Below are positions 1 to 64,000 of a stretch of 64,000 bases of DNA, piece by piece. Each line of letters opens with the position of its first letter. Positions within the stretch are counted from its first letter, which is position 1. A program made the position numbers and the translations under genes. Below the pieces are notes generated by a model. That model worked only from the letters and a program-made list of their open reading frames with translations, did not search any database and had not been told where the DNA came from. The DNA lies in assembly GCA_963855995.1 (NCBI GenBank), contig OY979717.1, positions 6,381,428 through 6,445,427 on the forward strand, read 5' to 3'. The stretch is from Muricea muricata. Its lineage: Eukaryota; Cnidaria; Anthozoa; Malacalcyonacea; Plexauridae.

Positions 1-338
1 AGATGGCGTCAGCCGTTCCTGTTTCAAATTATGAGCGCGAATATTTACTTGAATATCTTTATAGCAAAAGTACTATAAGCCTTGTTATTTTAATTTAATT
101 GGAATTTTGAAGCCTGAATAAAAAAAAACACAGAGAATTCGCGTGATTGAGAATTCGTGGATTCAGTAATCTGCGCGGATTCAGTAATCAGTTTATGCCG
201 AGTAATCGGCCGATTATATGAAATAATCGGCCACCAACTAATCGGCAATGTTAATAAGCTATTTTCGTGATCGGCGCATCTCTAAAATAATTTGAACACA
301 ATATGGAACGAGAACTTATTTTAGATGTGCATGCATAC
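1..338. other. Non-coding, intron or beyond; short palindromic repeats
   Basis: No exon is supported. The segment carries the direct repeat gattcagtaatc (near 161 and 180) and several cggccgatta/aatcggcc inverted pieces at 195-245, resembling a small transposon remnant. Confidence 0.5.
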
Positions 339-440
339 CGTAGGACAAGCAATAATTGAGCAGAACGTCGTACAGTTCGATGATCCATCGTCAAGACAGC
401 GACATTTATTACATTTATTTTCCGTCCAAGTGTCACCAAC
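339..440 (-). CDS. VWC domain, second part (exon 27, last visible)
   Basis: This is a 102 nt phase 0-0 exon (acceptor TTTGCGTAG, donor CTACG|GTATGC). It encodes VGDTWTENKCNKCRCLDDG, then CTTFCSIIACPT. Joined to the previous exon it reads NDSYR-VGDTW, a typical VWC start (YxxGxxWxxxxCxxCxC). The gene continues past the window edge. The remaining 338 bases show no further exon I can support. Confidence 0.85.
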
Positions 441-568
441 CTACGCAAAAACGATCAGAATTTGCGTTAAAACCAATATGTAGCTCGGGGAGGGAACTCA
501 CTTGGCAGTAATTTTCGAAGTTTTCTGTAACTTTGGCGAGCGAACACTCTAATAATCTTAATACTTAC

Positions 569-998
569 TCTGTACGAATCGTTTCCTCTGACACAGACTA
601 GCGGAGTTGAGGCAACCGGGGTAGAGGTGAAACGTGTAACTGGTTGTGCTGTGGTGGAAATGCTAGGCACACTTGAAGCAATTGTTGTTGGTAATATTGT
701 AGGACAGTTCTCCTCATCTTCTCCTTGTGGACATTCTTCAGTTCCATCGCAGATGTAACTAATAGAGATACATTTATCACTTCTTGGACAGCGCCATTGT
801 GTGGTGTTGGTACAAGTGCAGTTAGTTTCATCCATACTGTTGTTGCAGTCTTTGAAATAATCACAGATTCTTGTCTTTGAAATGCACGTGCCATCTGAGC
901 ATAAGAACTCACAGGTCGGTGGTTGAGTTGTAGTTGGACAGTTGTTACGATCTTCATCCTCACCTCCAGGGCAATCGTTTTCGCCATCACAAAGGAAT
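569..998 (-). CDS. Rest of LDLa 4, LDLa 5-6, Thr/Pro linker, start of VWC (exon 26)
   Basis: The exon is 430 nt, phase 2 in and phase 0 out (acceptor TTGCCAG, donor ACAGA|GTAAGT). It completes the split LDLa with RFLCDGENDCPGGEDED, then CEFLCSDGTC/RICDYFKDCNNSMDE, then WRCPRSDKC/YICDGTEECPQGEDE. The first two are less canonical in their acidic sites than LDLa 2-3. A linker rich in Thr, Pro and Ser follows, then LVCVRGNDSYR, the first part of a VWC domain. Confidence 0.9.
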
Positions 999-1194
999 CT
1001 GGCAACAAAATCATTCCGAATGAATTTGGAGTCATGCTTGTAGTAAACGGTATAAAAATAACAAGGACATCGATGTTATTCGTAATTAAACTCTCAATTC
1101 ATGATAAAACCTCAAATGCATACAGATTCCGTCCAGATTCATATCAATTGTTTTTCTCTGAAGTAGTTTCTCTATATTGCTAAGTATAGTTTAC

Positions 1195-1628
1195 CTTACT
1201 GGTATACATTGACTGGTGTTGCACATGAATTGGGTGGATGCACATGTTGGTTTCACACATCCGGGCTTCTCGTCGGACGCATCACCACAATCATCATCTC
1301 CATCACACACGCGATCAATGCCAATACATTTGCTGTTGTTGCACGTGAAATGGTTGTCAGAGCACGTGACAGGTGGACATCCTATTTCATCTGAATTATC
1401 TCCACAGTCATTGCTTCCGTCGCATTTCCATTTCGAGTTGATGCAGTGACTGTTGTTACAAATAAAGCCAGCACAAGGAGTTGGAGCCAGAGTAGCGGTG
1501 ATGTTTGCGCAACCAAATACAACATATCGTGAGCAAAGCGACACATTCCAGTGTTCGGGTACGATTCTGACATATTGCGCATTGAATGGAGTTTTCATTT
1601 TGAACTGTGAAAGGTCGCCAACAGATCC
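1195..1628 (-). CDS. End of F5/8C, LDLa 2-3 and start of LDLa 4 (exon 25)
   Basis: The exon is 434 nt, phase 0 in and phase 2 out (acceptor CTTTCCAG, donor GTAAG|GTAAAC). It begins [20 protein letters not shown], then [20 protein letters not shown], the standard discoidin C-terminus. LDLa repeats follow: [26 protein letters not shown], then [28 protein letters not shown], then the first half of a third ([16 protein letters not shown]). The CDG-x-x-DC-x-D-x-SDE calcium sites are intact. The last repeat continues across the intron. Confidence 0.93.
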
Positions 1629-1717
1629 CTGGAAAGAATCGTACAACAAAACTAATCAATTTGAGTTAAAAAATTAACGTGGACTGCGATAAAGTTACAC
1701 CTGTTGATTATTGGCAA

Positions 1718-2282
1718 CCCTGTGAACAGAGCACTTTTTCCTTTGTTTTCTAGTGCTGAGGGAGCGAGAAAATAAGGTTCTGCAATATTCCAATTCCGCT
1801 TTCATTGCGCACACCCGATGCTCTGCATTTGGTTGCTTGATTACATTCAAATTCGTCTTCTGGTCCAAATTATTTTGTGCAATTAGTTTGTGTGAAGTCG
1901 AAATAAATTATTCAAAAGTACTTTTAAATTTTAATGTGTACATGTATTCATGTTGGTAATGATTAGGCCAAACCATCATTAGTTTCGTCAAAAAAACAAA
2001 TGAAGCAAAATGCCAAAAAATAAAAAACGAAGAAAATTGTTAAAGATTTGGCCTAACTATTCATGAATGCTGTCAAACCTGTTTTGTTTACATCATGGAT
2101 TCGCATTTAATCAACGGTGAACCGCAATAGTAATCGCGCGCATCAGTTGTCGGTTTTACCAGATTAAACTGGTTTACTTCGTCTAAAATCTTGGACGAAG
2201 CGGAATGCGAATACTGCAGAGCCTTATTTTTTCGCACCCCCAGCGCTAGAAAACGAAGGAAAATAAGGCTCTGCTCACAGGG
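1718..2282. mobile_element. Foldback / MITE-like element in the F5/8C intron
   Basis: The left arm at 1718-1830 (ccctgtgaacagagc...) is an imperfect inverted copy of the right arm at about 2165-2282 (...gctctgctcacaggg). The arms include a shared ttttctagygctg core. The element fills most of the 1629-2391 intron and has no coding capacity. I found no clear target-site duplication. Confidence 0.75.
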
Positions 2283-2391
2283 TAATTATTAGAGAAAACG
2301 CATGAGAAAATCCCTTCTACTTCACGTCTGTTATGTATATTACTATTTCAAATATTGAGAAAAAGAGTAACTACAGAAGTAGATATCATAC

Positions 2392-2636
2392 CGTTAGATT
2401 CCATCCCTTGTCGTATGTACCCCATTGAAGACCATCTGAACTGTAATTTACTTTAAACCTTTGATACGTTAAAGAAGTCATCCAAATTTCAGAACCGATC
2501 ATTGTTACTGTCGAGAGATGTCCAAGATTAGCCTGCAACATCAAACTGTTGTTCTGTCTCTGTAAACAATACAGTGACTCTCCACTTTTTGATACATTCC
2601 TACTCCAACTGGAACGAGGATAACCTTCTACTTTTC
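2392..2636 (-). CDS. F5/8 type C (discoidin) domain, main part (exon 24)
   Basis: The exon is 245 nt, phase 1 in and phase 0 out (acceptor CTTCTGTAG, donor AACG|GTATGA). It encodes GYPRSSWSRNV, SLMLQANLGHLSTVTMIG, then YQRFKVNYSSDGLQWGTYD. The last stretch matches the discoidin signature (YxVxYSSDGxxWxxY) and QANLG corresponds to the usual QVDLG. I placed it on the minus strand between exons 23 and 25 by phase. F5/8C domains bind lipid, sugar or matrix partners; SCO-spondin has one following its LDLa repeats. Confidence 0.88.
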
Positions 2637-2841
2637 CTACAGAAGGAAAAACGTGTAGGATTAAAACTAGAAAATACTAGAAGCCCCCCTCCCAAAACAA
2701 TGACATTACATTGTCCTCTCAATGTCAGTTACCAAGTCAAAACACGACGGGAAATGTTCAGCAAAAGGCACAACCTTAACTAGTGCCAAACCGCAGTTCA
2801 GGTTAAAACCTCTAAATAATTTGTTTCCAGTTTCAACTTAC

Positions 2842-3355
2842 CTATTGTTTCGTTGCATAGTGTCACTTTTACACAATTCTTTTCATCTTCTGCCATTGAA
2901 CAATCCTGCGAACCATCGCACAACCAAGATTTGCGAATACAAGATTTATCAGACGGGCAATAGAACTCGTCAACGTTGCACATAACTGCGGTTGTAGGTA
3001 CAAATGCCGTAGTTGGGACCGAAACTGGGGCACATACATCACAGCAATTTTTTCGGCCAACTTCGTACTCTGGTGAAGGACAAAAACGTACGGAAGGACA
3101 AACTTGTGGCGCACAAATGACCTTGTTCTCCCAGCAGATGCAATCACTACAGTTATCACGCCAGGTCGTGCCAGCTTTATAGAAAATATTGTTGTAGTAA
3201 CATGGACAGTCGGATGGTTCAACACAGTAAGTACCATTATAAACCAAACCCTCCGCACAAGTACATCCTGACACACAGACGTTCACGGCTGCAGTACAAC
3301 TAGCGTTTCGATATTGACAAGACGGTTCGCAAGATGGGACACAGCTCGTAAACAC
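2842..3355 (-). CDS. TIL 5, VWC-like, LDLa 1, start of F5/8C (exon 23)
   Basis: The exon is 514 nt, phase 0 in and phase 1 out (acceptor TTGTTTCAG, donor ATAG|GTAAGT). It encodes TIL ([42 protein letters not shown]), then a VWC-like segment ([40 protein letters not shown]). A Thr/Pro linker [12 protein letters not shown] follows, then an LDL-receptor class A repeat ([27 protein letters not shown]). The final VTLCNETIG begins the F5/8C domain completed in the next two exons. It joins in phase to the mucin exon, showing that the repeats are internal to a larger secreted protein. Confidence 0.92.
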
Positions 3356-3383
3356 CTGAAACAAAAAAGACCATCGGTTCACC

Positions 3384-3636
3384 CATAGATATTAGAAAAA
3401 GGGATGGATTGGCAACTCTTTTGTTATCTATATTTTATCTTCAGTTTAGCACACCGGAAGCAAACATTGCCCAACTTCTATGGTAATTATGCTCATGAAC
3501 TCAATTTCGTTTATGCGCATAATTACCATAGCGAGTTGTGCAATGTTCGTTTCCGGTTTATTCAAAATAACTGAACCGAAGATCGTGTATAGTATTGAAT
3601 AGAGTTGCCAATCCATTCCCCTTTCTAATATCTATG
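3384..3636. mobile_element. 253 bp MITE with 7 bp target duplication
   Basis: Termini are catagatattag and ctaatatctatg, with inverted arms of about 40 bp (gggatggattggcaactct and its complement). It is flanked by gttcacc at 3377-3383 and 3637-3643. An internal hairpin (tatggtaattatg/cataattaccata) is also present. It sits 28 bp upstream of the exon 23 acceptor. Confidence 0.85.
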
Positions 3637-4445
3637 GTTCACCTTCATTCTGAAGGTTATTATATTAATTCAAGGTATTGCAATACACACGTACACACAC
3701 ACACACACAACACTATATTTCACAACAACCGAAAGCCCTTTGTCGGGACTTTTTGGTTCGACGAATTTTGATACGCGCCGCACTCCGTTCGCATCCATAG
3801 CGAAATATCTTGTTTTGTGTGCTTCGCATTACATTACAGACATCCACAACGCTAATCGAACTATAATTTTATTTTTCCAGTTAACTGTTAAACAAGGATG
3901 TTTTTTTTTCAACCGCCCACCACTTTATCAAGCAGTAACAATTTATCAACGTAAAATAACGTTTTATCACTAATGATAGAGCTCTGGGATTATAACAAAT
4001 AAACATATCCAAATATAGCAAATGTGAAAAACGATATCAAATCTTCATAAAAGATACAAGACTAAAACATATCTCATACCTCTTTAAGCTTCCGATTATT
4101 TTTACCCTCGCACAAAATGGCCGTATGCTACTGAACGTCGAGTTTTAAATTTAGACTACACTACTTATTGGATAACCAGGCCGTTAAACGTCCAGACTAA
4201 AAACGCTTTCAAACGCCACCGAAAAAATTCTAACCGCGAGAAACAAATATGCATTTCCAGTTAAAAAACCTTTCAATATTAAGTTACGACTATGACAAAG
4301 ACAGGACATCTTCGTGGATGAAGATTTATGCTTTCTTATAAATACATTTACTTGCAAAACGCCTCTACATACTACATGCTAATTCAGTAATGAACTGAAT
4401 ACACATTTCACGAGAAAAATAACGACATTACAATTTATTACATAC
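3637..4445. other. Intron remainder with CA microsatellite
   Basis: The (CA)n tract is at about 3683-3713. Nothing else is recognised. No coding exon is supported in this part of the 3356-4445 intron. Confidence 0.6.
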
Positions 4446-7400
4446 CATTCCGCTCGAACAAAGCGTCGGCGCCTCCACCGACGGCCTTTCAGTTGAAGCT
4501 GTGGTTGTTACTGAAGAAGGAGCAGTTCTTGGTTTTGTTCTTACTGCAGTTACAGCAATTGTTTCTTTTGCTGTTACACCAGTTCCAGCAGTTGTTGGTT
4601 TTGTTGTTACTCCAGTAGCAGAAGTTGTTGCTTTAGTTGTTACTCCAGTAGCAACAGTTGTTGCTTTAGTAGTTACTCCACTAGCAGCAGTTGTTGCTTT
4701 AGTAGTTACTCCAGTAGCGGCAGTTGTTCCTTTAGTTGTTACACCAGTTCTTGCTTTGGTTGTTACTCCAGTAGCAGCAGTTGTCAGCTTTGTTGTCACT
4801 CCAGTAGCAGCACTTGTTGCTTTTGTTGTTACACCAGTTGCAGCAGTTGGTTTTGTTGTTACTCCAGTAGAGGCAGTTGTCGCTTTAGTAGTTACTCCAG
4901 TTGCCGCAGTTGTTGCTTTGGTTGTTACTCGAGTAGCAGCAGTTGTTTCTTTAGTAGTTACTCCAGTAGCGGCAGTTGTTTCTTTAGTTGTTACCCCAGT
5001 TGTTGCTTTGGTTGTTACTCCAGTAGCAGCAGTTGTTGGTTTTGTTGTTACTCCAGTAGCAGCAGTTGTTGCTTTAGTAGTTACCCCAGTAGCAGCAGTT
5101 GTTCCTTTAGTTGTTAAACCAGTTGCTGCTTTGGTTGTTACTCCAGTAGCCACAGTTGTTGCCTGACTAGTTACTCCAGTACCGGCAGTTGTTGGTTTTG
5201 TTGTTACTACAGTAGCAGCAGTTGTGTGTTTTGTTGTTACTCCAGTAGCAGCAATTGTTGCTTTAGTAGTTACTCCAGTAGCAGCAGTGGTTGCTTTAGT
5301 TGTTACACTAGTTGTTGCTTTGGTTGTTACTCCAGTAGCAGGAGTTGTTAGTTTTGTTACTCTAGTAGCAACCGTTGTTGCTTTAGTTACTCCAGTTGCC
5401 GCAGTTGTTGCTTTGGTTGTTACTCCAATTGCAGAAGTTATTGCTTTAGTAGTTACTCCAGTAGCAGCAGTTGTTCCATTAGTTGTTACACCAGTTGTCG
5501 CTTTGGTTGTTACTCCAGTAGCAGCAGTTGTTGGTTTTGTTGTTACTCCAGTAGCAGCAGTTGCTGCTTTTGTTGTTACACCAGTTGCACCAGTTGGTTT
5601 TGTTGTTACTTCAGTAGCGGCAGTTGTCGCTTTAGTAGTTACTCCAGTTGCCGCAGTTGTTTCTTTCGTTGTTACTCGAGTAGCAGCAGTTGTTGTTTTA
5701 GTAGTTACTCCAGTAGCGACAGTTGTTGCTTTAGTTATTACACCAGTTGTCGCTTTGGTTGTTACTCCAGTAGCAGCAGTTGTTGGTTTTGTTGTTACTC
5801 CAGTAGCAGCAGTTGTTGCTTTAGTAGTTACTGCAGTAGCGGCAGTGGTCGCTTTAGTTGTTACACCCGTTTTTCCTTTGGTTGTTACTCCAGTTGCAGC
5901 AGTTGCTGGTTTTGTTGTTACTACAGTAGCAGCACTTGTTGCTTTTGTTACACCAGTTGCAGCAGTTGGTTTTGTTGTTACTTCAGTAGCGGCAGTTGTC
6001 GCTTTAGTAGTTACTCCAGTTGCCGCAGTTGTTGCTTTCGTTGTTACTCCAGTAGCAGCAGTTGTTTCTTTAGTAGTTACTCCAGTAGCGGCAGTTCTTT
6101 CTTTAGTTGTTACACCAGTTTTTGCTTTGGTTGTTACTCCACTAGCAGCAGTTGTTGGTTTTGTTGTTACTCCAGTAACAGCACTTGTTGCTTTTGTTGT
6201 TACACCAGTTGCAGCAGTTGGTTTTGTTGTTACTCCAGTAGTAGCAGCAGTTGTTGCTTTAGTAGTTACTTCAGTACCAGCAGTTGTTCCTTTAGTTGTT
6301 ACACCAGTGGCTGCTTTGGTTGTTACTCCAGTAGCCACAGTTGTTGCCTGACTAGTTACTCCAGTAGGGGCAGTTGTTGGTTTTGTTGTTACTCCAGTAG
6401 CAGCAGTTGTTGCTTTAGTAGTTACTCCAGTAGCAGCAGTTGTTGTTTTAGTTGTTACACTAGTTCTTTCTTTGGTTGTTACTCCAGTTGCAGCAGTTGT
6501 CGGCTTTGTTGTTACTCCAGTAGCAGCACTTGTTGCTTTTGTTGTTACACCAGTTGCAGCAGTTGGTTTTGTTGTTACTCCAGTAGCAGCAGTGGTCACT
6601 TCAGTAGTTACTCCAGTTGCCGCAGTTGTTGCTTTGGTTGTTACTTGAGTAGCAGCAGTTGTTGCTTTAGTAGTTACTCCAGTAGTGGCAGTTGTTGCTT
6701 TAGTTGTTACACCAGTTGTTGCTTTGGTTGTTACTCCAGTAGCAGCAGCTGTTTCTTTACTAGTTACTCCAGTAGCGGCAGTTGTTGGTTTTGTTGTTAC
6801 AACAGAAGCAGCAGTTGTCGCTTTAGTAGTTACTCCAGTTGCCGCAGTTGTTACTTTGGTTGTTACTCCAGTAGCAGCAGTTGTTGCTTTAGTAGTTACT
6901 CCAGTAGCAACAGTTGTTGCTTTAGCTGTTACACCAGTTGTCGCTTTGGTTGTTACTCCAGTAGCAGCAGTTGTGTGTTTTGTTGTTACTCCAGTAGCAG
7001 CAGTTGTTGCTTTAGTTGTTACACTAGTTGTTGCTTTGGTTGTTACTCCAGTAGCAGCAGTTGTTGGTTTTGTTGTTACCCCAGTAGCAGCAGTTGTTGC
7101 TTTAGTAGTTACTCCAGTAGCAGCACTTGTTGTTTTAGTTGTTGCACTAGTTGTTGCTTTGGTTGTTACTCCAGTTGCAGAAGTTGTTGGTTTTGTTGTT
7201 ACTACAGTAGCAGCACTTGTTGCTTTTGTTGTTACACCAGTTGCAGCAGTTGGTTTTATTGTTACTTCAGTAGCGGCAGTTGTCGCTTTAGTAGTTACTC
7301 GAGTTGCCGAAGTTGTTTCTTTGGTTGTTACTCGAGTAGCAGCAGTTGTTTCTTTAGTAGTTACTCCCGTAGCGGCAGTTGTTGCTTTAGTTGTTATGCC

Positions 7401-10400
7401 AGTTGTTGCTTTGGTTGTTACTCCAGCAGCAGCAGTTGTTGGTTTTGTTGTTACTCCAGTAGCAGCAGTTGTTGCTTTAGTAGTTACTCCAGTAACAGCA
7501 GTTGTTGTTTTATTTGTTACACTAGTTGTTGCTTTGGTTGTTACTCCAGTTGCAGCAGTTGTCGGCTTTGTTGTTACTCCAGTAGCAGCACTTGTTGCTT
7601 TTGTTGTTACACCAGTTGCAGCAGTTGCTTTTGTTGTTACTCCAGTAGCAGCAGTGGTCGCTTTAGTAGTTACTCCAGTTGCCGCAGTTGTTGCTTTGGT
7701 TGTTACTTGAGTAGCAGCAGTTGTTTTTTTAGTAGTTACTCCAGTAGCGGCAGTTGTTGCTTTAGTTGTTACACCAGTTGTTGCTTTGGTTGTTACTCCA
7801 GTAGCAGCAGTTGTTGCTTTACTAGTTACCCCAGTAGCGGCAGTTGTTGGTTTTGTTGTTACTACAGTAGTTACTCCAGTAGTTGTTACTATAGTAGTTA
7901 CTCCAGTTGCCGCAGTTGTTGCTTTGGTTGTTACTCGAGTAGCAGCAGTTCTTGTTTTAGTAGTTACTCCAGTAGCGACAGTTGTTGCTTTAGTTATTAC
8001 ACCAGTTGTCGCTTTGGTTGTTACTCCAGTAGCAGCAGTTGTTGGTTTTGTTGTTACTCCAGTAGCAGCAGTTGCTGCTTTTGTTGTTACACCAGTTGCA
8101 CCAGTTGGTTTTGTTGTTACTTCAGTAGCGGCAGTTGTCGCTTTAGTAGTTACTCCAGTTGCCGCATTTGTTTCTTTCGTTCTTACTCGAGTAGCAGCAG
8201 TTGTTGTTTTAGTAGTTACTCCAGTAGCGACAGTTGTTGCTTTAGTTATTACACCAGTTGTCGCTTTGGTTGTTACTCCAGTAGCAGCAGTTGTTGGTTT
8301 TGTTGTTACTCCAGTAGCAGCAGTTGTTGCTTTAGTAGTTACTCCAGTAACAGCAGTTGTTGTTTTATTTGTTACACTAGTTGTTGCTTTGGTTGTTACT
8401 CCAGTTGCAGCAGTTGTCGGCTTTGTTGTTACTCCAGTAGCAGCACTTGTTGCTTTTGTTGTTACACCAGTTGCAGCAGTTGCTTTTGTTGTTACTCCAG
8501 TAGCAGCAGTGGTCGCTTTAGTAGTTACTCCAGTTGCCGCAGTTGTTGCTTTGGTTGTTACTTGAGTAGCAGCAGTTGTTTTTTTAGTAGTTACTCCAGT
8601 AGCGGCAGTTGTTGCTTTAGTTGTTACACCAGTTGTTGCTTTGGTTGTTACTCCAGTAGCAGCAGTTGTTGCTTTACTAGTTACCCCAGTAGCGGCAGTT
8701 GTTGGTTTTGTTGTTACTACAGTAGCAGCAGTTGTCGCTTTAGTAGTTACTCCAGTTGCCGCAGTTGTTGCTTTGGTTGTTACTCGAGTAGCAGCAATTC
8801 TTGTTTTAGTAGTTACTCCAGTAGCGACAGTTGTTGCTTTAGTTATTACACCAGTTGTCGCTTTGGTTGTTACTCCAGTAGCAGCAGTTGTTGGTTTTGT
8901 TGTTACTCCAGTAGCAGCAGTTGCTGCTTTTGTTGTTACACCAGTTGCACCAGTTGGTTTTGTTGTTACTTCAGTAGCGGCAGTTGTCGCTTTAGTAGTT
9001 ACTCCAGTTGCCGCATTTGTTTCTTTCGTTCTTACTCGAGTAGCAGCAGTTGTTGTTTTAGTAGTTACTCCAGTAGCGACAGTTGTTGCTTTAGTTATTA
9101 CACCAGTTGTCGCTTTGGTTGTTACTCCAGTAGCAGCAGTTGTTGGTTTTGTTGTTACTCCAGTAGCAGCAGTTGTTGCTTTAGTAGTTACTGCAGTAGC
9201 GGCAGTGGTCGCTTTAGTTGTTACACCCGTTTTTCCTTTGGTTGTTACTCCAGTTGCAGCAGTTGCTGGTTTTGTTGTTACTACAGTAGCAGCACTTGTT
9301 GCTTTTGTTACACCAGTTGCAGCAGTTGGTTTTGTTGCTAGTTCAGTAGCGGCAGTTGTCGCTTTAGTAGTTACTCCAGTTGCCGCAGTTGTTGCTTTCG
9401 TTGTTACTCCAGTAGCAGCAGTTGTTTCTTTAGTAGTTACTCCAGTAGCGGCAGTTCTTTCTTTAGTTGTTACACCAGTTTTTGCTTTGGTTGTTACTCC
9501 ACTAGCAGCAGTTGTTGGTTTTGTTGTTACTCCAGTAGCAGCACTTGTTGCTTTTGTTTTTACACCAGTTGCAGCAGTTGGTTTTGTTGTTACTCCAGTA
9601 GTAGCAGCAGTTTTTGCTTTAGTAGTTACTTCAGTACCAGCAGTTGTTCCTTTAGTTGTTACACCAGTTGCTGCTTTGGTTGTTACTCCAGTAGCCACAG
9701 TTGTTGCCTGACTAGTTACTCCAGTAGGGGCAGTTGTTGGTTTTGTTGTTACTCCAGTAGCAGCAGTTGTTGCTTTAGTAGTTACTCCACTAGCAGCAGT
9801 TGTTGTTTTAGTTGTTACACTAGTTCTTTCTTTGGTTGTTACTCCAGTTGCAGCAGTTGTCGGCTTTGTTGTTACTCCAGTAGCAGCACTTGTTGCTTTT
9901 GTTGTTACACCAGTTGCAGCAGTTGGTTTTGTTGTTACTCCAGTAGCAGCAGTGGTCGCTTCAGTAGTTACTCCAGTTGCCGCAGTTGTTGCTTTCGTTG
10001 TTACTTGAGTAGCAGCAGTTGTTGCTTTAGTAGTTACTCCAGTAGCGGCAGTTGTTGCTTTAGTTGTTACACCAGTTGTTGCTTTGGTTGTTACTCCAGT
10101 AGCAGCAGCTGTTTCTTTACTAATTACTCCACTAGCGGCAGTTGTTGGTTTTGTTGTTACAACAGAAGCAGCAGTTGTCGCTTTAGTAGTTACTCCAGTT
10201 GCCGCAGTTGTTACTTTGGTTGTTACTCCAGTAGCAGCAGTTGTTGCTTTAGTAGTTACTCCAGTAGCAACAGTTGTTTCTTTAGCTGTTACACCAGTTG
10301 TCGCTTTGGTTGTTACTCCAGTAGCAGCAGTTGTGTGTTTTCTTGTTACTCCAGTAGCAGCAGTTGTTGCTTTAGTTGTTACACTAGTTGTTGCTTTGGT

Positions 10401-13400
10401 TGTTACTCCAGTAGCAGCAGTTGTTGGTTTTGTTGTTACCCCAGTAGCAGAAGTTGTTGCTTTAGTAGTTACTTCAGTAGCAGCAGTTGTTGTTTTAGTT
10501 GTTGCACTAGTTGTTGCTTTGGTTGTTACTCCAGTTGCAGAAGTTGTTGGTTTTGTTGTTACTACAGTAGCAGCACTTGTTGCTTTTGTTGTTACACCAG
10601 TTGCAGCAGTTGGTTTTGTTGTTACTTCAGTAGCGGCAGTTGTCGCTTTAGTAGTTACTCCAGTTGCCGAAGTTGTTTCTTTGGTTGTTACTCGAGTAGC
10701 AGCAGTTTTTTCTTTAGTAGTTACTCCCGTAGCGGCAGTTGTTGCTTTAGTTGTTATGCCAGTTGTTGCTTTGGTTGTTACTCCAGCAGCAGCAGTTGTT
10801 GGTTTTGTTGTTACTCCAGTAGCAGCAGTTGTTGCTTTAGTAGTTACTCCAGTAACAGCAGTTGTTGTTTTATTTGTTACACTAGTTGTTGCTTTGGTTG
10901 TTACTCCAGTTGCAGCAGTTGTCGGCTTTGTTGTTACTCCAGTAGCAGCACTTGTTGCTTTTGTTGTTACACTAGTTGCAGCAGTTGGTTTTGTTGTTAC
11001 TCCAGTAGCAGCAGTGGTCGCTTCAGTAGTTACTCCAGTTGCCGCAGTTGTTGCTTTGGTTGTTACTTGAGTAGCAGCAGTTGTTGCTTTAGTAGTTACT
11101 CCAGTAGCGGCAGTTGTTGCTTTAGTTGTTACACCAGTTGTTGCTTTGGTTGTTACTCCAGTAGCAGCAGCTGTTTCTTTACTAATTACTCCAGTAGCGG
11201 CAGTTGTTGGTTTTGTTGTTACAACAGAAGCAGCAGTTGTCGCTTTAGTAGTTACTCCAGTTGCCGCAGTTGTTACTTTGGTTGTTACTCCAGTAGCAGC
11301 AGTTGTTGCTTTAGTAGTTACTCCAGTAGCAACAGTTGTTGCTTTAGCTGTTACACCAGTTGTCGCTTTGGTTGTTACTCCAGTAGCAGTTGTGTGTTTT
11401 GTTGTTACTCCAGTAGCAGCAGTTGTTGCTTTAGTTGTTACACTAGTTGTTGCTTTGGTTGTTACTCCAGTAGCAGCAGTTGTTGCTTTTGTTGTTACCC
11501 CAGTAGCAGCAGTTGTTGCTTTAGTAGTTACTCCAGTAGCAGCAGTTGTTGTTTTAGTTGTTGCACTAGTTGTTGCTTTGGTTGTTACTCCAGTTGCAGA
11601 AGTTGTTGGTTTTGTTGTTACTACAGTAGCAGCACTTGTTGCTTTTGTTGTTACACCAGTTGCAGCAGTTGGTTTTGTTGTTACTTCAGTAGCGGCAGTT
11701 GTCGCTTTAGTAGTTACTCCAGTTGCCGAAGTTGTTTCTTTGGTTGTTACTCGAGTAGCAGCAGTTGTTTCTTTAGTAGTTACTCCCGTAGCGGCAGTTG
11801 TTGCTTTAGTTCTTATGCCAGTTGTTGCTTTGGTTGTTACTCCAGCAGCAGCAGTTGTTGGTTTTGTTGTTACTCCAGTAGCAGCAGTTGTTGCTTTAGT
11901 AGTTACTCCAGTAACAGCAGTTGTTGTTTTATTTGTTACACTAGTTGTTGCTTTGGTTGTTACTCCAGTTGCAGCAGTTGTCGCCTTTGTTGTTACTCCA
12001 GTAGCAGCACTTGTTGCTTTTGTTGTTACACCAGTAGCAGCAGTGGTCGCTTTAGTAGTTACTCCAGTTGCCGCAGTTGTTGCTTTGGTTGTTACTTGAG
12101 TAGCAGCAGTTGTTTTTTTAGTAGTTACTCCAGTAGCGGCAGTTGTTGCTTTAGTTGTTACACCAGTTGTTGCTTTGGTTGTTACTCCAGTAGCAGCAGT
12201 TGTTGCTTTACTAGTTACCCCAGTAGCGGCAGTTGTTGGTTTTGTTGTTACTTCAGTAGCGGCAGTTGTCGCTTTAGTAGTTACTCCAGTTGCCGCAGTT
12301 GTTTCTTTCGTTGTTACTCGAGTAGCAGCAGTTGTTGTTTTAGTAGTTACTCCAGTAGCGACAGTTGTTGCTTTAGTTATTACACCAGTTGTCGCTTTGG
12401 TTGTTACTCCAGTAGCCACAGTTGTTGCCTGACTAGTTACTCCAGTAGCGGCAGTTGTTGGTTTTGTTGTTACTCCAGTAGCAGCAGTTGTTGCTTTAGT
12501 AGTTACTCCAGTAGCAGCAGTTGTTGTTTTAGTTGTTACACTAGTTGTTTCTTTGCTTGTTACTCCAGTTGCAGCAGTTGTCGGCTTTGTTGTTACTCCA
12601 GTAGCAGCACTTGTTGCTTTTGTTGTTACACCAGTTGCAGCAGTTGGTTTTGTTGTTACTCCAGTAGCAGCAGTGGTCGCTTCAGTAGTTACTCAAGTTG
12701 CCGCAGTTGTTGCTTTGGTTGTTACACCAGTTGTTGCTTTGGTTGTTACTCCAGTAGCAGCAGCTGTTTCTTTACTAGTTACTCCAGTAGCGGCAGTTGT
12801 TGGTTTTGTTGTTACAACAGTAGCAGCAGTTGTCGCTTTAGTAGTTACTCCAGTTGCCGCAGTTGTCACTTTGGTTGTTACTCCAGTAGCAGCAGTTGTT
12901 GCTTTAGTAGTTACTCCAGTAACAGCAGTTGTTGTTTTATTTGTTACACTAGTTGTTGCTTTGGTTGTTACTCCAGTTGCAGCAGTTGTCGGCTTTGTTG
13001 TTACTCCAGTAGCAGCACTTGTTGCTTTTGTTGTTACACTAGTTGCAGCAGTTGGTTTTGTTGTTACTCCAGTAGCAGCAGTGGTCGCTTCAGTAGTTAC
13101 TCCAGTTGCCGCAGTTGTTGCTTTGGTTGTTACTTGAGTAGCAGCAGTTGTTGCTTTAGTAGTTACTCCAGTAGCGGCAGTTGTTGCTTTAGTTGTTACA
13201 CCAGTTGTTGCTTTGGTTGTTACTCCAGTAGCAGCAGCTGTTTCTTTACTAATTACTCCAGTAGCGGCAGTTGTTGGTTTTGTTGTTACAACAGAAGCAG
13301 CAGTTGTCGCTTTAGTAGTTACTCCAGTTGCCGCAGTTGTTACTTTGGTTGTTACTCCAGTAGCAGCAGTTGTTGCTTTAGTAGTTACTCCAGTAGCAAC

Positions 13401-16400
13401 AGTTGTTGCTTTAGCTGTTACACCAGTTGTCGCTTTGGTTGTTACTCCAGTAGCAGTTGTGTGTTTTGTTGTTACTCCAGTAGCAGCAGTTGTTGCTTTA
13501 GTTGTTACACTAGTTGTTGCTTTGGTTGTTACTCCAGTAGCAGCAGTTGTTGCTTTTGTTGTTACCCCAGTAGCAGCAGTTGTTGCTTTAGTAGTTACTC
13601 CAGTAGCAGCAGTTGTTGTTTTAGTTGTTGCACTAGTTGTTGCTTTGGTTGTTACTCCAGTTGCAGAAGTTGTTGGTTTTGTTGTTACTACAGTAGCAGC
13701 ACTTGTTGCTTTTGTTGTTACACCAGTTGCAGCAGTTGGTTTTGTTGTTACTTCAGTAGCGGCAGTTGTCGCTTTAGTAGTTACTCCAGTTGCCGAAGTT
13801 GTTTCTTTGGTTGTTACTCGAGTAGCAGCAGTTGTTTCTTTAGTAGTTACTCCCGTAGCGGCAGTTGTTGCTTTAGTTCTTATGCCAGTTGTTGCTTTGG
13901 TTGTTACTCCAGCAGCAGCAGTTGTTGGTTTTGTTGTTACTCCAGTAGCAGCAGTTGTTGCTTTAGTAGTTACTCCAGTAACAGCAGTTGTTGTTTTATT
14001 TGTTACACTAGTTGTTGCTTTGGTTGTTACTCCAGTTGCAGCAGTTGTCGCCTTTGTTGTTACTCCAGTAGCAGCACTTGTTGCTTTTGTTGTTACACCA
14101 GTAGCAGCAGTGGTCGCTTTAGTAGTTACTCCAGTTGCCGCAGTTGTTGCTTTGGTTGTTACTTGAGTAGCAGCAGTTGTTTTTTTAGTAGTTACTCCAG
14201 TAGCGGCAGTTGTTGCTTTAGTTGTTACACCAGTTGTTGCTTTGGTTGTTACTCCAGTAGCAGCAGTTGTTGCTTTACTAGTTACCCCAGTAGCGGCAGT
14301 TGTTGGTTTTGTTGTTACTTCAGTAGCGGCAGTTGTCGCTTTAGTAGTTACTCCAGTTGCCGCAGTTGTTTCTTTCGTTGTTACTCGAGTAGCAGCAGTT
14401 GTTGTTTTAGTAGTTACTCCAGTAGCGACAGTTGTTGCTTTAGTTATTACACCAGTTGTCGCTTTGGTTGTTACTCCAGTAGCCACAGTTGTTGCCTGAC
14501 TAGTTACTCCAGTAGCGGCAGTTGTTGGTTTTGTTGTTACTCCAGTAGCAGCAGTTGTTGCTTTAGTAGTTACTCCAGTAGCAGCAGTTGTTGTTTTAGT
14601 TGTTACACTAGTTGTTTCTTTGCTTGTTACTCCAGTTGCAGCAGTTGTCGGCTTTGTTGTTACTCCAGTAGCAGCACTTGTTGCTTTTGTTGTTACACCA
14701 GTTGCAGCAGTTGGTTTTGTTGTTACTCCAGTAGCAGCAGTGGTCGCTTCAGTAGTTACTCAAGTTGCCGCAGTTGTTGCTTTGGTTGTTACACCAGTTG
14801 TTGCTTTGGTTGTTACTCCAGTAGCAGCAGCTGTTTCTTTACTAGTTACTCCAGTAGCGGCAGTTGTTGGTTTTGTTGTTACAACAGTAGCAGCAGTTGT
14901 CGCTTTAGTAGTTACTCCAGTTGCCGCAGTTGTCACTTTGGTTGTTACTCCAGTAGCAGCAGTTGTTGCTTTAGTAGTTACTCCAGTAGCGACAGTTGTT
15001 GCTTTAGTTGTTACACCAGTTGTCGCTTCGGTTGTTACTCCAGTAGCAGCAGTTGTGTGTTTTGTTGTTACTCCAGTAGTAGCAGTTGTTGCTTTAGTTG
15101 TTACACTAGTTGTTGCTTTGGTTGTTACTCCAGTAGCAGCAGTTGTTGGTTTTGTTGTTACCCCAGTAGCAGCAGTTGTTGCTTTAGTAGTTATTCCAGT
15201 AGCAGCAGTTGTTGTCTTAGTTGTTGCACTAGTTGTTTCTTTGGTTGTTACTCGAGTAGCAGCAGTTGTTTCTTTAGTAGTTACTCCAGTAGCGGCAGTT
15301 GTTGCTTTAGTTGTTATGCCAGTTTTTGCTTTGGTTGTTACTCCAGCAGCAGCAGTTAATGGTTTTGTTCTTACTCCAGTAATAGCAGTTGTTGCTTTAG
15401 TAGTTACTCCAGTAATAGCAGTTGTTGCTTTAGTAGTTACTCCAGTAACACCAGTTGTTTTATTTGTTACACTAGTTGTTGCTTTGGTTGTTACTCCAGT
15501 TGCAGCAGTTGTCGGCTTTGTTGTTACTCCAGTAGCAGCACTTGTTGCTTTTGTTGTTACACCAGTTGCAGCAGTTGCTTTTGTTGTTACTCCAGTAGCA
15601 GCAGTGGTCGCTTTAGTAGTTACTCCAGTTGCCGCAGTTGTTGCTTTGGTTGTTACTTGAGTAGCAGCAGTTGTTGCTTTAGTAGTTACTTCAGTAGCGG
15701 CAGTTGTTGCTTTAGTTGTTACACCAGTTGTTGCTTTGGTTGTTACTCCAGTAGCAGCAGTTGTTTCTTTACTGGTTACTCCAGTAGCGGCAGTTGTTGG
15801 TTTTGTTGTTACTACAGTAGCAGCAGTTGTCGCTTTAGTAGTTACTCCACTTGTCGCAGTTGTTACTTTGGTTGTTACTAGAGTAGCAGCAGTTGTTGCT
15901 TTAGTAGTTACTCCAGTAGCGACAGTTGTTGCTTTAGTTATTACACCAGTTGCAGCAGTTGTTGCTTTAGTTGTTACTCCAGTAGCAGCAGTTGTTGTTT
16001 TAGTAGTTACTCCAGTTTTTGCTTTGGTTGTTACTCCAGCAGCAGCAGTTGTTATTTTTGTTGTTACTCGAGTGGCAGCAGTTGTTGCTTTAGTAGTTAC
16101 TCCAGTAGCGGCAGTTGTTGCTTTAGTTGTTACCCCAGTCGTTGCTTTGGTTGTTACTCCACCAGCAGTTGTTGGTTTTGTTGTTACTCCAGTAGCAGCA
16201 GTTGTTGCTTTAGTAGTTACTCCAGTAGCAGCAGTTGTTGTTTTAGTTGTTACACTAGTTGTTGCTTTGGTTGTTACTCCAGTTGCAGCAGTTGTCGGCA
16301 TTGTTGTTACTCCAGTAGCAGCACTTGTTTCTTTTGTTGTTACACCAGTTGGTTTTGTATTTACTCCAGTAGCAGCAGTGGTCGCTTTAGTAGTTACTCC

Positions 16401-19400
16401 AGTTGCCGCAGTTGTTGCTTTGGTTGTTACTTGAGTAGCAGCAGTTGTTACTTTAGTAGTTACTCCAGTAGCAGCAGTTGTTGTTTTAGTTGTTACACTA
16501 GTTGTTTCTTTGGTTGTTACTCCAGTTGCAACAGTTGTCGGCTTTGTTTTTACTCCAGTAGCAGCACTTGTTGCTTTTGTTGTTACACCAGTTGAAGCAG
16601 TTGGTTTTGTTGTTACTCCACTAGCAGCAGTGGTCGCTTTAGTAGTTACTCCAGTTGCCGCAGTTGTTGCTTTGGTTGTTACTTGAGTAGCAGCAGTTGC
16701 TGCTTTAGTAGTTACTCGAGTAGCGGCAGTTGTTGCTTTAGTTATTACACCAGTTGTCGCTTTGGTTGTTACTCTAGTACCAGCAGTTGTTGGCTTTGTT
16801 GTTACTCCAGTAGCAGCAGTTGTTGCTTTAGTAGTTACTCCAGTAGCAGCACTTGTTGCTTTTGTTGTTACACCAGTTGCAGCAGTTGGTTTTGTTGTTA
16901 CACCAGTAGTAGCAGCAGTTGTTGCTTTAGTAGTTACTCCAGTAGCAGCAGTTGTTCCTTTAGTTGTTACACCAGTTGCTGCTTTGGTTGTTACTCCAGT
17001 AGCCACAGTTGTTGCCTGACTAGTTACTCCAGTAGCGGCAGTTGTTGGTTTTGTTGTTACTCCAGTAGCAGCAGTTGTTGCTTTAGTAGTTACTCCAGTA
17101 GCAGCAGTTGTTGTTTTAGTTGTTACACTAGTTGTTTCTTTGGTTGTTACTCCAGTTGCAGCAGTTGTCGGCTTTGTTGTTACTCCAGTAGCAGCACTTG
17201 TTGCTTTTGTTGTTACACCAGTTGCAGCAGTTGGTTTTGTTGTTACTCCAGTAGCAGCAGTGGTCGCTTCAGTAGTTACTCCAGTTGCCACAGTTGTTGC
17301 TTTGGTTGTTACTTGAGTAGCAGCAGTTGTTTCTTTAGTAGTTACTCCAGTAGCGGCAGTTGTTGCTTTGGTTGTTACTCCAGTAGCAGCAGCTGTTTCT
17401 TTACTAGTTACTCCAGTAGCGGCAGTTGTTGGTTTTGTTGTTACAACAGTAGCAGCAGTTGTCGCTTTAGTAGTTACTCCAGTTGCCGCAGTTGTTACTT
17501 TGGTTGTTACTCCAGTAGCAGCAGTTGTTGCTTTAGTAGTTACTCCAGTAGCGACAGTTGTTGCTTTAGCTGTTACACCAGTTGTCGCTTTGGTTGTTAC
17601 TCCAGTAGCAGCAGTTGTGTGTTTTGTTGTTACTCCAGTAGCAGCAGTTGTTGCTTTAGTTGTTACACTAGTTGTTGGCTTTGTTGTTACTCCAGTAGCA
17701 GCAGTTGTTGGTTTTGTTGTTACCCCAGTAGCAGCAGTTGTTGCTTTAGCAGTTACTCCAGTAGCAGCAGTTGTTGTTTTAGTTGTTGCACTAGTTGTTG
17801 CTTTGGTTGTTACTCCAGTTGCAGAAGTTGTTGGTTTTGTTGTTACTACAGTAGCAGCACTAATTGCTTTTGTTGTTACACCAGTTGCAGCAGTTGGTTT
17901 TGTTGTTACTTCAGTAGCGGCAGTTGTCGCTTTAGTAGTTACTCCAGTTGCCGAAGTTGTTTCTTTGGTTGTTACTCGAGTAGCAGCAGTTGTTTCTTTA
18001 GTAGTTACTCCAGTAGCGGCAGTTGTTGCTTTAGTTGTTATGCCAGTTGTTGCTTTGGTTGTTACTCCAGCAGCAGCAGTTGTTGGTTTTGTTGTTACTC
18101 CAGTAGCAGCAGTTGTTGCTTTAGTAGTTACTCCAGTAACAGCAGTTGTTGTTTTATTTGTTACACTAGTTGTTGCTTTGGTTGTTACTCCAGTTGCAGC
18201 AGTTGTCGGCTTTGTTGTTACTCCAGTAGCAGCACTTGTTGCTTTTGTTGTTACACCAGTTGCAGCAGTTGCTTTTGTTGTTACTCCAGTAGCAGCAGTT
18301 GTCGCTTTAGTAGTTACTCCAGTTGCCGCAGTTGTTGCTTTGCTTGTTACTCGAGTAGCAGCAATTGTTGCTTTAGTAGTTACTCCAGTAGCAGCAGTTG
18401 TTGCTTTAGTTGTTACACCAGTTGCTGCTTTGGTTGTTACTCCAGTAGCCACAGTTGTTGCCTGACTAGTTACTACAGTAGCGGCAGTTGTTGGTTTTGT
18501 TGTTACTCCAGTAGCAGCAGTTGTTGCTTTACTAGTTACTCCAGTAGCAGCAGTTGTTGCTTTAGTAGTTACTCCAGTAGCAGCAGTTGTTGTTTTAGTT
18601 GTTACACTAGTTGTTTCTTTGGTTGTTACTCCAGTTGCAGCAGTTGTCGGCTTTGTTGTTACTCCAGTAGCAGCACTTGTTGCTTTTGTTGTTACACCAG
18701 TGGCAGCAGTTGGTTTTGTTGTTACTCCAGTAGCAGCAGTGGTCGCTTCAGTAGTTACTCCAGTTGCCGCAGTTGTTGCTTTGGTTGTTACTTGAGTAGC
18801 AGCAGTTGTTGCTTTAGTAGTTACTGCAGTAGCGGCAGTGGTCGCTTTAATTGTTACACCAGTTTTTGCTTTGGTTGTTACTCCAGTAGCAGCACTTGTT
18901 GCTTTTGTTGTTACACCAGTTGCAGCAGTTGTTGCTTTGGTTGTTAGTCGAGTAGCAGCAGTTGTTGCTTTGGTGGTTACTCCAGTAGCGGCAGTTGTTG
19001 CCTTAGTTGTTACACTAGTTGTTGCTTTGGTTGTTACTCCAGTTGCAGCAGTTGTCGGCTTTGTTGTTACTCCAGTAGCAGCACTTGTTGCTTTTGTTGT
19101 TACACCAGTTGCAGCAGTTGCTTTTGTTGTTACTCCAGTAGCAGCAGTTGTCGCTTTAGTAGTTACTCCAGTTGCCGCAGTTATTGCTTTGCTTGTTACT
19201 CGAGTAGCAGCAATTGTTGCTTTAGTAGTTACTCCAGTAGCAGCAGTTGTTCCTTTAGTTGTTACACCAGTTGCTGCTTTGGTTGTTACTCCAGTAGCCA
19301 CAGTTGTTGCCTGACTAGTTACTCCAGTAGCGGCAGTTGTTGGTTTTGTTGTTACTCCAGTAGCAGCAGTTGTTGCTTTACTAGTTACTCCAGTAGCAGC

Positions 19401-22400
19401 AGTTGTTGCTTTAGTAGTTACTCCAGTAGCAGCAGTTGTTGTTTTAGTTGTTACACTAGTTGTTTCCTTGGTTGTTACTCCAGTTGCAGCAGTTGTCGGC
19501 TTTGTTGTTACTCCAGTAGCAGCACTTGTTGCTTTTGTTGTTACACCAGTGGCAGCAGTTGGTTTTGTTGTTACTCCAGTAGCAGCAGTGGTCGCTTCAG
19601 TAGTTACTCCAGTTGCCGCAGTTGTTGCTTTGGTTGTTACTTGAGTAGCAGCAGTTGTTGCTTTAGTAGTTACTGCAGTAGCGGCAGTGGTCGCTTTAAT
19701 TGTTACACCAGTTTTTGCTTTGGTTGTTACTCCAGTAGCAGCACTTGTTGCTTTTGTTGTTACACCAGTTGCAGCAGTTGTTGCTTTGGTTGTTAGTCGA
19801 GTAGCAGCAGTTGTTGCTTTGGTGGTTACTCCAGTAGCGGCAGTTGTTGCCTTAGTTGTTACACCAGTTGTTGCTTTGGTTGTTACTCCAGTAGCAGCAG
19901 TTGTTGGTTTTGTTGTTACTACAGTAGCAGCACTTGTTGGTTTTGTTGTTACACCAGTTGCAGCACTTGGTTTTGTTGTTACTCCAGTAGCGGCAGTTGT
20001 CGCTTTAATAGTTACTCCAGTTGCCGCCGTTGTTACTTTGGTTGTTACTCGAGTAGCAGCAGTTGTTTCTTTAGTAGTTACTCCAGTAGCAGCAGTTGTT
20101 GTTTTAGTTGTCACACTAGTTGTTGCTTTGGTTGTTACTCCAGTAGCAGCAGTTGGCTTTGTTGGCACTCCAGTAGCAGCACTTGTTGCTTTTGTTGTTA
20201 CACCAGTTGCAGGAGTTGGTTTTGTTGTTACTCCAGTAGTGGCAGTTGTCGCTTTAGTAGTTACTCCAGTTGCCACAGTTGTTGCTTTAGTTGTTACTTG
20301 AGTAGCAGCAGTTGTTGCTTTAGTAGTTACTCCAGTAGCGGCAGTTGTTGCTTTAGTTGTTACACCAGTTGTTGCTTTGGTTGTTACTCCAGTAGCAGCA
20401 GTTGTTGCTTTAGTAGTTACTCCAGTAGCAGCAGTTGTTGTTTTAGTAGTTACTCCAGTAGCAGCAGTTGTTGTTTTAGTTGTTACACTAGTTGTTGCTT
20501 TGGTTGTTACTCCAGTTGCAGCAGTTGTCGGCTTTGTTGTTACTCCAGTAGCAGCACTTGTTGCTTTTGTTGTTACACCAGTTTCAGCAATTGGTTTTGT
20601 TGTTACTCCAGTAGCAGCAGTGGTCGCTTTAGTAGTTACTCCTGTTGCCGCAGTTGTTGCTTTGGTTGTTACTTGAGTAGCAGCAGTTGTTGCTTTAGTA
20701 GTTACTTCAGTAGCGGCAGTTGTTGCTTTAGTTGTTACACCAGTTGTTGCTTTGGTTGTTACTCCAGTAGCAGCAGTTTTTGCTTTACTAGTTACTTCAG
20801 TAGCGGCAGTTGTTGGTTTTGTTGTTACTACAGTAGCAGCAGTTGTCGCTTTAGTAGTTACTCCAGTTGCCGCAGTTGTCGCTTTAGTAGTTTTTCCAGT
20901 TGCCGCAGTTGTTGCTTTGGTTGTTACTCGAGTAGCAGCAGTTGTTGCTTTAGTAGTTACTCCAGTAGCAACAGTTGTTGCTTTAGTTGTTACACCATTT
21001 GTCGCTTTGGTTGTTACTCCAGTAGCAGCAGTTGTTGTTTTAGTTGTCACACTAGTTGTTGCTTTGGTTGTTGCTGCAGTAGCAGCAGTTTGCTTTGTTG
21101 GCACTCCAGTAGCAGCACTTGTTGCTTTTGTTGTTACACCAGTTGCAGGAGTTCGTTTTGTTGTTACTCCAGTAGCGGCAGTATTCGCTTTAGTAGTTAC
21201 TCCAGTTGCCACAGTTGTTGCTTTAGTTGTTACTTGAGTAGCAGCAGTTGTTGCTTTAGTAGTTACTCCAGTAGCGGCAGTTGTTGCTTTAGTTGTTACA
21301 CCAGTTGTTGCTTTGGTTGTTACTCCAGTAGCAGCAGTTGTTGCTTTAGTAGTTACTCCAGTAGCAGCAGTTGTTGTTTTAGTTGTTACACTAGTTGTTG
21401 CTTTGGTTGTTACTCCAGTTGCAGCAGTTGTCGGCTTTGTTGTTACTCCAGTAGCAGCACTTGTTGCTTTTGTTGTTACACCAGTTTCAGCAGTTGGTTT
21501 TGTTGTTACTCCAGTAGCAGCAGTGGTCGCTTTAGTAGTTACTCCTGTTGCCGCAGTTGTTGCTTTGGTTGTTACTTGAGTAGCAGCAGTTGTTGCTTTA
21601 GTAGTTACTTCAGTAGCGGCAGTTGTTGCTTTAGTTGTTACACCAGTTGTTGCTTTGGTTGTTACTCCAGTAGCAGCAGTTTTTGCTTTACTAGTTACTT
21701 CAGTAGCGGCAGTTGTTGGTTTTGTTGTTACTACAGTAGCAGCAGTTGTCGCTTTAGTAGTTACTCCAGTTGCCGCAGTTGTCGCTTTAGTAGTTTTTCC
21801 AGTTGCCGCAGTTGTTGCTTTATTTGTTACTCGAGTAGCAGCAGTTGTTGCTTTAGTAGTTACTCCAGTAGCAACAGTTGTTGCTTTAGTTGTTACACCA
21901 GTTGTCGCTTTGGTTGTTACTCCAGTAGCAGCAGTTGTTGTTTTAGTTGTCACACTAGTTGTTGCTTTGGTTGTTACTCCAGTAGCAGCAGTTGGCTTTG
22001 TTGGCACTCCAGTAGCAGCACTTGTTGCTTTTGTTGTTACACCAGTTGCAGGAGTTCGTTTTGTTGTTACTCCAGTAGCGGCAGTATTCGCTTTAGTAGT
22101 TACTCCAGTTGCCACAGTTGTTGCTTTAGTTGTTACTTGAGTAGCAGCAGTTGTTGCTTTAGTAGTTACTCCAGTAGCGGCAGTTGTTGCTTTAGTTGTT
22201 ACACCAGTTGTTGCTTTGGTTGTTACTCCAGTAGCAGCAGTTGTTGCTTTAGTAGTTACTCCAGTAGCAGCAGTTGTTGTTTTAGTTGTTACACTAGTTG
22301 TTGCTTTGGTTGTTACTCCAGTTGCAGCAGTTGTCGGCTTTGTTGTTACTCCAGTAGCAGCACTTGTTGCTTTTGTTGTTACACCAGTTTCAGCAATTGG

Positions 22401-25400
22401 TTTTGTTGTTACTCCAGTAGCAGCAGTGGTCGCTTTAGTAGTTACTCCTGTTGCCGCAGTTGTTGCTTTGGTTGTTACTTGAGTAGCAGCAGTTGTTGCT
22501 TTAGTAGTTACTTCAGTAGCGGCAGTTGTTGCTTTAGTTGTTACACCAGTTGTTGCTTTGGTTGTTACTCCAGTAGCAGCAGTTTTTGCTTTACTAGTTA
22601 CTTCAGTAGCGGCAGTTGTTGGTTTTGTTGTTACTACAGTAGCAGCAGTTGTCGCTTTAGTAGTTACTCCAGTTGCCGCAGTTGTCGCTTTAGTAGTTTT
22701 TCCAGTTGCCGCAGTTGTTGCTTTGGTTGTTACTCGAGTAGCAGCAGTTGTTGCTTTAGTAGTTACTCCAGTAGCAACAGTTGTTGCTTTAGTTGTTACA
22801 CCATTTGTCGCTTTGGTTGTTACTCCAGTAGCAGCAGTTGTTGTTTTAGTTGTCACACTAGTTGTTGCTTTGGTTGTTGCTGCAGTAGCAGCAGTTTGCT
22901 TTGTTGGCACTCCAGTAGCAGCACTTGTTGCTTTTGTTGTTACACCAGTTGCAGGAGTTCGTTTTGTTGTTACTCCAGTAGCGGCAGTATTCGCTTTAGT
23001 AGTTACTCCAGTTGCCACAGTTGTTGCTTTAGTTGTTACTTGAGTAGCAGCAGTTGTTGCTTTAGTAGTTACTCCAGTAGCGGCAGTTGTTGCTTTAGTT
23101 GTTACACCAGTTGTTGCTTTGGTTGTTACTCCAGTAGCAGCAGTTGTTGCTTTAGTAGTTACTCCAGTAGCAGCAGTTGTTGTTTTAGTTGTTACACTAG
23201 TTGTTGCTTTGGTTGTTACTCCAGTTGCAGCAGTTGTCGGCTTTGTTGTTACTCCAGTAGCAGCACTTGTTGCTTTTGTTGTTACACCAGTTTCAGCAGT
23301 TGGTTTTGTTGTTACTCCAGTAGCAGCAGTGGTCGCTTTAGTAGTTACTCCTGTTGCCGCAGTTGTTGCTTTGGTTGTTACTTGAGTAGCAGCAGTTGTT
23401 GCTTTAGTAGTTACTTCAGTAGCGGCAGTTGTTGCTTTAGTTGTTACAGCAGTTTTTGCTTTACTAGTTACTTCAGTAGCGGCAGTTGTTGGTTTTGTTG
23501 TTACTACAGTAGCAGCAGTTGTCGCTTTAGTAGTTACTCCAGTTGCCGCAGTTGTCGCTTTAGTAGTTTTTCCAGTTGCCGCAGTTGTTGCTTTATTTGT
23601 TACTCGAGTAGCAGCAGTTGTTGCTTTAGTAGTTACTCCAGTAGCAACAGTTGTTGCTTTAGTTGTTACACCAGTTGTCGCTTTGGTTGTTACTCCAGTA
23701 GCAGCAGTTGTTGTTTTAGTTGTCACACTAGTTGTTGCTTTGGTTGTTACTCCAGTAGCAGCAGTTGGCTTTGTTGGCACTCCAGTAGCAGCACTTGTTG
23801 CTTTTGTTGTTACACCAGTTGCAGGAGTTCGTTTTGTTGTTACTCCAGTAGCGGCAGTATTCGCTTTAGTAGTTACTCCAGTTGCCACAGTTGTTGCTTT
23901 AGTTGTTACTTGAGTAGCAGCAGTTGTTGCTTTAGTAGTTACTCCAGTAGCGGCAGTTGTTGCTTTAGTTGTTACACCAGTTGTTGCTTTGGTTGTTACT
24001 CCAGTAGCAGCAGTTGTTGCTTTAGTAGTTACTCCAGTAGCAGCAGTTGTTGTTTTAGTTGTTACACTAGTTGTTGCTTTGGTTGTTACTCCAGTTGCAG
24101 CAGTTGTCGGCTTTGTTGTTACTCCAGTAGCAGCACTTGTTGCTTTTGTTGTTACACCAGTTTCAGCAATTGGTTTTGTTGTTACTCCAGTAGCAGCAGT
24201 GGTCGCTTTAGTAGTTACTCCTGTTGCCGCAGTTGTTGCTTTGGTTGTTACTTGAGTAGCAGCAGTTGTTGCTTTAGTAGTTACTTCAGTAGCGGCAGTT
24301 GTTGCTTTAGTTGTTACACCAGTTGTTGCTTTGGTTGTTACTCCAGTAGCAGCAGTTTTTGCTTTACTAGTTACTTCAGTAGCGGCAGTTGTTGGTTTTG
24401 TTGTTACTACAGTAGCAGCAGTTGTCGCTTTAGTAGTTACTCCAGTTGCCGCAGTTGTCGCTTTAGTAGTTTTTCCAGTTGTCGCAGTTGTTGCTTTGGT
24501 TGTTACTCGAGTAGCAGCAGTTGTTGCTTTAGTAGTTACTCCAGTAGCAACAGTTGTTGCTTTAGTTGTTACACCAGTTGTCGCTTTGGTTGTTACTCCA
24601 GTAGCAGCAGTTGTTTGTTTTGTTGTTACTCCAGTAGCAGCAGTTGTTGCTTTAGTAGTTACTGCAGTAGCGGCAGTGGTCGCTTTAGTTGTTGCACCAG
24701 TTTTTGCTTTGGTTGTTACTCCAGTAGCAGCACTTGTTGCTTTTGTTGTTACACCAGTGGCAGCAGTTGTTTCTTTTGTTGTTACACCAGTTGCAGCAGT
24801 TGTTGGTTTTGTTGTTACCCCAGTAGCAGCAGTTGTTGCTTTAGTTGTTACACCAGTTGTTGCTTTGGTTGTTACTCCAGTAGCAGCAGTTGTTGGTTTT
24901 GTTGTTACTACAGTAGCAGCACTTGTTGCTTTTGTTGTTACACCAGTTGCAGCACTTGGTTTTGTTGTTACTCCAGTAGCGGCAGTTGTCGTTTTAGTAG
25001 TTACTCCAGTTGCCGCAGTTGTTGCTTTCGTTGTTACTTGAGTAGCAGCAGTTGTTGCTTTAGTAGTTACTCCAGTAGCGGCAGTTGTTGCTTTAGTTGT
25101 TACACCAGTTGTTGCTTTGGTTGTTACTCCAGTAGCAGCAGCTGTTTCTTTACTAATTACTCCACTAGCGGCAGTTGTTGGTTTTGTTGTTACAACAGAA
25201 GCAGCAGTTGTCGCTTTAGTAGTTACTCCAGTTGCCGCAGTTGTTACTTTGGTTGTTACTCCAGTAGCAGCAGTTGTTGCTTTAGTAGTTACTCCAGTAG
25301 CAACAGTTGTTTCTTTAGCTGTTACACCAGTTGTCGCTTTGGTTGTTACTCCAGTAGCAGCAGTTGTGTGTTTTCTTGTTACTCCAGTAGCAGCAGTTGT

Positions 25401-28400
25401 TGCTTTAGTTGTTGCACTAGTTGTTGCTTTGGTTGTTACTCCAGTTGCAGAAGTTGTTGGTTTTGTTGTTACTACAGTAGCAGCACTTGTTGCTTTTGTT
25501 GTTACACCAGTTGCAGCAGTTGGTTTTGTTGTTACTTCAGTAGCGGCAGTTGTCGCTTTAGTAGTTACTCCAGTTGCCGAAGTTGTTTCTTTGGTTGTTA
25601 CTCGAGTAGCAGCAGTTGTTGCTTTAGTAGTTACTCCAGTAGCGGCAGTTGTTGCTTTAGTTGTTACACCAGTTGTTGCTTTGGTTGTTACTCCAGTAGC
25701 AGCAGTTGTTGCTTTAGTAGTTACTCCAGTAGCAGCAGTTGTTGTTTTAGTTGTTACACTAGTTGTTGCTTTGGTTGTTACTCCAGTTGCAGCAGTTGTC
25801 GGCTTTGTTGTTACTCCAGTAGCAGCACTTGTTGCTTTTGTTGTTACACCAGTTTCAGCAGTTGGTTTTGTTGTTACTCCAGTAGCAGCAGTGGTCGCTT
25901 TAGTAGTTACTCCTGTTGCCGCAGTTGTTGCTTTGGTTGTTACTTGAGTAGCAGCAGTTGTTGCTTTAGTAGTTACTTCAGTAGCGGCAGTTGTTGCTTT
26001 AGTTGTTACACCAGTTGTTGCTTTGGTTGTTACTCCAGTAGCAGCAGTTTTTGCTTTACTAGTTACTTCAGTAGCGGCAGTTGTTGGTTTTGTTGTTACT
26101 ACAGTAGCAGCAGTTGTCGCTTTAGTAGTTACTCCAGTTGCCGCAGTTGTCGCTTTAGTAGTTTTTCCAGTTGCCGCAGTTGTTGCTTTATTTGTTACTC
26201 GAGTAGCAGCAGTTGTTGCTTTAGTAGTTACTCCAGTAGCAACAGTTGTTGCTTTAGTTGTTACACCAGTTGTCGCTTTGGTTGTTACTCCAGTAGCAGC
26301 AGTTGTTGTTTTAGTTGTCACACTAGTTGTTGCTTTGGTTGTTACTCCAGTAGCAGCAGTTGGCTTTGTTGGCACTCCAGTAGCAGCACTTGTTGCTTTT
26401 GTTGTTACACCAGTTGCAGGAGTTCGTTTTGTTGTTACTCCAGTAGCGGCAGTATTCGCTTTAGTAGTTACTCCAGTTGCCACAGTTGTTGCTTTAGTTG
26501 TTACTTGAGTAGCAGCAGTTGTTGCTTTAGTAGTTACTCCAGTAGCGGCAGTTGTTGCTTTAGTTGTTACACCAGTTGTTGCTTTGGTTGTTACTCCAGT
26601 AGCAGCAGTTGTTGCTTTAGTAGTTACTCCAGTAGCAGCAGTTGTTGTTTTAGTTGTTACACTAGTTGTTGCTTTGGTTGTTACTCCAGTTGCAGCAGTT
26701 GTCGGCTTTGTTGTTACTCCAGTAGCAGCACTTGTTGCTTTTGTTGTTACACCAGTTTCAGCAATTGGTTTTGTTGTTACTCCAGTAGCAGCAGTGGTCG
26801 CTTTAGTAGTTACTCCTGTTGCCGCAGTTGTTGCTTTGGTTGTTACTTGAGTAGCAGCAGTTGTTGCTTTAGTAGTTACTTCAGTAGCGGCAGTTGTTGC
26901 TTTAGTTGTTACACCAGTTGTTGCTTTGGTTGTTACTCCAGTAGCAGCAGTTTTTGCTTTACTAGTTACTTCAGTAGCGGCAGTTGTTGGTTTTGTTGTT
27001 ACTACAGTAGCAGCAGTTGTCGCTTTAGTAGTTACTCCAGTTGCCGCAGTTGTCGCTTTAGTAGTTTTTCCAGTTGCCGCAGTTGTTGCTTTGGTTGTTA
27101 CTCGAGTAGCAGCAGTTGTTGCTTTAGTAGTTACTCCAGTAGCAACAGTTGTTGCTTTAGTTGTTACACCATTTGTCGCTTTGGTTGTTACTCCAGTAGC
27201 AGCAGTTGTTTTAGTTGTCACACTAGTTGTTGCTTTGGTTGTTGCTGCAGTAGCAGCAGTTTGCTTTGTTGGCACTCCAGTAGCAGCACTTGTTGCTTTT
27301 GTTGTTACACCAGTTGCAGGAGTTCGTTTTGTTGTTACTCCAGTAGCGGCAGTATTCGCTTTAGTAGTTACTCCAGTTGCCACAGTTGTTGCTTTAGTTG
27401 TTACTTGAGTAGCAGCAGTTGTTGCTTTAGTAGTTACTCCAGTAGCGGCAGTTGTTGCTTTAGTTGTTACACCAGTTGTTGCTTTGGTTGTTACTCCAGT
27501 AGCAGCAGTTGTTGCTTTAGTAGTTACTCCAGTAGCAGCAGTTGTTGTTTTAGTTGTTACACTAGTTGTTGCTTTGGTTGTTACTCCAGTTGCAGCAGTT
27601 GTCGGCTTTGTTGTTACTCCAGTAGCAGCACTTGTTGCTTTTGTTGTTACACCAGTTTCAGCAGTTGGTTTTGTTGTTACTCCAGTAGCAGCAGTGGTCG
27701 CTTTAGTAGTTACTCCTGTTGCCGCAGTTGTTGCTTTGGTTGTTACTTGAGTAGCAGCAGTTGTTGCTTTAGTAGTTACTTCAGTAGCGGCAGTTGTTGC
27801 TTTAGTTGTTACACCAGTTGTTGCTTTGGTTGTTACTCCAGTAGCAGCAGTTTTTGCTTTACTAGTTACTTCAGTAGCGGCAGTTGTTGGTTTTGTTGTT
27901 ACTACAGTAGCAGCAGTTGTCGCTTTAGTAGTTACTCCAGTTGCCGCAGTTGTCGCTTTAGTAGTTTTTCCAGTTGCCGCAGTTGTTGCTTTATTTGTTA
28001 CTCGAGTAGCAGCAGTTGTTGCTTTAGTAGTTACTCCAGTAGCAACAGTTGTTGCTTTAGTTGTTACACCAGTTGTCGCTTTGGTTGTTACTCCAGTAGC
28101 AGCAGTTGTTGTTTTAGTTGTCACACTAGTTGTTGCTTTGGTTGTTACTCCAGTAGCAGCAGTTGGCTTTGTTGGCACTCCAATAGCAGCACTTGTTGCT
28201 TTTGTTGTTACACCAGTTGCAGGAGTTCGTTTTGTTGTTACTCCAGTAGCGGCAGTATTCGCTTTAGTAGTTACTCCAGTTGCCACAGTTGTTGCTTTAG
28301 TTGTTACTTGAGTAGCAGCAGTTGTTGCTTTAGTAGTTACTCCAGTAGCGGCAGTTGTTGCTTTAGTTGTTACACCAGTTGTTGCTTTGGTTGTTACTCC

Positions 28401-31400
28401 AGTAGCAGCAGTTGTTGCTTTAGTAGTTACTCCAGTAGCAGCAGTTGTTGTTTTAGTTGTTACACTAGTTGTTGCTTTGGTTGTTACTCCAGTTGCAGCA
28501 GTTGTCGGCTTTGTTGTTACTCCAGTAGCAGCACTTGTTGCTTTTGTTGTTACACCAGTTTCAGCAATTGGTTTTGTTGTTACTCCAGTAGCAGCAGTGG
28601 TCGCTTTAGTAGTTACTCCTGTTGCCGCAGTTGTTGCTTTGGTTGTTACTTGAGTAGCAGCAGTTGTTGCTTTAGTAGTTACTTCAGTAGCGGCAGTTGT
28701 TGCTTTAGTTGTTACACCAGTTGTTGCTTTGGTTGTTACTCCAGTAGCAGCAGTTTTTGCTTTACTAGTTACTTCAGTAGCGGCAGTTGTTGGTTTTGTT
28801 GTTACTACAGTAGCAGCAGTTGTCGCTTTAGTAGTTACTCCAGTTGCCGCAGTTGTCGCTTTAGTAGTTTTTCCAGTTGCCGCAGTTGTTGCTTTGGTTG
28901 TTACTCGAGTAGCAGCAGTTGTTGCTTTAGTAGTTACTCCAGTAGCAACAGTTGTTGCTTTAGTTGTTACACCAGTTGTCGCTTTGGTTGTTACTCCAGT
29001 AGCAGCAGTTGTTTGTTTTGTTGTTACTCCAGTAGCAGCAGTTGTTGCTTTAGTAGTTACTGCAGTAGCGGCAGTGGTCGCTTTAGTTGTTGCACCAGTT
29101 TTTGCTTTGGTTGTTACTCCAGTAGCAGCACTTGTTGCTTTTGTTGTTACACCAGTGGCAGCAGTTGTTTCTTTTGTTGTTACACCAGTTGCAGCAGTTG
29201 TTGGTTTTGTTGTTACCCCAGTAGCAGCAGTTGTTGCTTTAGTTGTTACACCAGTTGTTGCTTTGGTTGTTACTCCAGTAGCAGCAGTTGTTGGTTTTGT
29301 TGTTACTACAGTAGCAGCACTTGTTGCTTTTGTTGTTACACCAGTTGCAGCACTTGGTTTTGTTGTTACTCCAGTAGCGGCAGTTGTCGTTTTAGTAGTT
29401 ACTCCAGTTGCCGCAGTTGTTGCTTTCGTTGTTACTTGAGTAGCAGCAGTTGTTGCTTTAGTAGTTACTCCAGTAGCGGCAGTTGTTGCTTTAGTTGTTA
29501 CACCAGTTGTTGCTTTGGTTGTTACTCCAGTAGCAGCAGCTGTTTCTTTACTAATTACTCCACTAGCGGCAGTTGTTGGTTTTGTTGTTACAACAGAAGC
29601 AGCAGTTGTCGCTTTAGTAGTTACTCCAGTTGCCGCAGTTGTTACTTTGGTTGTTACTCCAGTAGCAGCAGTTGTTGCTTTAGTAGTTACTCCAGTAGCA
29701 ACAGTTGTTTCTTTAGCTGTTACACCAGTTGTCGCTTTGGTTGTTACTCCAGTAGCAGCAGTTGTGTGTTTTCTTGTTACTCCAGTAGCAGCAGTTGTTG
29801 CTTTAGTTGTTACACTAGTTGTTGCTTTGGTTGTTACTCCAGTAGCAGCAGTTGTTGGTTTTGTTGTTACCCCAGTAGCAGAAGTTGTTGCTTTAGTAGT
29901 TACTTCAGTAGCAGCAGTTGTTGTTTTAGTTGTTGCACTAGTTGTTGCTTTGGTTGTTACTCCAGTTGCAGAAGTTGTTGGTTTTGTTGTTACTACAGTA
30001 GCAGCACTTGTTGCTTTTGTTGTTACACCAGTTGCAGCAGTTGGTTTTGTTGTTACTTCAGTAGCGGCAGTTGTCGCTTTAGTAGTTACTCCAGTTGCCG
30101 AAGTTGTTTCTTTGGTTGTTACTCGAGTAGCAGCAGTTTTTTCTTTAGTAGTTACTCCCGTAGCGGCAGTTGTTGCTTTAGTTGTTATGCCAGTTGTTGC
30201 TTTGGTTGTTACTCCAGCAGCAGCAGTTGTTGGTTTTGTTGTTACTCCAGTAGCAGCAGTTGTTGCTTTAGTAGTTACTCCAGTAACAGCAGTTGTTGTT
30301 TTATTTGTTACACTAGTTGTTGCTTTGGTTGTTACTCCAGTTGCAGCAGTTGTCGGCTTTGTTGTTACTCCAGTAGCAGCACTTGTTGCTTTTGTTGTTA
30401 CACTAGTTGCAGCAGTTGGTTTTGTTGTTACTCCAGTAGCAGCAGTGGTCGCTTCAGTAGTTACTCCAGTTGCCGCAGTTGTTGCTTTGGTTGTTACTTG
30501 AGTAGCAGCAGTTGTTGCTTTAGTAGTTACTCCAGTAGCGGCAGTTGTTGCTTTAGTTGTTACCCCAGTAGCAGCAGTTGTTGCTTTAGTAGTTACTCCA
30601 GTAGCAGCAGTTGTTGTTTTAGTTGTTGCACTAGTTGTTGCTTTGGTTGTTACTCCAGTTGCAGAAGGTTTTGGTTTTGTTGTTACTACAGTAGCAGCAC
30701 TTGTTGCTTTTGTTGTTACACCAGTTGCAGCAGTTGGTTTTGTTGTTACTTCAGTAGCGGCAGTTGTCGCTTTAGTAGTTACTCCAGTTGCCGAAGTTGT
30801 TTCTTTGGTTGTTACTCGAGTAGCAGCAGTTGTTTCTTTAGTAGTTACTCCCGTAGCGGCAGTTGTTGCTTTAGTTCTTATGCCAGTTGTTGCTTTGGTT
30901 GTTACTCCAGCAGCAGCAGTTGTTGGTTTTGTTGTTACTCCAGTAGCAGCAGTTGTTGCTTTAGTAGTTACTCCAGTAACAGCAGTTGTTGTTTTATTTG
31001 TTACACTAGTTGTTGCTTTGGTTGTTACTCCAGTTGCAGCAGTTGTCGCCTTTGTTGTTACTCCAGTAGCAGCACTTGTTGCTTTTGTTGTTACACCAGT
31101 AGCAGCAGTGGTCGCTTTAGTAGTTACTCCAGTTGCCGCAGTTGTTGCTTTGGTTGTTACTTGAGTAGCAGCAGTTGTTTTTTTAGTAGTTACTCCAGTA
31201 GCGGCAGTTGTTGCTTTAGTTGTTACACCAGTTGTTGCTTTGGTTGTTACTCCAGTAGCAGCAGTTGTTGCTTTACTAGTTACCCCAGTAGCGGCAGTTG
31301 TTGGTTTTGTTGTTACTTCAGTAGCGGCAGTTGTCGCTTTAGTAGTTACTCCAGTTGCCGCAGTTGTTTCTTTCGTTGTTACTCGAGTAGCAGCAGTTGT

Positions 31401-34400
31401 TGTTTTAGTAGTTACTCCAGTAGCGACAGTTGTTGCTTTAGTTATTACACCAGTTGTCGCTTTGGTTGTTACTCCAGTAGCCACAGTTGTTGCCTGACTA
31501 GTTACTCCAGTAGCGGCAGTTGTTGGTTTTGTTGTTACTCCAGTAGCAGCAGTTGTTGCTTTAGTAGTTACTCCAGTAGCAGCAGTTGTTGTTTTAGTTG
31601 TTACACTAGTTGTTTCTTTGCTTGTTACTCCAGTTGCAGCAGTTGTCGGCTTTGTTGTTACTCCAGTAGCAGCACTTGTTGCTTTTGTTGTTACACCAGT
31701 TGCAGCAGTTGGTTTTGTTGTTACTCCAGTAGCAGCAGTGGTCGCTTCAGTAGTTACTCCAGTTGCCGCAGTTGTTGCTTTGGTTGTTACACCAGTTGTT
31801 GCTTTGGTTGTTACTCCAGTAGCAGCAGCTGTTTCTTTACTAGTTACTCCAGTAGCGGCAGTTGTTGGTTTTGTTGTTACAACAGTAGCAGCAGTTGTCG
31901 CTTTAGTAGTTACTCCAGTTGCCGCAGTTGTCACTTTGGTTGTTACTCCAGTAGCAGCAGTTGTTGCTTTAGTAGTTACTCCAGTAGCGACAGTTGTTGC
32001 TTTAGTTGTTACACCAGTTGTCGCTTCGGTTGTTACTCCAGTAGCAGCAGTTGTGTGTTTTGTTGTTACTCCAGTAGTAGCAGTTGTTGCTTTAGTTGTT
32101 ACACTAGTTGTTGCTTTGGTTGTTACTCCAGTAGCAGCAGTTGTTGGTTTTGTTGTTACCCCAGTAGCAGCAGTTGTTGCTTTAGTAGTTATTCCAGTAG
32201 CAGCAGTTGTTGTCTTAGTTGTTGCACTAGTTGTTTCTTTGGTTGTTACTCGAGTAGCAGCAGTTGTTTCTTTAGTAGTTACTCCAGTAGCGGCAGTTGT
32301 TGCTTTAGTTGTTATGCCAGTTTTTGCTTTGGTTGTTACTCCAGCAGCAGCAGTTAATGGTTTTGTTCTTACTCCAGTAATAGCAGTTGTTGCTTTAGTA
32401 GTTACTCCAGTAACACCAGTTGTTTTATTTGTTACACTAGTTGTTGCTTTGGTTGTTACTCCAGTTGCAGCAGTTGTCGGCTTTGTTGTTACTCCAGTAG
32501 CAGCACTTGTTGCTTTTGTTGTTACACCAGTTGCAGCAGTTGCTTTTGTTGTTACTCCAGTAGCAGCAGTGGTCGCTTTAGTAGTTACTCCAGTTGCCGC
32601 AGTTGTTGCTTTGGTTGTTACTTGAGTAGCAGCAGTTGTTGCTTTAGTAGTTACTTCAGTAGCGGCAGTTGTTGCTTTAGTTGTTACACCAGTTGTTTCT
32701 TTGGTTGTTACTCCAGTAGCAGCAGTTGTTTCTTTACTGGTTACTCCAGTAGCGGCAGTTGTTGGTTTTGTTGTTACTACAGTAGCAGCAGTTGTCGCTT
32801 TAGTAGTTACTCCACTTGTCGCAGTTGTTACTTTGGTTGTTACTAGAGTAGCAGCAGTTGTTGCTTTAGTAGTTACTCCAGTAGCGACAGTTGTTGCTTT
32901 AGTTATTACACCAGTTGCAGCAGTTGTTGCTTTAGTTGTTACTCCAGTAGCAGCAGTTGTTGTTTTAGTAGTTACTCCAGTTTTTGCTTTGGTTGTTACT
33001 CCAGCAGCAGCAGTTGTTATTTTTGTTGTTACTCGAGTGGCAGCAGTTGTTGCTTTAGTAGTTACTCCAGTAGCGGCAGTTGTTGCTTTAGTTGTTACCC
33101 CAGTCGTTGCTTTGGTTGTTACTCCACCAGCAGTTGTTGGTTTTGTTGTTACTCCAGTAGCAGCAGTTGTTGCTTTAGTAGTTACTCCAGTAGCAGCAGT
33201 TGTTGTTTTAGTTGTTACACTAGTTGTTGCTTTGGTTGTTACTCCAGTTGCAGCAGTTGTCGGCATTGTTGTTACTCCAGTAGCAGCACTTGTTTCTTTT
33301 GTTGTTACACCAGTTGGTTTTGTATTTACTCCAGTAGCAGCAGTGGTCGCTTTAGTAGTTACTCCAGTTGCCGCAGTTGTTGCTTTGGTTGTTACTTGAG
33401 TAGCAGCAGTTGTTACTTTAGTAGTTACTCCAGTAGCAGCAGTTGTTGTTTTAGTTGTTACACTAGTTGTTTCTTTGGTTGTTACTCCAGTTGCAACAGT
33501 TGTCGGCTTTGTTTTTACTCCAGTAGCAGCACTTGTTGCTTTTGTTGTTACACCAGTTGAAGCAGTTGGTTTTGTTGTTACTCCACTAGCAGCAGTGGTC
33601 GCTTTAGTAGTTACTCCAGTTGCCGCAGTTGTTGCTTTGGTTGTTACTTGAGTAGCAGCAGTTGCTGCTTTAGTAGTTACTCGAGTAGCGGCAGTTGTTG
33701 CTTTAGTTATTACACCAGTTGTCGCTTTGGTTGTTACTCTAGTACCAGCAGTTGTTGGCTTTGTTGTTACTCCAGTAGCAGCAGTTGTTTCTTTACTAAT
33801 TACTCCAGTAGCGGCAGTTGTTGGTTTTGTTGTTACAACAGAAGCAGCAGTTGTCGCTTTAGTAGTTACTCCAGTTGCCGCAGTTGTTACTTTGGTTGTT
33901 ACTCCAGTAGCAGCAGTTGTTGCTTTAGTAGTTACTCCAGTAGCAACAGTTGTTGCTTTAGCTGTTACACCAGTTGTCGCTTTGGTTGTTACTCCAGTAG
34001 CAGTTGTGTGTTTTGTTGTTACTCCAGTAGCAGCAGTTGTTGCTTTAGTTGTTACACTAGTTGCTGCTTTGGTTGTTACTCCAGTAGCAGCAGTTGTTGC
34101 TTTTGTTGTTACCCCAGTAGCAGCAGTTGTTGCTTTAGTAGTTACTCCAGTAGCAGCAGTTGTTGTTTTAGTTGTTGCACTAGTTGTTGCTTTGGTTGTT
34201 ACTCCAGTTGCAGAAGGTTTTGGTTTTGTTGTTACTACAGTAGCAGCACTTGTTGCTTTTGTTGTTACACCAGTTGCAGCAGTTGGTTTTGTTGTTACTT
34301 CAGTAGCGGCAGTTGTCGCTTTAGTAGTTACTCCAGTTGCCGAAGTTGTTTCTTTGGTTGTTACTCGAGTAGCAGCAGTTGTTTCTTTAGTAGTTACTCC

Positions 34401-37400
34401 CGTAGCGGCAGTTGTTGCTTTAGTTCTTATGCCAGTTGTTGCTTTGGTTGTTACTCCAGCAGCAGCAGTTGTTGGTTTTGTTGTTACTCCAGTAGCAGCA
34501 GTTGTTGCTTTAGTAGTTACTCCAGTAACAGCAGTTGTTGTTTTATTTGTTACACTAGTTGTTGCTTTGGTTGTTACTCCAGTTGCAGCAGTTGTCGCCT
34601 TTGTTGTTACTCCAGTAGCAGCACTTGTTGCTTTTGTTGTTACACCAGTAGCAGCAGTGGTCGCTTTAGTAGTTACTCTAGTTGCCGCAGTTGTTGCTTT
34701 GGTTGTTACTTGAGTAGCAGCAGTTGTTTTTTTAGTAGTTACTCCAGTAGCGGCAGTTGTTGCTTTAGTTGTTACACCAGTTGTTGCTTTGGTTGTTACT
34801 CCAGTAGCAGCAGTTGTTGCTTTACTAGTTACCCCAGTAGCGGCAGTTGTTGGTTTTGTTGTTACTTCAGTAGCGGCAGTTGTCGCTTTAGTAGTTACTC
34901 CAGTTGCCGCAGTTGTTTCTTTCGTTGTTACTCGAGTAGCAGCAGTTGTTGTTTTAGTAGTTACTCCAGTAGCGACAGTTGTTGCTTTAGTTATTACACC
35001 AGTTGTCGCTTTGGTTGTTACTCCAGTAGCCACAGTTGTTGCCTGACTAGTTACTCCAGTAGCGGCAGTTGTTGGTTTTGTTGTTACTCCAGTAGCAGCA
35101 GTTGTTGCTTTAGTAGTTACTCCAGTAGCAGCAGTTGTTGTTTTAGTTGTTACACTAGTTGTTTCTTTGCTTGTTACTCCAGTTGCAGCAGTTGTCGGCT
35201 TTGTTGTTACTCCAGTAGCAGCACTTGTTGCTTTTGTTGTTACACCAGTTGCAGCAGTTGGTTTTGTTGTTACTCCAGTAGCAGCAGTGGTCGCTTCAGT
35301 AGTTACTCCAGTTGCCGCAGTTGTTGCTCTGGTTGTTACACCAGTTGTTGCTTTGGTTGTTACTCCAGTAGCAGCAGCTGTTTCTTTACTAGTTACTCCA
35401 GTAGCGGCAGTTGTTGGTTTTGTTGTTACAACAGTAGCAGCAGTTGTCGCTTTAGTAGTTACTCCAGTTGCCGCAGTTGTCACTTTGGTTGTTACTCCAG
35501 TAGCAGCAGTTGTTGCTTTAGTAGTTACTCCAGTAGCGACAGTTGTTGCTTTAGTTGTTACACCAGTTGTCGCTTCGGTTGTTACTCCAGTAGCAGCAGT
35601 TGTGTGTTTTGTTGTTACTCCAGTAGTAGCAGTTGTTGCTTTAGTTGTTACACTAGTTGTTGCTTTGGTTGTTACTCCAGTAGCAGCAGTTGTTGGTTTT
35701 GTTGTTACCCCAGTAGCAGCAGTTGTTGCTTTAGTAGTTATTCCAGTAGCAGCAGTTGTTGTCTTAGTTGTTGCACTAGTTGTTTCTTTGGTTGTTACTC
35801 GAGTAGCAGCAGTTGTTTCTTTAGTAGTTACTCCAGTAGCGGCAGTTGTTGCTTTAGTTGTTATGCCAGTTTTTGCTTTGGTTGTTACTCCAGCAGCAGC
35901 AGTTAATGGTTTTGTTCTTACTCCAGTAATAGCAGTTGTTGCTTTAGTAGTTACTCCAGTAACACCAGTTGTTTTATTTGTTACACTAGTTGTTGCTTTG
36001 GTTGTTACTCCAGTTGCAGCAGTTGTCGGCTTTGTTGTTACTCCAGTAGCAGCACTTGTTGCTTTTGTTGTTACACCAGTTGCAGCAGTTGCTTTTGTTG
36101 TTACTCCAGTAGCAGCAGTGGTCGCTTTAGTAGTTACTCCAGTTGCCGCAGTTGTTGCTTTGGTTGTTACTTGAGTAGCAGCAGTTGTTGCTTTAGTAGT
36201 TACTTCAGTAGCGGCAGTTGTTGCTTTAGTTGTTACACCAGTTGTTTCTTTGGTTGTTACTCCAGTAGCAGCAGTTGTTTCTTTACTGGTTACTCCAGTA
36301 GCGGCAGTTGTTGGTTTTGTTGTTACTACAGTAGCAGCAGTTGTCGCTTTAGTAGTTACTCCACTTGTCGCAGTTGTTACTTTGGTTGTTACTAGAGTAG
36401 CAGCAGTTGTTGCTTTAGTAGTTACTCCAGTAGCGACAGTTGTTGCTTTAGTTATTACACCAGTTGCAGCAGTTGTTGCTTTAGTTGTTACTCCAGTAGC
36501 AGCAGTTGTTGTTTTAGTAGTTACTCCAGTTTTTGCTTTGGTTGTTACTCCAGCAGCAGCAGTTGTTATTTTTGTTGTTACTCGAGTGGCAGCAGTTGTT
36601 GCTTTAGTAGTTACTCCAGTAGCGGCAGTTGTTGCTTTAGTTGTTACCCCAGTCGTTGCTTTGGTTGTTACTCCACCAGCAGTTGTTGGTTTTGTTGTTA
36701 CTCCAGTAGCAGCAGTTGTTGCTTTAGTAGTTACTCCAGTAGCAGCAGTTGTTGTTTTAGTTGTTACACTAGTTGTTGCTTTGGTTGTTACTCCAGTTGC
36801 AGCAGTTGTCGGCATTGTTGTTACTCCAGTAGCAGCACTTGTTTCTTTTGTTGTTACACCAGTTGGTTTTGTATTTACTCCAGTAGCAGCAGTGGTCGCT
36901 TTAGTAGTTACTCCAGTTGCCGCAGTTGTTGCTTTGGTTGTTACTTGAGTAGCAGCAGTTGTTACTTTAGTAGTTACTCCAGTAGCAGCAGTTGTTGTTT
37001 TAGTTGTTACACTAGTTGTTTCTTTGGTTGTTACTCCAGTTGCAACAGTTGTCGGCTTTGTTTTTACTCCAGTAGCAGCACTTGTTGCTTTTGTTGTTAC
37101 ACCAGTTGAAGCAGTTGGTTTTGTTGTTACTCCACTAGCAGCAGTGGTCGCTTTAGTAGTTACTCCAGTTGCCGCAGTTGTTGCTTTGGTTGTTACTTGA
37201 GTAGCAGCAGTTGCTGCTTTAGTAGTTACTCGAGTAGCGGCAGTTGTTGCTTTAGTTATTACACCAGTTGTCGCTTTGGTTGTTACTCTAGTACCAGCAG
37301 TTGTTGGCTTTGTTGTTACTCCAGTAGCAGCAGTTGTTGCTTTAGTAGTTACTCCAGTAGCAGCACTTGTTGCTTTTGTTGTTACACCAGTTGCAGCAGT

Positions 37401-40400
37401 TGGTTTTGTTGTTACACCAGTAGTAGCAGCAGTTGTTGCTTTAGTAGTTACTCCAGTAGCAGCAGTTGTTCCTTTAGTTGTTACACCAGTTGCTGCTTTG
37501 GTTGTTACTCCAGTAGCCACAGTTGTTGCCTGACTAGTTACTCCAGTAGCGGCAGTTGTTGGTTTTGTTGTTACTCCAGTAGCAGCAGTTGTTGCTTTAG
37601 TAGTTACTCCAGTAGCAGCAGTTGTTGTTTTAGTTGTTACACTAGTTGTTTCTTTGGTTGTTACTCCAGTTGCAGCAGTTGTCGGCTTTGTTGTTACTCC
37701 AGTAGCAGCACTTGTTGCTTTTGTTGTTACACCAGTTGCAGCAGTTGGTTTTGTTGTTACTCCAGTAGCAGCAGTGGTCGCTTCAGTAGTTACTCCAGTT
37801 GCCACAGTTGTTGCTTTGGTTGTTACTTGAGTAGCAGCAGTTGTTTCTTTAGTAGTTACTCCAGTAGCGGCAGTTGTTGCTTTGGTTGTTACTCCAGTAG
37901 CAGCAGCTGTTTCTTTACTAGTTACTCCAGTAGCGGCAGTTGTTGGTTTTGTTGTTACAACAGTAGCAGCAGTTGTCGCTTTAGTAGTTACTCCAGTTGC
38001 CGCAGTTGTTACTTTGGTTGTTACTCCAGTAGCAGCAGTTGTTGCTTTAGTAGTTACTCCAGTAGCGACAGTTGTTGCTTTAGCTGTTACACCAGTTGTC
38101 GCTTTGGTTGTTACTCCAGTAGCAGCAGTTGTGTGTTTTGTTGTTACTCCAGTAGCAGCAGTTGTTGCTTTAGTTGTTACACTAGTTGTTGGCTTTGTTG
38201 TTACTCCAGTAGCAGCAGTTGTTGGTTTTGTTGTTACCCCAGTAGCAGCAGTTGTTGCTTTAGCAGTTACTCCAGTAGCAGCAGTTGTTGTTTTAGTTGT
38301 TGCACTAGTTGTTGCTTTGGTTGTTACTCCAGTTGCAGAAGTTGTTGGTTTTGTTGTTACTACAGTAGCAGCACTAATTGCTTTTGTTGTTACACCAGTT
38401 GCAGCAGTTGGTTTTGTTGTTACTTCAGTAGCGGCAGTTGTCGCTTTAGTAGTTACTCCAGTTGCCGAAGTTGTTTCTTTGGTTGTTACTCGAGTAGCAG
38501 CAGTTGTTTCTTTAGTAGTTACTCCAGTAGCGGCAGTTGTTGCTTTAGTTGTTATGCCAGTTGTTGCTTTGGTTGTTACTCCAGCAGCAGCAGTTGTTGG
38601 TTTTGTTGTTACTCCAGTAGCAGCAGTTGTTGCTTTAGTAGTTACTCCAGTAACAGCAGTTGTTGTTTTATTTGTTACACTAGTTGTTGCTTTGGTTGTT
38701 ACTCCAGTTGCAGCAGTTGTCGGCTTTGTTGTTACTCCAGTAGCAGCACTTGTTGCTTTTGTTGTTACACCAGTTGCAGCAGTTGCTTTTGTTGTTACTC
38801 CAGTAGCAGCAGTTGTCGCTTTAGTAGTTACTCCAGTTGCCGCAGTTGTTGCTTTGCTTGTTACTCGAGTAGCAGCAATTGTTGCTTTAGTAGTTACTCC
38901 AGTAGCAGCAGTTGTTCCTTTAGTTGTTACACCAGTTGCTGCTTTGGTTGTTACTCCAGTAGCCACAGTTGTTGCCTGACTAGTTACTCCAGTAGCGGCA
39001 GTTGTTGGTTTTGTTGTTACTCCAGTAGCAGCAGTTGTTGCTTTACTAGTTACTCCAGTAGCAGCAGTTGTTGCTTTAGTAGTTACTCCAGTAGCAGCAG
39101 TTGTTGTTTTAGTTGTTACACTAGTTGTTTCTTTGGTTGTTACTCCAGTTGCAGCAGTTGTCGGCTTTGTTGTTACTCCAGTAGCAGCACTTGTTGCTTT
39201 TGTTGTTACACCAGTGGCAGCAGTTGGTTTTGTTGTTACTCCAGTAGCAGCAGTGGTCGCTTCAGTAGTTACTCCAGTTGCCGCAGTTGTTGCTTTGGTT
39301 GTTACTTGAGTAGCAGCAGTTGTTGCTTTAGTAGTTACTGCAGTAGCGGCAGTGGTCGCTTTAATTGTTACACCAGTTTTTGCTTTGGTTGTTACTCCAG
39401 TAGCAGCACTTGTTGCTTTTGTTGTTACACCAGTTGCAGCAGTTGTTGCTTTGGTTGTTAGTCGAGTAGCAGCAGTTGTTGCTTTGGTGGTTACTCCAGT
39501 AGCGGCAGTTGTTGCCTTAGTTGTTACACCAGTTGTTGCTTTGGTTGTTACTCCAGTAGCAGCAGTTGTTGGTTTTGTTGTTACTACAGTAGCAGCACTT
39601 GTTGGTTTTGTTGTTACACCAGTTGCAGCACTTGGTTTTGTTGTTACTCCAGTAGCGGCAGTTGTCGCTTTAATAGTTACTCCAGTTGCCGCCGTTGTTA
39701 CTTTGGTTGTTACTCGAGTAGCAGCAGTTGTTTCTTTAGTAGTTACTCCAGTAGCAGCAGTTGTTGTTTTAGTTGTCACACTAGTTGTTGCTTTGGTTGT
39801 TACTCCAGTAGCAGCAGTTGGCTTTGTTGGCACTCCAGTAGCAGCACTTGTTGCTTTTGTTGTTACACCAGTTGCAGGAGTTGGTTTTGTTGTTACTCCA
39901 GTAGTGGCAGTTGTCGCTTTAGTAGTTACTCCAGTTGCCACAGTTGTTGCTTTAGTTGTTACTTGAGTAGCAGCAGTTGTTGCTTTAGTAGTTACTCCAG
40001 TAGCGGCAGTTGTTGCTTTAGTTGTTACACCAGTTGTTGCTTTGGTTGTTACTCCAGTAGCAGCAGTTGTTGCTTTAGTAGTTACTCCAGTAGCAGCAGT
40101 TGTTGTTTTAGTTGTTACACTAGTTGTTGCTTTGGTTGTTACTCCAGTTGCAGCAGTTGTCGGCTTTGTTGTTACTCCAGTAGCAGCACTTGTTGCTTTT
40201 GTTGTTACACCAGTTTCAGCAATTGGTTTTGTTGTTACTCCAGTAGCAGCAGTGGTCGCTTTAGTAGTTACTCCTGTTGCCGCAGTTGTTGCTTTGGTTG
40301 TTACTTGAGTAGCAGCAGTTGTTGCTTTAGTAGTTACTTCAGTAGCGGCAGTTGTTGCTTTAGTTGTTACACCAGTTGTTGCTTTGGTTGTTACTCCAGT

Positions 40401-43400
40401 AGCAGCAGTTTTTGCTTTACTAGTTACTTCAGTAGCGGCAGTTGTTGGTTTTGTTGTTAGTACAGTAGCAGCAGTTGTCGCTTTAGTAGTTACTCCAGTT
40501 GCCGCAGTTGTCGCTTTAGTAGTTTTTCCAGTTGCCGCAGTTGTTGCTTTGGTTGTTACTCGAGTAGCAGCAGTTGTTGCTTTAGTAGTTACTCCAGTAG
40601 CAACAGTTGTTGCTTTAGTTGTTACACCATTTGTCGCTTTGGTTGTTACTCCAGTAGCAGCAGTTGTTGTTTTAGTTGTCACACTAGTTGTTGCTTTGGT
40701 TGTTGCTGCAGTAGCAGCAGTTTGCTTTGTTGGCACTCCAGTAGCAGCACTTGTTGCTTTTGTTGTTACACCAGTTGCAGGAGTTCGTTTTGTTGTTACT
40801 CCAGTAGCGGCAGTATTCGCTTTAGTAGTTACTCCAGTTGCCACAGTTGTTGCTTTAGTTGTTACTTGAGTAGCAGCAGTTGTTGCTTTAGTAGTTACTC
40901 CAGTAGCGGCAGTTGTTGCTTTAGTTGTTACACCAGTTGTTGCTTTGGTTGTTACTCCAGTAGCAGCAGTTGTTGCTTTAGTAGTTACTCCAGTAGCAGC
41001 AGTTGTTGTTTTAGTTGTTACACTAGTTGTTGCTTTGGTTGTTACTCCAGTTGCAGCAGTTGTCGGCTTTGTTGTTACTCCAGTAGCAGCACTTGTTGCT
41101 TTTGTTGTTACACCAGTTTCAGCAGTTGGTTTTGTTGTTACTCCAGTAGCAGCAGTGGTCGCTTTAGTAGTTACTCCTGTTGCCGCAGTTGTTGCTTTGG
41201 TTGTTACTTGAGTAGCAGCAGTTGTTGCTTTAGTAGTTACTTCAGTAGCGGCAGTTGTTGCTTTAGTTGTTACACCAGTTGTTGCTTTGGTTGTTACTCC
41301 AGTAGCAGCAGTTTTTGCTTTACTAGTTACTTCAGTAGCGGCAGTTGTTGGTTTTGTTGTTACTACAGTAGCAGCAGTTGTCGCTTTAGTAGTTACTCCA
41401 GTTGCCGCAGTTGTCGCTTTAGTAGTTTTTCCAGTTGCCGCAGTTGTTGCTTTATTTGTTACTCGAGTAGCAACAGTTGTTGCTTTAGTAGTTACTCCAG
41501 TAGCAACAGTTGTTGCTTTAGTTGTTACACCAGTTGTCGCTTTGGTTGTTACTCCAGTAGCAGCAGTTGTTGTTTTAGTTGTCACACTAGTTGTTGCTTT
41601 GGTTGTTACTCCAGTAGCAGCAGTTGGCTTTGTTGGCACTCCAGTAGCAGCACTTGTTGCTTTTGTTGTTACACCAGTTGCAGGAGTTCGTTTTGTTGTT
41701 ACTCCAGTAGCGGCAGTATTCGCTTTAGTAGTTACTCCAGTTGCCACAGTTGTTGCTTTAGTTGTTACTTGAGTAGCAGCAGTTGTTGCTTTAGTAGTTA
41801 CTCCAGTAGCGGCAGTTGTTGCTTTAGTTGTTACACCAGTTGTTGCTTTGGTTGTTACTCCAGTAGCAGCAGTTGTTGCTTTAGTAGTTACTCCAGTAGC
41901 AGCAGTTGTTGTTTTAGTTGTTACACTAGTTGTTGCTTTGGTTGTTACTCCAGTTGCAGCAGTTGTCGGCTTTGTTGTTACTCCAGTAGCAGCACTTGTT
42001 GCTTTTGTTGTTACACCAGTTTCAGCAATTGGTTTTGTTGTTACTCCAGTAGCAGCAGTGGTCGCTTTAGTAGTTACTCCTGTTGCCGCAGTTGTTGCTT
42101 TGGTTGTTACTTGAGTAGCAGCAGTTGTTGCTTTAGTAGTTACTTCAGTAGCGGCAGTTGTTGCTTTAGTTGTTACACCAGTTGTTGCTTTGGTTGTTAC
42201 TCCAGTAGCAGCAGTTTTTGCTTTACTAGTTACTTCAGTAGCGGCAGTTGTTGGTTTTGTTGTTACTACAGTAGCAGCAGTTGTCGCTTTAGTAGTTACT
42301 CCAGTTGCCGCAGTTGTCGCTTTAGTAGTTTTTCCAGTTGCCGCAGTTGTTGCTTTGGTTGTTACTCGAGTAGCAGCAGTTGTTGCTTTAGTAGTTACTC
42401 CAGTAGCAACAGTTGTTGCTTTAGTTGTTACACCAGTTGTCGCTTTGGTTGTTACTCCAGTAGCAGCAGTTGTTTGTTTTGTTGTTACTCCAGTAGCAGC
42501 AGTTGTTGCTTTAGTAGTTACTGCAGTAGCGGCAGTGGTCGCTTTAGTTGTTGCACCAGTTTTTGCTTTGGTTGTTACTCCAGTAGCAGCACTTGTTGCT
42601 TTTGTTGTTACACCAGTGGCAGCAGTTGTTTCTTTTGTTGTTACACCAGTTGCAGCAGTTGTTGGTTTTGTTGTTACCCCAGTAGCAGCAGTTGTTGCTT
42701 TAGTTGTTACACCAGTTGTTGCTTTGGTTGTTACTCCAGTAGCAGCAGTTGTTGGTTTTGTTGTTACTACAGTAGCAGCACTTGTTGCTTTTGTTGTTAC
42801 ACCAGTTGCAGCACTTGGTTTTGTTGTTACTCCAGTAGCGGCAGTTGTCGTTTTAGTAGTTACTCCAGTTGCCGCAGTTGTTGCTTTGGTTGTTACTCGA
42901 GTAGCAGCAGTTGTTTCTTTAGTAGTTACTCCAGTAGCAGCAGTTGTTGTTTTAGTTGTCACACTAGTTGTTGCTTTGGTTGTTACTCCAGTAGCAGCAG
43001 TTGGCTTTGTTGTCACTCCAGTAGCAGCACTTGTTGCTTTTGTTGTTACACCAGTTGCAGGAGTTGGTTTTGTTGTTACTCCAGTAGCAGCAGTGGTCAC
43101 TTTAGTAGTAACTCCAGTTGCCGCAGTTGTTGCTTTGGTTGTTACTTGAGTAGCAGCAGTTGTTGCTTTAGTAGTTACTTCAGTAGCGGCAGTTGTTGCT
43201 TTAGTTGTTACACCAGTTGTTGCTTTGGTTTTTACTCCAGTAGCGGCAGTTGTTGGTTTTGTTGTTACTACAGTAGCAGCAGTTGTCGCTTTAGTAGTTA
43301 CTCCAGTTGCCGCAGTTGTCGCTTTAGTAGTTTTTCCAGTTGGCGCAGTTGTTCTTTTGGTTGTTACTCGAGTAGCAGCAGTTGTTGCTTTAGTAGTTAC

Positions 43401-46330
43401 TCCAGTAGCAACAGTTGTTTCTTTAGTTGTTACACCAGTTGTCGCTTTGGTTGTTACTCCAGTAGCAGCAGTTGTTTGTTTTGTTGTTACTCCAGTAGCA
43501 GCAGTTGTTGCTTTAGTAGTTACTGCAGTAGCGGCAGTGGTCGCTTTAGTTGTTGCACCAGTTTTTGCTTTGGTTGTTACTCCAGTAGCAGCACTTGTTG
43601 CTTTTGTTGTTACACCAGTTGCAGCAGTTGTTGCTTTGGTTGTTACTCGAGTAGCAGCAGTTGTTGCTTTGGTGGTTACTCCAGGAGCAGCAGTTGTTGC
43701 TTTAGTTACTCCAGTTGCCGCAGTTGTTGCTTTGGTTGTTACTCCAGTTGCAGAAGTTATTGCTTTAGTAGTTACTCCAGTAGCAGCAGTTGTTGCATTA
43801 GTTGTTACACCAGTTTTTGCTTTGGTTGTTACTCCAGTAACAACAGTTGTTGGTTTTGTTACTACATAAGAAGCAGTTGTTGCTTTTGTTGTTACACCAG
43901 TTGCAGCAGTTTTTGGTTTTGTTGTTACCCCAGTAGCAGCAGTTGTTTGTTTAGTTGTTACACCAGTTGTTGCTTTGGTTGTTACTCCAGTAGCAGCAGT
44001 TGTTGGTTTTGTTGTTACTACGGTAGCAGCACTTGTTGCTTTTGTTGTTACACCAGTTGCAGCACTTGGTTTTGTTGTTACTCCAGTAGCGGTAGTTGTC
44101 GCTTTAGTAGTTACTCCAGTTGCCGCAGTTGTTGCTTTGGTTGTTACTCGAGTAGCAGCAGTTTTTTCTTTAGTAGTTACCCCAGTAGCAGCAGTTGTAG
44201 TTTTAGTTGTCACACTAGTTGTTGCTTTGGTTGTTACTCTAGTAGCAGCAGTTGTCGGCTTTATTGTCACTCCAGTAGCAGCACTTGTGGCTTTTTTTGT
44301 TACACCAGTTGCAGCAGTTGGTTTTGTTGTTACTCCAGTAGCGGCAGTTGTCGCTTTAGTAGTTACTCCAGTTGCCGCAGTTGTTGCTTTGGTTCTTACT
44401 CGAGTAGCAGCAGTTGTTTCTTTAGTAGTTACTCCAGTAGCGGCAGTTGTTGCTTTAGTTGTTACTTGAGTAGCAGCAGTTGTTGCTTTAGTTGTTACAC
44501 CAGTTGTTGCTTTGGTTGTTACTCCAGTAGCAGCAGTTTTTGCTTCACTAGTTACTTCAGTAGCGGCAGTTGTTGGTTTTGTTGTTACTACAGTAGCAGC
44601 AGTTGTCACTTTAGTAGTTACTCCAGTTGCCGCAGTTGTTGCTTTGGTTGTTACTCGAGTAGCAGCAGTTGTTGCTTTAGTAGTTACTCCAGTAGTGACA
44701 GTTGTTTCTTTAGTTGTTACACCAGTTGTCGCTTTGGTTGTTACTCCAGTAGCAGCAGTTGTTGGTTTTGTTGTTACTCCAGTAGCAGCAGTTGTTGCTT
44801 TAGTAGTTACTCCAGTAGCGGCAATTGTTGCTTGAGTTGTTACACCAGTTTTTGCTTTGGTTGTTACTCCAGTAGCAGCAGTTGTTGGTTTTGTTGTTAC
44901 TCCAGTAGCTGCAGTTGTTGCTTTAGTAGTTACTCCAGTTGCCACAATTGTTGCTTCGGTTGTTACTCCAGTAGCAGCAGTTGTTTCTTTTGTAGTTACT
45001 CCAGTAGCAGTAATTGTTTCTTCAGTAGTTACAGCAGTTGCAGCAGTTGTTGGTTTTATCGCTACACCAGTTGCAGCATTTGTTCCTTGGGTTAGTACTT
45101 CAGCAGCAGTTGTTGCTTTAGTGGTTAGACCAGGTGCAGCAGTTGTTGCTTTAGTTGTTACTCCAGTTATTGCTTTAGTTGCTACTCCGGTTTCAGCAGT
45201 TGTTGCTTTCGTTGTTACACGAGTTGTAGCAGTTGTTGCTTTGGTTGTTACACGTGTTACAGGGATTGTTGCTTTGGTTGTTACTCCAGTTGCAGCAGTT
45301 GTTGGTTTTGTTGTTAGTCCAGTAGCAGCAGTTGTTGCTTTAGTAGTTACTCCAGTAGCAGGAGTCGTTTCTTTAGTTGTTATGCCAGTTGTTGCTTTCG
45401 TTGTTACTCCAGTAGCAGCAGTTGTTTCTTCAGTAGTTACTCCAGTAGCAGCAGTTGTTGCTTTAGTTGTTACACCAGTTGCAGCAGTTGTTACACCAGT
45501 TGCAGCAGTTTTTGCTTTAGTTGATACCCCAGTTTTTGCTTTAGTTGTTACTCTGGTTGCAGCAGTTGTTGCTTTCGTTGTTACACCAGTTCTAGCAGTT
45601 GTTGCTTTGGTTGTTACACCTGTTACAGGGATTGTTGGTTTTGTTGTTACTCCAGTAGTAGCAGTTGTTGCTTTAATTGTTACACTAGTTGTTGCTTTGG
45701 TTGTTACGGCAGTAGCAGCAGTTGTTGGTTTTGTTGTTACAGCAGTTACACCAGTTGTTGCTTGGGTTGTTACTCCACTAGCAGCAGTTTTTTCTTTGGT
45801 TGTTACACCAGTTGCCGCAGTTGTTGCTTTAGTTGTTACTCCAGTTGTTGCTTTGGTTTTTACTCCAGTAGCAGCAGTTGTTGCTTTAGTAGTTACCCCA
45901 GTTGCTGCAGTAGTTTCTTTGATTATTACTCCAGTAGCAGCAGTTGTTGGTTTTGTTGTTACACCAGTTGCTGCAGTTGTTTCTTTGGTTGTTGCAGCAG
46001 TTGTTGGTTTTATCTTTACACCAGTTGCAGCTGTTGTTTTAATGGTTGTGACTTCTGTTGCTGCAGTTGTTGCTTTTGTCGTTACTCCAGTTGTACTTGA
46101 TCGAGCTTTTGTTGTCACCCCTGTTACTGGTGGAATTGTTGCCACTCCAGGTGCAGCTGATGTCAATTTTGTAACAATTGCTGGAGGAGCAGTTGTTATA
46201 TTCGTTTTATTCGTTGTCACGCCAGTTGATTCTTTTGTTGTTATTCCTGTTGCAGCAGTTGTTGCTTTGGTTGTTGGTCCAGTTGTAACAGCTGTTGGTT
46301 GTGCTTTGAATCCAGTTGAAGCCGTTGCCC
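4446..46330 (-). CDS. Giant Thr/Ala/Lys mucin-type repeat exon, about 13,960 codons (exon 22)
   Basis: This is one 41,885 nt exon, phase 1 in and phase 0 out. The acceptor follows a pyrimidine-rich tract and ends TTTAATAG at 46331; the donor GGAATG|GTATGT is at 4445. After a short unique start (GFKAQPTAVTTGPTTK) it consists of about 1,300 tandem units of the ATGVTTKATTA type, with 8-residue variants (TGVTTKAT). Thr is by far the commonest residue, then Ala and Lys or Gly. Pro occurs mainly as TTKPTT, and I saw no Cys. Dense Thr implies heavy O-glycosylation; frequent NKT triplets (VTNKTT) are N-glycosylation sequons. It ends SVEAPTLCSSGM before the TIL exon. Two in-frame TGA codons interrupt it; otherwise it is open throughout. 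About one Lys per unit and few Asp/Glu make it strongly basic, unusual for a mucin. Assembly of such an array may be imperfect. Confidence 0.9.
12693..12695 (-). other. Second in-frame TGA stop codon, copy of the first
   Basis: The same single-base difference occurs exactly 2067 bp from the first TGA, inside the tandem duplicate. Downstream the frame is open to the splice donor at 4445. Homologous units at 31758-31760 and 35307-35309 keep GGA. Confidence 0.85.
14760..14762 (-). other. In-frame TGA stop codon within the mucin exon (first in translation order)
   Basis: The plus-strand text reads gttactcaagttgccg where homologous units read gttactccagttgccg. On the coding strand this changes GGA (Gly) to TGA. 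Translation would stop after about 10,520 mucin codons. The frame stays open beyond it to 12695. Confidence 0.85.
15660..20300 (-). repeat. Segment duplicated about 20.5 kb away (36.2-40.0 kb)
   Basis: Blocks at 15,736, 16,683, 17,368 and 18,838 recur at 36,250, 37,197, 37,882 and 39,352. The offset is a constant 20,514 bp (6838 codons). A local 849 bp duplication (18,838 versus 19,687) is present only in the lower-coordinate copy, so it arose after, or was lost from, the other copy. Confidence 0.8.
20298..24260 (-). repeat. Higher-order repeat block of about 903 bp units, A/B alternating
   Basis: The same ordered set of variant units recurs every 903 bp (for example starting near 21,241, 22,144 and 23,047), with an 870 bp shortened copy near 23,390-24,260. 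Two subtypes alternate, marked on the plus strand by gttgctgcagtagcagcag (type A, near 21,070 and 22,875) or the standard actccagtagc (type B). The full period is therefore about 1,806 bp. The same block recurs at about 25,620-29,100 and 39,960-42,500. Confidence 0.85.
24330..30500 (-). repeat. Segment pair with 4398 bp spacing
   Basis: Blocks starting at 24,331 and 25,117 recur at 28,729 and 29,515 (offset 4398 bp, 1466 codons). The second copy also matches 10,084-11,070 with an offset of 19,431 bp. This shows that long pieces of the array have been copied between distant positions without breaking the frame. Confidence 0.8.
30570..37330 (-). repeat. 3549 bp tandem duplication inside the mucin exon
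   Basis: A rare variant, cagttgcagaaggttttgg, occurs at about 30,656 and again 3549 bp later at about 34,205. The block from about 32,620 to 33,730 recurs at about 36,170 to 37,280 with the same offset (1183 codons). A third, older copy of the 32.6-33.7 kb block lies 16,965 bp away at about 15,660-16,770. Confidence 0.85.
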
Positions 46331-46369
46331 CTATTAAACGATAAGTAGGTGGGAACAGGACACTTAGGC

Positions 46370-46721
46370 CAAAGAGCTACTTCATTCAAAAGGCATAAGG
46401 TGCTGTCGTCATGATATGTCATGTTCCTAGGTAGTTGCAAAAACTAAAGCATTTCCCCCCGGTATTAGTAACCCTTTTTAATATTTCCGGGAGGTGACTT
46501 CTTCTTTTTAGGGCACTGGCTAGGAACATAGCGCTTATGACGGATATTGCACGCTCATTCCCCCAGGAAATATTAAAAATGGCTACTAATAGCGGGGGGA
46601 AATGCTTCTGTTAAGGGCACTGGCTAGGAACATGGCGCCCATGGCGTATCATGACGACAGCACGACAGCACCTTACGCTTTTTTGAATGAAGTGACCCCT
46701 CTTTGTAGTTTCTACACTTTG
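46370..46721. mobile_element. 352 bp foldback MITE in the intron before the mucin exon
   Basis: Both ends start caaag when read inward. Arms with cttcattcaaaa and aaggtgctgtcg are inverted at 46380-46420 and 46650-46700. A second nested inverted pair (aagcatttcccccc/ggggggaaatgctt) lies at 46447-46490 and 46564-46608. A 7 bp cttaggc flanks it at 46363-46369 and 46722-46728. It occupies nearly all of the 446 bp intron. Confidence 0.82.
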
Positions 46722-46776
46722 CTTAGGCTATGGTTAAATGTAATTTATAATGCAAATGATGTAGTATTGTAATAAC

Positions 46777-46832
46777 CTGGTAAAATAGAGCAGGTTGGTC
46801 CGGTACATTCTAGACAGCCAGATTTGCAGATG
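46777..46832 (-). CDS. Short E/VWC-like exon just before the mucin exon (exon 21)
   Basis: This is a 56 nt exon, acceptor CATTCCAG and donor CCAG|GTTATT, phase 2-1. It encodes CICKSGCLECTGPTC then SILP. It matches the C-x-C-x-x-G ending after TIL in the other modules and fits both neighbours' phases. The Trp of the motif is absent and an extra Cys is present. It is slightly less certain because the donor (GTTATT) is weaker. Confidence 0.78.
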
Positions 46833-47141
46833 CTGGAATGGAAATGTCAGTGTAAAATATTATGAGAATGTGTATACCGAGAGATTTGATGGATTTTACG
46901 AAATATGTTCATTAATTCATGAAAATAGAATATACCCTGGGAAGGATGAGTGATGTAATGAGAATGCAATAGCTCACACCTCTAGCGGATACTGTTTTAA
47001 CATTGTGGATTGTACGATTGTTCACAGGTGCTGGTAATAAATGCTACCAACGGGTTCAAGTGGATCTCGTGTTTGAAGTTGTATGTATCTGAGAAATGTA
47101 TTTGCTGATCTGTTGATATTACGCGTTAGTTATGTTCTTAC
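46833..47141. other. Intron, nothing recognised
   Basis: This is AT-rich sequence between exons 20 and 21. No repeat or coding signal was found. Confidence 0.5.
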
Positions 47142-47379
47142 CAATTTTGACAGTTACTGATAACGAATGAACCGTTCTTGTACTCTTGACCATTAACAAC
47201 ACACGGGCACGCCTGTGGTTCGATACATGCGCCGCTGTGAAGAACTGTGCCATTTGGACAATGACAGCCCTCAGTACATGGTATTTGGCAGGAAGGATGT
47301 GCTCCACATTGTGTCTCGCATGTTTCTGCGCAGGCTGATCCGCAGGCTTTGTATTCTAGACCATTCTCGCATTGAGCCG
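47142..47379 (-). CDS. TIL domain 4 (exon 20)
   Basis: The exon is 238 nt, phase 1-2 (acceptor TATTTTTAG, donor AATTG|GTAAGA). It encodes AQCENGLEYKACGSACAETC, CTEGCHCPNGTVLHSG, CIEPQACPC and FVISNCQNW. It has the same size class and phases as TIL 1-3. This is the last TIL domain before the mucin repeats. Confidence 0.92.
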
Positions 47380-47619
47380 CTAAAAATAGAGATGACCGTT
47401 TTTTATCGAAGCTTGCGGTTAATACCTTTTCAAGATTTGGATATAGTAGTTTAGGTTTTACTAGACTGCTAACTGATTCCATGCGTTGTCTTAATTTACA
47501 ATCATTATGATTCATTGCTGTTTTGGGCTGATCGATTTTTCTGCCTATTCAGCAAGACTAATAGCCTGTTCACCGACCTAACTTTAAAAGAGCAAGGTCC
47601 GTCAGGGCTTCAAGGATTG

Positions 47620-48058
47620 GTCATGGCTTTATAGGATACCCTAAGGGTCGAAATGTCGAGAGAGCACTGGGACCGAGTTGTCCCGGTGTTTTATGTATTT
47701 CTCACTCACTGGGACTCAATCTACTTCACCAAATTTACCTAAAGAGGGAGCGCGTAGCGCGACAATAAGCGTACTGTTTTGCTATATTAAAACTATTCTC
47801 ACTCACTGGGACTGTATCTACTTCACCAAATTTAGCAAAGCGCGAGCCCGAAGGGCGAGTAATGTTTGTCGCGCTACGCGCTCCCTCTTTAGCTAAATTT
47901 GGGGAAGTAGATACAGTCCAGTGAATGAGAAATGTGACAACCCAAATATGACTCGATATTGATAGTTATATGTACGGGGATACACAAAACACAGGGGCAA
48001 CTCGGTCCCAGTGCTCTCTCGACATTTCGACCTTTAGGGTATCCTATAAAGCCATGAC
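47620..48058. mobile_element. 439 bp foldback transposon with 12 bp flanking direct repeat
   Basis: The terminal inverted repeats of about 80 bp begin gtcatggctttataggat on the left and end with its complement on the right. The inside holds a second inverted pair (ggagcgcgtagcgcgaca at 47746-47763 and its complement at about 47868-47885) and three copies of an actcactgggact motif. The direct repeat cttcaaggattg lies at 47608-47619 and 48059-48070. It has no coding capacity, so it is a non-autonomous element. Confidence 0.87.
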
Positions 48059-48070
48059 CTTCAAGGATTG

Positions 48071-48638
48071 TTTGTTTGTGACCGAAAGAAGAATGAAAAC
48101 AAATTTAAGTAAAATATACTAATTACTCTCTGTTTACATCGCAAATATTTGCTTCTAGTGCACTTTATCGTGGGGATTTTTTAATTTTATAGGAAAAAAT
48201 GGGCATGGTAATTTTTCTTCCAAAAAACGCATTTTAAACACATCAATTGACGATGTATTATAATGTTGCAGAAATTAATTTTTTAAAGCTTGAGATTTAA
48301 TTTATGCATGGACAAGAAAGTATTAACAGACCTTGATCATTCTGATACAGATCTGTGCACAGGCTACAAGAGTAATCATTTGGATTTGTGCGAATTGTGT
48401 GCAGTTATCAACGGACTATCCTCTTCAATAAAAATGACCCGTATTTTTAGTGGAACAAAGACTTGTTATTACTTGCATTTGGAGCAGAATGTTTTAAGCG
48501 GACGCCACATTTGTCTTTATGAGCACACTGGTACTAACAACTAGCATTTTGATGCCAACTTAGCAGTTTGGGCGCGAACCTGGATTCTGAAACCCCCAGG
48601 CCTTATTCTTAACGCTATTTTACAAAGTTTTCACTTAC
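48071..48638. other. Intron remainder, nothing recognised
   Basis: This is AT-rich sequence downstream of the foldback element. The plus-strand open frame at 48290-48544 shows no family motifs and is probably chance. Confidence 0.5.
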
Positions 48639-48795
48639 GACAAAGTTCTTGTGTTCTCCACTTGATATGAATACCATGTCTGTTACATTCTCTTGAATAA
48701 GCAGCTATTGCTGTGCACATACATTCACAATCCCCACCTGTGTCGCAGCCACAAGCATCATAATAACAATCCTCAAAGAAGGGCTCTGGATCAAC
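48639..48795 (-). CDS. C8 domain 3, second half (exon 19)
   Basis: The exon is 157 nt, phase 0 in and phase 1 out (acceptor GCCCTCAG, donor TGTC|GTAAGT). It starts [20 protein letters not shown], then [15 protein letters not shown] and [11 protein letters not shown]. It continues C8 from HDK|VDP, the usual CHxxVDP motif cut by the intron. Confidence 0.92.
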
Positions 48796-49258
48796 CTGAG
48801 GGCAAGGGCAAGGACAAATTTGCTTTAGTCGTACATTTGGAAAAGGATTTCTTTGGTCAAGATGTATAGAAAATGTTAAAAATGTCGAGTGGACTGATTT
48901 GGGCAACAAGAATATTTTTTAGCATTGAACGTTTTGGATACGAAGATGAACCCTTGAAAAATGTCAAGTTTCGAAAGTGTTTAATTAAATGAAGATGAAA
49001 TTTTACACTCGGTAGTGCATCCACGAATTCTGCGTGGAGGAGTCGTTATAGCTCTTCAGTTTTACCAACTCAGTGCAATTTTATTGACATATCCAAATAA
49101 ATTTACGCAAAGTCTTGTTTTTCCACAAAAAATACCAAAGTTGGGGGGGGGGATGGCTGGCCCACACACCCTGTTCACAATTGGGTTCTATGGAGGAAAA
49201 TTGCATCATTGTAAAATATACATTGAGGTAATTTTTTATTGCGAGCAATTCTACTTAC
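48796..49258. other. Intron splitting C8 domain 3; G10 run
   Basis: The only notable item is a run of ten G at about 49143-49152. No coding signal was found. Confidence 0.5.
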
Positions 49259-49497
49259 TTTATCATGACAAGGTTGGAAAACATCTCTACGTATGATGTT
49301 GCAGGTCTTGTAAGCCCAAGCAGCTCGATGTTTGTTCGTCTTACAAGGATGTTCTATAATATGTGCGTCCGCGCAAGAGGGTTCTACTTTCCAAGAATCA
49401 CCGAAGTCTGATGGCAGTGTTTCCGGAAGATTTTGTGGCGTCAAAAAGTCATCATTTTGGTTGTCGTTCAAATTTCCACATAAACCGCACGTGTTAC
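49259..49497 (-). CDS. VWD domain 3, C-terminal part and start of C8 (exon 18)
   Basis: The exon is 239 nt, phase 1 in and phase 0 out (acceptor TTTAAAG, donor ATAAA|GTAAGT). It begins GNTCGLCGNLNDNQNDDF, with the CxxC motif, then FGDSWKVEPSCADAH and the start of C8, CNIIRRDVFQPCHDK. C8 is completed in the next exon, so here C8 is split by an intron that assemblies 1 and 2 lack. Confidence 0.92.
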
Positions 49498-49699
49498 CTT
49501 TAAATTGCATTAGTATAATGTTATTAGCTAAGTTCCAAAGAAGTTATCCAGCCATTTATTTGACCGTGAAAATGTAGGAAATATAAGAAATTGTGAAACG
49601 CCTGAAAAGTCTGAAATTGAAGTTTTTTAAGTTATGCATTTCTTCACTTGAACAGCCAGCTTTTTAGCTTTAATTGTACGCGTAACCCGAGTATCTTAC

Positions 49700-50139
49700 C
49701 TTGGTAACTGGGTTCCAAATTTACATACACCATAGTTCCATGATTCCATTCCACCGTCAAACCAATCTCGGTCGTTAGTACTGTGAAGAACTGACTATCG
49801 TATATTTTATACCCTGCGGTCAAATTCACATCCCCAGCGCCAGGTAGAGCTTCAATCTTTGGTTTTTCTCCGCGAATGAATGATATCATAATTTGGTTCA
49901 ATGTTACGACAGGTGCTTTGGTACAGGTCACCCCACTCGTACCACAAGGGATATTCTGTATTTCAACACGATAATTACCGTAGCTGCTACCACAATAGTC
50001 TTCAGATAAGATGTACTCACAAGAGCCTTGAAACTCGTATCTTTTACCATCGAAGGTTTTAAAATGAGGATCACCAATTGCACTGCAAACTTTTGGACAT
50101 TTCTTCGTTGTACATTGCCATGATGTATCCTTGCAGGTA
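49700..50139 (-). CDS. VWD domain 3, N-terminal part with fused E-type segment (exon 17)
   Basis: The exon is 440 nt, phase 2 in and phase 1 out (acceptor CATACAAG, donor CAAG|GTAAGA). It opens with CTCKDTSWQCTTKKC, the same motif that occupies separate micro-exons after TIL 1 and TIL 2, and runs straight into VCSAIGDPHFKTFDGKRYEF. It then covers ILSEDYC, IQNIPCG, CTKAPVVTL and LTVEWNHGTMVYV. The micro-exon/VWD intron seen in module 2 is absent here, which suggests intron loss or gain after module duplication. Confidence 0.93.
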
Positions 50140-50214
50140 CTTGTATGAAACAAACGAAAAGTTAAATAAATCTAAGACGTCAATTGAATTCTTTTTTAAT
50201 TTTTTAATTCTTAC

Positions 50215-50443
50215 CAGGTATTACAGTCCATAGAGATAGTTTCTCCTGAACTGTAGTGATGCCCATCATAATGACAAGGGCATTCTGAGACGTTAATACA
50301 TCCAGAACCATCAAAGACAAGATCTCCAGGACAGACGCATCCTTCCTTGCATTGTTGATTTAAACATGGCATATTCACATTGTCACAGGTTTTAGCACAT
50401 TGAGCACAAGAGGACCAAACACGCCCAAAGGAGCACTCCACGC
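50215..50443 (-). CDS. TIL domain 3, extra TIL between D assemblies 2 and 3 (exon 16)
   Basis: The exon is 229 nt, phase 1-2 (acceptor TTTCCTAG, donor CCTG|GTAAGA). It encodes GVECSFGRVWSSCAQCAKTC, CKEGCVCPGDLVFDG, CINVSECPC, and GETISMDCNTW. It is a TIL domain not preceded by its own VWD-C8. The sequence before the TIL cysteines is more like a TIL/VWC linker, as seen at the D'-type position of VWF and SCO-spondin. Confidence 0.9.
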
Positions 50444-50870
50444 CTAGGAAAAAACCATCACACTAGTCATCCACTAGAAACAAAAGCATAGGGCAATTTT
50501 TTGGCAGTTTCCTCTGTTTTGTATTGGAAAGATTTAGACAATAGATTTACAGATTATCAGTTTGTCCCTCGACTTGGTGAAGAAATGGTGAATGCCAGTT
50601 TACATTAGATCACAGTATAGCGCATAAACAGCCAACCACTCAGAAGTGCAATATGAAGCAGCCAGTTCAGCATTTCGGTTGGCCAGAAAAAGCAATTGAC
50701 AGGCCAGAACCTGCATAATGAAGGTGCGTAACGCGTAGGGACACAAACTACAAAGTCTCCGACGAGTGGCCCTTCTGGTTATTTTCTATTCTGTGATCAG
50801 ATATTGATGACTTTAAAACATCAGTTTTCTTATCAAATGTCATAAAGAATTAATGAAGCATATTTCCTAC
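50444..50870. other. Intron, nothing recognised
   Basis: There is no repeat structure or coding signal that I can support. Confidence 0.5.
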
Positions 50871-50917
50871 CTTCGCATGTCTCGTTTCTGCAGCCGAATT
50901 TTCCATTACGACAGGTG
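50871..50917 (-). CDS. Short E/VWC-like exon closing D assembly 2 (exon 15)
   Basis: This is a 47 nt micro-exon, acceptor ATTTTCAG and donor GAAG|GTAGGA, phase 2-1. It encodes CTCRNGKFGCRNETC. It has the same length and phases as the micro-exon at 55179-55225, with Phe where that copy has Trp. It is isolated between long introns but matches both neighbours in frame. Confidence 0.87.
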
Positions 50918-51710
50918 CTGAAAATAAATATTCGTGAATTACTGATGAATACAAAATAACAGGCAATCCAAATGTTGTAGCCCAATAAAATTGCTGGTTA
51001 CAACGTTTAATAATTGCAATACTTATTGGAATGCGTATAAAATGATCCCTAACCGTCATAATCCCAGTAATTTATTGGAACAAAAACCTGATAATAATCA
51101 TACTAGATTACAACGTCCGGATCGGGTGCGAAATAATTAACAGTTATTCTTACTAACTCGAGTCGTATAGCAGCTGATAGCCGACGAGGTGCGTAGCAGT
51201 ACCGAGTTGGCGATCGCTTACATACGAAGAGAGTGAGTAGAGTAACTGTTTTATTATATAGACAACAACTGTTACCAAAAAACTTCCCAGTGCAGTAATA
51301 TTTTTAAAAAAATATGCTTATTCATAGTCAGTTTAGCAATGTAAACAACTTCAGCTAATACCGTATAAAACTATACTTATCGTTATTTAAAATTATGTTT
51401 CAAACAAATTTTGCCAAAGGTTTCAAAATTCTTGAAATATTTTTCAAGAATTTTTAAATGTTTTTGGACGAACGCTTGTTGCACAGTTTTTGCTATTATA
51501 GCAATTCAAAACAATCATAATAATCTTATTTAGTATTAAATTCATAAAAAACTGTATTTTATAGTTGTTTAGGTGACATTTAAATCAAGTACTAACCTTC
51601 AAAAACTTTATCTAAGTTTACGTGTTGTACGTATGGCCAAGAAAGGCTGCCACAATGCTCAAAACAAGAATTTTTGCGATCGACAACTTTCGGCCGCCAT
51701 CTTGTTTTCT

Positions 51711-51746
51711 CTACTAGTAGGATATAAGCAAATATCCTACTAGTAG
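51711..51746. repeat. Perfect 15 bp hairpin in the 1.6 kb intron
   Basis: ctactagtaggatat at 51711-51725 is exactly inverted at 51732-51746, with a 6-base loop. The surrounding intron (50918-52561) is otherwise AT-rich, with no gene or clear transposon ends found. Confidence 0.7.
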
Positions 51747-52561
51747 CGAGCCAATCAGATTACAGAATAATTAATATTCGATGACAGTTATATAATAATG
51801 CTGGTTAGCTGTGAGTCAGGTCTGTTTAACTAGGTGACAGTCTTAAATTTGACACATTGTACTTCTTTCCACAGAATCTTTTATAGTGCACTTTTAAAGT
51901 TTAGTTTTTGTCATTGTCTAGTCATAATTGGAAAAGTTTTATTATTCTCCCACCGTTCGTGTGTCCAGAAACACGAAGGAATAATATAATCTGTAGGACG
52001 GCAACGCGACAACGACGGCTATAGTAATACAATAAACTTAAAATTATTAAAGAAAGACTACGAATAATCAAAGTCACAGCAGAGATGAAGACGTTGTCTT
52101 TGCTCTCGTTACAACGCGAATGTATACTTTCACGTTGAGTCTACAAAACTTCAGCATTTCAAGCCGCGGGAATAGCGAACTAAGCAAATTCATCGGCAAT
52201 TAAATTGGAACTTTTCTTAACAAGAAAACAACGGATTTTATCATCTCAAACGGTGTATCATCGACAACAAACCATAATATTTTTATACCATAGATTATTT
52301 CATCGGTTTGCTTTACGGTAGACGTCATGACGGTCACCGTCACAGCTACGTTACCAATTGTTGTCATAGATAACGTGTGGAGTTTATGCCGATGAACTGA
52401 TAATTAGAATTGAGTTCAAACATGATTTCTATACAGCTATAAGTTTATGGGACAGTGCTATAGAGCTGTGCAATGACCGAAATTGAAGTACAATATTAAC
52501 CATTTTATGGTTGAGCGATAAAATCTCTAATAAATTCTTTCCATTATGAAAAATTACCTAC

Positions 52562-52805
52562 CATATAGTACATCTATCAGGCCAATAGGAAGCACCGGGA
52601 TCATAATCCTCGCCATCATGATGACATAAACATTTTGAATATGGTACACATTTGTCGTTCTTATCCAAAACTGTTCCATTGGGACAGTGACATCCTGGTG
52701 AACATTCCTCAACACAACCTTCGTTTTCTTGTAAATCACGACACGTTTCATAACACGAAGTACCACATTGTTGATATTCTTGTTCCTTGTTTTCACATAT
52801 GACAT
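52562..52805 (-). CDS. TIL domain 2 (exon 14)
   Basis: The exon is 244 nt, phase 1-2 (acceptor TTCACATCAG, donor ATATG|GTAGGT). It encodes CENKEQEYQQCGTSCYETC, CSPGCHCPNGTVLD, KCVPYSKCLCHHDG, and ends RCTIW with the Trp codon split. It has the same exon size class and phases as TIL 1. Confidence 0.92.
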
Positions 52806-53016
52806 CTGATGTGAATATATTAAACGGTTTGTTAGTTAGTGACGATGAACAACATGTCCATGTCGATATGGAACGTGGATTTCAAAAATTAAAAATATAT
52901 AATACACTTGCTTTGTTTTCCTGTTTTGGAAACCAATTGTGCAGCCTTAGCTGGATAAACACTTTGAACCTATAATTATAACAACTATTTTCATTATAAA
53001 ATTAGGAAACTCGTAC

Positions 53017-53532
53017 CACACTCAGGAACCAGACCAGTATTCCTCCAGTTTATAACGTGACCATGAAGTGCACACGCATGCGCATAATCTTCGAGCGCTG
53101 AACAATAACACACTGTACCGTCCTGGCAACCACAGACGTCATACTTGCAGTTCTGAATGAAATGATCTGATGGATCAACGCTGTGATGACACACTTGGAA
53201 GGGCTCCTTATTCAAAGCACTGCATTTCATCTCAGCTTCAGCAGCTCGCTGCACCATCGTCTCGCACGGGTTTTTCACATACACAGATTTGTTGCACTCA
53301 ATTGTTGCCCACGAGTCAGCAAATGCAAGCACATTCGTCTCAATGGCATGGTCATTGCTCATGAAATCATCATTTTGAATATTATTGTAGTTACCACAAA
53401 GTCCACATGTTTTGTTAAAAAAATGAGGTTGAACGGTGACGTAAAGACGCATCATGCCATCCCACTTGACATCGAGACCAATGTTAGATTGCAGACGAGT
53501 CATCCGGGAGGATATTCGGGTCATAGTGATTC
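53017..53532 (-). CDS. VWD domain 2, C-terminal half plus C8 (exon 13)
   Basis: The exon is 516 nt, phase 1-1 (acceptor TTTTAG, donor TGTG|GTACGA). It begins GITMTRISSRM. It carries LDVKWDGMMRLYV and KTCGLCGNYNNIQNDD, then a C8 domain with CSALNKEPFQVCHHSVDP, NCKYDVCGCQDGTVCYC and HGHVINWRNTGLVPEC. The VWD-C8 core is intact, with the CxxC motif. An N-glycosylation sequon (NKT) immediately precedes CGLC, and ECNKSV holds another. Confidence 0.93.
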
Positions 53533-53749
53533 CTAAAATGAAATTCCTCCAGTTATCAGTAAATGTAATTCAAGATTAAGATGGTATAGAGCATTCAACC
53601 TTTAAAGGTAATAATCGTCTAACTTTCTGCTGCATTTCATCAAAGAATGACAAATTTCGACACAATGAAACTTAACTACCGCATTAAACTGAAAATACAA
53701 CTGGATAAAGCTTCTGCCATGCATAAATAAAGCCGATGGCAGCCATATT

Positions 53750-53957
53750 CAGTGGCGGATTCAGTGGCGGATCCAGGGTAAGTCAAAATAAATTATAGCA
53801 GCTCAATTTTAAATTCAAAATAACTTTATAACAATGTCATAGGTTATGAATTTTAAAAGAATAAAATCTAACCAATGAAGTTGCTTTGAGGTATTTTAAA
53901 ATATATCGTAGAATGAGCTGTGGTAATTTATTTTGACTTACGCTTGATCCACCACTG
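53750..53957. mobile_element. 208 bp hAT-like MITE
   Basis: It begins cagtggcgg and ends ccaccactg. Long inverted arms (ggatccagggtaagtcaaaa near 53769 and its complement near 53935-53950) are separated by AT-rich sequence. Near-identical 8 bp flanks gccatatt (53742-53749) and gccatgtt (53958-53965) suggest a hAT-type 8 bp target duplication. The left end is itself duplicated (cagtggcggattcagtggcgg). Confidence 0.82.
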
Positions 53958-54358
53958 GCCATGTTTGACTATCCACTATAAATGTACATTGGTAGTATTG
54001 ACGTAATGGTAGAGGTTTCAAAGTTTTAGGGGAATGAATAAACTTTGTGTTTGTTAAGGATAGTCCAGACCTTCTCGAAACGATTAGAGAAGTTGTCGCA
54101 AGTTATGTCTTCGCAGTTAGTATAGAAAAGTCACTTGCTTGATAATTTGCCCAGTTTTGACACGTCTTGATTTGATTTGCTGAAAGTTTGATCGATTTTA
54201 GTATATCTCATAAAGATTCTGCCTTCAAATTTGGGTCACTGAATTCAAAAGGATGCTTTATAAAGGATGCTATAAATGCAAGATATTTATCTTGAAGGCT
54301 AGCAATTATGGGTGAACCGTACTTAATATCTTTCTACAGACAATTACACGACTCCTAC

Positions 54359-54628
54359 CTCCTGAAAAATATGGCAAAGCAGTTTCCTTGCCATTCAGCA
54401 TTACGGCACCACCTCGCAGCAGAACAATCGAAGAACCATTGACGTAGACAAAAACAGTTTTAGTGCACGTTACTGTATCATCTGTGCCACATGGAGTGTT
54501 TTCAACTAAAATCTCGAAGGTGTTATCATGGCAATCTCTTGCGAAGATATATCGACAATGACCCATGAGGGAATACGCTCTACCGTCAAATGTTCTGTAG
54601 TGAGGATCACCTGTAGCTGAACATGTTC
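54359..54628 (-). CDS. VWD domain 2, N-terminal half (exon 12)
   Basis: The exon is 270 nt, phase 1-1 (acceptor GTCTACAG, donor GGAG|GTAGGA). It encodes GTCSATGDPHYRTFDGRAY, with the complete GDPHYxTFDG motif, then HCRYIFARDC, ILVENTPCG, CTKTVFVYV and an SIVLLRGG beta-strand stretch. The motif is intact, unlike in VWD1. The exon ends in the loop before the second half of the domain. Confidence 0.93.
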
Positions 54629-54771
54629 CTGTAGACATATGAAAAATTGCCGAGAGTTAATTTGTTGTACTACATCGTAGTTTACCATTACCAAAGCTAG
54701 ATTTTTAGCTAACCGCTGGAAAGCATTTGGGCATTCCGTGTCTCTAACTAGAGTCAACTGTATTGTTATAT

Positions 54772-54868
54772 TATTCGCCGAAGGCGAGGTGATTATCGGG
54801 AAATATTCACCAAGACTCAGACGTCAAGGTGAAAATTCCCCCATAATCACCGAGTCCGAGGCGAATAG
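54772..54868. repeat. Inverted repeat of the cgccgaaggcgagg type
   Basis: The left arm tattcgccgaaggcgagg at 54772 pairs with ...gtccgaggcgaata ending at 54868. An inner pair of ttcacc/ggtgaa segments lies between them. It is a foldback in the intron between VWD2 and exon 11. No terminal target duplication was noted. Confidence 0.75.
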
Positions 54869-55178
54869 TTGTTTTCGAATTTTTACAGAAGTGAATTTAC
54901 CGAACAACTCGCTTTTTATAAAATTTTATTATTTTTACTGTTATGTTCACCTGTAGGTGAATATAAGGAATGTCACGGTAAATTTTACCAGTCACAACGT
55001 CGGATTTCTTCTATTCACTTGTGTAAAAATTACTAATATGGAATAAGTAATAACTTGAAAAGGCGTATCCGATACTTTTAGTTAGGGTAGTTACGCTGTT
55101 TACTTTGCAAGAGGCCTCATATGGACAGTAATTTCAGTTTACCAGACTGTAGTTTTTTATATATAGAATTCACCTTAC

Positions 55179-55225
55179 CAGGGCAAATGTCTTTTGTGCA
55201 AGACCAAGATCCACTTGTACAAACA
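55179..55225 (-). CDS. Short E/VWC-like exon closing D assembly 1 (exon 11)
   Basis: This is a 47 nt micro-exon, acceptor TTTTTACAG and donor CCTG|GTAAGG, phase 2 in and phase 1 out. It encodes CVCTSGSWSCTKDIC, the C-x-C-x(5)-W-x-C-x(4)-C ending that normally follows TIL in D assemblies. It is found by sequence motif and exact phase match to both neighbours. Confidence 0.88.
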
Positions 55226-55435
55226 CTGTAAAAAGGAAGGATTGATACATGAGCAAACATACTAATACTCTGGCTATTTCCCAGCCCGTCACCCATAAAG
55301 TACTTGGGGCTATTCTTTTATGTTACGAGTCACAAATGTATCACCTTTGATCTCATCACAAATTTGGGATTAGGATCAAAATTCGTGATCGTAACACGAA
55401 ATAACTGTATTTTGAATCAAAGACATACGACGTAC

Positions 55436-55670
55436 CACTGATTACAATCACTTTGCATGATGGATCCTACAGGATACATTTTCCTATGATGTTCACAAGG
55501 ACATTCGCTTTCAGCAACACATTTTTCTCCATTGTGGTAAGTACCATTTGGACACGTGCAACCATCAATGCAGTGCATGTCGCAAACGTATTTCACATCT
55601 CTGTGAGCACAAGTTCTTGGGCAAGCTGTTTCACATTCACTGTACTCCATTGTTGCTGGACATGTCACTC
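55436..55670 (-). CDS. TIL domain 1 after VWD1-C8 (exon 10)
   Basis: The exon is 235 nt, phase 1 in and phase 2 out (acceptor TTCTTCAG, donor CAGTG|GTACGT). It encodes a trypsin-inhibitor-like Cys-rich (TIL) domain: CPATMEYSECETACPRTC, then CIDGCTCPNGTYHNG, CVAESECPC, and the E-domain start YPVGSIMQSDCNQW. TIL follows C8 in each D assembly of VWF-type proteins. The terminal Trp codon is split and completed by the next short exon. Confidence 0.92.
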
Positions 55671-56361
55671 CTGAAGAAGAACATTTATCTTTTATAAAAC
55701 ATTCATTTTACACAAATTAATGTCAGTATATTTTATGTAATATTTAAAACATGACAGGAGTGTATCAGATTATAAACCGCGAGGCGCAGGCGAGCGTCTT
55801 ATATCAAATAAAGCACGAATTACGAGTATTTTAAATGCCTTCGAAGCATCCATATGATACCCGTCTTGTCAGTTTGTTTACGAAAGAATTTAATTTATAT
55901 AGATGTTGTATAAGCAGAGAAAATCTAGGAATATTTTTGGGAGAATCTGCGTGTCTTTTAGCACATACAAAGACTTTAAAGAGATCATAGCTAGCCGATT
56001 TTCTGCGTTTTACGTTTTGTTTCATGAGGAATATACGATATTGTGCACTACCGGTGCATATTGTACCGGTGCATTCGACTTTACGATCAAGATTTTCACA
56101 AGTTAACACACTCCACTTCTGGCCTTCTTGCTACCTCGTTCTGCTAGTGCTAGTCTCTCAAAATTGACGTAAAACAATTTTAACTGTCAATGTTACTTTG
56201 ACGTTACAATAGTTGCCACTGGTTTTGGAATATACTGTTAGCAACGGTGTTAATTTTGGACTTGGGAGCGGAACATGAATGTTCTCGAAATACAATAAGC
56301 TCGGCAAAATATGAGTATATTTTAGGTTTTTTAAACATGGCACACTTTTTTATGTACATAC
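55671..56361. other. Intron, nothing recognised
   Basis: A short direct repeat (accggtgcat, twice near 56050-56070) is the only structure. Small open frames here have no domain motifs. Confidence 0.5.
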
Positions 56362-56965
56362 CGCAAATATTCAAATCATTCCTCCATGACAGTTCGAGTC
56401 CATTCCTTGAACAGGCTCTCGAGTATTGTGTTAAAGCATCGCATGTATTGGCATTGATTGAAGTATAGTTCGCGTACGCACATGCATCTTCTTCACACAT
56501 CTTTATAAATAGAGCAGGATCTACAGCAGCGTGACAAGACATGAAAGGGGCTTGCAACAACGTCGCACAAGTCACCCGAATTTTTGTGTATTCTTCATTG
56601 CTCAGTTTGGTGCAGGGAAAGGAGTCTTGATCGGCTGGAATATCTTTGCAGGTTTCACCAAAGTTAGTCATTTTGAAGCTGTTACCGAAAGTGTTAATAG
56701 ATGAGACCTCGTGACCAGATAAAGTAATGAGATCATCACTTGGGTCACCATTATAGTTGCCACACAAACCACATGTTTTTCCTCGGTATTCATTAGAAAT
56801 GTGAACATAGACACCATTATGACCATCCCATTGCACAGTCAAACCACTAAATCCGTACACTACGATGTAACTTGCAACCTCTTGGACAACAATTTTTTTA
56901 ACCAAGTGAGGCAATGTTACGTTCACGTTGTTTACGTAGACATGTCGTCCTTGATCAAACACCAC
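56362..56965 (-). CDS. VWD domain 1, C-terminal half plus C8 domain (exon 9)
   Basis: The exon is 604 nt, phase 0 in and phase 1 out (acceptor TTCCCAG, donor TGCG|GTATGT). It begins VVFDQGRHVYV. The middle has the VWD core LTVQWDGHNGVYV and KTCGLCGNYNGDPSDD, with the CGLC (CxxC) motif linked to disulfide assembly in VWF and gel-forming mucins. The second half is a C8 domain: CATLLQAPFMSCHAAVDP, CEEDACAY, and ends with SRNGLELSWRNDLNIC. All expected C8 cysteines appear to be present. Confidence 0.93.
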
Positions 56966-57382
56966 CTGGGAAGAAATTCATATTTTAATTAATTTATTTG
57001 GAATCACTTTCATTATCCAATGCTTCCGCCACAGATATAAGACCGTATTATTTATCCGCGATTTTTCTGTAGGACTGATGCGAAATCAGGTACTTTATAA
57101 CGGGAACGTACTGAAAAATTGATTGTGGGACAGTTCAGTTTCTTAATGACCTCGTCATTCGTTATCGATGTTCTCTAATTTTCGTTCGACGTACGACAAA
57201 TGCCACTGCCACTAATTTAAGACTTTCTTTATTCACTTTACATTAACATGTGGTACACTTGTTGTAATACAATTGTTTTGTTTGAAAAAGTGAGCTTTTT
57301 CCTCATTTCGACCATCTCAGTTCTAGCAAAGAGACAATACCCAAATTTGTCTGAAAGCGCAATTATCTTCATTCCTATTTAC
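56966..57382. other. Intron inside VWD1, nothing recognised
   Basis: No repeat or coding evidence was found. Confidence 0.5.
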
Positions 57383-57594
57383 CTTTATCTCATGTCCACC
57401 AAGATACAGTTCTATACCACGGCTACATTTCATATCTTCAGGGCAGTTAGGATCATTCGTTACATGTACCGAGAACATATCATCAACACAGTCAGCGACC
57501 AGTTTGTATGTACAACGTCCAGGGAAGTAGAAATATTTGCCGTCGAATGTTTTGTAATGATGTTGACCCCACGTGTAGCACAAGTCAGGTTCAC
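57383..57594 (-). CDS. VWD domain 1, N-terminal half (exon 8)
   Basis: The exon is 212 nt, phase 1 in and phase 0 out (acceptor CCTGCAG, donor AAAG|GTAAAT). It encodes the start of a von Willebrand type D domain: CYTWGQHHYKTFDGKYF, then CTYKLVADC, and CPEDMKCSRGIELYLGGH. The family motif is GDPHYxTFDG. Here the GDPH part is replaced by GQHH while TFDG is kept. This is the usual place for calcium-coordinating residues, so calcium binding in this first VWD may be altered (inference). Confidence 0.9.
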
Positions 57595-58180
57595 CTGCAG
57601 GACAAAGAAACAGGTCAAAAAATTGCTACCAACAAGATATGTTTTAACGACATACATCTTAAGAAAGTACCGGAATAGCTCATGCGAAACCTAGGATTTT
57701 GCTTCAGTGACAAACTCATGCAACATTTTGAGCTTCCTGGAACATGCTTTTTGTATTGCAAATATGACAATGTTCCCCGAAGATACTGTGCTTTGGGGGT
57801 TGTTTGAGAAAAATGCATGGTAAAATGCATGGCTGAAACGCTGTTTACCAGATATTGTCCAAACCAACTGTCTCTTGGACATGAACGAGAAGTCATTTTC
57901 TTCATTCGATATCACAGCTGCAAATAACGGAAATTAAAAAAATTAGCACTGAACAGAGATGAATTTTTGGAAAGATTGATTGTTAAGTTCCATTGTAGCT
58001 ACAACAATTAGTCCATATATGGGCTAATTTCTGTAATGTCTCAAGCACTTCCATACGGAGACAGTGAAACTGGTATCAAATGAAAGCTTATTATTGTCTG
58101 TAAGTACCTTGCATGTTTGCATGATGTTGAATACCAAATTAAAATATCATTTTGGGGAGACACCACGTAAGTTTATCATC

Positions 58181-58260
58181 GCAAAGCTTTCGGTCCGTAA
58201 GCTCGGATGTTCATCTTTGCTTAATTACGAAAATCCGAGCTTACGGATCGAAAGCTTTGC
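58181..58260. repeat. 28 bp arm hairpin in the 2.1 kb intron
   Basis: gcaaagctttcggtccgtaa at 58181 continues to 58208 and is inverted at 58233-58260 with one mismatch. The spacer is 24 bases. It is possibly a small foldback remnant. Confidence 0.75.
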
Positions 58261-58422
58261 AAAACAGACCAGACTTGTTGGGAGAGCAAGCATCCGGAAT
58301 AACAACACCATTTTGTTGTTTTGTGATCTGATAATCGGCTAGGGATGTTTCTAATTCTTACACTTTAGAGTATGATAAACCGTGACCAAACCGGTTGAGA
58401 ATGGTTATCAATTCAATACAGC

Positions 58423-58572
58423 CAGGGTTGCCAGATCACTGCATTTTTGAGGCCAAATCTTCAACAATGCTCTTTGTTTTTCTTTGTACTTGGCTTTTGT
58501 TTTCTTTTCTTTGTTTACTTGACTACACTAATGACGATTTGGCCTTAAAAATACAGTGATCTGGCAACCCTG
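58423..58572. mobile_element. 150 bp hAT-like MITE with perfect 8 bp target duplication
   Basis: The terminal inverted repeats are cagggttgccagatcactg (58423-58441) and its exact complement (58554-58572). They are extended by an imperfect ggccaaat/atttggcc pairing. Perfect aatacagc copies at 58415-58422 and 58573-58580 form the target duplication. It has no coding capacity. Confidence 0.93.
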
Positions 58573-59742
58573 AATACAGCCTATCAGACCTTTTTACTGT
58601 CATAGGCAGGACAATATGCTTTGAGGTTTAAACGCGGCCACGACTCTGACAATGTATCAAATCTTGTGAAAGAGAAACTATTAGGCAATGAATATCTGGT
58701 GAGATATCAGCGATTCTTTCTTCAGAGTACTCTTACTGTGGGGATAATATCCAAGCCATCATATTGTATACCAGATGACGCTTTCCTCAGAAAAATCAAG
58801 GCTTTGTTCTGCTTTCGCCACATTCTTGTCAGTATACTCTTGACAGCAACGTCGATGATAAGTTACCCTTGGTCCCTCATTCCATGCTTCTCTCATCGAG
58901 TTTCACTAGAGTTCTTTCTACAATTAGCACATGACTGAAAGGTCCCCCAAGCTTTTCTCTGTAAAAGCTTTCAATTTGCTATCAGAACTTTTAAGAACAT
59001 GGCGAAGGCATTTATCCTAGTTAAGCTGCTGTGCTACAGAATGTTTTCTTGAAGTAATTTCAGTCATACTGACTCAAAATATCTCTAAAATGTAATTTAT
59101 GTTTTTTCTGCATCATTAACAGGATTTTTTGAAATTATTCGATTTGAAAACAACCCGAATGAAATACTTTTCTATCTATATTCCCCTCGGTTCGTTTTAA
59201 TTACCTACAAACTAAAGCATACTTCCATTGCCTTGTGGGATGTTTATCACGGTTCATAAAATCCGTTTTTGCGTCTCCCAACATAATTTTTAACATAAAA
59301 TTTTGATTCATTATTTTATAACCATCTTTGGTTACCATTAATATTTGAAATTCTTCAGCTACATAATTTTTGAATTTTTTAATCCAATCCAAAGATTTAA
59401 TCATTGATGAGATCTTAACATTCTAAACTTGCAGTTTTATCAATAAAAAATAGAACCTGTTTCCATTGAAACATTAAATCACCCTATGTATAATATTTGT
59501 TTGCTGGTCATACACAACCAAGGAACTTTTGTGATAGAATTTGCAGATATTGAAGTTATACCCACAATATTAATTCATCATATGCGGAGAGTATCTTAAT
59601 ATGCATGAGAAAAATCCCCCCTGGATGTTCTGAGCAAACGTGGCCCAGTTGAAAGTATTCATTGCAGTATAGGAAGTTTGAACTTGTCAAAAAAGGAACA
59701 ACATACTCCGAAAAATATACAGTCACTTCAGTTTGTACTCAC
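58573..59742. other. Intron remainder between VWD1 and EGF 5, nothing recognised
   Basis: Open frames on both strands (for example 58621-58938 plus, 59201-59404 minus) show no recognisable domain or splice support. Confidence 0.5.
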
Positions 59743-59838
59743 CAATTTCACAGTTTTTCCCTGAATAACCAAGAGCGCAAAGACAAGTATCTGGAGCTAC
59801 GCAGGTACCACCCATTTGACATCCACCTTCACAAACAG
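59743..59838 (-). CDS. EGF-like domain 5 (exon 7)
   Basis: This is a 96 nt phase 1-1 exon, acceptor TTTATTTCAG and donor ATTG|GTGAGT. It encodes AVCEGGCQMGGTC, then TCLCALGYSGKNC. It is the last EGF before the VWD region. The next supported exon, 2.1 kb away, is also phase 1 at its start, so the join is in frame without another exon. Confidence 0.9.
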
Positions 59839-60234
59839 CTGAAATAAAAATTCAAAAATGGAAATAAACTGATATGATGACGATGACGATCACGATGGTA
59901 CACCATTTTAAAACTATACCGACCGAGTCACAACAGTGACAAAAAGCAGGTCAGACACAAAATCTTTTTCTACTCACAAGAAAATATGAAATTGACATTA
60001 AAAATTGTTTTTTGTTTCAAATTTATACGAATTTCCAGTAATTTTTTTCTGTACATCAACAGTTCGTCTACCCAAAATATTTGCGATTCAGTGAAGGCAC
60101 AATTATTTCGTAACAGTGTTAAACGTCAAATCTAAGCATGGTACATTATTTAGCACAAGGGTGCGGTGTCTATTTTTTAAATGCGGCTTCGTAGTTTTCA
60201 AATTCCAGGAAGTGAATGTATGAATTATACTAAC
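59839..60234. other. Intron between EGF 4 and EGF 5, nothing recognised
   Basis: This is AT-rich sequence with no repeat or coding signal. Confidence 0.5.
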
Positions 60235-60327
60235 GTTCTTCGCAAGTAAGTCCACTCCAACCAAGTTTACAATAACAAGATCCAGCAACGCATATTCCAT
60301 CGTTTTTACACGACTCTGCACAATTTT
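60235..60327 (-). CDS. EGF-like domain 4 (exon 6)
   Basis: This is a 93 nt phase 1-1 exon, acceptor TATTAG and donor GAAC|GTTAGT. It encodes ENCAESCKNDGIC, then SCYCKLGWSGLTC. The Cys spacing is the same as in the other EGF modules of this gene. Confidence 0.88.
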
Positions 60328-60551
60328 CTAATAACACATGTACAAATTATAAGTAAGGAAGATCTTGCAATACCAGTCAATGTTGAGTAATGTTATTCTG
60401 ATATAGTACCCACGCTCTCTTCTCTACTTGAGGGAGGAAAAGGCTCTGGTGAATGCTGGTCATGTGTCTCGTACAAATCCTTCGGTAACTAGTGATGGAT
60501 ATCTCAGTGGCTCCCAAAATTTGGGAACCACGTAACCAGTATTTACAAGGG

Positions 60552-61068
60552 TCTCTTTAAGCATAGACAATCAACAGAATGGACTGGAAACGCAAGCTAA
60601 AGTATCAATGTTGCTGACGCGACATCCGTGATACGGCCTTATATGCTATACTTTGGAACCCTGTAACTTCACTTTAAATGTACTTCAGGACTTTCTATTT
60701 ACATATTTTAAACAAGAACGGCAATCTCTATGGAACTATCGACTTTTAAAATTCTTTATGGATATAACAAAGCTAAAACCCAACGCTGAATGTTTGCATT
60801 CTTTTTGACTACAGAAATGTCGCCATTGTTGTTGTTGAAAAAGGTTTACAGAAACATTAAATGGTGATTTTCCGCCTCGTTTATCTCTCTGAAAAGTTTT
60901 AAAAGTCCATTCACATTTCTGTTCTTGTTTAAAATATGTAAACACGAAGTCCTGAAATGTATTTAAAGTGAAGTTACAGGGCTCCAAAGTAAAGCGTATC
61001 ACGGATGTCGCGTAAACTTTAGCTTGCGTTTCCAGTCCATTCCTTAGATTGTCTATGCTTTAAGCGAG
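60552..61068. mobile_element. About 517 bp foldback element with long inverted arms
   Basis: The left arm (about 60552-60722, including atggactggaaacgcaagct and gacatccgtgatacg) is an imperfect inverted copy of the right arm (about 60910-61068, including agcttgcgtttccagtccat). The roughly 190 bp spacer has no coding signal. Ends and target duplication are not resolved. Confidence 0.78.
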
Positions 61069-61264
61069 GAGCGTAAAGAAGAGAACCTCCCACTCATGAA
61101 CACAAAAAGTGACGACTTTTTGAAGAAAATTTCCTGCAATTGCGAACACTTAACAATTGTATAGCTATTTTGAGAGTTCCTAATTTATGATATTAATATG
61201 TTTTAACCGTTTTGCAGCCAGTCGTTTCAGTAAGTTAGCCGCAGAACTGGATTTAAGTCTTTAC

Positions 61265-61360
61265 CTGTTTGACATTTATCTCCAGTGAAACCGCTGACAC
61301 AAGTACAAGCGTTTGGAGCCGAACAAGTTCCACCATTTTGACATTGTTCCTCACATATTG
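61265..61360 (-). CDS. EGF-like domain 3 (exon 5)
   Basis: This is a 96 nt phase 1-1 exon with acceptor TATTTCCAG and donor ACAG|GTAAAG. It encodes AICEEQCQNGGTC, then ACTCVSGFTGDKC. The QNGGTC core and GFTGDKC end are diagnostic for EGF. It shares its last residues (CQT) with EGF 2, suggesting local module duplication. Confidence 0.9.
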
Positions 61361-61586
61361 CTGGAAATAGAAACGAAGGCGATCAACATTGTTAAATATT
61401 TACACGGGCTCTTTAACACAGCACAAATACATTCTTTCCCACACCGACATAGACGGCACCAAATCCTAGCCAATCCTGACAGTTTAGAGACAGTAATTAA
61501 CAACAGACTGTTTTCGACAACAGACTGTTTTAGTAAAGCTTGTCGTTTTTAATGGGGTTAGAATGAAGTTCTTACTGCGGTCATAC

Positions 61587-61679
61587 CTGTTTGACAAGTT
61601 GGACCAGTCCATCCTTCAGCACAGAAACATACATCGGGTTTGATACACTTTCCGTTTGCGCATGCGAATTGACACACAG
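61587..61679 (-). CDS. EGF-like domain 2 (exon 4)
   Basis: This is a 93 nt phase 1-1 exon (acceptor CACTTCAG, donor ACAG|GTATGA). It encodes AVCQFACANGKC, then VCFCAEGWTGPTC. The six cysteines and the GWTGPTC end are classic EGF features. It is one residue shorter than EGF 3 and 5. Its position between EGF exons of the same phase supports the model. Confidence 0.9.
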
Positions 61680-62009
61680 CTGAAGTGGAAGACGCAACGA
61701 GAACTGAATTTTTTGACGATGTATTATAATTTGAAGGAGGTCGCATAATTTTAGATCATTTCAATATTCCTAGCAAATCAGTTATGTTCGTTGTTACAGA
61801 CAGACATCACTCGTGAGAACAATCAGAGTGAACTTCGCGATTTGATTAGCTCCCAATCGGCCTCATATGCCAAGTGTCGCAATAAAAACTGGCTTTCTGA
61901 TTATGTATATAGACGCATTGCGCTACCTCAATGCCGTAAAAAACAATTTTTTAAACTATAATGAAGAGAATGGACATACACGAAATTTAATGAGAAAATG
62001 TCAGTCTAC
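61680..62009. other. Intron between EGF 1 and EGF 2, nothing recognised
   Basis: No repeat or coding signal was found. Confidence 0.5.
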
Positions 62010-62102
62010 CTTCGGAGCACGTTGTTCCTGTATATCCATCGGGACAAAAACATTTTTCATTTCTACAAACTCCACCATTATCACAAGCTGGATCACAATC
62101 TC
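62010..62102 (-). CDS. EGF-like domain 1 (exon 3)
   Basis: This is a 93 nt symmetric phase 1-1 exon encoding one EGF-like repeat, with cysteines in DCDPACDNGGVC followed by CFCPDGYTGTTC. The acceptor is TTCAAG and the donor GAAG|GTAGAC. The domain is short (about 31 residues) and of the tenascin/Delta-like kind, with a short loop before the last Cys pair. No calcium-binding D/N-x-D/N-E signature is visible. One domain per symmetric exon is typical of shuffled EGF modules. Confidence 0.9.
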
Positions 62103-62604
62103 CTTGAATGTTGGAAACACAAAGATTATCATTACGATGGACTCATTATAACTTGCCATCACACGGTTTTTTATCACTACAAATGAGATTCATTTGCGCT
62201 CCTCCATGTTTCATACAGTGCACTGCAATTCAATCTTCACCACTGGCATTACGTAAGAACTTCAAAGGTCTACTCTTATTTATTCGACAAAGAATTCAAA
62301 ATCTCCTGCAGATAATTGAATTCCTAAAGTTATTACAAGAGCATGTATTTTTTGAGACATGTTAAGATAGTCAATTTGCTTTCATGATACATAAATTCAG
62401 AAGAAATATGTATATGGCTTTAATAAAGGATCGCAGTAATTGGCACGAGTTGTGGCGGAGACCCCGCCAGTTCTAAATTAGATAACTAATGCTCAATTGT
62501 ATGTTTATATTGTGTGTATTTCTTTACATTGAATAGTATATACTGTATATTGTACAATCTACTAAAATTGGAAAAGCAACAAGAGAATTGTAATGCTAAC
62601 TCAC
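62103..62604. other. Intron between EMI and EGF 1, nothing recognised
   Basis: Short plus-strand frames show no motif support. Confidence 0.5.
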
Positions 62605-62702
62605 GTTTCGTACAGTCGACTCCAGTCCACCCACTGCAACACTTCGATCTAACTACGTATGTTCTTTTAAACACTTCCCGTTTCTTCGTTACAAGAATTG
62701 AC
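62605..62702 (-). CDS. EMI domain, C-terminal part (exon 2)
   Basis: The exon is 98 nt, between acceptor CATATCAG and donor AAAC|GTGAGT, phase 2 in and phase 1 out. It encodes a basic stretch, then RTYVVRSKCCSGWTGVDC, close to the C-terminal EMI signature (CCPGWxGxxC). Joined to the preceding exon it gives a complete EMI domain, with an Arg codon restored across the splice (CG|G). The phase-1 exit fits the EGF exons that follow, which are all 1-1. Confidence 0.85.
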
Positions 62703-63098
62703 CTGATATGTAAAAAATATTTTTTAGTAAAATAAAAGGCAGGCAGTTAGGACAATTGAACACATGGTATACTTTTAATAGCAGAGATAAAGTCTCCTCA
62801 GATGCTACATGGGACCAGTTTTTGCGTTCTTCCCAAACGCGTTCATTTTAGGCTAATCTGGAGTAATGTCGTATGAAGATCTCTTATGTACAGCCTATCA
62901 TATCAGTATATGCTTTATCTTTTCGTATCAACAACCTTAACATAGTTATACCTGTTTTCTTTACAAAACGTTTAAAATTGCCAAGTTAATTCTATAAAAA
63001 GTGATGTACGATTGTTGCTTAGTCGATCAGATTAAGCAGTTACTGCTCAGTTTAATTTACTGGTTGCGAATGTAACAGGGTTACTACCGAGGACATAC
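62703..63098. other. Intron inside the EMI domain, nothing recognised
   Basis: No repeat or coding signal was found. Confidence 0.5.
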
Positions 63099-63308
63099 CG
63101 AGTAAAACGACATTGATTGGTGCCATCACTGAGCGGTATTCCATCAGGTTCATTTCCACATAATGCAACAAACGTTTTAACTTCAGTAATGTTGTATGAT
63201 TCAGGAACGCGGCGTACGTACGGTTCTTGGTAGAAACAAATTCTACCATCAGATTCTGAAAAATTGACGTATCTGGTTTCTCTGTCAAGTTGGTCTAATT
63301 CTTTGTAG
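63099..63308 (-). CDS. EMI domain, first part (exon 1 of the visible gene)
   Basis: The exon is 210 nt, phase 2 in and phase 2 out. It is bounded by a pyrimidine-rich acceptor ending CTATTAG and the donor CG|GTATGT. It encodes about 70 residues, with the Cys-containing motif GRICFYQEP followed by VALCGNEPDG and NQCRFTR. This matches the Cys spacing of the N-terminal half of EMI domains, a small Cys-rich module near the N-terminus of emilins, multimerins and SCO-spondin. The frame continues correctly into the next exon, which carries the diagnostic CCSGW. Upstream of the acceptor the same frame has no ATG before a stop, so the start codon and signal peptide must lie on an earlier exon that I cannot find in the remaining 690 bases. 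Confidence 0.82.
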
Positions 63309-64000
63309 CTAATAGAAAAAAAGGAAATTAAAACAACTAAACAGATGAACAAGAGATAAATGAAATGAAATGAGGTAAATTATGTTATAAAAATTGTGTA
63401 TTAACATGAAAGCTGTAGGACTGCTGTACAATCTAGTTTTTTGCACAATAATGCGCGCGTCTGCCACTTCACAATGTTTGGACGCATAATTCGGCAATTC
63501 TGGCTTTGCTAATTTTAACTGAAGTCTAACAGTCTATGCGTATTACACAAGACTTATGCATTGCGAACAGGTATTTCTGATAGCTTTGGTCCATAAATGC
63601 TTACAAGAAATCCGGCCATTCGTTTGATGTTTATTGTTTATTGAAAATTCAACATTGCATTTGGGTGTTGCCACCACTATGCGAAACCTGCTCGAAATAT
63701 TTCTTCTTTGTAATATCCGGCTAAAATTTAGAATAAGTTAAGTCCCAATTCACTGAACCTTGTAATTCCATAGCGATAACTATAAGCTAGTTGGTCAATC
63801 GCTAAATCTTATTACAAACTATACCCGTGCAGGCCTTTACCACGCACTTCTAATATAGTTTTCTGATGGGAAAACAATACAAAGTGAACGTTAACAAGTC
63901 CATATCACACCAAATAAGAAACTAAACTTAAGCCTAAGTAGTTTTATCAGCAAAGGCGAACACGAAAAGCCTTTGAAAAACCTTCTAAAATATTTGTTTG
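63309..64000. other. Upstream intron, first coding exon not found
   Basis: I looked for an ATG-led signal-peptide exon with a phase-2 donor on the minus strand and found none. A hydrophobic run directly before the exon 1 acceptor lacks an in-frame ATG and is followed at once by the splice acceptor, so it is not a credible start. Confidence 0.5.

Follow-up and report, generated by a model that had tools for sequence, protein, structure and literature searches.

The giant exon described here is likely the mucin-domain exon of an octocoral gel-forming-mucin-like gene, in a copy or allele of a tandem set that became null very recently. It lies in a stretch of 64,000 nucleotides (the window; C2:6381428-6445427 in a genome assembled to 453 Mb and 74 contigs). 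As assembled, its reading frame is interrupted by two in-frame TGA codons that are copies of one mutation (Table 1), and this copy can probably not give rise to the full 14,000-residue protein. The limits and splice-site phases proposed in a first-pass annotation were recovered (41,885 bp on the minus strand), and its arithmetic of 2 + 41,883 bases for 13,961 codons is correct. The acceptor (TTTAATAG/GGG) is in phase 1 and the donor (GGAATG/GTATGT) in phase 0. With phases assigned by eye, the exon joins in phase both to the 56-bp Cys exon upstream and to the TIL/VWC/LDLa exon downstream, as had been claimed.

Table 1. Features of the window and of the sister gene copies. Positions are those of the window unless a contig is named; slashes in sequences mark exon borders.
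Feature	Position	Strand	Remarks
Giant mucin-type exon	4446..46330	-	41,885 bp; 13,961 codons after 2 bases
First in-frame TGA, codon 10,523 of 13,961	14760..14762	-	GGA in related segments
Second in-frame TGA, codon 11,212	12693..12695	-	Copy of first TGA
Exact 2,115-bp repeat, copy 1 (one TGA inside)	10807..12921	-	Offset 2,067 bp
Exact 2,115-bp repeat, copy 2 (other TGA inside)	12874..14988	-	Offset 2,067 bp
Upstream 56-bp Cys exon, ends in phase 1	46777..46832	-	Donor CCAG/GTTATT
TIL3 exon	47142..47379	-	Pfam TIL, 38.0 bits
Third VWD-C8 assembly (D3), several exons	48634..50171	-	Pfam and PDB comparison
TIL region preceding D3, stop-to-stop ORF	50214..50462	-	
Second VWD-C8-TIL assembly, several exons	52561..54656	-	Pfam
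First VWD-C8-TIL assembly, several exons	55420..57625	-	Pfam
Five EGF-like ORFs	59726..62142	-	Four above Pfam cut-off, one just below
Downstream exon: TIL, VWC, LDLa; phase-0 acceptor	2842..3355	-	Pfam
F5/8C exon, first half	2392..2636	-	Pfam match only with both halves joined
F5/8C second half and two LDLa	1195..1628	-	Pfam
ORF with three LDLa	470..1075	-	Pfam
Sister exon, copy A	C2:6137027-6166971		9,981 codons, 0 stops, same acceptor and donor
Sister exon, copy B	C2:6256737-6276430		6,564 codons, 0 stops, same acceptor and donor

The earlier claim of a single kept frame holds in that there is no frameshift over the entire length of the exon, but not as regards its openness: instead of encoding some 14,000 residues, the assembled frame is cut by a TGA after 10,522 codons, counted from the acceptor. 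In a six-frame scan it appears as stop-to-stop stretches of 10,538, 688 and 2,754 codons, which run slightly past the exon. The other two sense frames contain 1,393 and 825 stops against two in the coding frame, so that its openness is not due to chance. The antisense frames, with 26, 66 and 1,794 stops, are in part also fairly open, and a long ORF here is therefore not by itself proof of coding. The 11-residue unit GVTTKATTAAT is followed throughout the exon, and deviations from it are losses of whole codons (332 skips, 219 of three codons and 106 of one), together with four inserted residues. Threonine makes up 43% of the exon and threonine plus serine 45.4% across the 13,961 codons; the longest stretch lacking both is 6 residues, and the threonine positions of the unit have kept T or S in 93-98% of cases. 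With only 2% proline, this is a PTS domain in a loose sense only.

Clues on the origin of the stops were obtained from related segments of the array. A stretch of 903 bp surrounding the first TGA is 99.889% identical to nucleotides 14119-15021 of the exon, within the same array, and the sole difference is the stop itself, which is GGA there. Another segment, 99.779% identical to the surroundings of the TGA, likewise has GGA at this site, as do 12 of the 14 matches listed, the remaining two being the TGA copies themselves. Taken together, the single-base difference and the exact 2,115-bp repeat indicate one G-to-T change (GGA to TGA), later copied by an internal duplication of 2,067 bp, with both events recent. 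In the exons downstream of the stops, segments comparable in all three gene copies contain 2 synonymous and 2 nonsynonymous changes found solely in the window copy, and no pseudogene decay beyond the stops was seen in the flanking segments compared between copies. Such absence of decay is expected of a very young stop, and equally of an intact gene.

The gene belongs to a set of three. A 601-bp VWD fragment of it has three matches on contig C2, at 6170128, 6279585 and 6430927, and the three copies lie head to tail within this one 71.7-Mb contig at spacings of about 110 and 150 kb, each with three C8 domain matches and with in-phase splice sites at both ends of its giant exon. The tandem units are 95.1-99.6% alike across pieces of 1.2 to 13 kb and contain copy-specific insertions. 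The window copy (copy C) is the last of the three and has the longest array (6,564, 9,981 and 13,961 codons in order of size). For 450-bp segments, the median identity of the best match within the same array is 99.6% in A, 99.1% in B and 100% in C, as compared to 91.9-94.2% for the best match in a different copy. Hence the arrays have been rebuilt from within, at a pace exceeding divergence between the copies. Array edges and flanks are mostly 98-99% alike between copies; as an exception, the second 450-bp segment of A reaches at best 87.4%, so not all edge segments match everywhere. The arrays grow by frame-keeping internal duplications: in all 685 of the exact repeat pairs of at least 100 bp in the window array the offset is divisible by 3, and the longest exact repeat measures 2,669 bp.

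The tandem units also carry ORFs of 843-1,000 codons (C2:6187300-6189879, 6195152-6197926, 6297936-6300464 and 6351167-6354166), which are probably transposon genes; two of them have what we take to be THAP-like starts. MITE-like inverted repeats are present in the introns adjoining the giant exon (window positions 47619-48059, 46420-46634 and 3383-3637), with arms of 80, 75 and 67 nt that are 95, 81 and 78% complementary, respectively.

Selection on the arrays was assessed from 320 synonymous, 928 missense and 1 nonsense events across the three copies; codons separated by two or more changes from any common one were excluded and each minor codon was scored a single time per sequence context, the counts being proxies for independent events. 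The one distinct nonsense event contrasts with 12.9 expected from per-type synonymous rates, a low estimate since the synonymous G-to-T rate is zero from 248 opportunities, or with 26.4 expected from a flat rate. In a matched class of changes (A or G to T at codon position 1), nonsense was found at 1 of 1,927 opportunities and missense at 60 of 9,516; after the strictest removal of duplicates the figures were 1 of 407 and 35 of 2,165. Missense changes as a whole (928) are close to the 917 expected from a flat rate, with 390 expected from per-type rates. No amino-acid constraint beyond avoidance of stops was detected by this missense test across the three arrays, and with missense changes occurring at the flat rate, what is preserved in the array is its openness more than its sequence. 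In hand-picked segments of the flanking coding sequence, comparison of B with C gives 18 synonymous and 21 nonsynonymous changes (19 segments, dN/dS 0.31) and that of A with C gives 8 and 6 (11 segments, dN/dS 0.20), at a dS of 0.012-0.015, and neither gaps nor stops were found in these segments.

The earlier view of the exon as a coding domain and not a chance minisatellite is borne out by the open frames of the sister exons, the shortage of nonsense changes and the constraint on the flanking exons. A non-coding minisatellite in an intron of a VWD gene would profit from the fact that a stop-free repeat unit stays open for free, and that antisense frames are long too. Nevertheless, this reading is hardly credible: the sister exons are open across 30 and 20 kb, the repeat offsets are all divisible by 3 (685/685), nonsense changes are depleted relative to matched missense changes, and all three copies have in-phase splice sites at either end of the exon. 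A minisatellite open by chance was rejected on the sister frames, the offsets in threes and the nonsense depletion. It is also conceivable that the assembly is at fault, with the copies representing partly uncollapsed haplotypes, or with the length of the array or the 2,067-bp duplication being wrong. Indeed, the copies differ by about 1-2% (dS 0.012-0.015), as might result from heterozygosity in a marine invertebrate, and the sizes of their arrays differ twofold. Three head-to-tail copies on one contig with copy-specific insertions are, however, difficult to obtain from a diploid with two haplotypes only, and the longest exact repeat of the array, at 2,669 bp, is below usual long-read length, which makes such an artefact very unlikely.

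More weight, albeit still a minor share, is given to the possibility that the gene in the window is intact and produces a mucin domain of nearly 14,000 residues, with the TGA being a consensus error or being circumvented by readthrough or splicing. The stop amounts to one base in 903 bp, and there is no lesion elsewhere in the gene; on the other hand, the same base is present at two separate places. The TGA is followed directly by GTA, which is not known to favour readthrough. As for splicing, the best acceptor-like sites up to 1.5 kb away from the stops reach 3.0 and 4.4 with a generic weight matrix, against 5.9-12.6 for seven accepted acceptors and 7.3 for that of the giant exon itself, and a short intron around the stops was rejected on account of these weak acceptor-like sites. 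Donor-like sites near the stops score up to 5.9, within the span of accepted donors (4.7-7.9), and an acceptor-like site at 4510, near the end of the giant exon, scores 8.2; a long intron removing both stops can thus be envisaged. Skipping of the whole exon was discarded because joining phase 1 to phase 0 would break the frame.

Judged from its predicted domains, the gene is gel-forming-mucin-like. In addition to the domains of Table 1, its 3′ part features a TIL domain and VWC-like pieces, at least six LDLa in all (one in the exon at 2842-3355 and at least five further ones) and an F5_F8_type_C domain that scores 36.9 bits across the two joined exons. About 4.5 kb past the edge of the window lies a cystine knot (Pfam DAN, 39.1 bits; Cys_knot, 39.1 bits) matching the structures of Norrin, MUC2, VWF and gremlin (1.7e-5 to 8.1e-5). 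The Pfam scan covered 30 pieces, part of the coding sequence, and several VWC-like pieces and one EGF-like piece scored under the cut-offs. About 430-610 bp below window position 1, a short piece of an ORF, also in the 3′ part of the gene, displays the same style of mucin repeat (...TTKPATT...GVTTKATK...).

Shared with the gel-forming mucins MUC2, MUC5AC, MUC5B, MUC6 and MUC19 are the three N-terminal VWD assemblies, VWC, a C-terminal cystine knot and a large central repeat exon rich in O-glycosylation sites. Unlike these mucins, the octocoral gene has EGF-like units ahead of the first VWD and LDLa and F5/8C beyond its mucin part, no fourth VWD-C8 was seen in it, nor, searching without a CysD model, a CysD, and its repeat is composed of Thr, Ala, Val and Lys, with proline at 2%. 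An intact frame, a further trait of gel-forming mucins, is found in both sisters but not in the window copy. Disruption of a giant exon is already known from MUC19, for which no human haplotype studied has a complete ORF (excerpt of PMC13345508). Compared with solved structures, the D3 assembly gives its best single stretch with MUC2 D3 (258 bits). Summed scores place FCGBP first (575 bits over six stretches), a protein with many VWD assemblies whose best stretch, at 118 bits, is less than half that of MUC2 D3. In the D3 alignment, mapped to VWF columns, the column of the intermolecular cysteine in C8-3 holds Cys, and that of the TIL3 cysteine holds Tyr, beside an alignment gap. Dimers of MUC5AC D3 are linked by cysteines in both C8-3 and TIL3 (excerpt of PMC11933400).

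SCO-spondin resembles the gene in its three VWD-TIL assemblies, F5/8C, tandem LDLa, several TIL and VWC, and CTCK, and in addition carries EMI and 27 TSR; the excerpt of PMC8487547 describes it without a mucin exon. Among the 30 pieces scanned with Pfam, which represent part of the coding sequence, TSP_1 had no match and neither had EMI, two N-terminal ORFs lacking any Pfam match. Orthology to SCO-spondin was rejected: LDLa and F5/8C agree with it, but TSR were not found in these pieces. Human MUC12 and MUC4 are membrane-tethered mucins of other architecture. They share with the gene very large coding repeat exons, variable in length and in frame (excerpt of PMC13345508). The longest human MUC12 allele has a predicted 23,080 aa, its repeat exon being called the largest in the human genome, and human MUC4 alleles reach 27,843 bp (same excerpt). 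Coding repeat exons of such size are thus already known, and the octocoral exon can fairly be counted among the largest single exons of animals, as was claimed, but not as a record.

By analogy with the polymer model for gel-forming mucins (excerpts of PMC1552070 and PMC11933400), the sister proteins would form dimers via the C-terminal cystine knot and be linked at D3, and their densely O-glycosylated, Thr-rich stalks may thus build polymers in mucus. The window copy would at best yield a truncated chain without LDLa, F5/8C and the cystine-knot part; alternatively, its mRNA could be removed by nonsense-mediated decay, as a stop far from the last exon usually triggers mRNA decay. The TGA precedes every downstream domain. 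Either truncation or loss of mRNA would make this a very young null copy or null allele.

It is tempting to speculate that the three genes form a graded set of about 6,600, 10,000 and 14,000 codons, in which arrays were rebuilt independently between flanks that are 98-99% alike, and growth by internal duplication can spread a stop no less easily than a coding repeat, lengthening the mucin and also multiplying its lesions; we consider this possible, if on the doubtful side. In its boldest form, this proposal would have all three genes, the longest included, expressed as graded gel polymers. In the literature searched, which was not exhaustive, we found no cnidarian tandem trio of giant-exon mucins with LDLa and F5/8C, no nonsense codon copied by array growth, and no publication on this octocoral gene. 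Giant mucin exons are poorly known outside vertebrates, and three tandem copies in one genome allow growth, homogenisation and loss of arrays to be compared side by side. The copied stop is direct evidence that nonsense mutations are spread by duplication within a coding array, and implies that a long assembled array need not equal a long protein.

Other features were noted elsewhere in the genome. Contig C74 is mitochondrial, with cox1 and cox2 on opposite strands as is typical of octocorals, and contains a MutS gene (C74:15972-16499). Mitochondrial MutS occurs in every octocoral but in none of the hexacorals examined (excerpt of PMC3166940), which identifies the animal as an octocoral. A nuclear copy of mitochondrial DNA at C1:38414782-38416095 comprises cox1, with a single stop, and a portion of cox2, arranged as in the mitochondrial contig. 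C8 domains recur at a near-constant distance of about 3,535 bp, five times, at C3:57175424-57189749, and at about 4,296 bp, five times and again nine times, at C1:108662996-108680372 and C1:108903892-108938461; these evenly spaced loci have the appearance of multi-VWD genes of great length or of tandem arrays of young age.
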